From the NCBI RefSeq assembly GCF_001434255.1, contig NZ_AZEY01000068.1, positions 98,592 to 162,591 of the forward strand: a stretch of DNA of 64,000 bases. The letters are read 5' to 3'. The position numbers and the translations under genes are program-made. Shown in pieces: positions 1-64,000 of this stretch. The stretch is from Lentilactobacillus diolivorans DSM 14421. GTDB lineage: Bacteria; Bacillota; Bacilli; Lactobacillales; Lactobacillaceae. Within the stretch, counting starts at the first letter, position 1; every line of letters starts with the position of its first letter. Under the pieces are notes generated by a model that was given only the letters and a program-made list of their open reading frames with translations, did not search any database and was not told the DNA's origin.

Positions 1-160
1 ATGTACTAACTTGATAATGATGTCTTGATACATCTAATGTGATGCCATTGAACTGACCATTTTTGACACGATCGGCTTTTTGGGCCGTGGTTGCCGTTGA
101 ATGACAGCCCATTAATAATAAGATAACTGGTATAACTAGTAACCAACGTTTTCGTAACAT
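1..160 (-). CDS. Lipoprotein, possible GH20-like glycosidase (3' part outside window)
   Basis: Only the N-terminal 53 codons are inside the window; the gene runs off the left edge. It begins MLRKRWLLVIPVILLLMGC, a basic start, a hydrophobic stretch and a lipobox with Cys20, so the product should be a membrane-anchored lipoprotein. A Shine-Dalgarno GAAGGGG sits six bases before the ATG. The mature part contains GITLDVSRHHYQVST, which resembles the opening of the family-20 glycosyl hydrolase-like lipoproteins of lactobacilli, where a beta strand leads to 'LDVSR.YYS..TI'. That assignment rests on a short stretch and is tentative; the lipoprotein call is firm. Confidence 0.6.
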   Translation of the reverse strand, partial: MLRKRWLLVIPVILLLMGCHSTATTAQKADRVKNGQFNGITLDVSRHHYQVST

Positions 161-490
161 TGGCATCCCCTTCTTTAATTCATTATATTTTGAACAATTA
201 CAATTGATTTAAAAGCTGAACCTATCGTAACAAAACTAAGTCATAATGCTAGTAACGATATCTAAAACACCGAAATTATTAGAAAGCTTTAAGAAACGTT
301 TTAAAAAGTTTGTAAAATACTCAGATATATATTAACCCACATGACAAAATATAAGCATTTTAACAGCGCGGTATGTTGAACTGAGTCATCAAATAGTAAA
401 AATTGATGTGTGACCAAAAAAGACCTGTCAGCAAAAATTAGATTCTGCTAACAGGTCTTTGATCACATATTTGATTCTAATTATCGGAAA
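161..490. other. Intergenic region: lipoprotein promoter and ppi terminator
   Basis: No coding signal seen. The left part carries the leader of the lipoprotein gene, including a TATAAT-like box (minus strand, near 182-187). The right part carries the terminator of the isomerase gene. The rest is AT-rich without recognisable structure. Confidence 0.5.
415..461 (-). terminator. Rho-independent terminator of the peptidyl-prolyl isomerase gene
   Basis: On the minus strand AAAGACCTGTtAGCA pairs with TGCTgACAGGTCTTT and is followed by a run of T. It lies about 30 bases after the isomerase stop codon. Confidence 0.8.
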
Positions 491-1078
491 TTACTGGTTA
501 TTAATTTCAACTGATTCCATCACAACAGCCTTGGTTGGCTTGTCTTGAGAATCACGGTCAACTTTACTAATTTCTTTAACAATATCCATGCCATTAATAA
601 CCTGGCCAAAAACCGTATGCCGAAAATCCAACCAAGGAGTTCCACCATTCTTGTAAGTTTCAACAATGTCATCAGGATAACCGGCCGCCTTCATTTGACC
701 AACCATGCCATCATCGACATGCTCGTTAGATACGATGAAGAACTGGCTGCCATTAGTATTCGGACCAGCATTAGCCATGGACAAGGCGCCGTTAATATTA
801 AATAATTCTTGTGAAAATTCATCTTCAAAATTATGACCGAAACTGCTCTCACCACCAGCTCCCGTTCCAGTCGGATCCCCGCCTTGAATCATGAAGTCGG
901 GAATAACCCGATGAAAAGTCACGCCGTTGTAATAGCCTTTTTGAGCTAAGGCCACAAAGTTCTCAACAGTTTTGGGTGCTTGTTCTGGAAATAATTGGAC
1001 AATGATATCTCCGTAATTTGTTTTGATAGTGGCCTTTGGACCAGTTGCATTTGCTAAATCAAGTTGTGGTAACGTCAT
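491..1078 (-). CDS. Cyclophilin-type peptidyl-prolyl cis-trans isomerase
   Basis: A 195-residue cytoplasmic cyclophilin that isomerises Xaa-Pro peptide bonds during protein folding. The family signature is clear: [15 protein letters not shown] with the catalytic Arg, then [19 protein letters not shown], and a C-terminal [16 protein letters not shown]. There is no signal peptide. The start is placed at [10 protein letters not shown] because AAGGAG lies nine bases upstream; an earlier in-frame ATG overlaps that ribosome site and would add eight residues. It is transcribed alone, with its own terminator downstream and a divergent MFS gene upstream. Confidence 0.93.
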
Positions 1079-1310
1079 TTTATTTTTCTCCTTAACATTC
1101 AAGTGTAAAGTGCATCAATTAATTCGGGTTAATCTTCTCAGTTATGATAACAAATATCCCCTAGTTACGACGCTCACGTAAACTTAAGATTACCACACCC
1201 AGTGCAAAAAGTCAGCAACAATCCCCGATTGTTAAATCACACAAATTCATTCAAATAAGGTAAAATAGTTGTGATTCTTTTGTTGTGAATCTTCTAACGA
1301 GGTATTGAAT

Positions 1311-2582
1311 ATGGATAATAATTTGTCTCACTGGCAGAAAAATACGTTTTTATTTCTGACCAGCCAATTTTTAACCGGGATCACTAGTATGATCGTCCAA
1401 TACGCAATCATCTGGTATTTAACCAAGGCTACGGGTTCGGCAACTGTCCTTAGCTTTGCAACTATTCTGGGAATGCTGCCAATGGTTTTACTTAGCCCAT
1501 TTGTTGGCCCATTAGTTGACCGCTGGAATAAAAAAGCCCTTTTAATCGTCCCTGATCTCGTGGCGGCCTTATTTGCAATTATCTTATCGATCTCTGGAAC
1601 GATCTTTCATGAATTTCCACTTTGGCTGATTTTCGTTTCATTACTCATGCGATCAATTGCCCAAACGTTCCAAATGCCGACAATTCAAGCCATTATTCCA
1701 ACAATGGTTCCTGAAAAACAGTTAACCAAAACCAATGGTCAATTGGGAATGGTTCAATCTGCCAATATGATCATTGCTCCGGCCGTTGGCGCCTTTCTAT
1801 TTTCAATTATCCCGATGAAAGCCTTAATCTTGCTCGATGTGCTGGGAGCAGCTATCGGGACGATCATGATTTGGTTGTGGGTAACAATTCCCGAACACAA
1901 GATTATCGACGGCGCCCTCCATGTTCTGCACAATACTAAATTGGGCGTCCAACAGCTTGTTAACAATAAGGGACTTTGGTACATCACAATCATCGGCGCG
2001 GTCTTTACACTACTCTTTATGCCGGCAGCCAGTATGTATCCCTTAATGACAATGTCTTATTTTCACGGAACCGTTGGTCAGGCCGGGCTGATTGAAGTGA
2101 TTTACTCTGGCGGGATGCTGGCCGGTGGCGCAATTATTGGTATTTGGGGTGATTGGAAAGATCGGATGAAACCGGTTATCATTGCTTTTTTCGCAGTGGG
2201 AATTCCAATTGGAATCAGTGGCCTGCTTCCGGGTAATCAAACCGGCTTTTGGTACTTTGTCGTCCTCAATGCAATTGCCGGCTTTGCAACACCTTACTTT
2301 AATACCCTGCTAATGGCGATGATTCAGCAAAGCTATCCGCCACATCAATTAGGCCGGGTACTAGGGGTTCTGAATTCACTACTTAGTTTGACCGGTCCAC
2401 TTGGATTGGTTTTTGCCGGACCACTTGCTGATGCTATCGGTGTTGAACAACTGTTTGTCATTGCGGGAATTGGCACCGTTCTCTGTGGCATTGTCGCCAT
2501 CTTTATGCCGCTGGTTAGAGGATACGACGTCCAGTTACAGGCTCGACGAAAAACGTTGGAAGAAACTATCAAAGATGACTAA
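1311..2582 (+). CDS. MFS transporter, MefA-like drug efflux family
   Basis: A 423-residue membrane protein with about 12 hydrophobic helices. It has the MFS loop-2/3 signature as GPLVDRWNKK and a C-terminal half starting around residue 215. The pattern SQFLTGITSMIVQYAIIWYLT at the N-terminus is typical of the macrolide-efflux (MefA/TIGR00900-like) branch, which exports drugs or other amphiphiles with proton antiport; the substrate here is unknown. The start is the ATG seven bases after GAGGT; a TTG two codons earlier is less well placed. The gene is convergent with the LytTR regulator, only 74 bases away. Confidence 0.85.
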   Translation: MDNNLSHWQKNTFLFLTSQFLTGITSMIVQYAIIWYLTKATGSATVLSFATILGMLPMVLLSPFVGPLVDRWNKKALLIVPDLVAALFAIILSISGTIFHEFPLWLIFVSLLMRSIAQTFQMPTIQAIIPTMVPEKQLTKTNGQLGMVQSANMIIAPAVGAFLFSIIPMKALILLDVLGAAIGTIMIWLWVTIPEHKIIDGALHVLHNTKLGVQQLVNNKGLWYITIIGAVFTLLFMPAASMYPLMTMSYFHGTVGQAGLIEVIYSGGMLAGGAIIGIWGDWKDRMKPVIIAFFAVGIPIGISGLLPGNQTGFWYFVVLNAIAGFATPYFNTLLMAMIQQSYPPHQLGRVLGVLNSLLSLTGPLGLVFAGPLADAIGVEQLFVIAGIGTVLCGIVAIFMPLVRGYDVQLQARRKTLEETIKDD

Positions 2583-2656
2583 CCTTCGTGAGATTGGCTA
2601 AACCAACTTTGGGCTCAACCTGATCGCTTCTCAGGTCTAAATCCGAAATCAACCGG

Positions 2657-3415
2657 TTAGTCAATTTTATCGACAATCTGGTGTAATTCTCGGATATGGC
2701 GTTCAGACACCGGACAGGTATTCTTTCCAACTCGATTTAATAACACATGCGGTGGCTTCCCAAATACCCGCCGGACATTGTTGGGATTGACTAAGTAGCT
2801 TCGATGACAACGATAAAGGATTTTAAACTTGCGCTCAAAATCAATTAATTGACCGTAGATAGGGATAATCGTTTTATTTGTGTACAAAATTAATTGATTA
2901 GCTTTTTTAGGAACTGATTCAATCAGGACAACATCATCAATTGGTATCTCATAATATTTTTCATTTACATGATAGACAAACGTTTCACTTTGAGTCGGTT
3001 TGCTAGTTGTTATTTTTCGCAACGCCAATTTAATATCTTGGCGGATAGTCTGTTCAAATTGGCGTGGTCCGACATCTTTAGGGATGAAGTCCATTGGCAA
3101 GGTATTATGCGTAACTGCCGGCATGACTAACTCTCGATGCTTCGTCACAAAAACAATCTGAGCGTTGGGCATCCGCCGCCGAATAAAGATCGCTAAATCA
3201 ATGCCATCGCGAACCTCTCCAGTCAAAATAATATCTAGGAAAAACAGCGCATCCTTACCTCTATTGCGCTCAACATATTCCTTAACCTCGTCAAATTTCT
3301 CAGTAGCCAAAGCGACTTTTACCGGCAGCCTTTCAAACTGACTATATCGTTTTACAAAACCAGTTAGATAATCCAATCGATCCAAGTCATCCTCTAATAC
3401 AATTACGTTCATCAT
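2657..3415 (-). CDS. LytTR-family response regulator (AgrA/ComE/PlnC type), orphan
   Basis: A 252-residue two-domain regulator. The receiver domain (about 1-125) has the acidic triad ELEDD at 7-10, the phospho-acceptor Asp61 in FFLDIILTGEVRDGIDLA and Lys in FVTKHREL. The LytTR DNA-binding domain (about 145-250) contains IPIDDVVLIES, FKILYRCHRSYLVNPNNVR and the ending RHIRELHQIVD. Regulators of this type usually answer a peptide-pheromone histidine kinase and control bacteriocin or competence genes. No kinase, pheromone precursor or bacteriocin gene lies next to it, so its input is unknown. A bidirectional terminator separates it from the reductase gene upstream. Confidence 0.9.
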   Translation of the reverse strand: MMNVIVLEDDLDRLDYLTGFVKRYSQFERLPVKVALATEKFDEVKEYVERNRGKDALFFLDIILTGEVRDGIDLAIFIRRRMPNAQIVFVTKHRELVMPAVTHNTLPMDFIPKDVGPRQFEQTIRQDIKLALRKITTSKPTQSETFVYHVNEKYYEIPIDDVVLIESVPKKANQLILYTNKTIIPIYGQLIDFERKFKILYRCHRSYLVNPNNVRRVFGKPPHVLLNRVGKNTCPVSERHIRELHQIVDKID

Positions 3416-3540
3416 CTATTTCACCAACCATCACAGATTTTTCGACAGTGTCTATAAATTAGATACGAAAAGGAGATTAAAAGTAACGGAAATTTCTAAA
3501 AGATAACCAAAATTTATATCAAATTTTTACCTGGAATCTT

Positions 3541-3593
3541 AAAAGACGCTCTAATCGCAGTCATTGTTGGCAATGCGATTAAAGCGTCTTTTG
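3541..3593. terminator. Terminator after the NmrA-type reductase gene
   Basis: AAAAGACGCT..AATCGCA pairs with TGCGATT..AGCGTCTTTT, with T-rich tails on both strands. It ends transcription of the reductase gene at 3620-4486 before the LytTR gene promoter. Confidence 0.8.
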
Positions 3594-3619
3594 ATTACTC
3601 ATTAAACCGAAGTTTTCGC

Positions 3620-4486
3620 CTATTTTGTCGAAGTTTCAGTAAGTGCCCGAATCTGTTCTTCCAATGATGGCACCGGCTTTTGCAAAACATCCGGTAAATC
3701 AGTCGTTTCTTCTTCCAAATTATGATTTCGAATCATTTTCTGAATCATTGTCATCATGGCATCAACTTGATCAGGAACGTACTTACGCAAATTAGCCATA
3801 AACTCATCATCAGAAACGCTGGCAATTTCAAATTGCTTACCAGTTACTTTTTGAAGGGCATCCGCTAGATCAGTATACGAATGCATTGGACCAGTAAACT
3901 CATAGATTTCTTTCGGCTGATCGTTTGTTAGGACCGTAACCGCAGCTTGCGCGTATAGCTCCTCGGGTGCCCAACCAACCTGGCCGTCACCGGCTGAATA
4001 GACAAATGGTTCACCATTATGAGTGCCTTCGATAAATGACAGTTCATCTTCCAGATACCAATTATTTCGAAGAAACGAATGGGCAATACCGGATTTATTG
4101 ATGAGACTCTCAGTGGTCTTATGATCAGCCGCCAAAGGTGCCTCAGTCGTATCAGCATGGGGGAAACTAGTGTAGGCAATAAATTTTACCCCCGCCTTTT
4201 TGGCAGCTTCAACAACGTTTTTGTGCTGGTCAATCCGTGACATCGCTGCACCAGGCTGAGACGAAATAAGCAGCAATTTATCAACACCTTTAAGTGATTC
4301 AATTAATTGCTCCGAATCTTCATAAGTGCCAGGGCGCACATCGACTCCTTTTGGATATAGTCTTTTAGCTTTTTCAACGTTTCGCGCTAATGCAATGACA
4401 GTATCTTGTGGCTTAACAAGTTTTTGTAAATACGGAACGGCATATTTTCCAAAGTGGCCCGTTGAACCCGTAACAGCATAATTCAT
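3620..4486 (-). CDS. NmrA-family NAD(P)-binding oxidoreductase (QorB-like)
   Basis: A 288-residue soluble atypical short-chain dehydrogenase. The dinucleotide-binding motif is GSTGHFGKYAV at 7-17; LLLISSQPG and AYTSFPHAD follow as in the NAD(P)H:quinone oxidoreductase QorB/YtfG group. The C-terminus (EFTGPMHSYTDLADAL..VTGK) also matches that group. The likely role is NAD(P)H-dependent quinone or carbonyl reduction, or redox sensing. The gene is monocistronic, with AGGAGGCT just upstream of the ATG. Confidence 0.85.
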   Translation of the reverse strand: MNYAVTGSTGHFGKYAVPYLQKLVKPQDTVIALARNVEKAKRLYPKGVDVRPGTYEDSEQLIESLKGVDKLLLISSQPGAAMSRIDQHKNVVEAAKKAGVKFIAYTSFPHADTTEAPLAADHKTTESLINKSGIAHSFLRNNWYLEDELSFIEGTHNGEPFVYSAGDGQVGWAPEELYAQAAVTVLTNDQPKEIYEFTGPMHSYTDLADALQKVTGKQFEIASVSDDEFMANLRKYVPDQVDAMMTMIQKMIRNHNLEEETTDLPDVLQKPVPSLEEQIRALTETSTK

Positions 4487-4677
4487 GGCTAGCAGCCTCC
4501 TAAATCATTTAATTAATGTATCCCGTGGATCATTATAAAGCAATCCAGCGGTAATTGTTTATCCAGGGCCTTTAAATTCAGATAGTAGTTGGCACAGTCA
4601 CAGCTCAGTTTTAGCCAATTTACTTGTGCAGCCACATTCATTTACATAGAATTGGTAAAAGCCGCAATACCAAATCA

Positions 4678-5370
4678 TTATTTATGATAAATCTCTTTTA
4701 GACCAGCCAGATCGCCACTTGATAACCTGGTTTCACCCTGATCGACCGGATACATAATTGAATCCCGCTTCGTGCTGTGATCTAATCCCAAGGCATGACC
4801 AATCTCATGAAGTGCAACCGGTTTTTGCATACTGGATTGTGGATATTCAGCATTTAATCCGGCTCGCCCACGATTCAAATCGTCATTTCGATTGCCAATC
4901 CATGGGTAAATCTGTGGGCCACCGAGCCCTAGTTCAACAGCTCCCGAACCATTTTCAACTCGTTTTTTATAAACATAAAACGTTAATTGATTGGCTTGTG
5001 AATCTACTTTACCGGTTTGTGGTTCCAACCTGACAATTCCGGTCTTATTGTAATCACTAACCGCACTCAGAAAAGCCTGTTTAGCTCGATCACCAACACC
5101 ATTGGCAAAATGATAATAGTACCTGTTAGACAATGTTCGCCCCTGAACGATACTTTCAATTGGCGTCGCGTTGGCATTAGTCTGAGTTGCCTTTTGCTGC
5201 GTTTGATTTTCATGGTGATTATCTTTATCAATTTCAACTTTGAGCATCGTTGGTAAATCAATCGCGTTATTCACCCGATGGCCAATTGATTTTAATGAAC
5301 CCGGCTGGATAAAAATATTCAAGGTTAGCAAGACAATAATCAGTGCAATGAGCCTATTTATCCACTTCAT
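4678..5370 (-). CDS. Matrixin-type zinc metalloprotease, membrane-anchored or secreted
   Basis: A 230-residue protein with an N-terminal hydrophobic segment (about 6-24) acting as signal peptide or anchor. The catalytic zinc motif HEIGHALGLDH (HExxHxxGxxH) is followed by SIMYP, the Met-turn that defines metzincins; the context is that of the small bacterial matrixin-like proteases. Residues 80-190 form the catalytic domain (NRYYYHFANGVGDRAKQAFLSAV..). The natural substrate is unknown. The first 17 bases overlap the end of the CvpA-like gene, so the two are translationally coupled. Confidence 0.88.
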   Translation of the reverse strand: MKWINRLIALIIVLLTLNIFIQPGSLKSIGHRVNNAIDLPTMLKVEIDKDNHHENQTQQKATQTNANATPIESIVQGRTLSNRYYYHFANGVGDRAKQAFLSAVSDYNKTGIVRLEPQTGKVDSQANQLTFYVYKKRVENGSGAVELGLGGPQIYPWIGNRNDDLNRGRAGLNAEYPQSSMQKPVALHEIGHALGLDHSTKRDSIMYPVDQGETRLSSGDLAGLKEIYHK

Positions 5371-5926
5371 TTATGGTTCCTCCGTCGTAACGATACGTGG
5401 TGTCATCTTGAATAAACGACTTATTTTTAATTAAATTCCGGGAAAATTGTCCAGACAATACTGGCGTTTTTTTAACAATTGTTTGCGAAATGTCTGACTG
5501 TCGATATTGATCTTGAATCCAATTAATTGGAAAGACAACAAGAATATTTAGAACAAAGAAGATCACCAGATACTGGGTTAACAAGCCAACTGCTGAGCCT
5601 AGGATTGCATTACCAATGTGGAAGCCGGGAACTTTGGCAATGCCATTTAAATGATTTCCGAGCATTAAATAAACCGTGTGAGTTAGTCCAAAAAGGAAAA
5701 CAAACGCGATAATGTCGATAATGTAAATCCATTGAAGATTGGGCTCCGCACCCAGTTTTTTCACAACTGTCATCACCAAATTAGCAGCTGGTTGGAAATA
5801 ATAGAATGCCACGATAAATGATAAAATCAGCGAGATAATTCGAACTGACTGGGTAATGAGACCAGCTCGATAGCCGCTCATTAAACCACCAACCAACAAA
5901 ATTAAAATTAATAAATTAAGAACCAA
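5354..5926 (-). CDS. CvpA-family membrane protein
   Basis: A 190-residue membrane protein with about four hydrophobic helices (residues 2-20, 28-48, 66-90, 104-132). The opening 'LILILLVGGLMSGYRAGLI' and following pattern match the CvpA (colicin V production protein) family, whose biochemical role is unclear but is tied to envelope stress and secretion. The 17-base overlap with the downstream metalloprotease gene suggests the two proteins work together, for instance in anchoring or processing at the membrane; that is inference. Confidence 0.82.
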   Translation of the reverse strand: MVLNLLILILLVGGLMSGYRAGLITQSVRIISLILSFIVAFYYFQPAANLVMTVVKKLGAEPNLQWIYIIDIIAFVFLFGLTHTVYLMLGNHLNGIAKVPGFHIGNAILGSAVGLLTQYLVIFFVLNILVVFPINWIQDQYRQSDISQTIVKKTPVLSGQFSRNLIKNKSFIQDDTTYRYDGGTINEVDK

Positions 5927-6064
5927 TTCTGTTCTCCTTTTTAGTAAATGGTGGCTAACATATCAAAACTATTGCTAAATTTTACCATATTTTAGCCCGT
6001 GATGATTGATTTTACCTTGAATGCTTAAGGGAATGTAATTTTGATTAAGAAAGTCTATAGAACA

Positions 6065-6195
6065 GAGTGTGCCAGAAGGCGGTTAGATTCCAGAACATAA
6101 GGCAGCCAACCCTACCATTCCGGTTCTGAATAGTAGGGTTGGCTGCCTTATGTGGCCGGAATTTGCCTTCTGGCACACGTTTCGGCTGGCTAGCC
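6065..6195 (+). repeat. Nested-hairpin repeat element, copy 1
   Basis: Outer stem GTGTGCCAGAAGGC (6067-6080) pairs perfectly with GCCTTCTGGCACAC (6165-6178). A middle stem AGATTCC/GGAATTT has one G-U. The inner stem at 6096-6115 pairs perfectly over 20 bp with 6133-6152 and is extended past a C-A mismatch to the loop CGGTTCT. Unpaired GGTT, CAGA and GGCC segments match the other copies. The right flank CACGTTTCGGCT is also shared. It fills the gap between the nitronate-monooxygenase-like gene and cvpA, opposite to both. Confidence 0.9.
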
Positions 6196-6306
6196 GAAAA
6201 CCAATCTAATATAAGCCGGGCTGAAACTATCTATATGGCTAAATCTGCTTGTTACGCCACGTTTTTGTTTGATAACGTTTCACCTAATACCAACAAAAAG
6301 CATATC

Positions 6307-7269
6307 CTAGTCCGTCATTAATCGTTCAACTAATTCTGCCACAGTTGGAACATCGTGAATCGTATCAATTCCGGTATTAACTTCAACAATTCCTTCGTCC
6401 AAATTGCCCAACCGCATTGCCGGCCGTAAGCCACCTGCTTGGTTAATTTTCGAATCCATATTCATACGCCGGCTTGGTTGCTGAAATGCTTGGGCAAACT
6501 GGCGGGCCAATTTAGTGGTGATTGATCGCTGGTCCAGTGAAACCTCTGCAACTTGATCATAGGTACTATCGACAATTAATTGTTTAGCCGATTTAGCAAG
6601 TGGTGATTCCCGGGTCACCATAAACCGGGTGCCAACGTATACCCCCTGAGCACCTAACGCGAAGGCTGCCTTCACACCACGCCGATCATTAACGCCACCG
6701 GCCGCCAACACCGGGACCGAAACCGCGTCAACAATTGCCGGGACAACGGTAAACGTCCCATATTCGCGAGCGGGCAGTAGCCCACCCTCATCCCGACCTG
6801 TTGCCACGATTAGATCAGCTCCAAGTGATTCAGCTTGCTTGGCATCTGCGACTGTCGGCGTCAAAGCCCGATAAATAATCAGTCCATGATGGGCCTTAAT
6901 CAAGTCAAACAATTCCGCGTTGACGCTTCCCACAACCGCAAAATAATGAACTTGGGCTTCAAAAAGCATTTTTAACATTTCCCGAGTAAAAACGTTATCG
7001 GCAATCCTTTCACCAGGCCGCGGAGTTGCTACCATAACACCAAACGGCCGATCAGTTAACTGTCTAACCTTAATGATTTCCTGACGCATCCGTTCTGCTG
7101 TTTCAACCGGATCACTTGTCAACTCATCCTGGCCGGCATTGGGGCCAAGGATACCCAAGCCACCGGCTTCACCAACCGCAGCCACGAGTTTCGCGTCAGT
7201 CAGCCAAGCCATGGGTGCCTGAATGATCGGATATTGAATCTTCAAAAGATCAGATACCTGTTTTGTCAT
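6307..7269 (-). CDS. Nitronate monooxygenase / FabK-like FMN enzyme
   Basis: A 320-residue TIM-barrel flavoprotein of the NMO/FabK (2-nitropropane dioxygenase-like) family. Visible motifs are YPIIQAPMAWLTDAKLVAAV at the N-terminus, GADLIVATGRDEGGL in the middle, PVLAAGGVNDRRGV and GAQGVYVGTRFM for the FMN phosphate site. Members either oxidise alkyl nitronates or act as enoyl-ACP reductase; no fatty-acid genes are adjacent, so NMO is the more likely role. The start is set at MTKQVSDLL, in agreement with family alignments; an ATG directly before it and an upstream start are possible. Confidence 0.85.
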   Translation of the reverse strand: MTKQVSDLLKIQYPIIQAPMAWLTDAKLVAAVGEAGGLGILGPNAGQDELTSDPVETAERMRQEIIKVRQLTDRPFGVMVATPRPGERIADNVFTREMLKMLFEAQVHYFAVVGSVNAELFDLIKAHHGLIIYRALTPTVADAKQAESLGADLIVATGRDEGGLLPAREYGTFTVVPAIVDAVSVPVLAAGGVNDRRGVKAAFALGAQGVYVGTRFMVTRESPLAKSAKQLIVDSTYDQVAEVSLDQRSITTKLARQFAQAFQQPSRRMNMDSKINQAGGLRPAMRLGNLDEGIVEVNTGIDTIHDVPTVAELVERLMTD

Positions 7270-7518
7270 CATTAATCGCACCATCCTATTTTTAAAGGCT
7301 TCCCAAGTAATCGACACTTATTTACATGGTCATTTTACCGCTTACATCGATAATGTAAACGATTTACACATTAGCGTTATTCAATCAAATCAGTCAAATA
7401 TAATAATATATCAGTGACATTTAATTCGATCTTTATGGACCATACGACACGCAATTCTAGTATAATAATCGTGAATACAGGGATTGGGTTTCGTCCCTTT
7501 TCTAAGGAGGCCGACAAG

Positions 7519-7734
7519 ATGGCACTATTATTCTTTCTAATATTCGGTTGGTTTTACCTACTTTTGAAAATTGGCTTCTCAATTATCAGATTTTTCGGTG
7601 GTATTCTCGCCCTATTGATTATCGTTGCCATTTTCACCAGAATCATTATCTGGGGATTCTGGCTGGGAGGCATTGCCCTGGTCGCATTTGTGGCTTGGCT
7701 GGGTTATGAAATGATCACGAGAAACGCTAGATAA
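7519..7734 (+). CDS. Small two-helix membrane protein of unknown function
   Basis: A 71-residue hydrophobic protein starting MALLFFLIFGWFYLLLK, with helices at about 2-40 and 45-62 and a short polar tail ending ITRNAR. AAGGAGG is placed eight bases before this ATG; longer in-frame starts upstream lack such a site and would add a polar segment. It stands alone between divergent and convergent neighbours and is followed by a strong terminator. Nothing in the sequence reveals its role. Confidence 0.7.
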   Translation: MALLFFLIFGWFYLLLKIGFSIIRFFGGILALLIIVAIFTRIIIWGFWLGGIALVAFVAWLGYEMITRNAR

Positions 7735-7752
7735 AAGTTTTACCTGACTATT

Positions 7753-7800
7753 AAAAGACATGGGGTCTGATTAAAATTTAATCAGACCCCATGTCTTTTT
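7753..7800. terminator. Near-perfect bidirectional terminator
   Basis: AAAAGACATGGGGTCTGATT pairs with AATCAGACCCCATGTCTTTT with T-rich ends on both strands. It separates the small membrane gene from the convergent pepN gene. Confidence 0.9.
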
Positions 7801-7889
7801 AGTCACTGGAAGCTAAGACAGGCATTTCCCATCTTAATCTCGTATTGATTTCAAGATTTATCGAATCAAAATCTAAACTGGACGGTTGA

Positions 7890-10424
7890 TTATTTGATTG
7901 CGTCGGCCACAGCTGTATTGACGGCTGCTTTTTCATCTTCAACCAATGCCACTCGGGTTTCAATGACTTTGGTGTCCATCTTAATTTCACGAGTCAAACC
8001 TGGTGTGTTCAGTTTTGGTTCAAAGAATGCTTTAAATTCAGCTAATCGAGTTGGGGTATGGAATACCATGGCAATCACCGTAATATAAGTGGCAAATTCC
8101 ATGTCACCGCCAACCGTATCCTCTAACCACTGCCAATCTTGACGAATCCAATCCCAGGCTGCCTGCTGACCATCATTATTGGCCAGAACGCCACGGAACC
8201 ATGCACGTAAATCTTGAGGTTTGATCGTATCGGCATCCTCGAATTTACTGATTAATTTCGCAATTAATTCAGGATCCGCCGTCCTGGTCAAAGCGCGGCT
8301 GATATCTGACTTATAACTTGCATCCGATGTTTGCCGATAAGCGGATGATAATTTGTCAAACAACGCCTCACTACCAAAGTTTTTAACTTCGTTTTGCAGA
8401 ACAAAGACCCGAATATCAGCTGACAAACTTTCCAAATGATTCTGGTTTGCTTTAAAGAGTTGATGGGCTGAGGCAACGGCATCCGAGTTTTGCGCGTACA
8501 ATGCCGCACTCAAAATGTATGGCCGAGTCAGTTGATCATCATTTGATTCGCCAGTTTTAGGTGTCCAGCCCAAACGACCAACCTGAGCGGCACTCAATTT
8601 GTCAAACAAGGCCCGCAACTGTCTTTCTTCTTCGGAGCCAGGTGTCGTAAATTTCTTCAAATCGTTGGCAACTTGATACAAAGCCGCGTTAACAACGTTA
8701 GAATGGCTATTTGCAAATTGTGATAATAACGGCACAATTTCAGCGTATGATAATTGACGACCCTCGGCTAATAAGCGAAGATCTTGAAGAATTTGAAGCT
8801 GTGAAATAGCGTCCAGTGAATCAACATGATCCAGAATATCCTTCAACAATGTTTGATCATATTTAACAATGAAGTGTGAGTTATTACCAACGTTTGCCCG
8901 GAACGGTTTAGCATTAGCTTTCCGCAATTGGTCATAATCGCCAAGGGTTAACTGTTTTTGATCGAATATAGCGGGCGCACCATCATAGTTGGCATTCAAC
9001 GGAATCTGCCATTGGCGGCCGACTTCTTTGCCGTCACCAACAAAGAATTGCTGTTGAGAAATGGTTAATTTGCCGTCAACTACCGCCGCATTCACAACCG
9101 GATATCCAGGTTGCTGCAACCACGATTTCATAATGCCGCCAACATCCAAACCAGAAGCCTCACCCAACGCTGACCAGAGATCATCACCGGTCGCATTATG
9201 ATATTTGTGAGCATTCAGGTAATTCTTCAAACCAGTCCGCAGGTTGTCATCACCTAATAAGGCTCGAACCATCACTAACATTCGAGCGCCCTTAGCGTAA
9301 ACAATCGCAGCATCAAACAATGAATCAATTTCAGCTGGATCTTCGACTTCAACGTGAACCGATTGAACCCCATCGGTCGCGTCACGCTGCAGAGCTGCCG
9401 GAACATCACTTGTTTGGAAAGTCTCCCAAATGTGCCAGTCAGGTTCTAGAGCATCAATAGCAACGTACTCCATCATGTTGGCAAAACTTTCATTTAACCA
9501 GAGATCATCCCACCACTTCATTGTGACTAAATCACCAAACCATTGATGAGCTAGTTCGTGAGCAATTACGGTTGCAACTAATTGTTTCATGTCGAGGGCT
9601 GTATTATCCGGGTCAAGTAACAGGTAGGCTTCACGGTATGTGACAAGCCCCCAGTTTTCCATCGCACCGGCTGAGAAATCAGGCAGTGCCAGCTGCCAAG
9701 AATGTGGCAATGGGTATGGTGTGTGATAAAAGTCTTCGTAGAATTCAATTGAACGCTTAGCAATATCCAAAGCAAAATCCAATTCATTGGCTTTGTGGGC
9801 TTTAGTCGCAAAGACCCCCACTTTAACACCACTTTTAGTCGTTGTTTGCTTTCCTTGGAGTTCACCAAAGGCAAAGGCAACCAAATATGTCGACATCCGA
9901 ACGGTAGTGTCAAAATAATGCACGCCATTTTCTTCACGAGTTTCGGGCATATTACTCAAAACCGTTTCACCTGGATGTTCATCGAACTTAATGGCTAAAT
10001 CAAAGGTTGCTTTTGCTTCCGGTTCGTCAACACATGGAAATGCCTGGCGAGCAAATGTTGTTTCAAACTGGGTCCCAATAATTTGCTTTTTAACCCCATT
10101 AACTTCATAGTACGATGGATAAATTCCCATCATTGTATCCGTTAGCTTGGCATTATACGTAATGGTCAATGTCGTCTGGCCGTCTTTTGGAAGTTTGATT
10201 CGAATAGCATCATTCTTGTCATCGGTCGTAAACGGGACGTCTTGCCCGTCTGATTGAACAGTTGTAATGTCTAAATACTTCTGATGAATCGAAATTGCCT
10301 GAGATTTTGCATCCCCGGTAATCGTTGTTTTCCCGGTAATTTGTTTCGTTTCCCGATTGATATTCAAAAAAATATCATAATGGGTCGGTTGGAATGTCTG
10401 GTAAAAATGTGTTAGTTCTGCCAT
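7890..10424 (-). CDS. pepN: Aminopeptidase N (M1 zinc lysyl/alanyl aminopeptidase)
   Basis: An 844-residue cytoplasmic metallo-aminopeptidase that removes N-terminal residues from peptides taken up by the Opp system. The exopeptidase motif GAMENWG is at 253-259, the zinc motif HELAH at 289-293 and the third zinc ligand Glu312 in LNESFA. The length fits lactobacillal PepN. The C-terminal 400 residues form the helical ERAP1-like domain. It is transcribed alone from its own promoter with AGGAGGAT before the ATG. Confidence 0.97.
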   Translation of the reverse strand: MAELTHFYQTFQPTHYDIFLNINRETKQITGKTTITGDAKSQAISIHQKYLDITTVQSDGQDVPFTTDDKNDAIRIKLPKDGQTTLTITYNAKLTDTMMGIYPSYYEVNGVKKQIIGTQFETTFARQAFPCVDEPEAKATFDLAIKFDEHPGETVLSNMPETREENGVHYFDTTVRMSTYLVAFAFGELQGKQTTTKSGVKVGVFATKAHKANELDFALDIAKRSIEFYEDFYHTPYPLPHSWQLALPDFSAGAMENWGLVTYREAYLLLDPDNTALDMKQLVATVIAHELAHQWFGDLVTMKWWDDLWLNESFANMMEYVAIDALEPDWHIWETFQTSDVPAALQRDATDGVQSVHVEVEDPAEIDSLFDAAIVYAKGARMLVMVRALLGDDNLRTGLKNYLNAHKYHNATGDDLWSALGEASGLDVGGIMKSWLQQPGYPVVNAAVVDGKLTISQQQFFVGDGKEVGRQWQIPLNANYDGAPAIFDQKQLTLGDYDQLRKANAKPFRANVGNNSHFIVKYDQTLLKDILDHVDSLDAISQLQILQDLRLLAEGRQLSYAEIVPLLSQFANSHSNVVNAALYQVANDLKKFTTPGSEEERQLRALFDKLSAAQVGRLGWTPKTGESNDDQLTRPYILSAALYAQNSDAVASAHQLFKANQNHLESLSADIRVFVLQNEVKNFGSEALFDKLSSAYRQTSDASYKSDISRALTRTADPELIAKLISKFEDADTIKPQDLRAWFRGVLANNDGQQAAWDWIRQDWQWLEDTVGGDMEFATYITVIAMVFHTPTRLAEFKAFFEPKLNTPGLTREIKMDTKVIETRVALVEDEKAAVNTAVADAIK

Positions 10425-10582
10425 GAGTATCCTCCTAATTTTATTAGAATACCTATATTATACGACTTTTTATTCAAGAGGTAACGACCTTGAAGTCTGA
10501 CTAAAGAAATTATTATTGAATCAAAATTAGCTATCTACTTTCAACATTTATCCATTTAAGACTAAGCTATTTGCTTATCACA

Positions 10583-11530
10583 TCAAGCAATTGGTGCATT
10601 CCGATCCTTACCTTGGTTTTGTGTAAACATCCAGTTAATAATGTCACCATCCTTAATCGGATAAGAACCGCAAGATAAGTTTGAAAAGCTGCCATTAACG
10701 CTATAAAGCCAACCACTCGTTGCTCCAAAGTTTCCCGCATTAAATCCGCCAATTCCTGTCACATAAGCACTTGAGCCGTCATCTAGCGCGTTAAATGGAA
10801 TATTTTGTTGCGAGCAAGCCCGCTTAATCGCATCATAAACTGTATCCCCCTGCTTAATAGTAACTGATCCATTTAGTAATAGTTGGTTGCCCTTACTAAT
10901 TGGACCATAAACCATCACCGTCACTTGTTGTGTCGGTGCGGGAGTTGTTGGTGAAGTGCTTATCCCCGGATTTGGCGAAGTACTTACTGCTGGAGCCGTT
11001 GGACTTGAAGCATTAATTTCTGAACTTGAACTTTGAGAGGATACTGTAGCTGAACTCGAAGAAACCGTGGGGTTATTGCTAGATGAGGTTGCTGGCAACC
11101 CTTGATTACTCTTCGTAGTTGATTGGGGATTCTGCGGCTTGTTGGCATCTCCAGTTTTATCAATCTGATCAGATCCTTTAGTTTTTTTAGAAGTTGGAGA
11201 TTTCTTTGAAACCTTATTTTTTACAGTCTTTTTGTTCGTTCGCTTCGAACGATTAACTTTTTTTGTATTTGCTTGTTTTTTATTCTGTTTAACCTTCTTC
11301 TTTTGTTGAGATTTCTTACTTTGTTTGGCCCTTTTACCATGCTTAGATTTGTGGGTTTTATGATGGCTACTTTGATAATTTGCTCGACCACTCTTCACTT
11401 GAATCAGCCGACTGTTTTGGCTTGCGGCTTGTACCGGTGTTGAGGTAATCAGCTCTTGACCAATTGTGCTAAAGAACAGAGTCAATGAGAAAATTAAGGC
11501 TACTATTTTTAAGAATCGTTTGAGCAACAT
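10583..11530 (-). CDS. Exported DUF4430 (transcobalamin beta-domain-like) protein
   Basis: A 315-residue secreted protein. Signal peptide about 1-34 (ends TPVQAAS). Residues 45-120 are extremely Lys-rich (KKSQQKKKVKQNKKQ and similar), 120-200 Ser/Thr/Pro-rich, so this part probably spans or binds the anionic cell wall. The C-terminal 110 residues are a DUF4430 domain: VMVYGPISKGNQLLLNGSV, YVTGIGGFNAGNFG, SGWLYSVNGSFSN and KDGDIINWMF. In animal transcobalamin and intrinsic factor this domain is the beta lid over the corrinoid. It closes a three-gene cluster with two alpha-barrel proteins. Ligand binding is inferred, not shown. Confidence 0.82.
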   Translation of the reverse strand: MLLKRFLKIVALIFSLTLFFSTIGQELITSTPVQAASQNSRLIQVKSGRANYQSSHHKTHKSKHGKRAKQSKKSQQKKKVKQNKKQANTKKVNRSKRTNKKTVKNKVSKKSPTSKKTKGSDQIDKTGDANKPQNPQSTTKSNQGLPATSSSNNPTVSSSSATVSSQSSSSEINASSPTAPAVSTSPNPGISTSPTTPAPTQQVTVMVYGPISKGNQLLLNGSVTIKQGDTVYDAIKRACSQQNIPFNALDDGSSAYVTGIGGFNAGNFGATSGWLYSVNGSFSNLSCGSYPIKDGDIINWMFTQNQGKDRNAPIA

Positions 11531-11568
11531 AGAATTAAATACTCCTTTTTACTTATTATTCCGATAAA

Positions 11569-12567
11569 CTAACGACTAAAATCATAAATTGATCCTTTAT
11601 TTAATTTAAAGAAACGATACTGTTCCAAGGCGTAAACGGATTGCTGAGTTGACATGTTCAATGCCCCATCGTGACTTTTCAGAATCCAGTAAAATTGCCC
11701 TGATTTCATTTGGTACAGCAGCAATCGGCTAATTGGATTTACATGATTAACACCTTTAAAACTTTTTATTGGATCAATACGGCAAGCTGCCAATCCTGCA
11801 ACAACACTGGCAATGGCGTTAGCGTTTTCCTTCTTCGTAAAGTGACTTTTTATGAGAAAGCCACCCGTTTTCTTTTCAAAAGCCTCTGTTTTCAACATAC
11901 GGACTGCCTTGTTAATTGCTGATTGAACCCCTACAACATTTTGGTGCATCCCTAACGCTTGCAAGACCATGCCCGTGATGTCCAAATCACTCTTATTTCC
12001 ACTAAGCGACCAACCCCCAGATGCATTTTGTGACTTCAATAATTTTGCTATCAGCTCATTTATTTTAACGGAACTTCTTTTACCATAATGATTTGTACTT
12101 AAAGCAATTAATCCAAATGCTTGACCGTTAATGCCATCTTTTGTGGCCGTCCGAATGACATCATTCACCAAGCTTTGCCCCTCAAAATGTTTTGGATTAC
12201 GACCAATTGCAGTTAACCCGATGACAGTTTTTTCAAAGTCCGTAGCTGCATAGTTTCCTTTCAAGCTCTTGAATTGTCGTTTCAGACTGTTATAAAAGAA
12301 GGTCTTTTGATTTCTTGATAATCCTTGTGGCGAACGTGAGAGTGCTAATGCATCCCAACTATTCAAAAGAGACTTCTGCGTATGATGCGCAATAAAGTTG
12401 ACCCCTAGTTTAATCGAACGATCATAGTTGTGATTAACAACCGCAGCGTGAACCGCCACACCTGTATTTGAATAGGTGGGAAGATTTCCCTGACTAAAAG
12501 TAAATAATCCAATTGAACTAATCAGCATTAAACTAGAACATAAAATTCTGCAAATACGACTTTTCAT
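11569..12567 (-). CDS. Secreted alpha/alpha-barrel (prenyltransferase/terpene-cyclase repeat-like) protein
   Basis: A 332-residue protein with a signal peptide (about 1-42, ends AVHAAV). The rest is built of helical pairs with motifs NSWDALALSRSPQGLS, TVIGLTAIGRNPKHFEG, GQAFGLIALSTNHYG, ASGGWSL, DITGMVLQALGMHQN and STQQSVYALEQYRF, the pattern of prenyltransferase/squalene-cyclase repeats and also of the alpha domain of transcobalamins. It is a shorter paralogue of the upstream 689-residue protein and lacks that protein's wall-binding tail. It probably forms one functional unit with the DUF4430 protein 38 bases downstream. Confidence 0.8.
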   Translation of the reverse strand: MKSRICRILCSSLMLISSIGLFTFSQGNLPTYSNTGVAVHAAVVNHNYDRSIKLGVNFIAHHTQKSLLNSWDALALSRSPQGLSRNQKTFFYNSLKRQFKSLKGNYAATDFEKTVIGLTAIGRNPKHFEGQSLVNDVIRTATKDGINGQAFGLIALSTNHYGKRSSVKINELIAKLLKSQNASGGWSLSGNKSDLDITGMVLQALGMHQNVVGVQSAINKAVRMLKTEAFEKKTGGFLIKSHFTKKENANAIASVVAGLAACRIDPIKSFKGVNHVNPISRLLLYQMKSGQFYWILKSHDGALNMSTQQSVYALEQYRFFKLNKGSIYDFSR

Positions 12568-12618
12568 TCTGTTTACCTACTCCTTTTAACCAATTAATTT
12601 CGAAAAATCCAACTTAGC

Positions 12619-14688
12619 CTAATCCTTGATTAATAATTTTTTATTTGCGGTCATATATTGACCATTCTTCAATTGAAGTCTTGTCGTTAATCCTCTGTTA
12701 ACAACCTTTTTAATTTTTATTATGGTTCCTTTTTTTAGGTGATTTTGCTTACGAGTCAAATTACTGCGCCGATACGAATTAATACCATGTGTACCAATTA
12801 CTTTAATCTTAGATGGATTCTTACGATAATACGCATTTGTCATTTTATTCGCTGAAACATTCAAATATCCTATTTCCCCGTAATAGTTACCATGATTCAA
12901 ATCTCTCACTTGATATCGGTTCTTGGCGATTTCACGAATAATCAAGAACATCGGTCGATTAACTCGAGATTGTCGTAAGTAACTTTTTATTAAATTATGT
13001 TGTGTAAATTGAGATTTACGGTACAAATGAGCCGTTCCCGTTAATAAGATAACTCTCTTGTGCTGCTTAACTGTTTTTGTAGAATGACTATTCTGAGTTG
13101 AACCGAGAGTATTGGTCGAATTCACCGGATTGGCACTATTTCCTACATTTCCTGTGTGATTAACAACATTACCGGAACCAGAATTGTTATTATAGCTATC
13201 TAGGAGTAATGTCATATTATTAATTGCCAACACACCAGCATTTAAATCACTCTGAACCTGATTCTTTAAAATATCGTTGTTAATTGTGTTGGTATAAGAC
13301 GTCACAATCTGGTCAATCTGAGTTAACACATTATTGCGACTTGCCAAATTCAGTTTCTGATCATTATTAACAAATTGTTTACTATTCGTTGCAGTTGACA
13401 ATAAAGCATTAATCGCATTACTTTTGTCTGTCGTTGTCGCAATATCTGAATGGCTTGCCACAACATTATTAATGGCATTAATCCCACTTTGCTTATCTGT
13501 AAGAATTTGATTAACAGAACGGTCCTTATTGATTAGATCAGTATACCTTGCGACAATTTGATCAATCGTTGCATTGACCGTTGCCTGATCATCAGCATTA
13601 GCACTTTGATCACTGGCAATTGATTGTTTTCTTGCAACAGCGGCACTCTTCAATGCGCTAATAGCATAAGATTTATTCTGATCACTGGCAATTATTTCTT
13701 TAGGATTCTTTTGGAAATCATAAATAGATCCTTTACCTGCTTGTTCATATTGATACTGCTCTAACGCGTAAACAGCTTCCGCGGTGGACATTGAGTCTAC
13801 ATCAGCAGTATTTAGCTGCCAGAAAAATCCCCCATCAGATTGCTGATACTTTAATAAACCATTAATAGGTGAGACAGCGCCACTTTGATTTATCAATGGT
13901 TTGCCAACATCAACACCACATGCGGCTAATCCAGTTACCAAAAATGCATCTGTATTTGAATTAACTGATACTCCCCAAGGTGAATTTTTATCAACAAATT
14001 CACCAGTATCCTTTTGGTAATATTTAGCAGCAACAGCTTTTTCCGCATTTTGAATTGCATCTTTAACACCAGGTAAATCCTGGTGCATTGCCAAAGCCTG
14101 CAAAACCATTCCCGTATCATCACAAACACTAAATAAATTCCAAACACCATCTTTTTGCTGTTTTAACAGGTTGGCCACCCAAATTTTAATAATTGCATTG
14201 CTCTCATCACCATAATTGTTGGTGCTTAATGCCATGACACCATAACCCAGTCCATAAATATCATTTGGAGAAGACTTTTCCAATGCAGTAACTAAATTCT
14301 TACCATCAAAATTCATCGGATCGCCACCTGCAGAGACAACACCAATAATCAATTTTCCATATTCTTTTGCCTGAACATCCGGCTCTTGAGAATTAAGTTC
14401 TGCCTTCAGATTTTCTAGAATTTGATCATTTTGCGCACTCGTCATCGGTTGTGAGCAACGGGCCAAATCAAGTGCGTTCCAAGCATCCAATTTGCTTAGA
14501 TCTTGTTTATTAATATAACCAATTCCATTTGTAATCGCGGTCTGGTAATCGGTCCCCTGGTTAGCAGAATTAATCACACTTACGCCTGTATTTGAGCTAT
14601 CTGCCTTTACGTTTGGCACCGCTATCCACGAAAAAACAACCATTCCTAAAATCAATACCAAATTACCTACAAATCTTCTAATATTCAT
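12619..14688 (-). CDS. Surface protein: alpha/alpha-barrel domain, helical repeats, DUF5776-like wall-binding tail
   Basis: A 689-residue secreted protein with signal peptide (cleavage near NVKADS). About 40-330 is an alpha/alpha barrel with NAWNALDLARCSQ-type repeats (LDAWNALDLARCSQ, YGLGYGVMALSTNNYG, DDTGMVLQALAMHQD, STAEAVYALEQYQYEQ). About 335-520 holds three helical repeats with DQIVxxYTxxINxD and SxKxxAINAL patterns, DUF1542/FIVAR-like. From about 545 two SH3-like basic repeats follow, ending RLQLKNGQYMTANKK, typical of the DUF5776 domain of lactobacillal surface proteins. The start is the ATG seven bases after GAGGGG. First gene of a likely three-gene transcript. Confidence 0.8.
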   Translation of the reverse strand: MNIRRFVGNLVLILGMVVFSWIAVPNVKADSSNTGVSVINSANQGTDYQTAITNGIGYINKQDLSKLDAWNALDLARCSQPMTSAQNDQILENLKAELNSQEPDVQAKEYGKLIIGVVSAGGDPMNFDGKNLVTALEKSSPNDIYGLGYGVMALSTNNYGDESNAIIKIWVANLLKQQKDGVWNLFSVCDDTGMVLQALAMHQDLPGVKDAIQNAEKAVAAKYYQKDTGEFVDKNSPWGVSVNSNTDAFLVTGLAACGVDVGKPLINQSGAVSPINGLLKYQQSDGGFFWQLNTADVDSMSTAEAVYALEQYQYEQAGKGSIYDFQKNPKEIIASDQNKSYAISALKSAAVARKQSIASDQSANADDQATVNATIDQIVARYTDLINKDRSVNQILTDKQSGINAINNVVASHSDIATTTDKSNAINALLSTATNSKQFVNNDQKLNLASRNNVLTQIDQIVTSYTNTINNDILKNQVQSDLNAGVLAINNMTLLLDSYNNNSGSGNVVNHTGNVGNSANPVNSTNTLGSTQNSHSTKTVKQHKRVILLTGTAHLYRKSQFTQHNLIKSYLRQSRVNRPMFLIIREIAKNRYQVRDLNHGNYYGEIGYLNVSANKMTNAYYRKNPSKIKVIGTHGINSYRRSNLTRKQNHLKKGTIIKIKKVVNRGLTTRLQLKNGQYMTANKKLLIKD

Positions 14689-14709
14689 TAAAACACCCCT
14701 CAATTAGTT

Positions 14710-14871
14710 TTACTTCTGTGTTAAATACCAACCCATAATGATATCAACACCTTTATAGGTAGACCCAACGCTCATCATAGTTGGATAACTTAAAGAAGTA
14801 AATGGACTCTTTTTACCAATTTTACAAGGCCACGAAACGCCACAGAGATAAACACTATTTACATCCAACAT
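14710..14871 (-). pseudogene. Decayed C-terminal piece of a second DUF4430 gene
   Basis: A 53-codon open frame with no plausible start context. Its translation contains VYLCGVSWPCKIGKKSP then YPTMMSVGSTYKGVDIIMGW, which matches the end of a DUF4430 domain (SGWxYSVNG..YPTxSxGSxxxxxGDIIxW), including the intact gene at 10583-11530. The N-terminal three quarters of such a gene is missing. It lies directly upstream of the 689-residue surface protein, as expected from a duplicated cluster that has decayed. Confidence 0.55.
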
Positions 14872-14892
14872 GAGATATTAGGAAAATTGCTG

Positions 14893-15062
14893 TCAACCAC
14901 TTGTTGTTTCTTGACCGATCGGCATTAATAAACCAATTTTTCTTTTGTTTGCCATGATATATTCGTGGTTAATTACAACAATCTTGTAGTGAAGAATTCG
15001 AAATTGGTAATATATTTTTTAACTAGGGATAAATTCACTAACTTGATACCAGATTTATTCAT
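14893..15062 (-). pseudogene. Decayed DUF5776-like tail of a second surface protein
   Basis: Two frames on the minus strand together restore the end of a DUF5776 repeat. One frame reads VKKYITNFEFFTTRLL then stops; a shifted frame reads INHEYIMANKRKIGLLM. The intact 689-residue protein has IKKVVNRGLTTRLQLKNGQYMTANKK at its end, matching piece by piece (KK..TTRL, N.xY.xANK). The fragment therefore looks like the frameshifted 3' end of a paralogue. Confidence 0.5.
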
Positions 15063-15069
15063 ACAAATC

Positions 15070-15118
15070 ATCAAAAAATGGGCTAACATCAAAGTGCGCC
15101 ACTTTGAGATTAGTCCAT
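15070..15118 (-). terminator. Terminator of the alcohol dehydrogenase gene
   Basis: Minus strand: GGACTAATCTCAAAGTGGCG pairs with the facing arm CGCACTTTGATGTTAGCCC, imperfectly but over about 16 pairs, followed by a T run. It lies just after the 15145 stop codon. Confidence 0.6.
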
Positions 15119-15144
15119 CTTTCATTTAGCCATTATAAAATTAA

Positions 15145-16185
15145 TTATTGATTGATCACAATCAACGATTTAATCGCTTTACGCTGATCCATTGCATCAT
15201 AGGCATCTTGAATGTGATCCAAATCAAACCGCTGGGTAAATACTTTCCCCGGATGAATTTCGCCATCCAAAACTTTCCTTAGCAGAAGCTGCTTATCATC
15301 CGTTGTAACCGAAGCAACGCCCCCACGTAACCCAATATTTCGCCAAAAAAGATGATTGGTATTCATTTCCGGCTTTTGAGGAACGCCAACTCGACCAACA
15401 ACCGCACCCGGTCGGCCGACCTTAGCTGCCGTATCAACGGATTGTTCAGTCCCAACACATTCAAGAACTGCATCGGCACCCGAACCTTGAGTCAAAGACA
15501 TGACTTTTTTCACCGCTTCATCACCACGTTCCGACACGATATCAGTGGCACCAAACTCACGCGCTAATTGTTGGCGGTCGGCGTGGCGGCTCATGGCAAT
15601 AATTCGTTTTGCACCACGCAACTTGGCCGCGATCACACCGCAGAGACCAACGGCGCCATCACCCATCACCACAACAGTATCATCCGTTTTAACTTCGGCA
15701 CTAGCCGCTGCGTGATATCCGGTCGCCATCACATCAGCTAGCGTTACTAATGAATTTAACACATCATCAGAGTAATCACTTGGTTGACCTGGAATTTTCA
15801 CCAGCGCCCAATTGGCATTGGTAAATCGAAGATATTGACCTTGATAACCGCCATTACCACCTGCTTCTTGATTCAGACAATCACCATCAAAACCGGCAAG
15901 ACAAGCGGCACAATGACCACAGCCGTGAGTGAATGGTGCGATGACAAAATCCCCAGGCTTAATATCGGTCACATCAGTTCCAACTTCTTCAACAATCCCA
16001 ATTGCTTCATGACCAACCAACGAATTAGCATCCCGATGAGAAATACCTCGGAACCACCATAAATCAGAACCACAAACGCTTGCCCGGACAATCCGGATAA
16101 TCGCATCCGTCGGTTTCTGAATGGTTGGCTTTTCAACATCTTGAACATCAACTTCACCTGGCTTGATAAATACTGCTGCTTTCAT
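15145..16185 (-). CDS. Zinc-dependent alcohol dehydrogenase, threonine/IMP-dehydrogenase-like MDR family
   Basis: A 346-residue medium-chain dehydrogenase. Catalytic zinc ligands appear in RASVCGSDLWW and GHEAIG; the structural zinc loop is CGHCAACLAGFDGDC. The NAD(P) site is VMGDGAVGLCGVIAAK. The enzyme should interconvert alcohols and aldehydes or ketones; the substrate cannot be read off. It follows the NAD(P)-binding protein gene after 38 bases, so both are likely cotranscribed, and it ends the oxidoreductase island with a terminator. Confidence 0.9.
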   Translation of the reverse strand: MKAAVFIKPGEVDVQDVEKPTIQKPTDAIIRIVRASVCGSDLWWFRGISHRDANSLVGHEAIGIVEEVGTDVTDIKPGDFVIAPFTHGCGHCAACLAGFDGDCLNQEAGGNGGYQGQYLRFTNANWALVKIPGQPSDYSDDVLNSLVTLADVMATGYHAAASAEVKTDDTVVVMGDGAVGLCGVIAAKLRGAKRIIAMSRHADRQQLAREFGATDIVSERGDEAVKKVMSLTQGSGADAVLECVGTEQSVDTAAKVGRPGAVVGRVGVPQKPEMNTNHLFWRNIGLRGGVASVTTDDKQLLLRKVLDGEIHPGKVFTQRFDLDHIQDAYDAMDQRKAIKSLIVINQ

Positions 16186-16223
16186 TCTAAGAGCTCTCCT
16201 TCAATTTCATCACAACATTAATC

Positions 16224-16877
16224 TTAATAAACAGGTCGATCCATACCTTGCGTATCCGGATCAGCAATGCCAACACTGTCATTCTTTAAAAACTCTGGAT
16301 CAGCAAAAATTCGAAGGACAACATCAGCAATACTCTTTCGTGAACCTGAAACGCCAACGTATTGTTCATCCTTGTGAGTAAGATCGTACTTGACATCCTT
16401 GTCGTTTAACCAAGGTAATCGAAGCGTCGTATATGTTAATCCTGATCCTTCAACAATCTTATCGGATTCCAATGCAGTTTTTAAGCCTGTCCCAATTGTC
16501 TGCTTATTCCATTCACCAAAAGTACCAGGCACTTCATCATAAATGCCAAGTTCATTCGTATAAATTAACCGTCCAACACCGGCATCCTTCATTGCCGCCA
16601 CAACATTCTTAGTTTGACGATCATCACTAGTATGATCGACCGTCCCAACAAAGACAATATCCTGGCCCTTAACAGCTTGCTTAACATCCTCTAGATCGTC
16701 AAGGCTGCCTTCAACAAGCGTAACCCGATCATTGTTAGCTAAATCAGCTAACCGATCTTTATTTCTCAAAAAGAGCGTTAAGTGAATGTCAGAAAATTGT
16801 GCTTCATTTAAAACCCGTTGTTCAACTAGTTGTGAAATTTGTCCGTTCGCCGCCATAATCAGTACATTTGTTGTCAT
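16224..16877 (-). CDS. NAD(P)H-binding SDR-like protein
   Basis: A 217-residue Rossmann-fold protein. The usual GxxGxxG is modified to AANGQISQLV at about 9-18, followed by LTLFLRNKDRLADL, GSLDDLEDVKQAVKGQDIVFVG and LIYTNELGIYDE, features of the 'NAD(P)H-binding' YwnB/BVR-B-like family of small reductases. The substrate is unknown. A 21-bp inverted repeat in its promoter region suggests its own repressor. It is the first gene before the Zn-alcohol dehydrogenase. Confidence 0.8.
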   Translation of the reverse strand: MTTNVLIMAANGQISQLVEQRVLNEAQFSDIHLTLFLRNKDRLADLANNDRVTLVEGSLDDLEDVKQAVKGQDIVFVGTVDHTSDDRQTKNVVAAMKDAGVGRLIYTNELGIYDEVPGTFGEWNKQTIGTGLKTALESDKIVEGSGLTYTTLRLPWLNDKDVKYDLTHKDEQYVGVSGSRKSIADVVLRIFADPEFLKNDSVGIADPDTQGMDRPVY

Positions 16878-16906
16878 ATTTTTCCCCTTGTTTTTCAGTT
16901 ATTTGA

Positions 16907-16927
16907 GTCTTGGAAAGTTGCCAAGAC
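16907..16927. promoter_or_regulatory. Inverted repeat, candidate repressor operator
   Basis: GTCTTGG-AAAGTTG-CCAAGAC, perfect 7-bp arms, 30 bases upstream of the NAD(P)H-binding protein gene and just downstream of a TATAAA-like box on the minus strand. The spacing differs from the MerR sites nearby, so a different regulator (for example MarR or HxlR type) is more likely. Confidence 0.5.
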
Positions 16928-17017
16928 CTCTTTATATTCTCAATAATATTTGTTACTGCAGTTACTCATATAAATGATGGTAATTTTTTATAAATGAAAG
17001 ATCCAGCAGTTGAACCT

Positions 17018-17995
<978 letters not shown>

Positions 17996-18006
17996 AAAAT
18001 CACATC

Positions 18007-18741
18007 CTATTCTTGGCCTGTTGGTCTGATGACAATCTCATTTACCGATGCATCTGCCGGCAAATCAATTGCTGCCATAATTGATGACGCAATCCGATCA
18101 GGAGAAATGGCGGTTTGCTGATAATACTTTTCAAGTGCTGCTTTTGTTGTTGGATCGGTCACATTCTCAACTAATTCAGTTGCAATGGCACCGGGTGAAA
18201 CCACCGTCACGCGAACATTACTTTTGGCTGCCGCTTCCTCTTGTCTTAAAGCCTCACTGATCATTAAAACACCAGCCTTAGTGGCACTATAAACCCCACC
18301 ACCTTGGTGAACCGCATGAGCGGCTACCGATGCCATGTTAATAAACTGACCGGATTTTTGTGCCCGCATACTTGGCAGCGCAGCGTTAATCCCATAAAGA
18401 ATCCCGCGTAAATTAACATCAATCATCCGGTTCCAATCGTCAACTTTACCCTTAATAAATTCTGAATGTGGCATCAGACCAGCATTATTCATCCAAACAT
18501 CAATTTTGCCGAATGAATCAAGTGCCAATTTTGCCAACGCTTTAACACTTGATAGATCGGTGACATCTGTGCTCTTATAAACAGCTGTGCCACCTGCCGC
18601 CTTAATGTCGGTTACAATTTGCTGTAGTTTAGAATCACGCCGAGCCCCTAAAACTAGTTGATGGCCATTCTTTGCTAATAATTTAGCCGTCGTTTCACCA
18701 ATTCCACTTGAAGCACCAGTAATAACAATCACTTTACTCAT
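18007..18741 (-). CDS. Short-chain dehydrogenase/reductase
   Basis: A 244-residue classical SDR. The cofactor motif is GASSGIGETTAK at 8-19, the structural motif NNAG is present in MNNAGLMPHSE, the active site is NMASVAAHAV..YSATKAGV (Ser, Tyr-x-x-x-Lys), and RVTVVSPGAIATEL follows. NADP preference is suggested by GARRDSKL. The ATG directly abuts the merR stop codon (no bases between), indicating translational coupling with the regulator. Confidence 0.93.
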   Translation of the reverse strand: MSKVIVITGASSGIGETTAKLLAKNGHQLVLGARRDSKLQQIVTDIKAAGGTAVYKSTDVTDLSSVKALAKLALDSFGKIDVWMNNAGLMPHSEFIKGKVDDWNRMIDVNLRGILYGINAALPSMRAQKSGQFINMASVAAHAVHQGGGVYSATKAGVLMISEALRQEEAAAKSNVRVTVVSPGAIATELVENVTDPTTKAALEKYYQQTAISPDRIASSIMAAIDLPADASVNEIVIRPTGQE

Positions 18742-19134
18742 CTAATTTTCCTCCTCGTAAGAGAGCTTTTCTTGTTCATATTTCAACGTATGATCTTCAT
18801 AATGATCAATTTTGTAATTCAAATAATTAAGCGTTTGATTAATTGCGGCAACCTTATCAACTAAGTCTTGGCGCTGCTCAATCAATAGCGACTTCCGAAC
18901 ATCAGTATTTAGATGATCATCGCGATACAATTTCACGAATTCGATCAATGCTTCAATAGTCATTCCTGCATGACGCAAAGCTTTAATATAAAAGATCCAG
19001 TTCATGTCATATTTACTATACTCACGATAACCACTCTGGTTTCGCTTGACAGTCGGTAATATGCCAACACGCTCCCAATAACGCAATGTATCTTTGGTCA
19101 CATCAAACTTCTTTGCAACTGTATCAATGTTCAT
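18742..19134 (-). CDS. MerR-family transcriptional regulator
   Basis: A 130-residue regulator with the winged helix MNIDTVAKKFDVTKDTLRYWERVGILPTVKR..GYREYS (1-43), a linker, and a dimerising coiled coil (about 80-125). It has no cysteine at all, so the thiol-sensing mode of AdhR/NmlR relatives is ruled out and the signal must be sensed otherwise. It sits inside an operon of carbonyl reductases. Three promoters nearby carry the MerR hallmark of a dyad in a 19-bp spacer, and this protein is the obvious candidate to bind them. Confidence 0.93.
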   Translation of the reverse strand: MNIDTVAKKFDVTKDTLRYWERVGILPTVKRNQSGYREYSKYDMNWIFYIKALRHAGMTIEALIEFVKLYRDDHLNTDVRKSLLIEQRQDLVDKVAAINQTLNYLNYKIDHYEDHTLKYEQEKLSYEEEN

Positions 19135-19160
19135 GGGGCTAACTTCCTTATGATTTAAAT

Positions 19161-20015
<855 letters not shown>

Positions 20016-20090
20016 TTATTTCTCCCATTCTATTGAATCCCAATTCAAGAGGTTCAACCTGCTTAGTAGTTAATTTATAATTCCAAGGTC

Positions 20091-20121
20091 ATCATAAACC
20101 TTGGTGTGAACTCCAATGCAA
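20091..20121 (-). promoter_or_regulatory. MerR-type promoter/operator A (aldo/keto reductase operon)
   Basis: Minus strand: TTGCAT, 19-bp spacer, TATGAT. The spacer contains the dyad TTGGAGTTCACACCAA. The long spacer and central dyad are typical of MerR-activated promoters. The start codon of the reductase lies 79 bases downstream. Confidence 0.75.
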
Positions 20122-20157
20122 ATCTTTTTCTTAATCAATCTTCATTCAAACACTCAG

Positions 20158-20775
20158 TTACTGATTTAAATGATGGTTCCTCAGGAAATTATCCAAGTCA
20201 TCATCATTGTTATCATAGCGAAAACCACTTGTGATCTTTGCACCATCCGCTTGTGTCAACTTTCTCATCTCAGGCATTGAACGGCTGATCGGATCACTTG
20301 AACTAGTCGTAAACGGCACAATTATCTTATTTGAAAAATTGTATCTATCAAATAAAGAATGAATAATCATTGGCGGTTGATGCCACCACGTTGGAAACCC
20401 AACCAGAATCGTCCGATATCGCTTCAAGTTGGGAATCGTGGTTTTAATAGCAGGATGAATCCCGTTGTCCAACTGATTCTTAGCAACTTTGACTAAATTA
20501 TTATAGTCATCTGGATACTTTTCCTTTGGTTGCAACCGAACAATATCCGCACCGGTTTTAGACTGAATAACCTCCGCAGCTGCCTTGGTTGTTCCTGACG
20601 CCGAAAAGTAAATAATCAATTTTTTATTACCTTGATGTGATTTACCCGTTTCTTGTTTGGTCCTGGATACATCACTTGAGTTCTTTGATGTTGTTGCCGC
20701 GTGTGCGAAGTACAATCCTGTCAGCACACCCGCTGCTGCAATAACCCCAACAATGATTAAACTTATTTTACGCAT
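20158..20775 (-). CDS. Exported flavodoxin-like protein
   Basis: A 205-residue protein with an N-terminal hydrophobic segment (about 4-27, ends FAHAAT) as signal anchor, a polar Ser/Lys linker and a flavodoxin domain from residue 52: LIIYFSASGTTKAAAE is the FMN phosphate loop, then VGFPTWWHQPPMIIHSLF and VPFTTSSSDPISRS. Such proteins carry electrons at the outer membrane face, possibly to reduce quinones or protein thiols. It has its own MerR-type promoter (TTGCGT-N19-TATACT), the best match of the three, so it belongs to the same regulon as the reductase operon. Confidence 0.88.
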   Translation of the reverse strand: MRKISLIIVGVIAAAGVLTGLYFAHAATTSKNSSDVSRTKQETGKSHQGNKKLIIYFSASGTTKAAAEVIQSKTGADIVRLQPKEKYPDDYNNLVKVAKNQLDNGIHPAIKTTIPNLKRYRTILVGFPTWWHQPPMIIHSLFDRYNFSNKIIVPFTTSSSDPISRSMPEMRKLTQADGAKITSGFRYDNNDDDLDNFLRNHHLNQ

Positions 20776-20828
20776 TTGGTCATCTCCTTATCTTTTTGGT
20801 TCAGTTGCTTATCCTTTACGTTGAAAAA

Positions 20829-20859
20829 AGTATAAACCTTGGACTTAACTCCAACGCAA
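20829..20859 (-). promoter_or_regulatory. MerR-type promoter/operator B (flavodoxin gene)
   Basis: Minus strand: TTGCGT, 19-bp spacer, TATACT. The spacer holds the perfect dyad TTGGA-GTTAAG-TCCAA. It is 54 bases before the exported flavodoxin gene. Confidence 0.85.
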
Positions 20860-20963
20860 GAGATTATTCAAAATAAAAAATTATGCAGAGTGAGATAAAT
20901 GGCGGTTGTGCTCTGGAAGGGATTTTACTTCACGTTTTCGCTTGGTAATAATCGTGATTGTAC

Positions 20964-21015
20964 AAAAGGAACGGGACTGGGACAAAATTACTTTTGCACC
21001 AGCCCCGATAATCCT
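20964..21015 (-). terminator. Terminator of the ltrA-like gene
   Basis: The arms GGGACTGG and CCAGCCCC enclose a short AT-rich loop, with T-rich sequence following on the minus strand, 30 bases after the LtrA stop codon. Confidence 0.6.
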
Positions 21016-21041
21016 TTCGCCCTAATTTCTACCAACAACAG

Positions 21042-22187
21042 TTAAGGTTTATTCAATACCTGATTAATTTTCCGACGATACCGAATATTAATGACCAGCA
21101 ATACTAAATTTACCAAGCCTAACATCACTGGTGTCGGCAGGATGATTGTCACAATCAGAATCAAAAACTCAACCGTAAAAAAGCCCAACCCCGCTCGGTG
21201 ATCCGCAACTTTTTGTGCCGTTATCCGTTGAATCACCCACATCATAAAAAGACTGGCAAATAAAACAATAATAAAAGCCACTTTTATTAACCGACTATTC
21301 TCTGCTAAAAGTAGTTGAAGAAATACGGCGTTCAAGATAATCAAGTAAATATCCAACAAAAACAACCAGCGGACCCCCATCACTTGAACAGATGAATGCA
21401 TTTGAATGTGTAGCTCCCCAATTACCTGATAATAAACAGCACCGATCAAATCAGCTAAAACGACTCCCATAATAAAGTCAAATAATCGAAGTGGCACAAT
21501 ATTATTCAACTTGGCATAAAGGCCTGAAATCATTTCACCTAAAGCAATCATAGTCATCAATCCATATCGTTCAATTAAAGAATCTTTCAAAACATAAGGC
21601 ATTTTAATGGTGGTATATTCATGTTTCAAAGCCGAGTTCGCAAAAAAGACAGCACTGTAATTGATTATCAATGCCACAATAATCAAAATATATTGAACGG
21701 GTTCCCTAACCAATGCACTAGTCAATAAGAATATGAACGCGCCCATATACGTTCGAGACCAAATTTTTGAAGCAGGTCCGTGAGCAGCATCAAAATAACT
21801 GATGGCATACCAAACAAAAATGAGCATCAGTTCAATTGGCAGTAAGGCAATAATCAAATACCGAAAGTGGCCTTCAATCGCTTCAGGAATGTAAATCGCG
21901 GCTATTCCCGTTAAAATCATCTGAATATTAATAATCCCAATATTAAGTACTGAATCATTTCCATGATTGTCAAAATAACCAGACGTTTCATGCCAGCTCC
22001 AGAAGAACCAGCCAAAAATAATAAACGAATTAATCAACGACTGGATTGAAAAATGTTCAACCACGCCATCAGTAATTCGGCCAATAACCACAGCAAAGAT
22101 CAAATCATAGAAGAGCTCCAACCAGCTGATCTTTCGATTACGAATGACCTCAGTAATATTTCGTGGCTTTCCAAATATTTGAAACAT
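21042..22187 (-). CDS. ltrA: Low-temperature-requirement A (LtrA) family membrane protein
   Basis: A 381-residue multi-pass protein with about 11 hydrophobic helices. The family hallmark lies near the N-terminus: RKISWLELFYDLIFAVVIGRITDGV, with the SWLELFYDLIFA core shared by LtrA proteins. A conserved 'ERYGLMTMIALGE' also fits. The function is unknown; the Listeria member is needed for growth in the cold. The start MFQIFGKPRN is chosen because AGGGGG stands nine bases before it; an upstream in-frame ATG overlaps that site. Confidence 0.9.
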   Translation of the reverse strand: MFQIFGKPRNITEVIRNRKISWLELFYDLIFAVVIGRITDGVVEHFSIQSLINSFIIFGWFFWSWHETSGYFDNHGNDSVLNIGIINIQMILTGIAAIYIPEAIEGHFRYLIIALLPIELMLIFVWYAISYFDAAHGPASKIWSRTYMGAFIFLLTSALVREPVQYILIIVALIINYSAVFFANSALKHEYTTIKMPYVLKDSLIERYGLMTMIALGEMISGLYAKLNNIVPLRLFDFIMGVVLADLIGAVYYQVIGELHIQMHSSVQVMGVRWLFLLDIYLIILNAVFLQLLLAENSRLIKVAFIIVLFASLFMMWVIQRITAQKVADHRAGLGFFTVEFLILIVTIILPTPVMLGLVNLVLLVINIRYRRKINQVLNKP

Positions 22188-22318
22188 GAATGATATCCCC
22201 CTCATCTTTTACAAGTTATTTCTCTTTCACTATAGCAATGATTCATAACAATTTCGTTGCTGGAACCATTTTATTTAATTCATAACATTTCGACTGACCG
22301 CAATTAACCATTTAATAA

Positions 22319-22387
22319 TAAAAAAAGCCCAGTAACACAAGTATTTCTGTTTGGAGGAATACCATGATCACTGGGTTCGATGAGTAA
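22319..22387 (-). terminator. Terminator-like hairpin with embedded mini-ORF on the other strand
   Basis: GCCCAGT (22327-22333) pairs with ACTGGGT (22370-22376); an inner stem GTATTTC/GGAATAC sits within. Read on the minus strand it ends in a T run, so it works as a terminator for the decayed gene at 22437-22559. Read on the plus strand it holds GGAGG and a seven-codon ORF (MITGFDE), probably by chance. The rest of 22188-22641 has only the gene remnant. Confidence 0.5.
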
Positions 22388-22436
22388 CTAAACAAATTCA
22401 TTTAAATGTTACTAAAAAGCAATTCAACTGCTTAAT

Positions 22437-22559
22437 TTAATCAAAGTTAGATTTTTGCAACCGAGGTTTGAACCAATTTTCTGCCGATACAAAAACTCCT
22501 CTGGCAGAAATATCGCTGTCATCATCAATCAAGGTTTCAGAAGACCGTCGTGACCTAAT
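22437..22559 (-). pseudogene. Remnant of a protein-coding gene, possibly flavodoxin-like
   Basis: A 40-codon open frame without start that reads like protein: SSETLIDDDSDISARGVF and VSAENWFKPRLQKSNFD before a stop. The arrangement 'L(I/V)xD..xI/V....xxNW' resembles the tail of the adjacent flavodoxin (LVVDGNKVDRANSQVSNW). A stop codon interrupts the frame at its 5' end. A terminator-like hairpin follows at the expected place. The family assignment is weak. Confidence 0.3.
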
Positions 22560-22641
22560 TTAATATTTTTAACAAGTTTTTCTTACTCATAACATATTTT
22601 CTTTTAAGATGTTTAAGCGACTTAAGATCGGCGCATCTTGA

Positions 22642-23328
22642 TTAACTGTTTTCGTTAACCTGAGTAACCCAGTTGGATACCTGAGAATTTGCTCGGTCAA
22701 CTTTATTACCATCAACCACTAAAGCACTAGCAAATGTATTTCCTTGATCCCCCTGGTTCCGAATCAATTGTCGTAAACGCTGAACACTGTCACCCTGACC
22801 GTAGCCGCCTTGGGTCATAAATGGTGCAAGCCGTTTATTGATAAACTGGTTACCATAAGTATTGATAAATGACACCATTGGGTGGGACAACGTCATCGCC
22901 CAAACTTGGTAGCCTAAATAAATTGTTTGATATTGACTTAAATCAGGAACCTGCATATTCAATTCTGGATAATCCTGATTGGTCCGCTCAGAGTTAACCC
23001 GTGACAGAGTCTCTTGATAATTACTTGCGTATGGGTCTTTAATAACAATCTCTAAAATATCAGCGTTGGTTTGTTGTTCAATTTTACTGGCCAATAATTC
23101 GGTACTACCAGAACGAGAAAAGTAAATGATTAGTTCTTTGGCCGTTGAGGTAATTTTACGAGTTGGCTGATTCTGACTATTGGTATCTTTTCCATCGGAA
23201 ATGATCCCAGCACCATTTTGCCACTGGGAATCTGTTTTACTGAGTTGCGGGGCAAGGATTAGTTGACCATCGATTTCCCCGCTTGCGTCTCGTTCATTAT
23301 TCTGTGATGCTTGATTTGCTAGTTTCAT
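22642..23328 (-). CDS. Flavodoxin-like protein
   Basis: A 228-residue protein. The first 65 residues are polar (Gln/Asn/Ser-rich) and lack any signal peptide; the flavodoxin domain begins at about 66 with ELIIYFSRSGSTELLASKI, followed by IYLGYQVWAMTLSHPMVSF and LAPFMTQGGYGQGDS. It is likely an FMN-dependent electron carrier or quinone reductase. GGAGG lies ten bases before the ATG. A MerR-type promoter with 19-bp spacer sits 93 bases upstream, putting it in the regulon of the reductase operon. The missing signal sequence, compared with the exported paralogue at 20158-20775, is notable. Confidence 0.85.
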   Translation of the reverse strand: MKLANQASQNNERDASGEIDGQLILAPQLSKTDSQWQNGAGIISDGKDTNSQNQPTRKITSTAKELIIYFSRSGSTELLASKIEQQTNADILEIVIKDPYASNYQETLSRVNSERTNQDYPELNMQVPDLSQYQTIYLGYQVWAMTLSHPMVSFINTYGNQFINKRLAPFMTQGGYGQGDSVQRLRQLIRNQGDQGNTFASALVVDGNKVDRANSQVSNWVTQVNENS

Positions 23329-23420
23329 TGCAAAGCTGCCTCCAATTTCATAATTCGTTTAAAATGACTTACAAATATTCTTATGATACGTATTCCTTTC
23401 TTCCCTCGCACTTCTCATTT

Positions 23421-23451
23421 ACCTTAAACCTTGGAGCTAACTTTAATGCAA
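23421..23451 (-). promoter_or_regulatory. MerR-type promoter/operator C (second flavodoxin gene)
   Basis: Minus strand: TTGCAT, 19-bp spacer, TAAGGT. The dyad is degenerate on one side (TTAAAGTTAGCTCCAA) but the position matches sites A and B. The rest of 23329-23632 holds only this promoter and a terminator. Confidence 0.65.
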
Positions 23452-23507
23452 GCCTGATTTTGAAATTATCGTAATTTGAGGGTTTTTGAAATCTTGGTCA
23501 TAAAAAA

Positions 23508-23552
23508 ATACCTCCAGAGTTAAAGTTTTTTACTTTAACTTTGGAGGTATAC
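23508..23552 (-). terminator. Terminator of the Wadjet-type operon
   Basis: TACCTCCAGAGTTAAAG pairs with CTTTAACTTTGGAGGTA (16 of 17 positions), followed on the minus strand by seven T. It lies 80 bases beyond the jetD stop codon. Confidence 0.88.
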
Positions 23553-23632
23553 CTCATCTGAGCCAACTGCTTTTTCAGGAGATACATAATTGAAAAAATG
23601 ATCAAGTCCCTCACAATAGTGACTATGATCAA

Positions 23633-24445
23633 TTAAGCCTGTCCCAACCATTCAGGAATAAGGGTTTCATACGAATCAATCAATTGTTCCTGTTCGACAA
23701 ACTGTTGGTTAACCATCAATAAATAACTTTCTTCTTTCCAAAATTGATTATGCGGTTCCACACTGACATGGATTCTATCGGAATCATCCACTTTTCCATA
23801 GCCGGCTAGCCACTGAGCCACCTGACTTGGGCTTTGAATGACAGCTAAATTCTGAAAGTCCTCATTTCCAAGATGCGTGGTAAGCTGATCTGCTATCCTA
23901 ATGCCACTCGTATCCAAATCACCAAGATACGCTAATTTAATCTCGCCTGCCAAAGCTTTCATTACCTTTAGATAAGTCGCATTAAAGTCATTTCCCGATT
24001 GTAAAATTAACGGCCACGTTGGATGGCGATGCAGTAACCAGATAAAAACACCATTATTCTCAATAACTACGGCCTTAGCAGTCGCCACTTTCATTTGGAG
24101 GATGTCTTTTATTTGCCAAGGGTTAACAGTCACCGGTTGCGGCCAATCCGTTGCAAAAATATTGGCACAGACAAACTCATGGCCAATGATATTAGCAGGT
24201 AATTCTGAAATTTCATCAGCGTTAAATTCATTGCTCAACACCCAGTCATAATAGGCATAGATTGCCGGATTAATTTTTCGATCATTAAAGGTATGAGCGA
24301 CAAATCCACAATCAACCGCCTGTTGTCCTTTCGGTGGCAATAGATGTTTCTGACTAATTTCATCAAATAATCGGTCCAACTGTTCAGCTTGTTTGGGAGC
24401 CGGCATTCCAGTCATCCGTTCATATTCATCGCTGTAAATACTCAT
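23633..24445 (-). CDS. jetD: Wadjet-type JetD: Toprim-like nuclease subunit
   Basis: A 270-residue protein, last gene of the four-gene operon. The C-terminal half is a Toprim-like domain of the DUF2220/DUF2399 kind: catalytic Glu129 in AVVIENNGVFIWLL, and Asp176/Asp178 in LAYLGDLDTSGIRIA. In characterised Wadjet systems JetD is the metal-dependent nuclease that cuts the circular plasmid once the JetABC motor stalls. At 270 residues it is short for the family, so the N-terminal domain is reduced. It begins 2 bases after the jetC stop codon. Confidence 0.85.
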   Translation of the reverse strand: MSIYSDEYERMTGMPAPKQAEQLDRLFDEISQKHLLPPKGQQAVDCGFVAHTFNDRKINPAIYAYYDWVLSNEFNADEISELPANIIGHEFVCANIFATDWPQPVTVNPWQIKDILQMKVATAKAVVIENNGVFIWLLHRHPTWPLILQSGNDFNATYLKVMKALAGEIKLAYLGDLDTSGIRIADQLTTHLGNEDFQNLAVIQSPSQVAQWLAGYGKVDDSDRIHVSVEPHNQFWKEESYLLMVNQQFVEQEQLIDSYETLIPEWLGQA

Positions 24446-24447
24446 CT

Positions 24448-27400
24448 TTAAGCTCCCCAGGTATAGGCTTGTTTGACCTGATTAACATGAAATTTGCCGT
24501 CATTTCGATTTTGAGGGGCAATGACTTGATAGGTAATGTTATCAACGCCATCAGACAACAATTTACTTTGAGCACCACTAGGCATGGTTGCGATAAAACT
24601 AAACCCGAACTTATTAATGGTCTTAGCAAAAATTCGGGCAGTCTCCGGATCCAGCTTATCAGCAAACTCATCAAACATGACGACGTAGGGGGCATCCGCT
24701 TTCGCTGATCGATTAAGAATCATCTTTGGCACTAATAACAACGGTAATACCATGGCCTGGGCTTTCTCAGCTCCCGACCCGCCAGACCTTACGAATCTGT
24801 CATCAACAATTTCATAATGATCTTCATCACTCTGACGCCGTTTAATCTTCACAACAAATTCAGACCAGTTTCGAGTATCAAGCAGCTCGTCGGTTTTCTG
24901 GACAAACATCGCTTCATCATCAGCCAAGTCTGGATCCGTCGCCAACTTAGCCAACCGACGATCAATTTCCTGATCAAGGGCTGGAAAGGCGTCTAAAGAT
25001 GGATCCAGTGCTTCTTTAATGACCTGACCGTCAACATCTTTAGATGCCACGAGTTCAATCTTAATTTTAATCCCATCACTATCGGCGGTTCCCTCACTCA
25101 GCATCTGGTTAAAATCCTGAACCGAATGATATTGGGCAGTAATCCGCTGAATCACAGCCGTTTTATACGTGTCAACCGCTAAATTTGCGCCACCGTGAAT
25201 TTGTTGCAGCATCTTTTGAACGTTGGTAAGTTCTGTCTTTAAAATGCCAAACGCTTCATCCACATCAAAAGCTACCAAGACAACATCTTCCATCGTCTCG
25301 GTTGTGTGTGGAAACATTTGGTCGGCGATTTGAGAATATCCCAACTCATTAAAAAGGGTATTAACGGCCTGCCTGTCCATCCGATCATCGGTTGAACGAT
25401 TAATCATGTGGCCGATTCTGTCACTCATTTCACCAATTGGATTATTCCTAATCATTGCCTGGTTTTCAATTAAATAAGCCGTCGCTGTCTCAATTCCGGT
25501 CAATTCAGCATCGACAGGTAAATATGGCTGAAGTTGATCCAGTGCTTCAGTCATTCGCTGACCCAGCTGTTGCATTTCCCGTTTCTCATCATCAATTTGT
25601 TGATTAAAACTTTCAATTTTTGCATGAGCACCGGTTAATTGAGCTTGGGAACGGTCAATTTGACGTTTCAGTCCATCGTACTCCCTTTGCTTTTGCTGAA
25701 TCTGATCGTCAATTGTTGGGTCAATTTGTAAAGAGCTTAGCTGTCCTTTAAGGCTTTCAATTTCATGCTGATTATCCTCAAAATTAAACTCTGAATCCAT
25801 TGCTTCTAATAGTGTCTCCAGTTGCTTTTGAAGCGACACCTTTTCATTTTGAATCGTAACATGTCGTTGACCCAACTGATTTAAGTGTTTACCAATCTTT
25901 TCCAAATTAATCGTCTGCTGCTTTAACGTTGGCAGTAATTCGGGCTGACTCAGCATCGCTTTTATTTCAGGATGCTGGGCTAATAAATCAGCTATTTGCT
26001 GTTTTAACATTTTGAATTTATCACTAATTTTACCAGCGCCAGTATCGTGAATTGACCGGTTATCGTTATGCAACTGTTCCTTCATTATGCCAGTCCGAAA
26101 CCCCGTCACATGCCGATCAATACTATCAGACATTTGGTCCTTAGTGTCTGTAAAAACACCCACGGCATCGTTTAAATTGTCACTGTTGCTCACCCATTGT
26201 TGATATTGACTAATCAACTGGCTGGCTTGTTGAAAACGGTGAGTTAATGTTTGCGAGATCTCAGTCGGATCAGGATTTTCAAACACTTCCTGCCACTTTA
26301 GCTGAATGAGGTTGTCCTTAATTTGAACAATCAATGGCGCCAATTGCGATGTTTTAACATCGTTTAATGATGATTCGAGGTCAGCGGCCGCAACCGCATT
26401 TTCCTTCTGTTGCGCTTGAATCTTTTCCTTTTGTGCGGATACTCTTTTATATTGGCGCGCAGTTCGTTCTAAATTTTTAATTTCTCTGGCTAGTTGATCT
26501 CGCTGGGATTGAATCAGCTTTTGACGTTCCCGGTTAACTTTAAGTTCAGTCAGTTTGGCCTCGGTTTCATCCAAACTATTTTTCTGGGTCGTAATTGACT
26601 TTTCAGCAATCACTGCCGTCTGATTCAATGATTCAATATTGACCTGCTGCCGACGAACATTTCCAGATAATGTACTATAAGGATTAATCAATAATTTATT
26701 GAGTTGATTGAAGTTGCCTAAAAAAGTAAGCTGCTTAATTCGGTCAATCCGCTTAAGTGCTTCTTCAATTCTTGCCTGAAGTGATTGCTTATCGTTAACC
26801 TGTCGCTGTAATTGGGCTGCTTTCTGAATGATTTCATCATCAATTTTCTCTTGTGAGTTAACCAAGGCTTGACGAATTGGTTCGAATTTGGCATTACCGG
26901 CCGTCAACATCGGCGAAGCAATCATTCGATCTGCTTGTGCCAATAATCCCAACTCTTGACCACTTGTAAAGCCAAAAATCTGAAATGCCACAAATTCTCG
27001 ATAATCGGTCGCTTTTTCAAAGATATGCAGTTGTTTGCCCAGGGACTGGTTTGCCAATCTAAAACCATCTTTATCCAAAGCGTGACCATCATCGGCCGTA
27101 GTTGTCACCGTTAAATTAGACTTCGAATCCTCATTAGTTGCCACAAACCACCAAGTCCGACTGCGGGGATCCCCATTAGCCCGATAAGCACCAATCCCCA
27201 AAATAACATCACGATACTTTGATGAAAGCTTTTCGTAAGCATAACCAGTTCTGACCTTCATGGCACTACTTCCCCATCCTAATAACATGGCATCAAAGGT
27301 TCGACTGTCTTGAGAACTGTTCCGGGGATTAATACTATTACTGAGTTTACCGGTATCCGTTGTCGGATTAAATGACGGAGTTGCGATTGACCCATCAACC

Positions 27401-27561
27401 AACATTGGAAAGAAACAATTAGCCAACGTGGTCTTTCCCACGCCGTTTTCACCCACCAACGCCAAATTACCATTGTTTGAGACTGGCAAATCAAGTTTGC
27501 GGTACAGATTGAAATTTCGCAAATGAAATGAAACCGGGATTAATTTTTTGCTTTTATTCAT
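24448..27561 (-). CDS. jetC: Wadjet-type JetC: SMC-like ATPase
   Basis: A 1037-residue SMC/Rad50-like protein. Walker A GENGVGKT is at 37-44, long coiled-coil arms flank a central hinge region (about 300-460 and 560-700), the ABC signature SGGSGAEKAQ is at 926-935 and Walker B YVVMFDEFADKLD at 959-971 with Glu965 as catalytic base. In Wadjet/MksB systems this subunit dimerises and extrudes DNA loops. AAAGGAC precedes the ATG. It lies 11 bases after jetB and 2 before jetD. Confidence 0.9.
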   Translation of the reverse strand: MNKSKKLIPVSFHLRNFNLYRKLDLPVSNNGNLALVGENGVGKTTLANCFFPMLVDGSIATPSFNPTTDTGKLSNSINPRNSSQDSRTFDAMLLGWGSSAMKVRTGYAYEKLSSKYRDVILGIGAYRANGDPRSRTWWFVATNEDSKSNLTVTTTADDGHALDKDGFRLANQSLGKQLHIFEKATDYREFVAFQIFGFTSGQELGLLAQADRMIASPMLTAGNAKFEPIRQALVNSQEKIDDEIIQKAAQLQRQVNDKQSLQARIEEALKRIDRIKQLTFLGNFNQLNKLLINPYSTLSGNVRRQQVNIESLNQTAVIAEKSITTQKNSLDETEAKLTELKVNRERQKLIQSQRDQLAREIKNLERTARQYKRVSAQKEKIQAQQKENAVAAADLESSLNDVKTSQLAPLIVQIKDNLIQLKWQEVFENPDPTEISQTLTHRFQQASQLISQYQQWVSNSDNLNDAVGVFTDTKDQMSDSIDRHVTGFRTGIMKEQLHNDNRSIHDTGAGKISDKFKMLKQQIADLLAQHPEIKAMLSQPELLPTLKQQTINLEKIGKHLNQLGQRHVTIQNEKVSLQKQLETLLEAMDSEFNFEDNQHEIESLKGQLSSLQIDPTIDDQIQQKQREYDGLKRQIDRSQAQLTGAHAKIESFNQQIDDEKREMQQLGQRMTEALDQLQPYLPVDAELTGIETATAYLIENQAMIRNNPIGEMSDRIGHMINRSTDDRMDRQAVNTLFNELGYSQIADQMFPHTTETMEDVVLVAFDVDEAFGILKTELTNVQKMLQQIHGGANLAVDTYKTAVIQRITAQYHSVQDFNQMLSEGTADSDGIKIKIELVASKDVDGQVIKEALDPSLDAFPALDQEIDRRLAKLATDPDLADDEAMFVQKTDELLDTRNWSEFVVKIKRRQSDEDHYEIVDDRFVRSGGSGAEKAQAMVLPLLLVPKMILNRSAKADAPYVVMFDEFADKLDPETARIFAKTINKFGFSFIATMPSGAQSKLLSDGVDNITYQVIAPQNRNDGKFHVNQVKQAYTWGA

Positions 27562-27572
27562 AAAAAGTCCTT

Positions 27573-28592
27573 TCAGTAATCCATTTGAGGAATATCGGCA
27601 ATGTTACTAGCCCTAAATCGCTTTGCAACCGGGGTCCGTTCAAAATAATCTCCTTTGTCCAGCACCAACGCATTCTCCAACAAACCTTTTTTGACGTCCG
27701 AGGCGTTGATTGTCCGACCAGGGAAAAGATCCTTGACAACTTGCCGAACCTGTTTTGGAAAGGTTGTTTTGGCCAATGTTGCCCCCATTTTATTCGCTAG
27801 GGCGATTGCCACAATAAATGGTTTGGCTTCCCGTTTGTGCTGTTGGCTATCCAGCAAGACTGCATAGTCGTTACCAACCTCTAGTCTAAAGCGATTAAGC
27901 GGCTGCCAATCCTTGCTCAACCGCGTTTTATTTTCAATCAATTGTGACCAAAGCTTGGACGATTGTTTGGGTATTAGAAATCGTTGTTGTAACAGGATCC
28001 GATTAAGCTGTTGGACAGTGGTTAAAGATTCCGTATCCGATTGATGAGTCAAATAATGAATGAATTCATGCGTAATGCTAATAAAATTGGGGTCAATGTC
28101 CCAAAACGGATCCATAATTTCTGTCTGTACGGTGGTGACTGATCCTTCAGGATAATCCGGGGTCAATAGACCAAATCGTTTAACAAAAATTCCATCAATA
28201 ATTTCATAAATCCGCTGCTCATCCAATTCGGTGACCTCGCTTTGGACCTGATGAATGACACTGGGAGAATCAATGACCATGTCGGATTCGAGTCCATCCA
28301 TTTGCGGTGAACTGATGATTACTTTTAAAGTTGCCAATAAAACGTGTTTGACTTGATCATCAAGCTCATTGGGGCCAATCATTAACACCAGATTATTGCC
28401 AAAATTTAATGGGGATGTCCCAATAAGTGTTTGAAAAAAGTTGGCCACTCGCCGTTGTTTATAACCGTTCTGAAAGGTATGAACCGCGTTTATTTGAAGC
28501 TTGGTTGCTTTGGGACCGGGAATAGCTGTGAACAGTTCCCGATCAATCAACTGATTCACAATATATCGATCGGTATTATCTAATTCGATCAT
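27573..28592 (-). CDS. jetB: Wadjet-type JetB: KITE/MukE-like accessory subunit
   Basis: A 339-residue protein without recognisable catalytic motifs. Its position between the kleisin-like and SMC-like genes, and helix-strand patterns suggesting winged helices (ERTPVAKRFRASNIADIP at the end), fit JetB, the homodimeric accessory subunit that binds the kleisin. It is longer than many JetB proteins. The start is taken at MIELDNTDRYIV because AAGGAG lies eight bases upstream; a GTG three codons earlier touches that site. Assignment rests mostly on operon position. Confidence 0.7.
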   Translation of the reverse strand: MIELDNTDRYIVNQLIDRELFTAIPGPKATKLQINAVHTFQNGYKQRRVANFFQTLIGTSPLNFGNNLVLMIGPNELDDQVKHVLLATLKVIISSPQMDGLESDMVIDSPSVIHQVQSEVTELDEQRIYEIIDGIFVKRFGLLTPDYPEGSVTTVQTEIMDPFWDIDPNFISITHEFIHYLTHQSDTESLTTVQQLNRILLQQRFLIPKQSSKLWSQLIENKTRLSKDWQPLNRFRLEVGNDYAVLLDSQQHKREAKPFIVAIALANKMGATLAKTTFPKQVRQVVKDLFPGRTINASDVKKGLLENALVLDKGDYFERTPVAKRFRASNIADIPQMDY

Positions 28593-28607
28593 CGATTTCA
28601 CTCCTTC

Positions 28608-30107
28608 TTAGCGGGTTTCGGCAAACTTGATTGCAAATCCGCTGGGTAAATAGACGCTGAACTTTTCACTCCGGCAATGCAGTCGAACCCGACCAGTATT
28701 AGGCAGTGCCCATGCGGCAGTTACTTGACGGCCAAACGGTGCAAAACTTGTAAATTTCGAATAGGCGGTTGCCGTGTAAAGCCGGGCGACCTCATCCCTT
28801 GCTAATTGACTTGAAAATTCCAGATCATCATTAACCACGGCTTGGCCAGTCGCATCGGGTTTCATAACCTGTTTGAATTCACGTAGCCCCTGCTGCCAAT
28901 CCGAATTTTCGTAAGTATCAACCCCAATTTCAGGATTATCAGCTTCGGTAGCGACCTCGCGGGTTGAATTATCAATCACATAATTAACCGGTCTCAGCAG
29001 AGAAGCATCCAACAAATTATCTGTTTCTTCATTGCCACGGTCATCTGCTAAATGATTTGGCAAAGCATGAGGAAAGTGAATTGTTGGGTAATGAGCCAGC
29101 AGGTCATCAAGCTGATCGACCATTTTTCTTAAATCTAATTGCTGCTGGTGACTGTGCTCATATTCACGGATCAATAAATCAATGGTTTGCTCAATCGTGT
29201 TGTACAGCATGTAAACAGAATCAACACTATTATCAATGGCACTGGTTGTCGTTTCCAAACTATTGTTCAACTGGCTCAAACCAGATTGAATAGTCCGTTT
29301 GGTTGCATGATAATCGAGCATGAGTTTCTTCTGATCAGATAGTAGATTGCTTAAATCCAAACTGTCTCGCCCTTGCTTACTCCTGGCAATTCGATCGGCA
29401 TATTTGTCATCCAGCACCATTGCCTGAACTAAGTTACTGGTCCTGATCATTTTAGAAAAAGCCGGAATTGCCCGTTGCTTTAACAGCTGTTGTAATAATT
29501 CGGCTTTATCACTGCCGTGGTTAAACGAAATATCATCTGCCAAGTCCGATAAATCTGCATCTAGTTTGTGCATCCCTCTCAAAACATCCTGAGAAGCATC
29601 AATCATCTCTTCAAAACGGTTGAACAACTTACTGGTTTCAGTTCCATTAACCTGCCGAAAAATTTCACCAACCAATTGAACATATTCATCAATTCGATTG
29701 ACGTTTGCTGTCGCAAGTACCTGCGCATCGGCGGCTTTCTGCATGCCATTCATAAACGACAGGCCAGTTGCCCCAATCCGATAGACTTTGGTTTGCTTGA
29801 TATGTCGAGTACCGTTATGCATCTGTTCACGTACTTTATGACTACTACGCTCAATTAAATTTGCACTTACCAGTCGATCAAGAATTCTCTTAAAAACTTC
29901 ATTGGTCAATGGCGCTTCATTTGGTTCCAAATAGGCCATGTTGAAATGCTGCAGTAAAAAATCCGGCGTTAATGGTGAATCAATATTTTGCGTGTTGTGC
30001 CGCAAAATCGTTAAAATTGACCAGCCAGCTAATGGATGATTGGGATTCCCACCCAAAATAGTGGCTGTTAATAATCGTCGTAAACGGTTTGGAAGTTTAT
30101 CTGTCAT
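28608..30107 (-). CDS. jetA: Wadjet-type JetA: kleisin-like subunit
   Basis: A 499-residue protein, first gene of the operon. About 1-110 reads as winged-helix (WSILTILRHNTQN..FKRILDRLVSANLIERSSHKVR..KVYRIGATGLSFM); 115-335 is helical with coiled-coil character, and the last 60 residues are beta-rich (TNFAPFGRQV-like AFAPFGRQVTAAW..LHCRSEKFSVYLPSGF). That arrangement, N-terminal wHTH, helical neck and C-terminal cap-binding part, is that of JetA/MksF kleisins. AAAGGA precedes the ATG. The upstream region has a near-palindrome TCGAAATTTTCGA (30125-30137) that may be a regulatory site. Confidence 0.75.
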   Translation of the reverse strand: MTDKLPNRLRRLLTATILGGNPNHPLAGWSILTILRHNTQNIDSPLTPDFLLQHFNMAYLEPNEAPLTNEVFKRILDRLVSANLIERSSHKVREQMHNGTRHIKQTKVYRIGATGLSFMNGMQKAADAQVLATANVNRIDEYVQLVGEIFRQVNGTETSKLFNRFEEMIDASQDVLRGMHKLDADLSDLADDISFNHGSDKAELLQQLLKQRAIPAFSKMIRTSNLVQAMVLDDKYADRIARSKQGRDSLDLSNLLSDQKKLMLDYHATKRTIQSGLSQLNNSLETTTSAIDNSVDSVYMLYNTIEQTIDLLIREYEHSHQQQLDLRKMVDQLDDLLAHYPTIHFPHALPNHLADDRGNEETDNLLDASLLRPVNYVIDNSTREVATEADNPEIGVDTYENSDWQQGLREFKQVMKPDATGQAVVNDDLEFSSQLARDEVARLYTATAYSKFTSFAPFGRQVTAAWALPNTGRVRLHCRSEKFSVYLPSGFAIKFAETR

Positions 30108-30170
30108 GTAAAAAATCCTTTATTTCGAAATTTTCGATCATTAAATTACTCTTGATAAAACTTACTGTTG

Positions 30171-30272
30171 TTATTTATCAGATTTTTTCTTAGCCATTGT
30201 TAAGTCCTTGGTGTCGATTCGAAATTCCGGGATGACTGGTGACGCATTAATTTCGGTTGAAAATAGTGCCAC
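30171..30272 (-). CDS. Possible 33-residue ORF between the HicB-like gene and jetA
   Basis: Starts with GTG two bases after the HicB-like stop codon and ends KKKSDK. It reads VALFSTEINASPVIPEFRID then TKDLTMAKKKSDK. No clear ribosome-binding site is visible beyond possible coupling to the gene before it. It may be a small product, or chance reading of a decayed stretch. I recognise no family. Confidence 0.25.
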   Translation of the reverse strand: MALFSTEINASPVIPEFRIDTKDLTMAKKKSDK

Positions 30273-30274
30273 GG

Positions 30275-30505
30275 CTATATTTCATTTATCGGTTCTGGTA
30301 TCCGAATGCCATCCTGAAGACACTTTTTAAGCCAAATCTCTTTGGCACCTTCTAAATCAGCCATTGCTTCTTCAATCGTCGCTCCAAAGGCGATGACACC
30401 TGGAAGCAGCGGAATCGTCAGCTTGTAGTAGGATTCCCCCTCGTCTTCTATAAAATTCATAACAACTTCGTACGACAAATTCATATAATACTTTAGACCA
30501 TTCAT
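30275..30505 (-). CDS. Orphan HicB-like antitoxin-fold protein
   Basis: A 76-residue protein with the HicB partial RNase-H-like fold: YYKLTIPLLPGVIAFGATIEEAMADLEGAKEIWLKKCLQDG, ending IPEPINEI. The usual C-terminal ribbon-helix-helix DNA-binding part is missing and no hicA toxin gene is adjacent, so it is not a complete toxin-antitoxin pair. GAGG lies seven bases before the chosen ATG; a longer in-frame extension upstream has no ribosome-binding site. It stands directly before the Wadjet-type operon, which may be coincidence or a regulatory link. Confidence 0.7.
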   Translation of the reverse strand: MNGLKYYMNLSYEVVMNFIEDEGESYYKLTIPLLPGVIAFGATIEEAMADLEGAKEIWLKKCLQDGIRIPEPINEI

Positions 30506-30610
30506 TTTTACGCCTCGCTTTCTAATTCTTGAAAATTTTAACAGCCGCCCGGAATACTGTCTCTTGAAAATGCCATGATTAGAAAATGAAGTCGAAAATT
30601 TCCGTTTCAA

Positions 30611-31038
30611 AATTAATATTTGTTAGTAGAACCGCCATTATCGTTATAAAAAAATAAACATGATATTCTCATTCCTTGAAAAAAGGTCTTTACGCAATGG
30701 ATATTCCTTAAAAATTACTCTCGAGCTTTGTTAGTCTACTTGCCGCACCGTATGCAGTGTCATGCTATCATAATTTATTAATGAGGAAAGAGCATAAAGA
30801 TTTTGGCTAATACCACTAAATACATAAAAAAATTAATTTGTTTTCAATTAAAAATAATTGGATTACCGAACAATTTAAAAAATAACAGAAAAAAATGAGT
30901 TAATCAAGGACTTGATCACTGACCTTTGTTGCTTTAGGCAAAAAAGAAGCGATACCGATTAGCGGCACCACTTCTTTATTTAATGACAGTTACCCAAGTA
31001 AAAAATCATTCTATATACGGCACTAACTCCAATTACTA
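30611..31038. other. AT-rich intergenic region with one terminator
   Basis: No coding signal seen on either strand. Apart from a terminator at 30940-30985, which ends the transcript of the small secreted protein, the region is AT-rich and featureless. Confidence 0.5.
30940..30985 (-). terminator. Terminator of the small secreted protein gene
   Basis: Minus strand: AAGAAG and CTTCTT arms, with an inner GTGCCG/CGGTAT stem, followed by six T. It lies about 50 bases beyond the stop codon at 31039. Confidence 0.7.
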
Positions 31039-31401
31039 TTATCTCTTTACGGTTTTATAATGTGGTGCATACGGATAATGAAGGACATGGAAGTGCCCAC
31101 CATGAAGCGTTCCAAATATAGCATGAATTTTAACATAATGTTTTCCTATAGGTCGTAAAGAAATCTTATCCATTCCTTGAGCCCCTGGATATGTCCAAAT
31201 AAGCGTCCGCTTACTTGTTCTTGCTTTTAATTTCGGTAAAGAAACTTCAGAACCATATCCATTTCTTTTAAGAATATGTATGCTTTCTTTAAGTGAAATA
31301 GATCTAGTATTGGCAGATACAGCAATGCCCCCAAAATTAGGTGTTGAGAGTGCTGCCAGTGAAAGCAACGTAGCAACAGAAATCTTTAACAAACTTTTCA
31401 T
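31039..31401 (-). CDS. Small secreted protein of unknown function, His-rich C-terminus
   Basis: A 120-residue protein with a clear signal peptide (about 1-30, ends AVSANT). The mature part of 90 residues is basic and its last 30 residues contain six histidines (HAIFGTLHGGHFHVLHYPYA). There are no cysteines. No family is recognised; the His cluster could bind a metal, but this is a guess. AAGGAGATC precedes the ATG and a terminator follows. Confidence 0.7.
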   Translation of the reverse strand: MKSLLKISVATLLSLAALSTPNFGGIAVSANTRSISLKESIHILKRNGYGSEVSLPKLKARTSKRTLIWTYPGAQGMDKISLRPIGKHYVKIHAIFGTLHGGHFHVLHYPYAPHYKTVKR

Positions 31402-31470
31402 ATTTTGATCTCCTTATTTTAACTTTAATTTTACGCATTACTGTCAGAGCTTTAAACAACAATTGTTAAG

Positions 31471-31614
31471 TCATTTTACTTCTAATCTCTCTTTTAAGGT
31501 TTCTACTAGTATTTGAGATACATCAAGATTACTTGCTTTAGCCATCTCATTAAGATATTCTGGAACCATTACCATACATCAAACAGTCTTGTTGCCTACT
31601 AAAAACTTAATCAT
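31471..31614 (-). pseudogene. Remnant of a HicB antitoxin C-terminus
   Basis: The frame reads MIKFLVGNKTV, an in-frame TGA, then CMVMVPEYLNEMAKASNLDV and SQILVETLKERLEVK before a stop. The second part is the ribbon-helix-helix end typical of full-length HicB antitoxins (VPEYLN..AK..N.SQIL.E.LK..L). The N-terminal domain is lost. It is separate from the intact short HicB-like gene 1 kb downstream, which lacks just this part. Confidence 0.6.
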
Positions 31615-31629
31615 ATTGACCGAAATTAA

Positions 31630-31668
31630 ATAAAAGTGGTACCACAAAGGGTACCACTTTTGCTTTAA
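31630..31668 (-). terminator. Terminator of guaA
   Basis: AAAAGTGGTACC and GGTACCACTTTT form a perfect 12-bp stem with a 6-nt loop; T-rich sequence follows on the minus strand, 100 bases after the guaA stop codon. Confidence 0.88.
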
Positions 31669-31770
31669 CTTATTTACTTTTGAGTGAGCATTTTCAATAT
31701 CGTTTACCGGTATGTTTGCAGTAATAGCGCGCATCTAAACTCATGCAAATCCATACAGCAAACGTATGTT

Positions 31771-33327
31771 CTATTCCCACTCAATTGTCGAAGGCGGCTT
31801 GCTCGTAACGTCATACACAATTCGATTAACCCCATCAACTTCGTTTACAATCCGTGTCGAGATTTTTTGCAAGACTTCCCATGGCAACCGAGCAAAGTCG
31901 GCAGTCATCCCGTCGACTGAATTAACGGCTCGAATGGCAACGGTATAATCATAAGTTCGACCGTCACCCATAACACCAACACTCTTGAAACCTGGTAATA
32001 CAGTAAAATATTGCCAAACTTTGCGTTGCAGACCCGCTTTAGCAATTTCATCCCGTAAGATTGCATCACTATCACGAACGATCCGGATCTTGTTAGGTGT
32101 CACTTCACCGAGCACTCGAATTCCTAAACCAGGGCCTGGGAATGGTTGACGCCAAACCAATGAATCGGGCATCCCTAATTTTTCACCAATCTCACGTGCT
32201 TCGTCTTTGAAAAGCTTGTTCAATGGTTCGATCAACTTGAATTTCATGTCCTCAGGAAGGCCACCCACGTTATGATGCGACTTAATCGTTTGAGCGGTAT
32301 CAGTTCCACTTTCAACAACGTCAGTGTATAACGTTCCTTGAGCCAGGAATTCAATGCCATCTAATTTTCTAGCTTCGTCATTAAAGACTTCGATAAATTC
32401 TTTACCGATAATCTTTCGTTTCTTTTCAGGATCTGTGACACCCTTAAGCTTGGATAAGAATCGGTCCTGCGCGTCAACTTTGACCACGTTTAAACCAAAC
32501 TTCCCAACCAAGCTGTCCATAACCTGATCAGCTTCATTTTTTCTCAACAAACCATGATCAACAAAAATACTGGTTAGCTGCTTACCAATTGCTTTGTGTA
32601 ACAGCACGCCGACAACGGATGAATCAACCCCGCCGGAAAGGCCAAGTAAGACCTTCTTATCGCCAACTTCTTTGCGGATATGTTCAATCTGCAAATCGAT
32701 GAAATCATTCATCGTCCAGTTAGCTTCTGCATGACAAACGTTAAATGCAAAGTTTTTTAAAATTTCATTTCCATGCTGGGTATTACGAACTTCAGCATGA
32801 AATTGAATGCCATAAAAGTTCCGTTCAACATCCTGCATGGCAGAAATTGGGCAGTTCTGACTGGTTGCAACCGTCTTAAAACCATCTGGCACTTTGGTTA
32901 CTAAATCACCGTGGCTCATCCAAACGGTTTGCTTCTTGGGTGTCCCTTCGAACAGAACCGCATCATCAGAAGTAATCTCGATGTCAGCATGACCATACTC
33001 AGCATCGTCGGCTTTTTCAACTTCACCGCCAGCAAGCGTGTATGCCATAATCTGCATGCCGTAACAAATTCCTAAAATTGGAATGCCTAACTTAAAAATA
33101 TCTGGATCAACCTTTAGCGCGCCATCATCGTACACACTATTTGGACCCCCGGAAAAAATAATTCCCTTGGGATGCATTGCTTTGATCTCATTTGCGGACA
33201 ATGAATGTGATTTAAGCTCTGAATATACGCCTAAATCACGAATTCGTCTTGTAATCAATTGGTTGTATTGACTACCGAAATCGAGCACTAAAATCTTATC
33301 GAAGCTTGATAAGTCCACGTTTGCCAA
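31771..33327 (-). CDS. guaA: GMP synthase (glutamine-hydrolysing)
   Basis: A 518-residue enzyme converting XMP, glutamine and ATP to GMP. The class-I amidotransferase domain (1-195) starts [21 protein letters not shown] and has the nucleophile Cys in GICYGMQ and His in QFHAEV; the ATP pyrophosphatase domain has the PP-loop [11 protein letters not shown], and the dimerisation domain ends KPPSTIEWE. The start is set at a TTG ([11 protein letters not shown], translated as Met), which matches the MANxDLxxFDK start of other lactobacilli; a GTG three codons upstream is the alternative. Confidence 0.96.
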
Positions 33328-33421
33328 TTCTTCCACCCTTTCAAAGTTGCGTCTTAAATGCTACATAAATAATAAACGATTAGAACCCGTTTGGTCAACT
33401 TTATTTTGAAAATCCAAACAT

Positions 33422-34351
33422 TCAATATTTTCTAAGGTACAATCGATCAATAATATGATGTTCGGTCTTGTGCATTATCATATCAGCTCGCGACCGGGTT
33501 GGGAGAATATTTGCCTTAAGGTTCGGCAGGTCAATTGTATCCCACACCCGCCGTGCCATCTTAAAGGCTTCCTGGCGGTCACCAATCGCATAATCATAGT
33601 AATAATTATCCGGATCCTGAAACGCGGTATCCATTAGACGACCAAATCGATCCAAATACCATTTCTCAATTAACTTTTCATCTGCATCCATGTAAATCGA
33701 AAAATCGGTAAAGTCACTAATGTAAATTTGTTCATTGCTTGGCAATTGCAGGGTATTAATTCCCTCGACGATTAAAACATCGGGACGGTCAACCAATTCA
33801 AAACGATTGGGAATAATGTCGTAACTTTGGTGTGAGTAGACTGGCGACTTCGTAACCGGCACCCCGGCTTTAACCTCGTTCAAAAAGGTAATCAACTGAC
33901 GCATGTCGTAACTTTCCGGAAACCCTTTTTTATCGTAAATTCCCCGTTTTCTCAACTCAGCGTTGGAATACAAAAAACCATCGGTGGTAATCAGCTTCAC
34001 GTGCTCACCGGTGAAATAGTTGCTGAGTAGTTCTTCCAAGACTCGGGCAGTGGTCGATTTACCAACCGCCACGCTACCGGAAATCCCAATAATAAACGGT
34101 ACCGTCCGCACCCGCTTATGTAAAAAGCGGGCTTTAGTTGTCTGCCACTTATCAAAGTTATTTTTCTGCAGCCGAATCATGTGCACCAACGGTTTGTAAA
34201 TATCGGCAACATCTTCAATTGAAATTTGGTCGTTAAAAGCCTTGATGTGCTTCAACTCACTAGGGGTCAGTGGCAAATTACGTTCATTTTCATCATAAAA
34301 GTGTTTCCACTCAGACTTGGTAAATGAGTAATAATTAATTAAATCATCCAT
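33422..34351 (-). CDS. coaA: Pantothenate kinase, type I
   Basis: A 309-residue P-loop kinase that phosphorylates pantothenate, the first step of coenzyme A synthesis. The Walker A motif GISGSVAVGKST is at 89-100; LITTDGFLYSN and RGIYDKKGFPESYDMRQLI and the ending HHIIDRLYLRK are conserved CoaA features. It is adjacent to guaA in the same orientation with an 85-base gap, an arrangement common in lactobacilli. Confidence 0.96.
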   Translation of the reverse strand: MDDLINYYSFTKSEWKHFYDENERNLPLTPSELKHIKAFNDQISIEDVADIYKPLVHMIRLQKNNFDKWQTTKARFLHKRVRTVPFIIGISGSVAVGKSTTARVLEELLSNYFTGEHVKLITTDGFLYSNAELRKRGIYDKKGFPESYDMRQLITFLNEVKAGVPVTKSPVYSHQSYDIIPNRFELVDRPDVLIVEGINTLQLPSNEQIYISDFTDFSIYMDADEKLIEKWYLDRFGRLMDTAFQDPDNYYYDYAIGDRQEAFKMARRVWDTIDLPNLKANILPTRSRADMIMHKTEHHIIDRLYLRKY

Positions 34352-34435
34352 ATCTGCTTAATCTCCGAATGTTCTTATATCGTTTCATTATAACATGTCA
34401 ACGAGGTTGGAACTTCTGCTAAAACACATTCATCA

Positions 34436-34475
34436 AAAAAAGCCGGAACAGAATTTAACTGCCCCGACTTTTGAT
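34436..34475 (-). terminator. Terminator between helD and coaA
   Basis: Minus strand: AAGTCGGGGCAG pairs with CTGTTCCGGCTT with a short AT loop, followed by a T run, about 100 bases after the helD stop codon. Confidence 0.75.
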
Positions 34476-34574
34476 ATTAGTGTTGTCCCTTTAAAATCGA
34501 TGTTACAAGGCGTCATCGTACATAATGACGGTTTCTATTACATGTGAAACAAGGCTTATGTCGCTTTCACCTCG

Positions 34575-36890
34575 CTACGACCGAGCCGTCGACTTCTCCA
34601 TTACATATTCACTTTCAGGAACTCGATCAAACAATGGTGACAAGTCGTGAGTAGCAATAATTGTCAACCGATGCATGGCTCGGGTACAAATGGTGTAAAC
34701 CAATTGTCGGTCACGTTCATTGCCGTAACAATCACTTGACGCATCCCACATAATGACACTATCAAATTCCAATCCTTTGGCAAGGTAGGATGGTACGACA
34801 ATAATTCCTTTAACCAACCGTTGATTCTCAGTCCTAATCAAGGTCGCCCGAACACCAGTCTCGGCTAATTTATTAGTTAACATCTCACACTCTTTCAATG
34901 TCTTACCAATAATTGCCGTTGTTTCGTGATCGTTCAAGTTAATCTCAGCCTGTCTCTTGACGGTTTCAACGGCTGCGTCTACCCCGTCTTCAACATAAAT
35001 GTGGGGTAATTCGCCTTCTCGATTAAACGGCACAATTTCCTCACCATTGGTTAATAAGTGCTTGGTAAAGTTAGTAATTTGTTCAGTTGAACGATATGAC
35101 TTGGTTAATTGAACAACCCGCGTCTTATCAGCTGGGAACATGGTACTTAATTCATCCAGCAACTTGCGGCTATTTTCATGAGTAAAAATGGCTTGATTCA
35201 GATCACCCAGCAGGGTAAATTTAGCTCGTGGAAAACTAAATTTCAAAAAGGCGAGCTGAAAGGCTGAATAATCTTGAACTTCATCGATAAACAGGTAACG
35301 AATATCCTTATCGCCCCGTTTACCCGTCATCAGATCATAAAGATAAAGGTAGGCCGATGCATCAGCCAATGATAGCCGCCCCTGTTTCAAGCGACCAATC
35401 GTTGCCTTAATATCTTCCTTCCACTGCGTTTCATCAAGACCATAGTGGCCTAAATCAACAATTTGCGGACAACTCCGCAGCATATGAACAAATTGATTGT
35501 TGATACTCAAGAAATGGTTACGGATAATTTGCCGATGTAGCTTACTGAAAGCTTTCACCACAATTTGTCGCGCTAAGAACTTAAATTCCTTGTCAGAATC
35601 CAGAATTTCCTCTTGTTCACCCTTTTGATGCATCTGTTGAATTTCTTCCCGTGATAAGGTCTGCACGGCGTCTTCAACCCATTTCTTCCGCATTTCAACG
35701 TGAATCTTTCGGTTTAACATTTTCAGCAACTTTTCCTTAGTCGCATCCAGCCGATTTCGTAAATTATAGTTCTCATTAAAACTATAGTAGATTTCTTCGA
35801 CTTTTTCTTTGGGGAACATCACTGACCCGTTGAACATCAAGTTTCTAAACCGCATGTCTTCTTTGTTCAAATGATTAGCATAGGCACTGACCGCTTTAAA
35901 GTAATCCAAGCTACCTTTGATATCATTAATTTTTTGAGCGCGTTCCTCAATTTGTTCATCAAATCGTTGCGCCAGTGTTTCAACTTTCAAACTTGGCAAT
36001 CGATACGAACTATATTGATAAAACGTCATCTGGACCATGTTTTGTTCACCCAATTCAGGTAGCACCTGATTAATGTAATCATTAAACAATTGATTAGGTG
36101 AGAACAAAATAATCTGACCAGAATGAAGATTACCACGGTATTGATAAAGTAAATAGGCGACCCGTTGCAAAACCGCCGCCGTTTTACCGGATCCGGCAGC
36201 ACCTTGAACAAATAGTAATTCTGAATTTGTGTCCCGGATAATCTGGTTTTGTTCCTTTTGAATGGTCGTCACGATACTCTTCATCTTAGTATCAGAACGA
36301 TTACTCAACGCATCGAGAAGCATCTGATCACCGACAACTTCTTCGGTGTCAAAGACTGTCTTAATTTTTGAATTTTCAATTTGAAATTGTCGCTTTAATT
36401 TAACGTTAACGGTTTGTTCACCATCAGGTGTCATGTAGGTGACATCCCCAATCCCACCATTGTAATAAATGCTGGAAATCGGAGCCCGCCAATCATAAAT
36501 TAAATAATGGTCGGGTTTATCGGTAAATGACGCCATCCCGATGTAAATCGTTTCGGAACGTTTCTCACCAGTTTCATGAAAGTCAATCCGAGCAAAGTAT
36601 GGATTACCTTCAAGTTTGTTAAGCGTCCCAAGTTCGCGGGCAGCATGTTCTTGGCGGTTTTCACGTTCAGAAAGCATCTGTTGTTGTTGTCGAATCGACA
36701 TCGCGGTATCCATCATGCCGCTGTAAGTTGAAGTTTTAAGTCGAACATCATTGTTAAAGTTGGCGTAAATGTCTTTGACGTCTTTTTTAGTTGATTTAAT
36801 CTTCTTTTCAAGACTAGTCTCGGCGACTTTAATCTTGTAAATGACGCCGTCTAAGTGTTGTTGTTCTTGTTGTTTAATATTATCTGCCAT
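34575..36890 (-). CDS. helD: RNA polymerase recycling motor, HelD (UvrD-like ATPase)
   Basis: A 771-residue superfamily-1 ATPase. The N-terminal ~85 residues form a coiled-coil (KVAETSLEKKIKSTKKDVKDI..REHAARELGTL), Walker A GAAGSGKT is at 230-237, Walker B is YLFIDEVQDYS, and motif VI is VYTICTRAMHRL. HelD clears stalled RNA polymerase from DNA and helps its recycling. The N-terminal coil that enters the secondary channel fits class I HelD proteins. AGGGGAGG precedes the ATG. Confidence 0.92.
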   Translation of the reverse strand: MADNIKQQEQQHLDGVIYKIKVAETSLEKKIKSTKKDVKDIYANFNNDVRLKTSTYSGMMDTAMSIRQQQQMLSERENRQEHAARELGTLNKLEGNPYFARIDFHETGEKRSETIYIGMASFTDKPDHYLIYDWRAPISSIYYNGGIGDVTYMTPDGEQTVNVKLKRQFQIENSKIKTVFDTEEVVGDQMLLDALSNRSDTKMKSIVTTIQKEQNQIIRDTNSELLFVQGAAGSGKTAAVLQRVAYLLYQYRGNLHSGQIILFSPNQLFNDYINQVLPELGEQNMVQMTFYQYSSYRLPSLKVETLAQRFDEQIEERAQKINDIKGSLDYFKAVSAYANHLNKEDMRFRNLMFNGSVMFPKEKVEEIYYSFNENYNLRNRLDATKEKLLKMLNRKIHVEMRKKWVEDAVQTLSREEIQQMHQKGEQEEILDSDKEFKFLARQIVVKAFSKLHRQIIRNHFLSINNQFVHMLRSCPQIVDLGHYGLDETQWKEDIKATIGRLKQGRLSLADASAYLYLYDLMTGKRGDKDIRYLFIDEVQDYSAFQLAFLKFSFPRAKFTLLGDLNQAIFTHENSRKLLDELSTMFPADKTRVVQLTKSYRSTEQITNFTKHLLTNGEEIVPFNREGELPHIYVEDGVDAAVETVKRQAEINLNDHETTAIIGKTLKECEMLTNKLAETGVRATLIRTENQRLVKGIIVVPSYLAKGLEFDSVIMWDASSDCYGNERDRQLVYTICTRAMHRLTIIATHDLSPLFDRVPESEYVMEKSTARS

Positions 36891-36960
36891 AATATGCCTC
36901 CCCTAGCAATTTGACTAACTAGTTTATCATATTTATCTAATGAATTCAAAGATTTGTAGC

Positions 36961-37092
36961 AGAGTGTGATCACCAGCGGTTAGCTCCCAGAATATAAGCG
37001 TCCCTAACTAAATATTCCGAACCTGAATATTTAGTTAGGGACGCTTATATGGCCGGGGGCTGCTGGTGGTCGCACGTTTCGACTCGGTTGCC
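36961..37092 (+). repeat. Nested-hairpin repeat element, copy 2
   Basis: Outer stem GTGTGATCACCAGC (36964-36977) pairs with GCTGGTGGTCGCAC (37062-37075) with two G-U pairs. The middle stem is AGCTCCC/GGGGGCT, and a perfect 26-bp inner stem (36992-37017 with 37025-37050) carries the 7-nt loop CGAACCT. Conserved GGTT, CAGA and GGCC segments are present. It lies upstream of helD, opposite to it. Confidence 0.92.
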
Positions 37093-37103
37093 TTTATCAC
37101 ACA

Positions 37104-37275
37104 GAATATTTGGGCTTGAATATTTGATTAGGAGAGGTTATATGGCCGGAAGTTGCTGCTTGGATCACGTTTCAGCTTGGCTGCCTAGACATTCCTCAAA
37201 TATTCCGAACTTGAATATTTAGTTAGGGACGCTTATATGGCCGGGAGCTGCTGGTGATCGCACGTTTCCACTCGC
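37104..37275 (+). repeat. Two truncated right halves of the nested-hairpin repeat
   Basis: About 37107-37175 and 37197-37272 repeat only the right part of the element: TTGAATATTT, then TTATATGGCCGG, AGTTGCTGCTTGG or AGCTGCTGGTG, and CACGTTTC with the CT.GG..GCC flank. Their matching left arms are absent or reduced, so they are decayed or recombined copies next to copy 2. Confidence 0.75.
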
Positions 37276-37359
37276 TGGCCTTTATACTGCAGAATATTAG
37301 ATTCTTAATATCTAATAAGGAATGATCAAACCCTTACTGACTATTTCAGAGGCACAGAC

Positions 37360-37625
37360 TGGCATCCTCACTTTGTTGAAACAAATGGTGACGTGACTTA
37401 TCCATCATTGAACATCATAGACATTTTTCACGCATTCCATCAGATCCAGGTAACTGGGGTCACTTGGCAGAAAAGGACCACAAGTTGGTCAACGAAGCCA
37501 GTAATTTAGTTGGTAATATGGATCAAATGTTAGCCAAACATCATGGCTTTATCCGCCATTATGGGACAGATATACCAGAGGTCACGAATTGGAAATGGTC
37601 CGGTAACTTGAAAAATAAGTATTGA
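37360..37625 (+). pseudogene. 3' remnant of a phosphoketolase gene
   Basis: Two plus-strand frames read protein similar to the end of xylulose-5-phosphate phosphoketolase. The first gives WHPHFVETNGDVTYP (compare YRENGDITTPFD); after a frameshift the second gives ASNLVGNMDQMLAKHHGFIR and HYGTDIPEVTNWKW, which matches the known C-terminus ...[32 protein letters not shown] piece by piece. The first 85% of the gene is absent. The frames differ by one and the piece cannot be translated intact. A functional copy may exist elsewhere in the genome. Confidence 0.7.
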
Positions 37626-37709
37626 TCGTTAATGAATGTGGGAGAAAGGCACATCGGTCGTAAACTGCCTTTGCAAATTCATTAATCATCTATAAGCCAC
37701 AATCAAGCG

Positions 37710-38267
37710 TTAATCGAGTAACGTCTTTAACTCCTTAAATGCAATGGGTAACTGTTTATCCTTACCGTTATCCGTAAAGTGGTGCCCCGTTGGCATCAAG
37801 ACAAATTTGGCATGCAGATGTCTGGCCAATGTTAACGTGTAGGGATATGGCACACTGGGATCATTTAACGCGGAAATCACCGTCACTTGGTTAATCTTTG
37901 GCAAAATTTGAGTATAATCAACGGGATGTTCTGTGAAGGAATCCAGTTCGGGGAGTGTCCAAATCGGTTCGTCAAAGCCCGAAACCAGTAATACATTAAC
38001 ATTTTTGACATCCTGTTTAGCTAAGTAATGGAGCACCTGAATGCAACCCAGACTATGACCAATCAAGGTCATCCCATCTTTAGCCTCAATTGTCCTGTCG
38101 CAATATTGATCCCAAGCCTGGACATCCGGGTGATTGGAATCAGGAAAATTCAGTTTCTTAAACGGTATCTTTAATTTTTGTTCAACTTCCCTTTCAAGCC
38201 ACGGAAACCAATGATCCGTACCAAAGGATGTGTACCCATGAAACATATAAATCATTTCTGTCATCAT
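37710..38267 (-). CDS. Alpha/beta hydrolase, RBBP9/YdeN family
   Basis: A 185-residue serine hydrolase. The nucleophile elbow is GHSLGC with Ser at about 76; the acid Asp lies in SALNDPSVPY and the His in PTGHHFTDNGKDK. Opening MIYMFHGYTSFGTDHWFPWLE is typical of the small RBBP9/YdeN serine hydrolases. No natural substrate is known for the bacterial members. Monocistronic, with a divergent histidine phosphatase gene upstream. Confidence 0.85.
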   Translation of the reverse strand: MMTEMIYMFHGYTSFGTDHWFPWLEREVEQKLKIPFKKLNFPDSNHPDVQAWDQYCDRTIEAKDGMTLIGHSLGCIQVLHYLAKQDVKNVNVLLVSGFDEPIWTLPELDSFTEHPVDYTQILPKINQVTVISALNDPSVPYPYTLTLARHLHAKFVLMPTGHHFTDNGKDKQLPIAFKELKTLLD

Positions 38268-38475
38268 TATTCACCTTCATTAAAGTTGTAATTAGTTACT
38301 CATTATAAGATAATTTACAATCATAATCAGCTGCTTTTTATTCTGACGGATTAATGTAAATTCTCGATGACAACTTTGTAAATAGATTGCAAAAATCATT
38401 TTGTGATTGGTACGGTTTTATTAATCCTTATAACGTATGATATAATTTAGATGTTTTAAGTAAATGTATACTTAT

Positions 38476-38539
38476 GACTATTTCAATAAACCATCATCTC
38501 AACCTAAATGACGAGATGATGAATATTCCAAATAGTCAC
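38476..38539 (+). other. Nested hairpin in the leader of the histidine phosphatase gene
   Basis: GACTATTT pairs with AAATAGTC (outer 8 bp) and CATCATCTC with GAGATGATG (inner 9 bp). The structure starts about 20 bases after a TATAAT box (38449-38454) and ends about 10 bases before AGGAGG, so it would form in the 5' untranslated RNA. It is not the repeat family described elsewhere in this window. Confidence 0.6.
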
Positions 38540-38559
38540 TATATTTAGGAGGATTTCAG

Positions 38560-39213
38560 ATGACAATTTCACTTTATTTTGTTCGCCATGGTCAAACATA
38601 TTTAAATAAATATCACCGAATCCAAGGATGGGCGGACTCTCCGTTAACTGACAAAGGAATCGCTGATGCAGTGGACGCGGGTAAACGACTTAGTCAAATT
38701 CATTTCGACGCGGCATATAGTAGTGATGCGCCGCGAGCCATTCAAACCGGCGAATTGATTTTGAAAGAAAACCCGTCAACGTTAACGACCACAATTGCTA
38801 CCGCAGCCTTTCGTGAATTGAATTTTGGCTATTACGAAGGTGAAGATGACGTGAAAACATGGCACACAATTGGCGGCCCAATTGGCATCAACTCATTCCA
38901 TGGTCTAATCGCTGAATTTGGCATCGACAAGGCCGAAGACATGATCGCTAAGGGTGATCCTTATGGTGATGCTGAAAGTAGTGACACTTTCTGGGCGCGC
39001 CTGCAGCCGGGAATTGACCAAGTCATCCAAGACGCTAAAGACGGCGATAAAATCTTGCTGGCTACCCATGGGACCTTAATCCGAAACGTTGTGAGCAAAT
39101 GGAGTGATATTCCCGTTGACGTTTCAACCAAAAACGGCAGTGTCACAAAAGTTAACTGGGATGGCAAACAACTATCAGTTGAATATTTTAACAATGTTGG
39201 TACTCAACTATAA
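38560..39213 (+). CDS. Histidine phosphatase family protein (phosphoglycerate mutase-like)
   Basis: A 217-residue protein. The phospho-histidine motif is VRHGQTYLNKY at 8-18 (RHG), followed by GWADSPLTDKG, the second Arg in YSSDAPRAIQTGE, Glu in ELNFGYYEGED and the second His in LATHGTLIRN. Such enzymes are phosphatases or 2,3-bisphosphoglycerate-independent mutase-like proteins; the substrate is unknown. AGGAGG lies before the ATG. It is convergent with oppF. Confidence 0.9.
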   Translation: MTISLYFVRHGQTYLNKYHRIQGWADSPLTDKGIADAVDAGKRLSQIHFDAAYSSDAPRAIQTGELILKENPSTLTTTIATAAFRELNFGYYEGEDDVKTWHTIGGPIGINSFHGLIAEFGIDKAEDMIAKGDPYGDAESSDTFWARLQPGIDQVIQDAKDGDKILLATHGTLIRNVVSKWSDIPVDVSTKNGSVTKVNWDGKQLSVEYFNNVGTQL

Positions 39214-39230
39214 TCACAATCTTCAACGCT

Positions 39231-39296
39231 AAAAATAGCTACTAAAAAAGTCGTTGTCCACAAATCTGGACAACGACTTTTTTAGTAGCTATTTTT
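39231..39296. terminator. Bidirectional terminator, 30-bp perfect inverted repeat
   Basis: 39231-39260 is the exact reverse complement of 39267-39296, with loop CAAATC. It lies between the phosphatase gene and oppF; its right arm contains the oppF stop codon and last codons. The length is unusual for a terminator. Confidence 0.92.
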
Positions 39297-40251
39297 GTAA
39301 TCGTGAAGGTTCGGTTAACCGTTTCTTATAGATCGGAATTTCGTCTTCACTTGCTCTAATCCAGTGATGAGGCGCAATTTCGACTAACTTACGATCCTTA
39401 CCGTCAAATTCTTGGCTGGCATCATACGGAATCTGAGTTCGGGCCCGTTCATACTCAGGGTCGGGAACTGGGACAGCCGACAAAAGACTAGCAGTGTAAT
39501 CATGCAATGGATGGGCGTAAATTTCATCGGAAGTTGCAATCTCCAACATTCTGCCGTAATGCATAACGCCAATTCGATCACTAATATACTTAACCATCGA
39601 AAGGTCATGGGCAATAAAGAGATAGGTCAAATTACGTTCTCGCTGCAACTTCTTTAACAAGTTGACAACTTGAGCTTGAATTGAAACATCCAAAGCAGAA
39701 ATTGGCTCATCAGCAATAATAAACTGCGGTTGAACGGCTAACGCTCTGGCAATTCCGATTCGTTGCCGCTGACCACCTGAAAATTCATGTGGGTATCGGC
39801 TGGAATGGTCTCGGTTTAAACCAACGGTCTCGAGCAAATCTTCAACCTGCTTGGATCGATCGGCATCATCCTTTGCCAAATGATTAATGTCAATCCCTTC
39901 AGCAACAATATCCTTAACCTTCATTCGTGGGTTCAACGAAGCATATGGATCTTGGAAGATCATCTGCATTTCACGACGGAAGTGTTTCTTCTGCTGCTTG
40001 GTTCTTAGCTTTGAAACATCTTGACCGTCAAAAACGATTTTACCAGAAGTTGGCTCATATAAATGGATGATTGCCCGACCGGTCGTTGTTTTACCAGAAC
40101 CGGATTCACCAACCAACCCAAACGTTTCACCACGATAAACATCAAACGAAATATCATCAACCGCTTTAACTTCATCTGGTTTACCAACATTAAAATACTG
40201 TTTTAGATGTTCAACCTGTAAAATTTTATTTTCGTCTGAATAGTCAATCAC
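39289..40251 (-). CDS. oppF: Oligopeptide ABC transporter ATPase OppF
   Basis: A 320-residue ATPase. Walker [10 protein letters not shown], signature [14 protein letters not shown], Walker [13 protein letters not shown] and the OPP C-terminal extension ([12 protein letters not shown]) are present. With OppD it powers peptide import. Last gene of oppABCDF; its start overlaps the end of oppD by 4 bases. Confidence 0.96.
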
Positions 40252-41345
40252 AGTTGCTCCTCCTGTTCTTCAATGTGTTTGCCACGACTTTTATCAATCG
40301 CTTCATGCGTTAATTGCGCATAATGCTTTTGACGTTCAATAATCGGATCAGGTGGTGTTACTTTAGGAGCTCTTGGATCCAAAAGCCAAGTTGCAGCATA
40401 GTGCGTATCCGAAACTTTGAAGAACGGTGGTTGCTGCTTTGTATCAATTTCCAGTGCATATTGATTTCTGGCTGCAAAGGCATCACCCTTGGGCGGATCA
40501 AGTAAATCAGGGGGTGTCCCGGGAATTGAAGGCAATTCAGTTCCTGATGTATCCATTGTTGGCATTGAATTAAGCAAGCCCCAAGTATATGGATGCTTAG
40601 GATTGTAAAAGATTTCATCAACAGTCCCATATTCAACGATTTTACCAGCATACATAACAGCAACCCGATCAGCCATTCCAGCCACAACGCCCAAATCATG
40701 AGTAATGAAAATAATGGAGGTATTGGTCTTCGCCTGTAATTCTTTCATCAAATCAAGGATCTGAGCTTGAATTGTCACATCCAAGGCAGTGGTTGGCTCA
40801 TCAGCAATTAGAATTTCTGGATAATTGACCAACGCAATCGCAATCACAATCCGTTGACGCATTCCGCCTGAAAATTGATGAGGGTAATCGTTAATCCGTT
40901 CTTTAGCATTATCAATCCCAACCAGTTTCATCATTTCCAAGGCTTGGGCATATGCTTTTTCACGTTTCATCCCTTTATGAATAATCAGTGGTTCAGCAAT
41001 TTGCTTACCAATCTTCATTGTCGGATCCAGAGACGTCATTGGATCCTGAAAGATTTCAGCAATGTCACGGCCACGAATTTGATCCATTTGTTTACGGGTT
41101 TTCTTCAACAAATCTTGGTCTTTATACATAATCGTGCCGCCGTCAATGACCGCATTTTCTGCATTTAATCCCATAATACTTCGCGTGGTAACCGATTTAC
41201 CAGAACCGGATTCACCAACGATTGCAAGAGTTTCCCCTTTTCGCAGATCAAAACTAATATCTCGAATGGCTTTGACAGTACCGGCATAAGTTTTGAAGTT
41301 GATTTTGAGATTTCGGACCTCAAGAATATCATTCGCGTTTTCCAT
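40248..41345 (-). CDS. oppD: Oligopeptide ABC transporter ATPase OppD
   Basis: A 365-residue ATPase with Walker A GESGSGKSV, signature FSGGMRQRIVIAIAL, Walker B ILIADEPTTALD and a C-terminal OPP zone with a Cys-free peptide-transporter ending. The canonical Fe-S cysteines of some OppD proteins are not seen. It pairs with OppF; 4-base overlap downstream, 10-base gap to oppC upstream. Confidence 0.96.
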   Translation of the reverse strand: MENANDILEVRNLKINFKTYAGTVKAIRDISFDLRKGETLAIVGESGSGKSVTTRSIMGLNAENAVIDGGTIMYKDQDLLKKTRKQMDQIRGRDIAEIFQDPMTSLDPTMKIGKQIAEPLIIHKGMKREKAYAQALEMMKLVGIDNAKERINDYPHQFSGGMRQRIVIAIALVNYPEILIADEPTTALDVTIQAQILDLMKELQAKTNTSIIFITHDLGVVAGMADRVAVMYAGKIVEYGTVDEIFYNPKHPYTWGLLNSMPTMDTSGTELPSIPGTPPDLLDPPKGDAFAARNQYALEIDTKQQPPFFKVSDTHYAATWLLDPRAPKVTPPDPIIERQKHYAQLTHEAIDKSRGKHIEEQEEQL

Positions 41346-41355
41346 CTCAAATCAC

Positions 41356-42384
41356 CTACTCTCTACTCTTTGGGTCAAAGGCATCACGCATACCATCACC
41401 CAAGATGTTAAATGCAATCATTAATAAGGACAAGACAATTGCTGGATACCACATTTGATATGGCAGGAATTGGAAGTTCTTTTGTCCATCATTAATTAAC
41501 GTACCAAGTGAAGCTTGTGGTGCCGAAACACCAATTCCGATATACGATAAGAAGGCCTCAAAGAAAATAGCCGTTGGAATCGTAAACATTAAATTAATGA
41601 TAATAATACTACTCAAGTTGGGCAATAAGTGTTTAAATCCAATTTTAATCGAACTCTCACCCAACGTTCTCGCGGCTAACACAAACTCTTGGTTCTTTAA
41701 TTCCAGCGTTTGCGCTCGAATCAGTCGGGCCATGTTAATCCAACTAGTTAACGCGATCGCAATAATAATTGATTCCATTCCTGGTTTCAAGATCACCATC
41801 AACAAAATAATAACAACCAAGTTAGGAATCGACAGCAAAATTTCAATGATTCGTTGCATGAAAGTATCAACCCAGCCACCAATCCAGCCGGAAATCACAC
41901 CATAAACAACCCCAACTGCCAAATCAAAGAAACTGGCAACCAACGCAATTGTTAATGAAATCCGGGTTCCATAAAGGATCCGGGAAAATAAATCACGGCC
42001 TAAATAATCAGTTCCTAAAATGAAGTACTTAGATCCGGCATGAGCTTGCGCATAAGCATTAATCCGTTGACCGGACTGATCAAGTGTCCCGTTAAATCCA
42101 TTGATATCAATACCAGGGATCTTTGGTGGTAAATTAGCTAAATTCGGATTGGTTGCATTAGGCGCATGAGTTTCAAAGAGATTGGAACCAAATGCCAAAA
42201 TGAACAGAATGATCAAAATAATCAATGCAATCATTGCTGCTTTATTTTTTCTGAATCGACGCCACGAATCTTGTAAGAAAGTTAATGAGGGCGCCGAAAT
42301 TTTTTCACTATCTAAATTTCCGCGATCTTCAGCAGAAATTGGCTTAAAATCGCCAGCTGAGATATGTTTTGCATTATCTGCCAT
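41356..42384 (-). CDS. oppC: Oligopeptide ABC transporter permease OppC
   Basis: A 342-residue permease with six helices. The N-terminal polar extension (SAEDRGNLDSEKISAPSLTF..) precedes helix 1 (AAMIALIILIILFILAFG). The EAA loop is ARTLGESSIKIGFKHLLPN. Starting at MADNAKHIS agrees with GGAGGG just upstream; an earlier in-frame ATG would add 15 residues and is not well placed. Confidence 0.94.
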   Translation of the reverse strand: MADNAKHISAGDFKPISAEDRGNLDSEKISAPSLTFLQDSWRRFRKNKAAMIALIILIILFILAFGSNLFETHAPNATNPNLANLPPKIPGIDINGFNGTLDQSGQRINAYAQAHAGSKYFILGTDYLGRDLFSRILYGTRISLTIALVASFFDLAVGVVYGVISGWIGGWVDTFMQRIIEILLSIPNLVVIILLMVILKPGMESIIIAIALTSWINMARLIRAQTLELKNQEFVLAARTLGESSIKIGFKHLLPNLSSIIIINLMFTIPTAIFFEAFLSYIGIGVSAPQASLGTLINDGQKNFQFLPYQMWYPAIVLSLLMIAFNILGDGMRDAFDPKSRE

Positions 42385-42400
42385 TATTATATAGTCCCTC

Positions 42401-43321
42401 CTACTTATTAATTCTAATTCGTGGATCAATGATGCCGTAAACGATATCAGTGATCAGCAGCACAACACAAAGCATCGCACAATAAACAATTGTTAGTCCC
42501 ATAATCGTTGGATAATCGTTCGTCAGAACTGACTTCACAAATTGCTCACCAATTCCTGGGATCGAAAAGATGTTTTCAACAACCATTGATCCGGTCATAA
42601 TTCCAACGGCCAACGGGCCAACAATGGTTACAACCGGAATTAAACTATTTCGGAGAGCATGATGATAAATAATGCCAACTTTGCCCATTCCTTTAGCCTT
42701 GGCAAGTTCAATATAATCGGAACTTAACACATCCACCATTTGCGTTCGCATAAATCGCGCGGTTTCAGCTAATGGCGACGCGGCCAGCGCCAAAGTTGGT
42801 AGGACGGTATACATGAAGCCACCCCAGTCAGCAATCGGGAACCATCTTAGTTTTAAACCTAAATAATATTGAAGCAAGACAGCCAAAACAAATGATGGAA
42901 TTGAAACACCCAAGATTGAAATGATTGTTGCTGTCGTATCAACCCAAGTGTTCGCTTTAATAGCACCAATTGCTCCAACAACTAAGCCTGCCAATACACC
43001 AACAACCATTGCTTCACCACCAATAGTCAGTGAAGGTCCCATTCGACTGCCAATCAGGTACGAAACTGGTTGGTTACTAAACTGGAAGGATGTTCCAAAA
43101 TTACCATGAACAACCCCGCCCAGATAAACCAAATACTGCTGCCAAAGTGGCTTATCCAGTCCATATTGCTTATAAATCTGATGAATCTGGCCTGGCGTTA
43201 ACTTAGCTTGGTTAGTCAACGGCGTCCCGGGCATAAATTTCATCAGAAAGAAGGTAGCTGTCGTAACAATAAACAAGGTCAGAATAATGTAGAATATTCT
43301 TTTCGCCAAGTACTTTGCCAT
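42401..43321 (-). CDS. oppB: Oligopeptide ABC transporter permease OppB
   Basis: A 306-residue permease with six helices. It opens MAKYLAKRIFYIILTLFIVTT, and the EAA loop is AKAKGMGKVGIIYHHALRNSLIP. The start follows GAGAGG at seven bases. It forms the membrane channel with OppC. The gene comes first after the OppA gene with a 129-base gap containing a weak terminator-like hairpin. Confidence 0.94.
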   Translation of the reverse strand: MAKYLAKRIFYIILTLFIVTTATFFLMKFMPGTPLTNQAKLTPGQIHQIYKQYGLDKPLWQQYLVYLGGVVHGNFGTSFQFSNQPVSYLIGSRMGPSLTIGGEAMVVGVLAGLVVGAIGAIKANTWVDTTATIISILGVSIPSFVLAVLLQYYLGLKLRWFPIADWGGFMYTVLPTLALAASPLAETARFMRTQMVDVLSSDYIELAKAKGMGKVGIIYHHALRNSLIPVVTIVGPLAVGIMTGSMVVENIFSIPGIGEQFVKSVLTNDYPTIMGLTIVYCAMLCVVLLITDIVYGIIDPRIRINK

Positions 43322-43380
43322 AGAAATTCCTCTCATTTCTAATTATCTTAGTAACTATTTCTAATAAGTCCAAATAATGT

Positions 43381-43412
43381 AAAAGAGACTGGACACACAA
43401 TCACCAGCCTCA
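43381..43412 (-). terminator. Weak hairpin between oppA and oppB, possible attenuator
   Basis: Minus strand GAGGCTGG pairs with CCAGTCTC over 7 of 8 positions and is followed by TTTT. A leaky terminator here would let OppA be made in excess over the membrane subunits, as is common in ABC uptake systems. Confidence 0.45.
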
Positions 43413-43450
43413 ATTGCATCGAACTGTTAACTTATGATACTACATTTTGA

Positions 43451-45070
43451 CTACTTAATTGAAGCTTTATCCCAAGCCCATTGTGGAGATGTTGGGAAGA
43501 ATTGAACACCTTTGACTTTGGATTGCATCAAAGTTGATTGAGCTTGCTGATATAATGGCACAATCCCTTGATCATTCATTAAGATCTTTTCAGCTTGAAC
43601 CATATCGTTCCAACGAGCTGTTTCATTGTTAGCATCGGTACTTTCAGACTTTTTAATCAAAGCATCATATTGAGCGTTCTTCCATTTACCATTGTTTTGT
43701 GAATTAGTTGATGTAAAGAGATCCAAGAAGTTCGATGGATCTGGATAATCAGCAATCCATGCAGTGATAACAAGATCAAATTGACCATTTTGTGAACGTG
43801 AGAGACGCGTCTTAAATGGCACATTTTGGTTAGTAATCTTTAGACCAGGTAATTTAGTTAATTGGCTTTGAACAAATTCTGTGTTCTTCTTTGCACCATC
43901 CGTATCATCAGATAATAAGGTAAGGGAAACAGATTTCTTGCCAGTTTCTTTCAATCCCTTAGCCCAGTACTTCTTAGCTTGAGCTAAATTATATTCAACT
44001 GCATCTTTAACATATGCTTGATCGGCAAAATCTTTACCATTATGCGACGACATCTTTGCGGGTACATATCCTTTAGGAGCAATTGAACCATCAGCTAACA
44101 CTTTGTCAACAAACTGCTTCTTATCAATTGCAAGGGAAAGTGCTCTTCGAATATTCTTATTCTTAAACATTGGATCTTTCTTTTCGTTCATTTCCAAATA
44201 GAACGAGGAAGCTTCAAGATAATCATGATAATCTTTGTTATTCTTGTATTGCTTAACTTGAGTCCCATTTAACGTTGTAAAGTCAAGCTTATTACTTTGA
44301 TAACTATTCAAAGCAGTTGAGGGATCCTTAATTGTCTGGAAGTTAACCGTTGACAGCTTAACCTTCTTAGCATCCCAGTATTTCGGATTCTTAACTAACT
44401 TGAATGTATCGTTGGTACCATTCCATCCCTTAAGAATAAATGGTCCGTTATACCCATTCTTAGTTGCATTGGTAGCATAATTAGAACCATACTTCTGAAC
44501 AATAGATTTCTCTTGTGGGAAGTAGTAGCCCTGCGCAACCATGTATTTAAAGAAACTTTGTGGCTTGTTCAAAGTAACAACTAATTTATAATTGCCATCT
44601 GCCTTAACCCCTAACTTAGAGGGTGACATTTTGCCAGCTGAAATTTGAGTGGCGTTCTTAACGTTACCAAATATGTATGCATATTGTGAAGCAGTCTTGG
44701 GGCTGACTGTTCTCTGCCATGCAAAGACAAAATCTTCCGCAGTAACTGGTTTGCCATCATTCCATTTTGAATGACGCAAATTAAATGTCCATGTTTTACC
44801 ACCATTAGAAATCTTGTAACTCTTTGCAACTCCGGGAGTTACCTTACTGTTCCCCATGCGAAGAAGACCCTCATTGGTCGCATTAGCAACTTGTGATGAA
44901 TAAAGATCAGTCATCTTTGATGTATCCATGGTTGAAATACTTGATGGAACCATCCAATTTAACGTTTGTTTCTTAGTACCTGTGGATGAGGATTTGCTCC
45001 CACATCCCGCGAGAACTAACGCTGATAATAGCGCTACCCCACTTAGTTTCGCGAATGAATTTAATTTCAT
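43451..45070 (-). CDS. oppA: Oligopeptide-binding lipoprotein OppA, paralogue 1
   Basis: A 539-residue lipoprotein of the SBP_bac_5 family with lipobox LVLAGC (Cys after about 22). Body motifs NWMVPSSISTMDTSK, NEGLLRMGN, TWTFNLRHSKWNDGKPVTAEDFVFAWQRT are typical. It captures extracellular peptides for OppBCDF. It starts at MKLNSFAKLS, seven codons after a less likely in-frame ATG. The other OppA (45586-47205) is closely similar over its whole length. Confidence 0.94.
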   Translation of the reverse strand: MKLNSFAKLSGVALLSALVLAGCGSKSSSTGTKKQTLNWMVPSSISTMDTSKMTDLYSSQVANATNEGLLRMGNSKVTPGVAKSYKISNGGKTWTFNLRHSKWNDGKPVTAEDFVFAWQRTVSPKTASQYAYIFGNVKNATQISAGKMSPSKLGVKADGNYKLVVTLNKPQSFFKYMVAQGYYFPQEKSIVQKYGSNYATNATKNGYNGPFILKGWNGTNDTFKLVKNPKYWDAKKVKLSTVNFQTIKDPSTALNSYQSNKLDFTTLNGTQVKQYKNNKDYHDYLEASSFYLEMNEKKDPMFKNKNIRRALSLAIDKKQFVDKVLADGSIAPKGYVPAKMSSHNGKDFADQAYVKDAVEYNLAQAKKYWAKGLKETGKKSVSLTLLSDDTDGAKKNTEFVQSQLTKLPGLKITNQNVPFKTRLSRSQNGQFDLVITAWIADYPDPSNFLDLFTSTNSQNNGKWKNAQYDALIKKSESTDANNETARWNDMVQAEKILMNDQGIVPLYQQAQSTLMQSKVKGVQFFPTSPQWAWDKASIK

Positions 45071-45585
45071 ATTGCGATACTTCCCTTCCAAATTTTCTTA
45101 ACTAATTTTGTAATGCATCTATTTTAAATTAAAATTTGATTAAAAGCAATGCGATGATTAACTTTTTTTAATTTTTAATCTTTTCGTTATGATTAGATGC
45201 TTGATCTGTGAAACCTTCATTGCTAGTCGCACTTAGTTTAGATGCCCTTTTCGTATTAATGATCATACAAATCACCGATCTCATTTTAACAATAAAAACT
45301 CATCAACAGAATAATCCTCCTTCGAAAAAACCGTTTAAATCATTTGTTAACATTGTGTTCACATATTCGGTTAACAAAATAAGATTGTCCACAATTTTTT
45401 TATAGGTGAAAATATACATCATTTAGAGATAAAATGCAAAAAGCGTGCCGTCCCTCTGATCACATCTTAGGTTAGACTACTTTCTTATTTCGAGCAGATG
45501 AAACAGTGTTCGCAAACGCAAAAAAGGCCGAGGCAAATGAAAAATCGCCTCAGCCTTCACCTATTTACTTATCTATGTTTAAAAC
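45071..45585. other. Spacer between the two oppA genes
   Basis: Contains the promoter and leader of the first oppA and the terminator of the second. A minus-strand AAGGAGG followed by a six-codon ORF (45286-45303, MSFYC) is visible, but the spacing is poor. No gene can be supported. Confidence 0.4.
45520..45557 (-). terminator. Terminator of the upstream oppA paralogue
   Basis: Minus strand: AAGGCTGAGGC pairs with GCCTCGGCCTT, followed by TTTTTT. Confidence 0.85.
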
Positions 45586-47205
45586 TTATTTGACTGTTAC
45601 TTTGCTCCAGTCCCAAATTGGCGCCGTTGGGAAATACTGAATCCCTTTAATACCGGATTTAACCAGTTGTGGGGTTGCTTGTTGGTATAGCGGCACAATT
45701 CCCTCATCGTTTGCCAATACCTTTTCTGCCTTCACCATGTCATCCCAACGCTTATTAGCATTATTCGCATCCTTACCTTCAGCATCAGCAACCAACTTAT
45801 CATACTGGGCATTCTGCCATTTTCCATTGTTGTATGAGTTATCAGATGTCAACAACGATAAGAATGTGATTGGATCTGGGAAATCGGCAATCCAAGCGGT
45901 CACTACCATGTCAAACTGACCATCGGCCGATCGTTGTAGTCGTGTCTTATATGGTAGGTTTTGATTGGTTACTTTAAAACCGGGCAGCTTTGTCAGCTGA
46001 CTTTGGACAAATTCAGTCGTTCGCTTACCAGCTTCAGTATCATCAGCCATTAGGTTAAAGGAAACTGACTTCTTACCAGTTTCTTTTAATCCCTTCGCCC
46101 ATAACTTTTTAGCTTCCACCAAATTTTGAGATGTCGCACCTTTAACTTCTGCTTGGTCAGCAAAATCCTTACCATTATGAAGTGACATATTGGCGGCAAC
46201 CAGTCCCTTTGCCGGAACCGAACCGTCAGCGAGGACTTTATCGGTTAATTGTTGGCGATTGATCGTTAAAGAAATTGCTTTACGAATGTTCTGATTTCTA
46301 AAGAAGGCGTATTTCTTCTGATTCATTTCCAAATAGAAGGTTGCCGCGTTCTTTCGTAACACAAAGTCTTTATTAGTCTTATACTGCTTAACTTGTTGAC
46401 CAACCAGTGGTGTTACTTGCACTTTACCGCTTTGATACTGATTCAAAGCAGTGGCCGGGTCTTTGGCAACCTGGAACTTAATCTTATCCAGGGTGACCTT
46501 CTTGGCATTCCAGTAATGCTTATTTTTAACCAGACTCCAAGTATCATTGGTTCCAGTCCATCCCGTTAATTTGAAAGGTCCATTATAAATCATGTCCTTG
46601 CTGGTCGTCCCATATTTACCACCGTCTTTTTTAACGACTGATTCCTTTTGTGGGAAGAAATACGACTGGGCAACGAGGTATTTAAAATAACTTTGTGGTC
46701 GAGCCAACGTGACAACCAATTTGTAATTGCCATCCGCCTTAACCCCTAACTTGGATAATGGTAATTTACCTTCATTAACTTTAGTTGCATTGGCAACATG
46801 GTCAAAGATGTAAGCATATTGTGATGCTGTTTTAGGATCCAAGGTCCGCCGCCACGAATAAACAAAATCCTTAGCTGTTACGGCAGTCCCATCACTCCAT
46901 TTAGAATGTCGTAAATTAAATGTCCACGTTTTTCCATCTTTAGAGATCGTATAACTCTTGGCCACTCCCGGAACAACCTCATTATTCTCTGCCATTCTCA
47001 GTAGTCCTTCATTAGAACCATTTAAGGTTTGACCGGAAATTTGATCAGTTGCTTTTGATAAATCCATTGTTGGCATGTTACTACTTTGAACCCACGTCAA
47101 CTCATTCTTGCCGCTTTTAGTTGCTGATGACTGACCACAACCAGCAAGAATTAACGCCGAAAGTGCAGCAATCCCGCTAATCTTTGCAAATGAACCTAGC
47201 TTCAT
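45586..47205 (-). CDS. oppA: Oligopeptide-binding lipoprotein OppA, paralogue 2
   Basis: A 539-residue lipoprotein, duplicate of the neighbouring OppA: signal LALILAGC lipobox type (ALILAGC), TWVQSSNMPTMDLSK, TWTFNLRHSKWSDGTAVTAKDFVYSWRRT. Differences cluster in the ligand-facing middle (FFRNQNIRKAISLTINRQQ against FKNKNIRRALSLAIDKKQ), so the peptide preference may differ. It has its own terminator. Start at MKLGSFAKIS, after GAAGGGA. Confidence 0.94.
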   Translation of the reverse strand: MKLGSFAKISGIAALSALILAGCGQSSATKSGKNELTWVQSSNMPTMDLSKATDQISGQTLNGSNEGLLRMAENNEVVPGVAKSYTISKDGKTWTFNLRHSKWSDGTAVTAKDFVYSWRRTLDPKTASQYAYIFDHVANATKVNEGKLPLSKLGVKADGNYKLVVTLARPQSYFKYLVAQSYFFPQKESVVKKDGGKYGTTSKDMIYNGPFKLTGWTGTNDTWSLVKNKHYWNAKKVTLDKIKFQVAKDPATALNQYQSGKVQVTPLVGQQVKQYKTNKDFVLRKNAATFYLEMNQKKYAFFRNQNIRKAISLTINRQQLTDKVLADGSVPAKGLVAANMSLHNGKDFADQAEVKGATSQNLVEAKKLWAKGLKETGKKSVSFNLMADDTEAGKRTTEFVQSQLTKLPGFKVTNQNLPYKTRLQRSADGQFDMVVTAWIADFPDPITFLSLLTSDNSYNNGKWQNAQYDKLVADAEGKDANNANKRWDDMVKAEKVLANDEGIVPLYQQATPQLVKSGIKGIQYFPTAPIWDWSKVTVK

Positions 47206-47815
47206 AAAAAATACATCCCTTCGATTATGTCTTTGATTAATGAACAAGTTTAAATTTTAAATGAAAATTCGATTAAACGCAACATGAATTTGTAATGTAT
47301 TCCAAAGATTCTATTTTAAATTCATCATAATTACTTGTGCGCATGCTGTAAACAAGCCACCAATCGATTAAGAAAAAATGAGGCTAAACTTCTCCAACAA
47401 CTCACTTTGATCGCAAAAATTAGGTTGAATTCGGACATCCTATAATAGGTTGAATTTTTTAATCACCAAATAGATTAGTTACGTTTTACAATTAACCATC
47501 ATTTATGACAAAATATTTGAAGTTAACCTTGGGGTTTGATAAAGTAACAGCCTGATTATTAATCATCATTGTCCCAAATCCTAGATTCACTATGAGAATT
47601 ATTTTTAAGCAGTATCAAAGAAACATCAACAACTGCATCTCGCAAAACTCGTCCTAGAGACAAAAATACGATCCCGTTCCACAATAAGGTTAATAGATCC
47701 AATCATACGACTCTATTAGCCTTATTATCACAGAAACGTAACAAAAGTGATTTGTCTACGATTTTCTTACACTTGTGTGTTATACTTGAACAGAAAAATT
47801 TCTTAGGAGGACTTC
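47206..47815. other. Intergenic region between oppA and hflX
   Basis: Leader and promoter of the upstream oppA on the left and of hflX on the right (TATACT near 47781, AGGAGG before the ATG). No gene, repeat or hairpin that I can support in the middle 400 bases. Confidence 0.4.
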
Positions 47816-49099
47816 ATGGACTTAACAGATAACTTAACACCAGTCGTTACGATTGGCCTAAATCGAAATTCAAACAGCTTTGACTATTCAATGACCGAAT
47901 TAAACAACCTAGTTGAAGCAAATAATATGAAGGTCGTTGAAAGCTTGGTTCAAAAATTGGATAAGCCAGACCCAGCTACTTATTTTGGCAAGGGAAAAAT
48001 CGAAGAGTTAACCCAAGTGGTCATCGATGATGGTGTTAACACCATTGTGGCAAATGATGAATTATCACCCAGCCAAATTCGAAATATTGAAAAGAATACA
48101 AAGGCCCGGATTATTGACCGAACTGGCTTGATTCTTGAAATCTTTGCCAACCGGGCACAGTCCCGGGAAGCTAAATTGCAAGTTGAATTAGCCAAGCTAA
48201 AGTACCAGCTTCCCCGTCTGCACACCAGCGCCAGTCAACGGCTTGATCAGCAAACCGGTACTAGTAGTGGCGGCGGCTTCACCAACCGTGGTGCCGGTGA
48301 ATCACAATATGAATTAAACCGACGAACGCTGGAGAAACGGATTACCCACGTTAACGCAGAATTGAAAGAATCCTCCAAAGCTGATTTAACCAAACGCAAA
48401 CAGCGTGACCGCAGCGAAACGCCAACGGTTGCCTTAGTCGGTTACACTAACGCGGGCAAGTCAACCGTCATGAACGGCATGATTAACTTATATGGTGAAA
48501 ACGAAGATAAACAAGTGATGGTCAAAAATATGTTATTTGCGACTTTGGACACCTCCGTAAGAAAGCTGACCTTACCGGATCAAAAACGGTTTTTACTGAG
48601 TGATACGGTTGGTTTTGTCAGCCAGTTACCCCACCAATTGGTCCAAGCCTTCAAATCAACGTTGGCTGAGGCTGCCAGTGCCGATTTACTGATTCAAGTG
48701 GTTGATTATTCCGATCCCCACCGTGAGTTGATGATGAAGACAACTGAAGAAACATTGGCCGAAATCGGCATCACCAACGTACCAATGATCGTTGCTTTAA
48801 ACAAAGCTGACAAATTAGAAGTTCAATATCCTAATCGTGAGGGAGATAACCTCATCATGTCAGCAAACGATGAGGACTCACTAAAAGAATTAACCACCAT
48901 GATTAAGGAAAAGATTTTTAAAGATTATCAGACCTTGTCGTTATTAATTCCGTTTGATAAGGGCGACGTCGTTTCCTATTTAAATGACAACACTAATATT
49001 TTAAAAACTGACTACCGTGATGATGGGACAGTCATCAAAGCGGAGCTAAAAGATGTTGATGCAAAACGGTTTGCTAAGTATGTTTTAACAACCGACTAA
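47816..49099 (+). CDS. hflX: GTPase HflX
   Basis: A 427-residue ribosome-associated GTPase that splits stalled 70S ribosomes under heat stress. N-terminal nucleotide-binding domain with DPATYFGKGK (ATPase-like), Gly-rich linker TSSGGGFTNRGAGE at 149-162, coiled coil, and G domain: G1 GYTNAGKST at 209-217, G3 DTVGFV, G4 NKAD. AGGAGG lies before the ATG. Confidence 0.95.
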   Translation: MDLTDNLTPVVTIGLNRNSNSFDYSMTELNNLVEANNMKVVESLVQKLDKPDPATYFGKGKIEELTQVVIDDGVNTIVANDELSPSQIRNIEKNTKARIIDRTGLILEIFANRAQSREAKLQVELAKLKYQLPRLHTSASQRLDQQTGTSSGGGFTNRGAGESQYELNRRTLEKRITHVNAELKESSKADLTKRKQRDRSETPTVALVGYTNAGKSTVMNGMINLYGENEDKQVMVKNMLFATLDTSVRKLTLPDQKRFLLSDTVGFVSQLPHQLVQAFKSTLAEAASADLLIQVVDYSDPHRELMMKTTEETLAEIGITNVPMIVALNKADKLEVQYPNREGDNLIMSANDEDSLKELTTMIKEKIFKDYQTLSLLIPFDKGDVVSYLNDNTNILKTDYRDDGTVIKAELKDVDAKRFAKYVLTTD

Positions 49100-49136
49100 T
49101 CACTAATCGTTAATAACAGAGAGGAAGAAATTCGTT

Positions 49137-50531
49137 ATGAAACAACAAAAGGAAGTGTCGCTTGACCGGGACCTTGGCCTCTGGTCAGCGTTATCGCTAG
49201 TAATCGGAACGATTATCGGTGCCGGTGTCTTTGTTCGCCAATCAGCCGTCTTGGATGATGCCGGCTCAACCACAATGGGGTTACTTGCATGGCTGGCGGG
49301 TGGTATTTTGACCATCACTGCCGGCTTGACGATCGCCGAAATTGCATCGCAAATGCCAGAGACCGGCGGCTTGTACGTTTATATGGAAAAGATCTACGGA
49401 AAAGTCTGGGGGTTCTTATCCGGCTGGATGCAGATCATCATTTATGGCCCGGCCATGATTGCTTCACTAGGAGCTTATTTAGCAATTTTACTTTCTGATT
49501 TTTTTGGCTTCCCAAGCAAATATAATGCATTAATTGCCATTGGCACCATCATTTTAGTCGGCATTTTAAATCTATTCTCTAATCGCTACGGCGCAACGTT
49601 TGCCATTATTACCACAGTTTGTAAATTAGTTCCGGTCGCCGCCTTGATTATTTTTGGCCTCTTTTTTGGTAACAAAAGTGCCTTTGGCCAAAGTATTTCT
49701 GAAGTTCATCAATCAGCCGGCAACTTTGGTGTTGCTATTTTGGCAACCTTATTTGCGTTCGATGGCTGGATTTTAGTTGCCAATCTGGGAGGCGAAATTA
49801 AGAATCCGCGTAAACGGCTTCCCCAAGCAATCACATTTGGAATTTTAGCTGTTTTAGTCATTTATATGTTGGTTTCATACGGTGTTTACCGTGCCGTCCC
49901 TGCTGAACAAATTCATAAATTAGGTACCGGAGCGATCCCTTACCTCGCCAATCAAGCTTTCGGAGAGATTGGCGGTAAGATCCTCAGTATCGGAATTATT
50001 ATTTCAATTGTCGGTTGTATGAATGGTAAAATTATGACCTTCCCACGAATTATGTACGCAATGGCTAAGCGTAAGCAGCTGCCATTTTCAAAAACGTTAG
50101 CTTACTTACATCCAAAATCGCATACCCCAATTTTTTCAACCATTGCCGAATTAATCATCGTCGCCATTATGATTATCTTTTCAAACGCTGATCGGTTGTC
50201 AGAATTATGTATCTTTACCGTTTATTGCTTCTACGTAATGGCATTTGTAGGTGTTTTCCTTCTTCGGAAACGGAATCCCAACACAAAGCGCGTTTTCTCA
50301 ACACCATTATTCCCACTCACACCGATTGTCGCAATTTTTGGTTCACTATTTGTCATTGGCAGTGAAATCATGTCAGACTTGCCGGGTGTCCTCACATCAT
50401 TTATCTTTGTTGCTGTCGGCGTCCCTGTTTTCTATTATGAAGTTAAGAAAAACGGTATTGTCGACATTAAAAATGAAGATGCCCCAATCGACGAAGATGA
50501 TCAAGATAATTCAGTAAAGAGTCAAAACTAA
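49137..50531 (+). CDS. APC-family amino-acid permease, LAT/SteT-like
   Basis: A 464-residue membrane protein with about 12 helices. The first helix has GTIIGAGVF and the consensus amphipathic region NPRKRLPQAI follows helix 6. Relatives include SteT serine/threonine exchangers and other L-type antiporters; the substrate is unclear. GAGGAAG precedes the ATG. It follows hflX after 37 bases in the same direction. Confidence 0.88.
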   Translation: MKQQKEVSLDRDLGLWSALSLVIGTIIGAGVFVRQSAVLDDAGSTTMGLLAWLAGGILTITAGLTIAEIASQMPETGGLYVYMEKIYGKVWGFLSGWMQIIIYGPAMIASLGAYLAILLSDFFGFPSKYNALIAIGTIILVGILNLFSNRYGATFAIITTVCKLVPVAALIIFGLFFGNKSAFGQSISEVHQSAGNFGVAILATLFAFDGWILVANLGGEIKNPRKRLPQAITFGILAVLVIYMLVSYGVYRAVPAEQIHKLGTGAIPYLANQAFGEIGGKILSIGIIISIVGCMNGKIMTFPRIMYAMAKRKQLPFSKTLAYLHPKSHTPIFSTIAELIIVAIMIIFSNADRLSELCIFTVYCFYVMAFVGVFLLRKRNPNTKRVFSTPLFPLTPIVAIFGSLFVIGSEIMSDLPGVLTSFIFVAVGVPVFYYEVKKNGIVDIKNEDAPIDEDDQDNSVKSQN

Positions 50532-50595
50532 ATCTGAGTGCATCAATTAGCATTCATCCCAGAACGTAACAAAATAAAATCAATATTTCTTAAAC

Positions 50596-50640
50596 AAAAA
50601 CCAGTTAGTGACTGACTTCAATCAGTCCTGACTGGTTTTT
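50596..50640. terminator. Bidirectional terminator after the permease gene
   Basis: AAAAACCAGT and ACTGGTTTTT arms with an inner GACTGA/TCAGTC stem. It separates the permease gene from the repeats before the lacI-type gene. Confidence 0.85.
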
Positions 50641-50675
50641 GCTGTCTCCAAGGAACCTATTCCTTTATTATTTGC

Positions 50676-50762
50676 TGCCACAGCTTCCGGCCGTATAAGC
50701 CACTCAAACTAATCTTCCAAAATCGGGAATATTGATGTTGGTTTGGGCCTCCGAGTTGAAAC
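50676..50762 (-). repeat. Truncated nested-hairpin repeat (right half) beside copy 3
   Basis: On the minus strand the right part of the element is repeated: TATTCCCGATTTTGGA, TTAGTTTGAGTGGCTTATAC, GGCCGGAAGCTGTGGCA. Its left inner arm is diverged. It stands directly next to copy 3 in the same orientation. Confidence 0.7.
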
Positions 50763-50878
50763 GTGCAAAAGTGCCACAGCTTCCGGCCATATAAGCCGCT
50801 CAAACTAATATTCCAAAATCGGGAATATTAGTTTGAGCGGCTTATATTCTGGAAGCTAACCGTGGCTTTTTGCACTCT
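50745..50878 (-). repeat. Nested-hairpin repeat element, copy 3
   Basis: Minus orientation. A perfect 26-bp inner stem (50789-50814 with 50822-50847) has the 7-nt loop CGATTTT. The middle stem AGCTTCC/GGAAGCT is perfect. The outer stem GTGCAAAAAGCCAC pairs with GTGGCACTTTTGCAC with one bulge. GGTT, CAGA and GGCC are conserved. The stop codon of the lacI-type gene is the TAG of its conserved CGGTTAG. Confidence 0.92.
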
Positions 50879-51854
50879 CCCTCTCTGTAATCCCAATCCC
50901 CGTATACAGCAAGTCAAACTGATCCAGCTTCCCCCCTAACAGCGTCTGCATTCCCTTGATGCCCATTTCTCGAAACGACTGCGTGACACTTGTTATTCTC
51001 GGTCGGACAATGTTACACAAATAAGTGCCATCGATGCTGACCACTGATAGATCGTTTGGTACCTTAACATTAAAGGCCTGAGCTTGATTAAGGATCCCAA
51101 TTGCTGCCAAGTCACTTGAGGCAATTACTGCCGTTAGCTGAGTCTCTTCACCATATTGTTTCATTGCCAGCACGCCATCTTCATACGCAAAATCGCCATC
51201 ACTGACCCAATCAGGGCTTGTGGGAAGTTGGTACTCATCCATCGCACGCCGATACCCCGCTAACCTTAACTGGCCGGTAAACGATTCCAAATCAGCTGCC
51301 GCAAAGCCAATTTTGACGTGACCTTTCTCAATTAGATAAGTTGTTGCTTGATAACCGATTTTAAAATCATCTGACGAAATAAACGGAAAGCGATGGTTGC
51401 GAAAACAAATTGATAGAAATAAAAATGGAATATTCGCCGACCTTAGCAAATTATCGTTGCTGGGATCCAAATCAATCGCTACCAATAAAATTCCTAGAAC
51501 AGACCGTTCAATTACGGTTTCAAGGGCTCGCTTCTGTAATTTGGCATTCTTCTCGCCAGCATACAAAATGATCACATTCAAATCTTTTTGCATGGCTTGC
51601 TCCTGAATGCCATCAATGATCTGATCCGCAAAATTCGTTTGGGTTGAACTCACAATCACGGCAATGGTTTTGCTGGTCTTGGTAACCAGTTCAACTGCAC
51701 TTGTATTCTTCTGATATCCAAGTTTTTTAGCCGCCCGATGAACCCTTCTGGCGGTCTTTTCTGAATAAAAATCGCTTTGTCCGGATAAGACACGCGAAAC
51801 AGTTGCCGGTGACACCCCCGCTAACTCAGCAATATCCTTAATTGTGGCTCCCAT
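50856..51854 (-). CDS. LacI-family transcriptional regulator
   Basis: A 332-residue repressor. The HTH is MGATIKDIAELAGVSPATVSRVLSG (1-25), then the hinge, and a periplasmic-binding-like effector domain (VIVSSTQTNFADQIIDGIQE..). It ends GITERESAKSHG, close to the usual RES.K end of the family. Start at MGATIKDIA with AAAGGA upstream; an extended in-frame reading of 56 codons has no such site. Its 3' end overlaps the left end of repeat copy 3. It faces a divergent promoter that carries its likely operator and drives the isomaltose genes. Confidence 0.94.
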   Translation of the reverse strand: MGATIKDIAELAGVSPATVSRVLSGQSDFYSEKTARRVHRAAKKLGYQKNTSAVELVTKTSKTIAVIVSSTQTNFADQIIDGIQEQAMQKDLNVIILYAGEKNAKLQKRALETVIERSVLGILLVAIDLDPSNDNLLRSANIPFLFLSICFRNHRFPFISSDDFKIGYQATTYLIEKGHVKIGFAAADLESFTGQLRLAGYRRAMDEYQLPTSPDWVSDGDFAYEDGVLAMKQYGEETQLTAVIASSDLAAIGILNQAQAFNVKVPNDLSVVSIDGTYLCNIVRPRITSVTQSFREMGIKGMQTLLGGKLDQFDLLYTGIGITERESAKSHG

Positions 51855-51925
51855 GATAACCGCTTCCTTTCCCGTAATCTCGGACACTTCGGCTCTTATC
51901 TTACCACAATAAACTTGTATATTTC

Positions 51926-51939
51926 CACAAACGTTTGTG
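51926..51939. promoter_or_regulatory. LacI-type operator in the divergent promoter
   Basis: Perfect 14-bp palindrome CACAAACGTTTGTG, with the CG centre typical of LacI-family operators. It lies 72 bases upstream of the repressor start and 275 bases before the transporter gene. Confidence 0.75.
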
Positions 51940-51956
51940 TTGGTGATATAAAAGAG

Positions 51957-51971
51957 TTGCAAGCGATTGCA
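51957..51971 (+). promoter_or_regulatory. CcpA cre site
   Basis: TTGCAAGCGATTGCA matches WTGNAARCGNWWNCA at every position, so catabolite repression is likely. A 17-base palindrome TGATGATATTATCATCA follows at 51974-51990. Confidence 0.8.
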
Positions 51972-52213
51972 ATTGATGATATTATCATCACTGTAGAAAT
52001 GAATGAAACCGTTTTCTAACAATTCATGAATTGGCCAAGTTGTTAGGAATCATTCATTCAAAGTTGTTTTTAGAACTGTTTGAAGGGGATTGTTTCTTCA
52101 TTAGATTGTCCCAGCTCAATTAACATGTTTAATTTCAGTCAGGTCAACACACTGATCAACGAACCTTCAACGTTCAATCATTTATAAGAACCATTTACTA
52201 GGGAGGAATTTTC

Positions 52214-53623
52214 ATGATTGCTAAAGAACAAATTGGTAAGGCCGCCAACACAGCCTCTGCCCAATCTGAAACTAAAACGCAACATAAAGGATTACCAACA
52301 TTAAAATTAAGCACCATATTCGCAATGACATTTGGCTTCTTCGGTGTCAATATGGCCTTCTCACTCCAATCCTCACAAATGGGACGGATTTTTCAGACCA
52401 TTGGTGCCGACCCAACTAAACTGGGATTCTTCTTTATTCTTCCGCCACTTGCGGGAATGGTCGTTCAGCCTTTAATTGGAAAATATTCAGACCAAACTTG
52501 GAATCGATTTGGCCGACGGATGCCTTACTTAATGATTGGTGCACCAATTGCTGCACTTGTCATGATTCTGTTACCCAATGCCGGTTCATTCGGCTTTGGG
52601 TACGCCTCATTAGCAGCACTAATGTTTGGTGCAATTACGATTCTCTTCATGGATCTCTCATCAAACGTCTGCATGCAGCCATTCAAGATGATTATCGGTG
52701 ATATGGTTAATGAGAGCCAAAAAGACAAAGCATGGTCTTGGCAACAATCATTTTCAAACCTTGGTGGCGTGCTTGCAACCATCTTTCCATTTCTGTTAAC
52801 CTGGATTGGTGTTTCTAATGTTGCCCCTAAAGGTGAAGTACCGCTGTCAGTTAAGATGGCCTTTTACATTGGTGCTGGTGTCCTATTATTGACATCACTC
52901 TACACAATCTGGTCAGTTAAAGAGTACGATCCAATGACTTATGCCCGTTATCATGGGATTCCAGAAGATAAAAAGAAAGAAAAGCAACCGAGTCTTTGGC
53001 ACTTAGTTAAAACAGCTCCTCGTTCCTTCTGGGAAGTATCATTTGTTCAATTATTCGACTGGTTCGCATTTCAATATATCTGGACATACGGAACCGGTGC
53101 AATTGCCAAAAACGTTTGGAATACAAGTAATCCAGCATCTGCCGGTTATCAGGCTGCCGGAAACTGGTTTGGCATTTTAACCTGTGTTGAATCATTAGCT
53201 GCCGTTATCTGGGGCTTCATGGTTCTGTCACACACAAAGCCCACTCAACGTAAGTTCTGGTTCAGAATTGGTTTAATCATGGGTGGTGCCGGTATGGTTT
53301 GGGTTTTCTTCGTTCATTCACAGATGCTGCTCATCGTGCCGTTTGCTTTGATTGGTATCAGTTATCTGACCATGCAGACTGAAGCCCTCTCACTATTTAC
53401 CGAATCACTTCACGGTGAAAACGAAGGTGCTTATCTGGGATTATTCAACTGCGGTATCTGCTTACCACAAATTATCGCATCAGTTGCCAGCTTCGCAATC
53501 TTCCCATTAATCGGCAAATCAATGCCTGGTATGATCGTAATTGCCGGAATCATGATGTTTATCGGCGCCTTAGCCGTCAGCGTCATTCACCCAGCCTACT
53601 CGGCAAAAACAGCAACAAAGTAA
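52214..53623 (+). CDS. MFS sugar:proton symporter, SLC45/maltose-type
   Basis: A 469-residue membrane protein with 12 helices. The conserved loop KYSDQTWNRFGRRMPYLMIG matches the SLC45/sucrose-maltose symporter group, as do MGRIFQTIGADP and the C-terminal ALSLFTESLHGENEGAYLGLFN. It is cotranscribed with the oligo-1,6-glucosidase gene 39 bases downstream, so the likely cargo is isomaltose or a similar alpha-glucoside, imported intact. Confidence 0.85.
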   Translation: MIAKEQIGKAANTASAQSETKTQHKGLPTLKLSTIFAMTFGFFGVNMAFSLQSSQMGRIFQTIGADPTKLGFFFILPPLAGMVVQPLIGKYSDQTWNRFGRRMPYLMIGAPIAALVMILLPNAGSFGFGYASLAALMFGAITILFMDLSSNVCMQPFKMIIGDMVNESQKDKAWSWQQSFSNLGGVLATIFPFLLTWIGVSNVAPKGEVPLSVKMAFYIGAGVLLLTSLYTIWSVKEYDPMTYARYHGIPEDKKKEKQPSLWHLVKTAPRSFWEVSFVQLFDWFAFQYIWTYGTGAIAKNVWNTSNPASAGYQAAGNWFGILTCVESLAAVIWGFMVLSHTKPTQRKFWFRIGLIMGGAGMVWVFFVHSQMLLIVPFALIGISYLTMQTEALSLFTESLHGENEGAYLGLFNCGICLPQIIASVASFAIFPLIGKSMPGMIVIAGIMMFIGALAVSVIHPAYSAKTATK

Positions 53624-53662
53624 ACTAAATTAATTTAAAATAAAAATGGAGGTTCAATTAAC

Positions 53663-55330
53663 ATGACACACAAATGGTGGCAAGATTCAGTCGTTTATCA
53701 AATTTATCCAATGAGTTTTCAAGACAGCAACAATGATGGCATTGGTGATTTACCAGGAATCAAACAACGACTTCCTTATTTGAAGAAATTAGGCGTTGAT
53801 GTCATTTGGTTAAACCCAATTTACGAGTCCCCTAATAAGGACAATGGTTATGATATTGCTGATTATGAAGCTATTAACCCAATGTATGGCACAATGGCCG
53901 ACTTCGATCAATTGCTTGAAGCGACACACAAAAGTGGCATCAAATTATTGATGGACCTGGTTGTTAACCATACTTCCGATCAACACAGATGGTTCCAAGA
54001 AAGTAAAAAATCACAGGATAATCAATATGCCGACTACTATATCTGGCGTGATCCGGTTGATGGTCATGAACCTAACAACTGGGGAGCTGCTTTTGGCGGT
54101 TCTGCATGGACCTATGTTCCTGAACGTGGCCAATACTACTTACATTTATTTGCACCCGGCCAACCTGATTTGAACTGGGAGAACCCCGACGTTCGAGAAT
54201 CTATTTGGAGCTTAATGCGTTTCTGGTTGGACAAAGGCGTTGACGGTTTCAGAATGGACGTCATTAATCTGATTTCCAAACCAGCCGGGTTACCAGATGC
54301 CCCAGCTCCTGCCAACTATGCGACTGTTGAAAAGATGGTTGCTGACGGACCAAAGCTTAACGATTATTTGCATGAGATGAACGACAAAGTCCTTTCCCAC
54401 TATGATGTGATGACAGTGGGTGAAATGCCGAGCTCCAAACCTGAAGATGCAATTGAATATACAGGGCTAAAGAGCAATGAATTAAACATGGTCTTCCAAT
54501 TTGAACATGTTTCATTGAGTTCAAATCCTGATAAGCGTCTCGGAAAATGGAACGATGCCCCAGTTAAACTTACTGATTTAAAGCGGGCACTATCTCGTTG
54601 GCAAGTTGAATTGGATGGTCAGGGTTGGAACAGTCTTTACTGGAACAATCACGATCAGCCACGGGCTGTTTCCCGCTTTGCCAACGACGATCCTAAATAT
54701 CGGGTTCGGGCAGCTAAACTGCTCGGAACGACCCTTCACATGATGCAGGGAACTCCTTATGTCTATGAAGGTGAAGAACTCGGTATGACCAACGTTCACT
54801 ACACAAGCCTAGATCAGTATGAAGACTTGGAATCGATCAACAGCTATCACGAATTAGTCGATGAAAATAAATTTGTCGATGGTAAGACAATGCTGAAGTA
54901 TCTAGCAAACGTCTCCCGTGATAACGCCCGGACACCAATGCAATGGGATGCCAAGGAAAATGCCGGTTTCTCCAAGGTCAAACCTTGGTTCGCATTAAAT
55001 CCAAATTACACTGAAATTAACGTCGCCGGTGAACTTGAAGATCCTGAATCAGTCTTTTATTACTACCAAAAGCTGATTGCTCTGCGTCACGATTCCGAAT
55101 TAATCCGTTATGGGACCTATGAGGAAATCGATCCGCAAGATGCCGAGGTATTTGCTTATCGTCGTCACTATGAAGACCAGACATTACTAGTCCTTAGCAA
55201 CTTTACCGATCAAACTGTGACCCGCGACTACGATCAGGCAAACGCAACTGAGCGCCTAATCGGTAATTACGAGGATGATCAAGGTACAACACTTCGACCA
55301 TATGAAAGTAAGGTTTACGTTTTTAAATAG
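53663..55330 (+). CDS. malL: Oligo-1,6-glucosidase (GH13_31)
   Basis: A 555-residue cytoplasmic alpha-glucosidase. GH13 catalytic residues: Asp199 in GVDGFRMDVINLISK, Glu254 in MTVGEMPSS, Asp331 in NNHDQPRAVSR. The residue after the nucleophile is Val200, which in Bacillus cereus oligo-1,6-glucosidase and yeast isomaltase marks alpha-1,6 specificity, in contrast to Thr or Ala in maltases. So it likely hydrolyses isomaltose and isomalto-oligosaccharides. GGAGG lies before the ATG. The gene ends four bases before repeat copy 4. Confidence 0.92.
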   Translation: MTHKWWQDSVVYQIYPMSFQDSNNDGIGDLPGIKQRLPYLKKLGVDVIWLNPIYESPNKDNGYDIADYEAINPMYGTMADFDQLLEATHKSGIKLLMDLVVNHTSDQHRWFQESKKSQDNQYADYYIWRDPVDGHEPNNWGAAFGGSAWTYVPERGQYYLHLFAPGQPDLNWENPDVRESIWSLMRFWLDKGVDGFRMDVINLISKPAGLPDAPAPANYATVEKMVADGPKLNDYLHEMNDKVLSHYDVMTVGEMPSSKPEDAIEYTGLKSNELNMVFQFEHVSLSSNPDKRLGKWNDAPVKLTDLKRALSRWQVELDGQGWNSLYWNNHDQPRAVSRFANDDPKYRVRAAKLLGTTLHMMQGTPYVYEGEELGMTNVHYTSLDQYEDLESINSYHELVDENKFVDGKTMLKYLANVSRDNARTPMQWDAKENAGFSKVKPWFALNPNYTEINVAGELEDPESVFYYYQKLIALRHDSELIRYGTYEEIDPQDAEVFAYRRHYEDQTLLVLSNFTDQTVTRDYDQANATERLIGNYEDDQGTTLRPYESKVYVFK

Positions 55331-55332
55331 CC

Positions 55333-55470
55333 AGAGTGGCCCAGCAAGCGGTTAGATCCCGGCCACGTTTCGGCTAAATAACAAGGCCAACAAGGTATTC
55401 CCGGTTTTGGAATATCAAGTTAGGGGGCTTATATGGCCGGAGCCTGCTTGCTGGGCCACGTTTTCTACTA
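55333..55470 (+). repeat. Nested-hairpin repeat element, copy 4 (inner left arm lost)
   Basis: The outer stem GTGGCCCAGCAAGC (55336-55349) pairs perfectly with GCTTGCTGGGCCAC (55446-55459). CGGTTAGATCCC and the loop TTCCCGGTTTTGGAA and the right arm with TTATATGGCCGG are kept, but the inner left arm is replaced by unrelated sequence with a CACGTTTCGGCT insert. A decayed tail extends to about 55566. It lies four bases after the glucosidase stop codon. Confidence 0.8.
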
Positions 55471-55763
55471 TGTAACAAGTTCAATAAGATATTTCCGGTT
55501 TTGAGTATTTGGATAATTCGGTTACACGGTCGGAAGCTGCCCTTTGTCCCGCATTTTTGCTTGATAACAATCGTGTTTACACTAACTGAGACTGGGTAAA
55601 ATGACTATTATCCCAACCTCTCCCGTTGTGTAATCACGACTAATATTAGATGAACGTGAGATGGGAAACTAGTTTCTCGTCGCCTATCCGTAGCTCATTT
55701 TCGTAACCACCCGGCCGAACGCGTTATAATGGCGGTAACCAACATTAAGAGGAAGGTGATTGC
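55471..55763. other. Decayed repeat tail and leader of the mgtC-like gene
   Basis: To about 55566 a degraded repeat copy (TATTTCCGGTTTTGAGTATTT, GGTCGGAAGCTGCC). Then a hairpin GAGACTGGGTAAAA/TTATCCCAACCTCTC at 55586-55622, with the MgtC leader and AGGAAGGTGAT before the start codon. I recognise no magnesium riboswitch motif. Confidence 0.45.
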
Positions 55764-56447
55764 ATGGACTATTGGCTCTACCAAATGGAATGGGTTCTCC
55801 GTTTGTTCGTTGCGGCTATTTGTGGCGGCATGGTCGGTTTTGAACGGAAAGCCCGCCTAAAGACGGCTGGCATTCGAACCCATATGTTGGTGGCTGTCGG
55901 CTCAGCTTTATTTATGATCATCTCAAAATATGGCTTTTTCGACGTGACGACTCGCTCTGATATTGGGCTTGACCCTTCCCGAATCGCGGCTGGCGTTGTT
56001 ACCGGAATTGGATTTATCGGTGCTGGTGCCATCATGACCCGTAACCACAAAATTGATGGTTTAACGACAGCTGCCGGCCTATGGTCCACGGCTGCCATTG
56101 GATTGGCGATTGGTGCTGATATGTTTATCATCGGAATCGCCGGGACATTGTGCATCCTCATCACTCAAACCATTGTTCGCCGAATTCGGGCTTTGAAACG
56201 GTATCCCAACCGTTCACTTCTTAGATTACAAATCACCGTTACCGGAAAATTAAAGGATATTGATAAACTTCCGATCCGCCTCCAAGACTTAGGAAGCATC
56301 AACACTCAAATGCGGATTTTAACTTATAATCCGGACTCCTTTTCGCTGGAAGTTCGTTTAAGATTAAAAAAGCCACGAAATCCCGATTCGTTTATCAAGG
56401 ATATGGCTAAATTCAAGGATATTACCCATATTGAAGTTATCGATTGA
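55764..56447 (+). CDS. mgtC: MgtC/SapB-family membrane protein
   Basis: A 227-residue protein with four to five N-terminal helices (about 8-155) and a soluble C-terminal domain. The signature is VAAICGGMVGFERKARLKTAGIRTHMLVAVGSALF and GFIGAGAIMTRNHKIDGLTTAAGLWSTAAIGLAIG. MgtC proteins are linked to low-magnesium survival and modulate other membrane proteins. AGGAAGGTGAT precedes the ATG. Confidence 0.92.
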   Translation: MDYWLYQMEWVLRLFVAAICGGMVGFERKARLKTAGIRTHMLVAVGSALFMIISKYGFFDVTTRSDIGLDPSRIAAGVVTGIGFIGAGAIMTRNHKIDGLTTAAGLWSTAAIGLAIGADMFIIGIAGTLCILITQTIVRRIRALKRYPNRSLLRLQITVTGKLKDIDKLPIRLQDLGSINTQMRILTYNPDSFSLEVRLRLKKPRNPDSFIKDMAKFKDITHIEVID

Positions 56448-56615
56448 GCTTTTAATCATTGCTGGCTGATTAAAAGCCTTGGTGGTAAACTCATTTAGTG
56501 GCGTTACAATCTTTTACAATTTCATATTCAAGCCCAAAAATATCAGCCATCATTTTAACGTTTTAGTTAATTGCATGGCTGTTTTTCTGGAGATAAATTG
56601 ACATGAGGTGATCAT

Positions 56616-57515
56616 TTGAAAAAATACGCCGCAATTTTTGTTGCGCTTGGTGCCATCAGCTACGGCATTCCCGGATCACTCTTCAAAATGGCCCGCGCTC
56701 AAGGCGTTCATGATGGGATGCTACTATGTCTCACCTTCTTAATCGCCTGGCTTTTCTTTGTCGTGGCCAGTGCGTTCCTTAAACCAGCCAAACGAAACGT
56801 CCCTGATAAACGAGAAAAATGGCTGGTGATTCTCTCTGGCAGTTCCATGGGCTTCACCAATACATTCTACCTGCTCTCGCTTTCATATGTGCCGGTTGCG
56901 GTAGCTGCGGTTATGATGATGCAGTCGGTTTGGTTAGCCATTATTTTTTCCAGTGTTTTTCATCGACGTTGGCCGTCCCTGCTTCAAGTATTCAGTATTG
57001 GAATTGTTCTAATTGGAACCGTCTTGGCAACCGGTCTTGTCCCAATCCACCAGACAGTTTCACTGGTTGGCCTAAGTCTTAGTTTCCTGGCTGCGCTGGC
57101 CTATGCACTGACTATCCAGTTCACGGGCGGGATTGGTCAGGATTTACATCCATTAACGAAGGCCCGATTAATGAGCTTTGGAGCGCTATTGCTAATTATC
57201 ATAATCTGGGGACATACCTTGTTTGAACCTCAAAGCTTGATCATTTCACTAAAATGGGGTGGCATCACATCATTTTTTGCAATGATTTTTCCACTAACCA
57301 GCTTTTCCTACTTCATGCCCCACCTCGCCATTGGCATTGGACCGATTATCTCATCATTAGAATTACCGTCTTCGGTGATTTTTGCCTTTTTCTTACTGGC
57401 AGAAGCGGTATCAGGATCTCAAGTCATCGGTGTTGGCTTGATTATTATAGCCGTCATCATCACCAACCTGATTCCTGTGTTGATGTATCGACGAAAGTAC
57501 CAAACACATAACTGA
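56616..57515 (+). CDS. DMT-superfamily (EamA-like) transporter
   Basis: A 299-residue membrane protein with about ten helices in two inverted halves; the first half ends near FITFLATGL. Starts with TTG, preceded by GAGGTGAT. It is of the drug/metabolite exporter family; the substrate is unknown. It is convergent with the glutamine-type ABC operon. Confidence 0.83.
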   Translation: MKKYAAIFVALGAISYGIPGSLFKMARAQGVHDGMLLCLTFLIAWLFFVVASAFLKPAKRNVPDKREKWLVILSGSSMGFTNTFYLLSLSYVPVAVAAVMMMQSVWLAIIFSSVFHRRWPSLLQVFSIGIVLIGTVLATGLVPIHQTVSLVGLSLSFLAALAYALTIQFTGGIGQDLHPLTKARLMSFGALLLIIIIWGHTLFEPQSLIISLKWGGITSFFAMIFPLTSFSYFMPHLAIGIGPIISSLELPSSVIFAFFLLAEAVSGSQVIGVGLIIIAVIITNLIPVLMYRRKYQTHN

Positions 57516-57549
57516 TTTTTTCAATAGCATATCAAAATACCACCATACA

Positions 57550-57596
57550 AATAAGCCAGTCAAATGCCTAAAATGAGGACATTTGACTGGCTTATT
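57550..57596. terminator. Bidirectional terminator, 17-bp perfect stem
   Basis: AATAAGCCAGTCAAATG pairs perfectly with CATTTGACTGGCTTATT around a 13-nt loop, between the DMT gene and the end of the ABC operon. Confidence 0.9.
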
Positions 57597-57632
57597 AATT
57601 TATAAAATCATTTCTGCTAATAGTTAATTTGC

Positions 57633-58361
57633 TTACCGTTCCGCTGATTCGGCCACTTCTTCAGCCTGCTTAGCTTTTTTGCTGTTACTCTGACCCATTC
57701 GGTGATCCAGATATTCTGAAAGCAACGACAGCGAATAACAAACAATGAAGTACATAACAGCCAGTGCCAAGAACATTGGAATCGTGTAATTCGTATTTTG
57801 ACCATAAATAATCTGGGCATGATTCATCAGATCCGGCAAGACAATAATGGTTGCCAATGAGGTATCCTTTACCAGTGAAATAAACTGACTAACAATGGCT
57901 GGAATCATGTTTTTAACGGCCTGTGGCAGGATAATAAACCGGAGTGCCTGCCAATACGATAATCCATTGGCTCTGGCACCTTCCATTTGACCAGTTGGAA
58001 TTGAGACAATCCCAGCCCGGACGATTTCAGCGACCATCGCTGATTCGAAGATCGCCATCGCAATTACGGAGGCCCAAATTGGCGCTGGTTTAAACCCAAT
58101 TTGTGGCAATCCAAAATACGTAAAGAAGATAATTAAAATTAGCGGTAGGTTCCGGATAATATCAATCACAAAGCCGACAATTGCCGATACATATTTAATT
58201 TGAACGTACCGAATTACTCCCAAAATCAAACCAAGAATATAACTCAGAATGATTGAGAGAACCGATACAACAACCGTTACCCAAGCTCCTTCAAGAAGGA
58301 ACCGGATATTGACCCATGAGTATGCGCCTAACACATTGAACATATCAAATAGATGCAGCAT
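57633..58361 (-). CDS. glnP: Polar amino-acid ABC transporter permease (GlnP-type)
   Basis: A 242-residue permease with five helices and the EAA motif EGARANGLSYWQALRFIILPQAVKNMIP. It is the last gene of a four-gene glutamine/glutamate-type uptake operon, 15 bases after the other permease. A polar Lys/Glu-rich tail (GQSNSKKAKQAEEVAESAER) follows the last helix. Confidence 0.92.
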   Translation of the reverse strand: MLHLFDMFNVLGAYSWVNIRFLLEGAWVTVVVSVLSIILSYILGLILGVIRYVQIKYVSAIVGFVIDIIRNLPLILIIFFTYFGLPQIGFKPAPIWASVIAMAIFESAMVAEIVRAGIVSIPTGQMEGARANGLSYWQALRFIILPQAVKNMIPAIVSQFISLVKDTSLATIIVLPDLMNHAQIIYGQNTNYTIPMFLALAVMYFIVCYSLSLLSEYLDHRMGQSNSKKAKQAEEVAESAER

Positions 58362-58376
58362 AGTTTAGTTCCCCCT

Positions 58377-59015
58377 TTATGCCAATTTCTTTTCAAGATA
58401 ACGCATATAATAACTGAGCGGCAAAGTTAGAATCAGGTATAAAACACCGACACACAAGTAGGTACTCATACTTTGCAACGAATCAGATGCAATAACGTTT
58501 CCTTGATACATCAGATCAAAGCCGGCAACAAAGGCTAGAACCGATGAATTTTTAACCAAGTTGATAAATTGGTTGCCTAATGGTGGAATGACATAGCGGA
58601 AGGCTTGTGGTAAAACAATGTAGCGCATTGCTTGCCAGAACGACAATCCATTAGCCCGTGATCCTTCCATTTGACCGGGATCAACTGATTGAATACCGGA
58701 CCGCACCGTCTCAGCGATAAACGCTGATGAATAGAGAATCAGGCCAACTGTTCCGGCCGCGAACCCACTAATTTCAACAATATACATTGGAATAACAACG
58801 TAGAAGAACATCGTAATAACCAAAAGTGGAATATTTCGAAAAAGTTCAATATATGCTTTAGCAACGACTCTTGCAAATTTGTTAGGCATGACTTCCATAA
58901 TCGCAAATCCAGAACCAATAATTAATGCAAAGATCAATGCGATAATACTGCACAGAAGAGTCTGACCTAATCCATAAAGGAGCTCGCCACCATAATTTTG
59001 AAAAATACTAATCAT
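58377..59015 (-). CDS. glnM: Polar amino-acid ABC transporter permease (GlnM-type)
   Basis: A 212-residue permease with the EAA motif EGSRANGLSFWQAMRYIVLPQAFRYVIP. It forms the translocation pore with the downstream permease. Its first codons overlap the end of the binding-protein gene by four bases. Confidence 0.92.
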   Translation of the reverse strand: MISIFQNYGGELLYGLGQTLLCSIIALIFALIIGSGFAIMEVMPNKFARVVAKAYIELFRNIPLLVITMFFYVVIPMYIVEISGFAAGTVGLILYSSAFIAETVRSGIQSVDPGQMEGSRANGLSFWQAMRYIVLPQAFRYVIPPLGNQFINLVKNSSVLAFVAGFDLMYQGNVIASDSLQSMSTYLCVGVLYLILTLPLSYYMRYLEKKLA

Positions 59016-59842
59016 CGTTCAGCCCCCTTAAAGTCAAATCCTTTAACCTTGTGGAACCACTTGTACAATAATTTATTGTACTGACCAGAGTTTTCAACCT
59101 TGGTTAACGCTTGATTCAGCGCATCACGGAACTTACCTTGACCTTTATCAACGGCAATTCCATATGGTTCCTTAGTAAACGTCCCGCCAACAACTGAATA
59201 ACCGGGATTTTCAATTGACATCCCATATAAAATACCGTTATCAGTTGTCAACGCTTGTCCTTGGCCAGACTTTAAGGCGGTTAAAGCTTGAGAATAATCA
59301 GTTAGTTGAAGGACTTTAGCCTTTGGCGCGAATTTCTTAATGTTTTGAACCGAATTGGAACCAACAACGCCTAAGACCACGTCACCCTTATGATTCAAGT
59401 CACGAACATTTTTAATTGGGCTGCCATTCTTAACTAGAATTGCTTGGCCGGCATCAAAGTATGATCGTGAAAAATCAACCTGCTCAGCTCGTTGTGGCGT
59501 AATTGTCATGGTTGCCATAATGGCATCAATATTTCCGTTTCGAAGCAATGGCATTCGGGTTTGACTCGTTACTTGAATAAACCGTGCCTTGCCATCCTTG
59601 CCAAGAATCTGCTTAGTCATTGCTTTGGCTAAATCAATTTCAAACCCCTTAATCTGGTTATCCTTAACATCCATTAGACCAAACAGCTTCGTATCAGCTT
59701 TTACTCCCCAAGTAATGGTCTTGGATTGCCGGTCGTCGCGTAACACATCCTTTTTTGATCCACTGCTGCTACATGCACCCAGCGAAACAATCATCACGGC
59801 TAGGGCAATTAATAACCCAATCTTTGAAAAGATCCTCTTCAT
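59012..59842 (-). CDS. glnH: Glutamine/glutamate-type binding lipoprotein
   Basis: A 276-residue SBP_bac_3 lipoprotein with lipobox VSLGAC. The ligand-domain motifs ITWGVKADTKLFGLMDVK, GFEIDLAKAMTKQIL, VDFSRSYFDAGQAILV are typical of the polar amino acid-binding proteins. It delivers the amino acid to the two permeases. The gene lies 26 bases after the ATPase gene. Confidence 0.92.
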   Translation of the reverse strand: MKRIFSKIGLLIALAVMIVSLGACSSSGSKKDVLRDDRQSKTITWGVKADTKLFGLMDVKDNQIKGFEIDLAKAMTKQILGKDGKARFIQVTSQTRMPLLRNGNIDAIMATMTITPQRAEQVDFSRSYFDAGQAILVKNGSPIKNVRDLNHKGDVVLGVVGSNSVQNIKKFAPKAKVLQLTDYSQALTALKSGQGQALTTDNGILYGMSIENPGYSVVGGTFTKEPYGIAVDKGQGKFRDALNQALTKVENSGQYNKLLYKWFHKVKGFDFKGAER

Positions 59843-59868
59843 GATGAAACCTCCCGATAAACTTATTT

Positions 59869-60609
59869 TTAATGCGTGATAATTTTGCCAAGGAATTGAC
59901 GTGCACGTTCATTGGAGGGTTCACCATCAAAGAATTTCTCACTACTATCATCTTCCAGAATCTGCCCATCATCCATGAAAATAACCCGGTTGGCAACTTC
60001 ACGTGCAAATCCCATTTCATGGGTTACAACCAACATGGTCATGTCTGAATCGTTGGCGATATCCTTCATAACGTTCAAAACATCATCGATCATTTCAGGA
60101 TCCAACGCACTGGTTGGTTCATCAAACAAAAGACACTTGGGCTTCATTGCTAATGAACGCGCAATCGCGATTCGTTGTTGCTGACCACCGGATAATTGTG
60201 CCGGATATTTGTTTGCCTGACTTTCAAGCCCAACTTGGTCCAACAACTGCCTGGCAACCTTCTTATTTTCTTCCTCAGGTCGATGAAGCACAATTCGAGG
60301 TGCCAACATGATATTTTCCAAAATTGTCTTATTTGCATACAAGTTAAAGTGTTGGAACACCATGCCAACATTTTTTCGGATTCGGTTCATGTCGGTCTTC
60401 CGATCTGCCAAATCCTGGCCGTTAACAATCAACTTACCCTCTTGGATTCTTTCAAGCCCATTAACAGTGCGAATTAACGTTGACTTACCAGATCCGGAAG
60501 GTCCGATTAAAACAACGGTTTCCCCCGCCTCAATCTTCAAATTAATATCTTTTAAAGCATGGAAACTGCCGTAGTACTTTTGTACATCTTGAAATTCGAT
60601 CATTGCCAT
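59869..60609 (-). CDS. glnQ: Polar amino-acid ABC transporter ATPase (GlnQ)
   Basis: A 246-residue ATPase with Walker A GPSGSGKSTL, signature LSGGQQQRIAIARSLA and Walker B CLLFDEPTSALD. First gene of the operon glnQ-glnH-glnM-glnP. Start MAMIEFQDV, with GGAGG eight bases upstream; an ATG ten codons earlier precedes that site. Confidence 0.94.
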   Translation of the reverse strand: MAMIEFQDVQKYYGSFHALKDINLKIEAGETVVLIGPSGSGKSTLIRTVNGLERIQEGKLIVNGQDLADRKTDMNRIRKNVGMVFQHFNLYANKTILENIMLAPRIVLHRPEEENKKVARQLLDQVGLESQANKYPAQLSGGQQQRIAIARSLAMKPKCLLFDEPTSALDPEMIDDVLNVMKDIANDSDMTMLVVTHEMGFAREVANRVIFMDDGQILEDDSSEKFFDGEPSNERARQFLGKIITH

Positions 60610-60671
60610 GTCATTTTCCTCCAATACCTTTAGGCTCATTATTAAAATTGCCTAAGAATGTTCTTGTATCC

Positions 60672-60700
60672 ATATTATGTTAAAAAACGCCGTAGGTCAA
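60672..60700 (-). promoter_or_regulatory. Promoter of the glutamine-type ABC operon
   Basis: Minus strand: TTGACC, 17 bp, TAATAT. It lies 63 bases upstream of glnQ and is the clearest sigma-A-type promoter in the window. Confidence 0.75.
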
Positions 60701-60890
60701 AAAATTGTAACAAAAATTTGATACCCGTGTCACATCTTCTGCCAATATAGGCATAAAGTTCAAAACTGGCCCAAACTAGCTGAAAAGAGTGGTTTAGGCC
60801 AGGCGTTAATTAATTAGAATATCCGAATACTTTAACTTGAATATCTAATTATAATTCACATTTAGGGGAAAGCAAAGAGAATTTGTGGAA

Positions 60891-61022
60891 AGAGTGTGCA
60901 AGCAGACGGTCAGCTCCCAGAATATAAGCGTTTCAATCTGATATTCCCGGTTTTGGAATATCAGATTGAAACGCTTATATGGCCGGGAGTTGTCTGCTTG
61001 CACACGTTTCTGCTCGGCAGCC
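60891..61022 (+). repeat. Nested-hairpin repeat element, copy 5
   Basis: Outer stem GTGTGCAAGCAGAC (60894-60907) pairs perfectly with GTCTGCTTGCACAC (60992-61005). Middle stem AGCTCCC/GGGAGTT with one G-U. Perfect 26-bp inner stem (60922-60947 with 60955-60980) with 7-nt loop CGGTTTT. GGTC, CAGA and GGCC are conserved. It lies upstream of glnQ, opposite to the genes. Confidence 0.93.
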
Positions 61023-61044
61023 TAAAACATCGCACTATGTAATA

Positions 61045-61185
61045 ATCAGCAACCATCTCACCTTATATGGCCGGAAGCTGCTTGTCCACACACGTTTCTG
61101 CTCGGTAGTCCAAAATAAAAGCTACCCTAACCTTATATTCTGGGAGTTGTCTGCTTACACACGTTTTCTGCTCAGTAGTCCAAAA
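61045..61185 (+). repeat. Two truncated right halves of the nested-hairpin repeat
   Basis: About 61060-61115 and 61128-61185 carry TTATATGGCCGGAAGCTGCTTG and TTATATTCTGGGAGTTGTCTGC-type right parts, each followed by CACACGTTT and CTGCTC.GTAGTCC. The rest of 61023-61422 holds no gene. Confidence 0.65.
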
Positions 61186-61368
61186 CATCGCACTACACAA
61201 TTAAACAGCAATTCACCAAATAGGGTCGGGGAACTCAAACACGATTTCACCAAATCACCCAGCCATTTTTAAAACACCATCATTCTAAAATTTCCACGAC
61301 AATCCAAACGATCCCCAAACAATTTCTTATATCCGGAAAATTGTCCCAGTCTTTAAACGTTGGTCAAA

Positions 61369-61412
61369 AGAAAAACCAGCCAAGAGCCAATACGGCCCTT
61401 AACTGGTTTCGT
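61369..61412 (-). terminator. Terminator after the DUF6681 gene
   Basis: Minus strand: AACCAGTTAAGGGCC pairs with GGCTCTTGGCTGGTT, followed by TTTTCTTTT. Confidence 0.75.
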
Positions 61413-61422
61413 GTCCTTAACA

Positions 61423-62265
61423 CTACCTAAGCGCGTCAGTCTTCTTATATGCCACGCTAGCTCGCAATTTATATTCTTGAGGGTGTTCAATCACACCTGC
61501 ACGACCAATCTCTTTATATGGCCCGCCGACAATCGTAACCGATGCCAAATACAATTTTAAATCCGATAAATCAATGGAACGAACAGCTTGCAAGCCGACT
61601 CGCTTGATTTCCCCAATTGGATAGATTTCTGCTTGATTCAGCCCGCCGTAAATAATCAACGCATTTCCCTGCTTACGCATATCAAAATAAGGCAACATGA
61701 CACCCTTGCCAATTGCATAAACTGGTTTACCGTCAACTTTTAGTAATTCGTAAATTTTTCGATCACCCATCCCGTTGTAATCGGTTCGAAACAGCTGGGC
61801 CTGCTTCATCAACGCAACTAATCGATCTACATTTGCTTGCTCTGCTTCAGTGGTTGAAACCTTTGCCGGTAAAACATGAGAGTTATCAAAAACACCATTA
61901 GCCGGAATATTGGTTTGCCGACCTTCAGGAATCACGGTCGTTCCCATTTTTGAATTAACCTGGGTTTCTTGTGGATGATGCCCTAGATGCAGCCATTTAG
62001 CTAACTGTGGAGAAATATCAAACCACGGTTGGCGTTTAGTGAAGTAGTAAAAAATATTACAAATTGTAAAGTACAGCAAAATAATTGCGACTGCGAGGAT
62101 TAAAATTCCCTGTTTGTAAATCCCATTTTTCAGGAAACGTAAGCTGATATAGAACAAATACATATCACCTAATGCGCCCAAAACAGTATAAATTCGACTT
62201 TTAACCGTGACACCAATATTGAAATAACCGAGGTAGTGATTAATCATATCTAAGAAACTAAACAT
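61423..62265 (-). CDS. DUF6681 family membrane protein
   Basis: A 280-residue protein with two or three N-terminal helices (about 30-75) and a C-terminal cytoplasmic or external domain with DRKIYELLKVDGKPVYAIGKG. The arrangement is that of the DUF6681 family confined to lactobacilli. Function unknown. Its start is 2 bases from the stop codon of the Thr/Asn-rich protein gene, so they form one transcript. Confidence 0.85.
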   Translation of the reverse strand: MFSFLDMINHYLGYFNIGVTVKSRIYTVLGALGDMYLFYISLRFLKNGIYKQGILILAVAIILLYFTICNIFYYFTKRQPWFDISPQLAKWLHLGHHPQETQVNSKMGTTVIPEGRQTNIPANGVFDNSHVLPAKVSTTEAEQANVDRLVALMKQAQLFRTDYNGMGDRKIYELLKVDGKPVYAIGKGVMLPYFDMRKQGNALIIYGGLNQAEIYPIGEIKRVGLQAVRSIDLSDLKLYLASVTIVGGPYKEIGRAGVIEHPQEYKLRASVAYKKTDALR

Positions 62266-62267
62266 TA

Positions 62268-62939
62268 TTAATTTGTCCCCCCATCAGTGCCTTGGGTCGT
62301 TGTCCCATCATTTGTACCCGTAGTACCGCCGCCAGTGGTCGTTGTTGATTTATTCGTCCCGGTCGTAGTATTACCAGTATTATTTTGAGCCCCTGTATCA
62401 CCCGTATTATCCTGCGAAGTATCAGTGTTATCGTTAGTATTACCCGTCGTTGCAGTATTATCGTTATTCGTCGACTTCTTGGTTGTACCGGTATTGCCGG
62501 TATTAGTTGACTTCTTGTTCCCAGTTGATTTCTTAGTCGTACCAGTTGTGGTATTACCGGTAGTTGTGGTCGAACTTTCAGTTGAGTCCGCTGTATCATC
62601 TGACGAATTATCGGCACTTGAAGAAGCCTTCTCAGATGAAGCTTTTTTTCGTGAGGATGCTTCAGCTTCCTTCTTTTTTAACGACGATTCTTTCGCCTTT
62701 TCAGAAGATGTCTTGGCATCGTCGCTTGATTCATTTTTATCTTTATCATTAGTTGTCTTAGGCTTTGACTTGCCAAAAATCGAATTTGAAACGTTCTTTT
62801 GATTAGTGGTTTGAGTGGTGGTAGGCGTTCCTTCATTAGTCGATGTAACCTTGTTTACCACGACATTTGTAGCCCCAAGCGCTAATGAAATTGATAAAAT
62901 TGCAAATGGCGTTATTAATGGCGGAATTCTATTATCCAT
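62268..62939 (-). CDS. Thr/Asn/Ser-rich exported protein, low complexity
   Basis: A 223-residue protein with an N-terminal hydrophobic stretch (about 10-28) as signal anchor. From residue 30 on it is almost wholly Thr, Asn, Ser, Gly, Lys and Asp, with TGNTGTTKKSTNN-type repeats, no Cys and no folded domain visible. It probably extends through the cell wall. It is tied to the DUF6681 gene downstream by a 2-base gap. A Lys/Glu/Ser segment (about 60-105) divides the two Thr/Asn-rich parts. Confidence 0.75.
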   Translation of the reverse strand: MDNRIPPLITPFAILSISLALGATNVVVNKVTSTNEGTPTTTQTTNQKNVSNSIFGKSKPKTTNDKDKNESSDDAKTSSEKAKESSLKKKEAEASSRKKASSEKASSSADNSSDDTADSTESSTTTTGNTTTGTTKKSTGNKKSTNTGNTGTTKKSTNNDNTATTGNTNDNTDTSQDNTGDTGAQNNTGNTTTGTNKSTTTTGGGTTGTNDGTTTQGTDGGTN

Positions 62940-63015
62940 TCAAAAAACTTCCTTAACTAAAATTTGGTAATCTATATTATCGCACATTTTAGTTAAACTA
63001 TCCGTAAACTTTTGG

Positions 63016-63459
63016 TTAATTATTCGTTAAACTGGCACACTGTGGACAAAGACCATAGATCTGAAAGAGATGACCCGTGACTTTGCAACCATCCAACTGC
63101 GATGTAATTTCCTCACTTAATGGACAGTCTTTTAATTCAATGACCTTACCACAGTTACTACAAATAAAATGATGATGATGTTCATGTTGAAAATCACATT
63201 GAAATTTTACGGAAGCCCGATCGCCTTGAACCTGTCTTTCGACAATTCCGAGATTGGCAAATTCGGAAATGTTTCGATAAATCGTATTATGGCTCATTTT
63301 GGGGAAAGTTTGACGCATGAAATTGTCAATACTGGTCACTTCAACAAATCGTTTGGTTGCCGTATTAACTAAAAATTCCAGCATTGCCGTCCGTTGCTTC
63401 GTGATTTTAAAATTATTACTTTTTAATACACGGGTTGCTTCTTCAATTGCTGCAGGCAT
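63016..63459 (-). CDS. Fur-family metal-dependent repressor (Fur/Zur/PerR)
   Basis: A 147-residue regulator with the winged helix (KITKQRTAMLEFL..SHNTIYRNISEFANLGIVERQ) and the dimerisation domain. The metal ligands are QHEHHHHFICSNCGKVIEL and YGLCPQCA (two CxxC). The HHHH run and both CxxC pairs allow a structural zinc. Which metal or peroxide it senses cannot be decided from sequence alone. The start is ATG at eight bases after AGAGG; a GTG three codons upstream is the alternative. Confidence 0.9.
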   Translation of the reverse strand: MPAAIEEATRVLKSNNFKITKQRTAMLEFLVNTATKRFVEVTSIDNFMRQTFPKMSHNTIYRNISEFANLGIVERQVQGDRASVKFQCDFQHEHHHHFICSNCGKVIELKDCPLSEEITSQLDGCKVTGHLFQIYGLCPQCASLTNN

Positions 63460-63574
63460 AACATCCACCTCTTAGTTTAAATACCTATCAGTTAACTTAT
63501 TTATAGAGTAATCATTACTATTAGAGTTAGTCTATCACATATTCAACCATTCAACAACGATTCCAATGGTTGCC

Positions 63575-64000
63575 TTAATTTAAATAAGTTGTCACGATCC
63601 GATCAACCCGTTTTTTGGTTGCAGCGAGGTTTTGATTAACAATCTCGAACGCTTTACCTTTAAGCACAGCTGGCATTTCTAGATCACGATGGTATTCCGG
63701 ACTTTTAACCCGTTTGGCAACCATCGCGGTATCGTCTCCTCGAACCATCATCCGTTCTTGAAGTTCCTGAGTGTCACCGACTTTAAGGAAAATAATGACC
63801 GCTTTCGTGCCTAATTTCTGTTGATAAGTAATGGCCCCAGCTGTGTCCAAGACAATACAGGCAAACGGGGTCTGCTTCCAAGCATTTTGTAGTCCTTCGT
63901 AAGAGGAACCGTAAAGATTGCCGGCGTATTCAACCGACTCTAGATAATGATTCTTGGCAAAGGACAGCCGGGTTTCAAAATAATAATCAACCCCATTGCG
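63575..64000 (-). CDS. Guanylate-kinase-like protein (5' part outside window)
   Basis: The last 141 codons of a P-loop kinase-like protein; the N-terminus with the P-loop lies beyond the right edge. It contains GVDYYFETRLSF, NHYLESVEYAGNLYGSS, CIVLDTAGAITYQQKLG, VIIFLKVGDTQELQERM and ends VNQNLAATKKRVDRIV, the GMP-binding and LID regions of the guanylate-kinase fold. The spacing differs from canonical Gmk, so it may be a divergent paralogue. Confidence 0.8.
   Translation of the reverse strand, partial: RNGVDYYFETRLSFAKNHYLESVEYAGNLYGSSYEGLQNAWKQTPFACIVLDTAGAITYQQKLGTKAVIIFLKVGDTQELQERMMVRGDDTAMVAKRVKSPEYHRDLEMPAVLKGKAFEIVNQNLAATKKRVDRIVTTYLN

Follow-up and report, generated by a model that had tools for sequence, protein, structure and literature searches.

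The genome of Lentilactobacillus diolivorans DSM 14421 contains, within one stretch of 64,000 nucleotides (the window), five intergenic elements that look like copies of a single long hairpin. A sequence-only reading of this DNA had proposed that all five share one plan with covarying stems, and that they could be either a family of structured RNAs or a mobile element that relies on folding to spread. The question is what such a family is, and what preserves its fold.

Structure of the elements in the window

Folding shows the 136-nt element to be a single long hairpin whose left side carries a bulge. A 14-bp outer stem is followed by the 4-nt left bulge, a 7-bp middle stem and an internal loop (AGA x GGCC), and then by an inner stem of about 26 bp that is closed by a 7-nt terminal loop. 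Four of the five elements fold in this full plan (6065-6195, 36961-37092, 50745-50878 and 60891-61022). The element at 55333-55470 (element 4) has a rearranged inner part and an R1 score of 56 bits, compared with 129-144 for the other four, so the single plan first proposed for five elements holds for four. In element 4 the outer stem is intact, and a piece of the right end (GGCCACGTTTCGGC) stands in place of the left inner arm.

Details of the earlier description held in part. The left bulge is GGTT in four elements, but GGTC in 60891-61022. The outer stem was said to have an exact partner at each locus; it is perfect in element 4, whereas that of 50745-50878 has a one-base bulge and mismatches. 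Outer stems are wholly different among the window copies, as described, but not in the family at large, where 47 of 62 stems from the same genome differ by at most two mismatches of 11 from a stem at another locus.

Some hairpins are followed by additional copies of their right half (Table 1). The unit behind element 2 consists of the loop, the right arm, CACGTTTC and a spacer, with a period of about 93. At the fabI locus there are three right arms at 95-bp spacing here, and one in a plasmid of L. backii. In 34 of 36 cases no extra right arm pairs with the left arm better than the first one does, and in 31 the first is strictly best. The tandem right halves may be a by-product, growing and shrinking in units of about 90 bp.

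Table 1. Hairpin elements and right-half units in the window
Feature	Position	Strand	Basis
Element 1, full hairpin	6061..6196	+	Fold; R1 132 bits; stop test: no sense ORF end near 5′ side
Element 2, full hairpin	36958..37093	+	Fold; R1 129 bits; stop test: no sense ORF end near 5′ side
Two more tandem right-half units behind element 2	37094..37281	+	TRF array 37010-37274; right arms 37144, 37239
Element 3, full hairpin	50745..50881	-	Fold; R1 129 bits; stop offset +26; Pfam
Element 4, rearranged copy	55330..55478	+	Fold; Pfam; R1 56 bits; stop test; orthologous sites; sequence
Degenerate additional right-half unit behind element 4	55479..55570, approximate	+	Sequence
Element 5, full hairpin	60888..61023	+	Fold; R1 143 bits; stop test: no sense ORF end near 5′ side
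Additional right-half unit behind element 5	61024..61115, approximate	+	Right arm at 61069

Covariation and wobble pairs

Covariation, originally claimed from five copies, extends far beyond them. An alignment of 41 copies shows variation on both sides at 36 of its 46 pairs. Pairing is found in 97.1% of its cells, compared with 75.9% in shuffles, none of which (0 of 500) paired as highly. In the family-wide alignment, both sides change at 43 of the 46 pairs, again with 0 of 500 shuffles as high. The 4-nt bulge and the internal loop recur across many genera.

We counted wobble pairs in 55 of 64 elements, setting aside two (N or an identical core) and seven left unanchored by the script. The 22 pairs of the inner stem gave 1168 Watson-Crick, 38 G.U, 2 A.C and 2 other cells. 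Since G.U pairs far outnumber A.C pairs (38:2, binomial p 1.5e-9, with cells that are not independent), it is one strand whose fold is preserved. The middle stem has 370 Watson-Crick, 10 G.U, 2 A.C and 3 other cells. The idea that the wobbles fit RNA of one strand is thus borne out for the inner and middle stems, but not for the outer stem, with 673 Watson-Crick, 22 G.U, 18 A.C and 57 other cells, counts that are inflated by out-of-register copies; the aligned set has 527, 7, 7 and 33, respectively. The family shows covariation above the control and strand-specific wobbles, as looked for in a structured RNA, with an outer stem free of strand bias. G.U pairs make up about 3% of inner-stem pairs, which is below what RNA selection alone might lead one to expect.

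Family size, distribution and age

The family occupies 56 places in 464 kb of the L. diolivorans genome (100 match rows). Matches were found in 62 of 151 Lactobacillaceae genomes and in 44 of 198 genomes of the order. None of the 2016 pairs formed by 64 copies from L. diolivorans is at least 97% identical; the best pair reaches 93.5%, and the median is 65%. That these copies have diverged to below 97% and still have paired arms speaks for lasting selection. The family is old and large, with its fold preserved and most of its letters changed.

Dispersal of the copies is real. Related copies sit at unrelated loci and on plasmids: similar sequence occurs on 115 plasmid records with an Enterococcus-type query, Enterococcus records included, and on 27 with a query from the window. 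At orthologous sites the element is present in some species and absent in others (L. otakiensis and L. parabuchneri, with few copies in 400 kb, were left out of this comparison).

The sequence-only reading had suggested a search of Rfam. A search of Rfam 15 found no family at or above its gathering score, whether in the window or among 20 related loci, and microRNA-like matches below threshold were judged to be chance matches to long hairpins. This result, the covariation and the one-strand wobbles support the proposal of a structured RNA family or fold-dependent mobile element. Titles and opening lines of abstracts among the literature matches listed hold no description of the hairpin family in lactobacilli, and the available portion of a paper on the S. 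aureus ftnA 3′UTR (PMC9093591), retrieved by motif strings, does not contain the motif. A covariance model is ready for annotation of the family.

Position at stop codons

Many elements begin where a gene on the same strand has its stop codon. We counted an element as anchored if an ORF of at least 100 codons (called by a plain ORF rule) ended at -6 to +30, and included all places. In L. diolivorans 27 of 56 elements begin at a same-strand stop codon, with 1 of 56 in the mirror test. The corresponding counts are 21 and 0 of 47 in the genus, 14 and 0 of 37 in other Lactobacillaceae genera, and 5 and 2 of 27 in other families, so anchoring is weak outside the Lactobacillaceae. The loci taken from relatives are the best-scoring ones, one to a few per genome, rather than a random sample. 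A wider limit (-10 to +30), applied to 55 of the 64 places beyond the genus, gave 15 of 31 against 0 in the mirror test, and 5 of 24 against 2. Earlier direction and anchor counts had used 51 of the 56 L. diolivorans places, dropping five at 28.6-38.1 bits (none sense-anchored, one mirror-anchored), and 41 of the 47 distinct genus places outside this genome. Stop codons inside the element near its sense start may bias the test to that side for genes running in. Among the 27 anchored stops, 22 end at -5 to +5 and five at +7 to +26.

Gene direction and public annotation agree with this position. A sense gene lies upstream in 41 of the 49 L. diolivorans places for which both neighbours are known, where random direction in 190 gaps of at least 150 bp would, by our own arithmetic, give about 48%. 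In four of five plasmid records the match begins downstream of an annotated gene, at a distance of 3 nt (fabI, L. backii), 8 nt (an AraC-type gene, E. raffinosus), 23 nt (aspT, L. plantarum) and 132 nt (a LacI-type gene); the fifth has no features there. In the window, the LacI-type gene at 50856-52022 takes its TAG stop codon from the bulge of element 3 (GGTTAG), and AGAGTG of element 4 begins 2 nt past the stop codon of the alpha-amylase-family gene at 53663-55330.

Not all copies follow this pattern. Eleven of 51 L. diolivorans places have no sense ORF end within 100 nt, and three of the five window elements (1, 2 and 5) have no adjoining one. A low-scoring subgroup in this genome is anchored in only 4 of 12 cases and often lies 48-91 nt behind the stop. 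In a subfamily from L. dabitei, rapi, kisonensis and fungorum, the left bulge is on the strand opposite to the preceding gene, and divergent regions are occupied too. Stop-codon anchoring on the gene-sense strand is a new finding on this family.

A possible role at the mRNA end

Since the position is gene-sense and stop-codon-anchored, it favours an RNA role in the 3′ region of mRNAs. On balance we lean towards the view that these are old, high-copy structured elements of the 3′ untranslated region, where they function, or at least are kept, as RNA; their role at the mRNA end is our inference. The hairpin would be transcribed as the first structure past the stop codon. Its outer stem would lie under the terminating ribosome and re-form once the ribosome departs. 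The long stem could then protect or define the mRNA 3′ end against 3′-5′ exonucleases, or RNase III might cut it, and a protein could use the conserved bulge and internal loop as its handle. Copies may have spread long ago by a MITE/EFAR-like mobile process that landed at transcript ends, with plasmids carrying copies too.

A bolder reading, which we hold to be rather unlikely, is that of one RNA class across Lactobacillales, perhaps Bacilli, outside Rfam, that is placed immediately past the stop codons of many genes in each genome and links the end of translation to what becomes of the mRNA 3′ end. A ribosome on the stop codon would keep the outer stem open, and its release would shut the hairpin with its constant protein-binding bulge. 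The family raises the question of which protein reads this constant bulge.

Mobility, mutation and termination as alternatives

The fold could instead be selected for mobility rather than for the host gene. An EFAR-type mobile element that needs one folded strand (single-stranded DNA or RNA) to move, and whose target is the terminator hairpin behind a gene, would yield both the stop position and the fixed direction; this is a possible explanation, albeit not a probable one. EFAR itself is named a MITE of Enterococci in the part of PMC3733652 available to us. The dispersal on plasmids, as seen with both queries, and the existence of filled and empty orthologous sites fit such an element, and intrinsic terminators are found in 17 of 22 empty sites, searched to 150 nt, compared with 4 of 8 filled sites, searched to 420 nt (one of the four inside an element). 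However, terminator loss is not clear in L. diolivorans itself. A strict finder, judged too strict, placed terminators behind 4 of 39 elements and a terminator-like part inside 1 of 39. With a lax finder, terminators lay within 200 nt of 96 of 132 control genes and of 18 of 29 element genes, the latter count rising to 27 of 29 within 600 nt; it was judged too lax, as element stems were counted, several inner stems among them. The third found them within 150 nt for 45 of 130 controls, in 8 of 146 gene-internal pieces and, for 7 of 29 element genes, no more than 450 nt behind the element. These counts are not decisive as to whether elements replace terminators; the orthologous sites lean that way.

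Other observations also count against a mobile element of this kind. There are no near-identical copies among the 64 from L. diolivorans, and two candidate drivers fail to track copy number in 24 genus genomes. Y1 transposases (PF01797) occur in seven, including L. diolivorans with three matches, but in none of the high-copy genomes G004, G006, G014 and G022, and G023 has one with no element match. Reverse transcriptases (PF00078, RVT_1), as a group II or retron-like driver would need, occur in eight, but neither in L. diolivorans nor in the high-copy G004, G005, G006, G014, G019 and G022. We rejected both as drivers. The constant terminal inverted repeats of a DDE-type MITE were not found: past the three outermost pairs, the outer arms differ between copies, with compensation. 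The outer stems are also not leftovers of each target terminator, because 47 of 62 recur between loci.

It is very improbable that arm complementarity is preserved mainly by mutation, through quasi-palindrome template switching or arm-to-arm conversion, with no selection on the fold. Such a process could account for the 1168 Watson-Crick cells among 1210 in the inner stem despite a median identity of 65%, for the balance of G.U and A.C in the outer stem, and for one orthologous site at which both arms changed together (identity 0.71 in the element and 0.89 in the flanks; both fold). Yet it would erase the bulge and the internal loop that recur over many genera, and would yield neither the inner-stem excess of G.U over A.C nor the position at stop codons.

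Also very improbable is that the element is itself a transcription terminator or a double-faced variant of one. It occupies the usual terminator position, and terminators are often missing behind it. A scan of 50000-62000 for a sense stem with a U-tract gave one weak match, 55442-55456 (tail CACGTTTTCT), where element 4 ends on its right, and antisense matches in elements 3 and 5, to their inner stems; one of 39 elements has the terminator-like part inside. But the sense right end, CACGTTTC, lacks a U-tract, and in 7 of 29 cases, as well as at L. kisonensis mgtC, the element has a strong terminator behind it.

Comparison with known repeat systems

The hairpin family is probably best read as a repeat of a similar kind to the EFAR/MITE-type ones of Enterococcus. 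EFAR, which Venditti and colleagues reportedly described in 2007, is said to have a variable number of modules and two adjacent hairpins. It reportedly inserts at stem-loop targets, with the loss of most of the target stem. Both families are palindromic, intergenic, of high copy number and found in Lactobacillales; as far as descriptions allow comparison, EFAR has two adjacent hairpins, whereas the present family has a single long hairpin with a left bulge. In integron attC sites, structure is likewise conserved over sequence, with extrahelical bases on one side, but the hairpin family differs in its fixed stem lengths and its position behind stop codons. BOX elements of Streptococcus pneumoniae are hairpin-forming repeats whose tandem inner units vary in number. 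Here the extra units instead repeat the right half and lie beyond the hairpin, and changes in the stems are compensated.

Size and copy number of BOX are tabulated in PMC2267715, whose available part also describes Efa-1 of E. faecalis (Petrillo et al. 2008), with a 163-bp model and 65 copies, 18 of them complete. Efa-1 is likewise intergenic and structured, but is described there as a double hairpin, a difference that rests on description only. The available part of PMC3733652 places REP/BIME elements, which have RAYT transposases, near gene 3′ ends, notes that some give a gene its TAG stop codon and reads G.T pairs as a sign of transcription. In contrast, the fold here is much longer, and Y1 transposases do not track copy number. 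Deep covariation and stop-codon anchoring, as found in the hairpin family, are not stated for EFAR in that part of the same paper. As far as we have read, interspersed Gram-positive palindromes have so far been described species by species. A single fold with extreme covariation, anchored at stop codons on the gene-sense strand in many Lactobacillaceae, would give a shared name and a testable role to much of what lies between the genes of lactic acid bacteria, including food strains.

The five window elements

The sequence-only reading had described five loci in the window that share one fixed hairpin plan with covarying stems. Folding confirmed this plan in four of the five, and in the fifth (55333-55470) it confirmed the outer stem; the inner part of this copy is rearranged, with a piece of the right end in place of the left inner arm. 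In descending order, the five elements score 144, 132, 129, 129 and 56 bits with a model built on 41 copies (alignment A2, below). A search of Rfam, as that reading had proposed, gave no family at gathering score, either for the window or for 20 related loci.

Hairpin features of the window, with the outcome of the stop-codon test described below
Feature	Position	Strand	Stop-codon rule	Remark
Element 1	6061-6196	+	not obeyed	
Element 2	36958-37093	+	not obeyed	
Element 3	50745-50881	-	obeyed	
Element 4	55330-55478	+	obeyed	rearranged copy
Element 5	60888-61023	+	not obeyed	
Further long hairpin	7701-7837			weak model score (17-30 bits)
Further long hairpin	39235-39292			weak model score (17-30 bits)
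Further long hairpin	57543-57601			weak model score (17-30 bits)
Short hairpin behind element 4	55580-55625			GACTGGG...CCCAACCTC kind; presumably resembles GTGGGACA repeats of Gram-positive genomes

Covariation and the strand that is kept

The covariation was borne out on two alignments, with shuffles far below. In A2 (41 copies, 31 from the L. diolivorans genome and 10 from relatives), both sides have changed in 36 of 46 pairs (388 cells), and 97.1% of cells are paired versus 75.9% in shuffles, in an alignment made by MAFFT without a model and with a structure derived from its own sequences. Shifting the partner by 1-3 bases lowers pairing to 35-45%. A5 comprises 32 copies, 24 of them from Lactobacillaceae genera other than Lentilactobacillus and 8 from subfamilies within it; as they were aligned to the model, this set leans towards the structure. 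Here both sides have changed in 43 of 46 pairs (499 cells), and the covariation score is 0.894 versus 0.212, with the former value reached by none of 500 shuffles.

The inner stem (22 pairs) of 55 distinct L. diolivorans elements has 1168 Watson-Crick, 38 G.U, 2 A.C and 2 other cells, and the middle stem has 370, 10, 2 and 3, respectively. For the outer stem the counts are 673, 22, 18 and 57, the last being inflated by out-of-register copies. In the aligned set the corresponding counts are 941, 38, 3 and 2 (inner stem) and 527, 7, 7 and 33 (outer stem). Since a strand-blind process would give equal numbers of G.U and A.C, it is the inner-part fold of the GAGTG...CACGTTTC strand that is kept. 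G.U occurs at 12 positions and A.C at 2; the p value of 1.5e-9 for this bias is too small, as the G.U cells are clustered at few positions and the copies are related. No comparable bias is seen in the outer stem.

Position relative to genes

A gene of the same direction lies upstream of the element in 41 of 49 L. diolivorans places (20 co-oriented, 21 convergent) and an opposite-direction gene in the other 8; if gene direction were random, the 190 gaps of the same analysis would yield about 48% sense genes upstream. We then asked for an open reading frame of at least 100 codons ending at -6 to +30 of the model start, with the element's right end as mirror test. Such stop codons were found at 27 of 56 places in L. 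diolivorans (mirror 1/56), 21 of 47 in the genus (0/47), 14 of 37 in other Lactobacillaceae genera (0/37) and 5 of 27 in other families (2/27). In L. diolivorans 22 of the 27 stop codons end at -5 to +5, and therefore the stem starts 1-11 nt after them. The TAG of the bulge (GGTTAG) itself acts as stop codon in three cases, including a LacI-type gene of the window. In three of five public plasmid records the match follows an annotated sense gene at a distance of 3, 8 and 23 nt, and in a fourth the distance is 132 nt; the fifth carries no features. Three more public records show the fabI locus already present among these five.

Copy number, age and taxonomic reach

Element 1 as blastn query has 48 matches in the 3.26-Mb L. 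diolivorans genome, and the model search has at least 138, which equals the number of candidates scored. The window and 20 stretches picked where matches were already known, together 464 kb, hold 56 places (100 match rows), about one per 8 kb; extrapolation would give some 390 elements genome-wide, an upper-leaning guess given this choice of stretches. Among 64 L. diolivorans copies the median pairwise identity is 65%, the highest is 93.5%, and none of the 2016 pairs reaches 97%, so the near-perfect arms are no mark of youth.

Model R1 has matches in 19 of the 24 Lentilactobacillus genomes and in 62 of the 151 Lactobacillaceae genomes, spread over 21 of 40 genera. R2, built from A5, has matches in 44 of the 198 Lactobacillales genomes, which fall in 24 of 54 genera and seven families, and in 15 of the 250 genomes of the class, L. 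diolivorans included, most of these last matches being weak. These counts rest on 22, 16 and 13 candidates scored per genome for family, order and class, with weak matches lost. Among the order-level loci listed, many have the three stems, the internal loop and the 4-nt left bulge followed by AG together with a right end CACGTTT or CACCGTTT; some do not show the plan at the printed place. Class-level matches in other Bacilli (L228-L233, L237) are AAAAGCGGAAGC...GTTTAG...GGAGCTAGACA hairpins of similar plan, with a sense stop codon at +1 in L229, L230 and L231. A second Lentilactobacillus subfamily (L088, L089, L092, L098), AGTGAGCGGAG...GCAGCTGTCCTAA, has the same fold; in the direction of the gene it begins with TAGGACAGC at or near some stop codons, but its bulge is on the opposite strand, and members are found also in divergent promoter regions.

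Change at orthologous sites and at the fabI locus

The mgtC 3′ flank carries an element in 4 of 11 species, of different subfamilies, the 3′ flank of the gene at 57633 in 3 of 11, and that of the amylase gene, among eight species, in L. diolivorans only. Between L. dabitei and L. rapi, one site has flanks 0.89 alike and elements 0.71 alike; both arms have changed, and each copy folds. Between L. dabitei and L. kisonensis, a different site has elements 0.99 alike and flanks 0.88 alike, and L. rapi has no element there. Few as they are, these orthologous pairs reveal that a site may hold or lack the element and that the two arms have changed together, whether through point changes or through replacement.

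Of the 52 L. diolivorans elements with enough flank, 36 are followed by between one and three additional right halves, at a spacing of mostly 80-95 bp. The left arm pairs with the first right arm at least as well as with any extra one in 34 of the 36, and strictly best in 31. The number of right-half units probably changes through recombination between direct repeats or through slippage. At the fabI locus three right arms, 95 bp apart, are found in L. diolivorans versus one on an L. backii plasmid, in aligned pieces 97.9 and 98.9% alike. This stretch of contig C59 is 98-99% identical to the plasmid of the beer bacterium, a likeness that suggests recent plasmid transfer. In Pediococcus damnosus and Loigolactobacillus backii plasmids (L224-L226, ~1573-1578), the fabI element is cut short close to the loop, after some 75-80 nt of hairpin, with an ISL3-family transposase gene behind it, while the hairpin of pL12002-4 is intact. 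The hairpin tip seems to serve an insertion sequence as its target.

Interpretation

One-strand selection, stop-codon anchoring on that strand and age make an mRNA 3′ structure the best reading of the element. A serious rival is a mobile element like EFAR, the palindromic MITE-type repeat of Enterococcus, for which terminator targets would explain both position and direction. Y1 transposases (7 of 24 genus genomes, with three matches in L. diolivorans) and reverse transcriptases (RVT_1; 8 of 24, none in L. diolivorans) were rejected as drivers, as the presence of neither fits copy number across these genomes; the mobiliser is either gone or lies beyond these candidates. Both readings may hold together, the element having spread as a mobile element and been kept as a 3′UTR structure. 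As an mRNA 3′ structure, it could block exonucleases, serve as an RNase III entry site or affect termination. In E. coli, REP elements near stop codons reportedly stall ribosomes.
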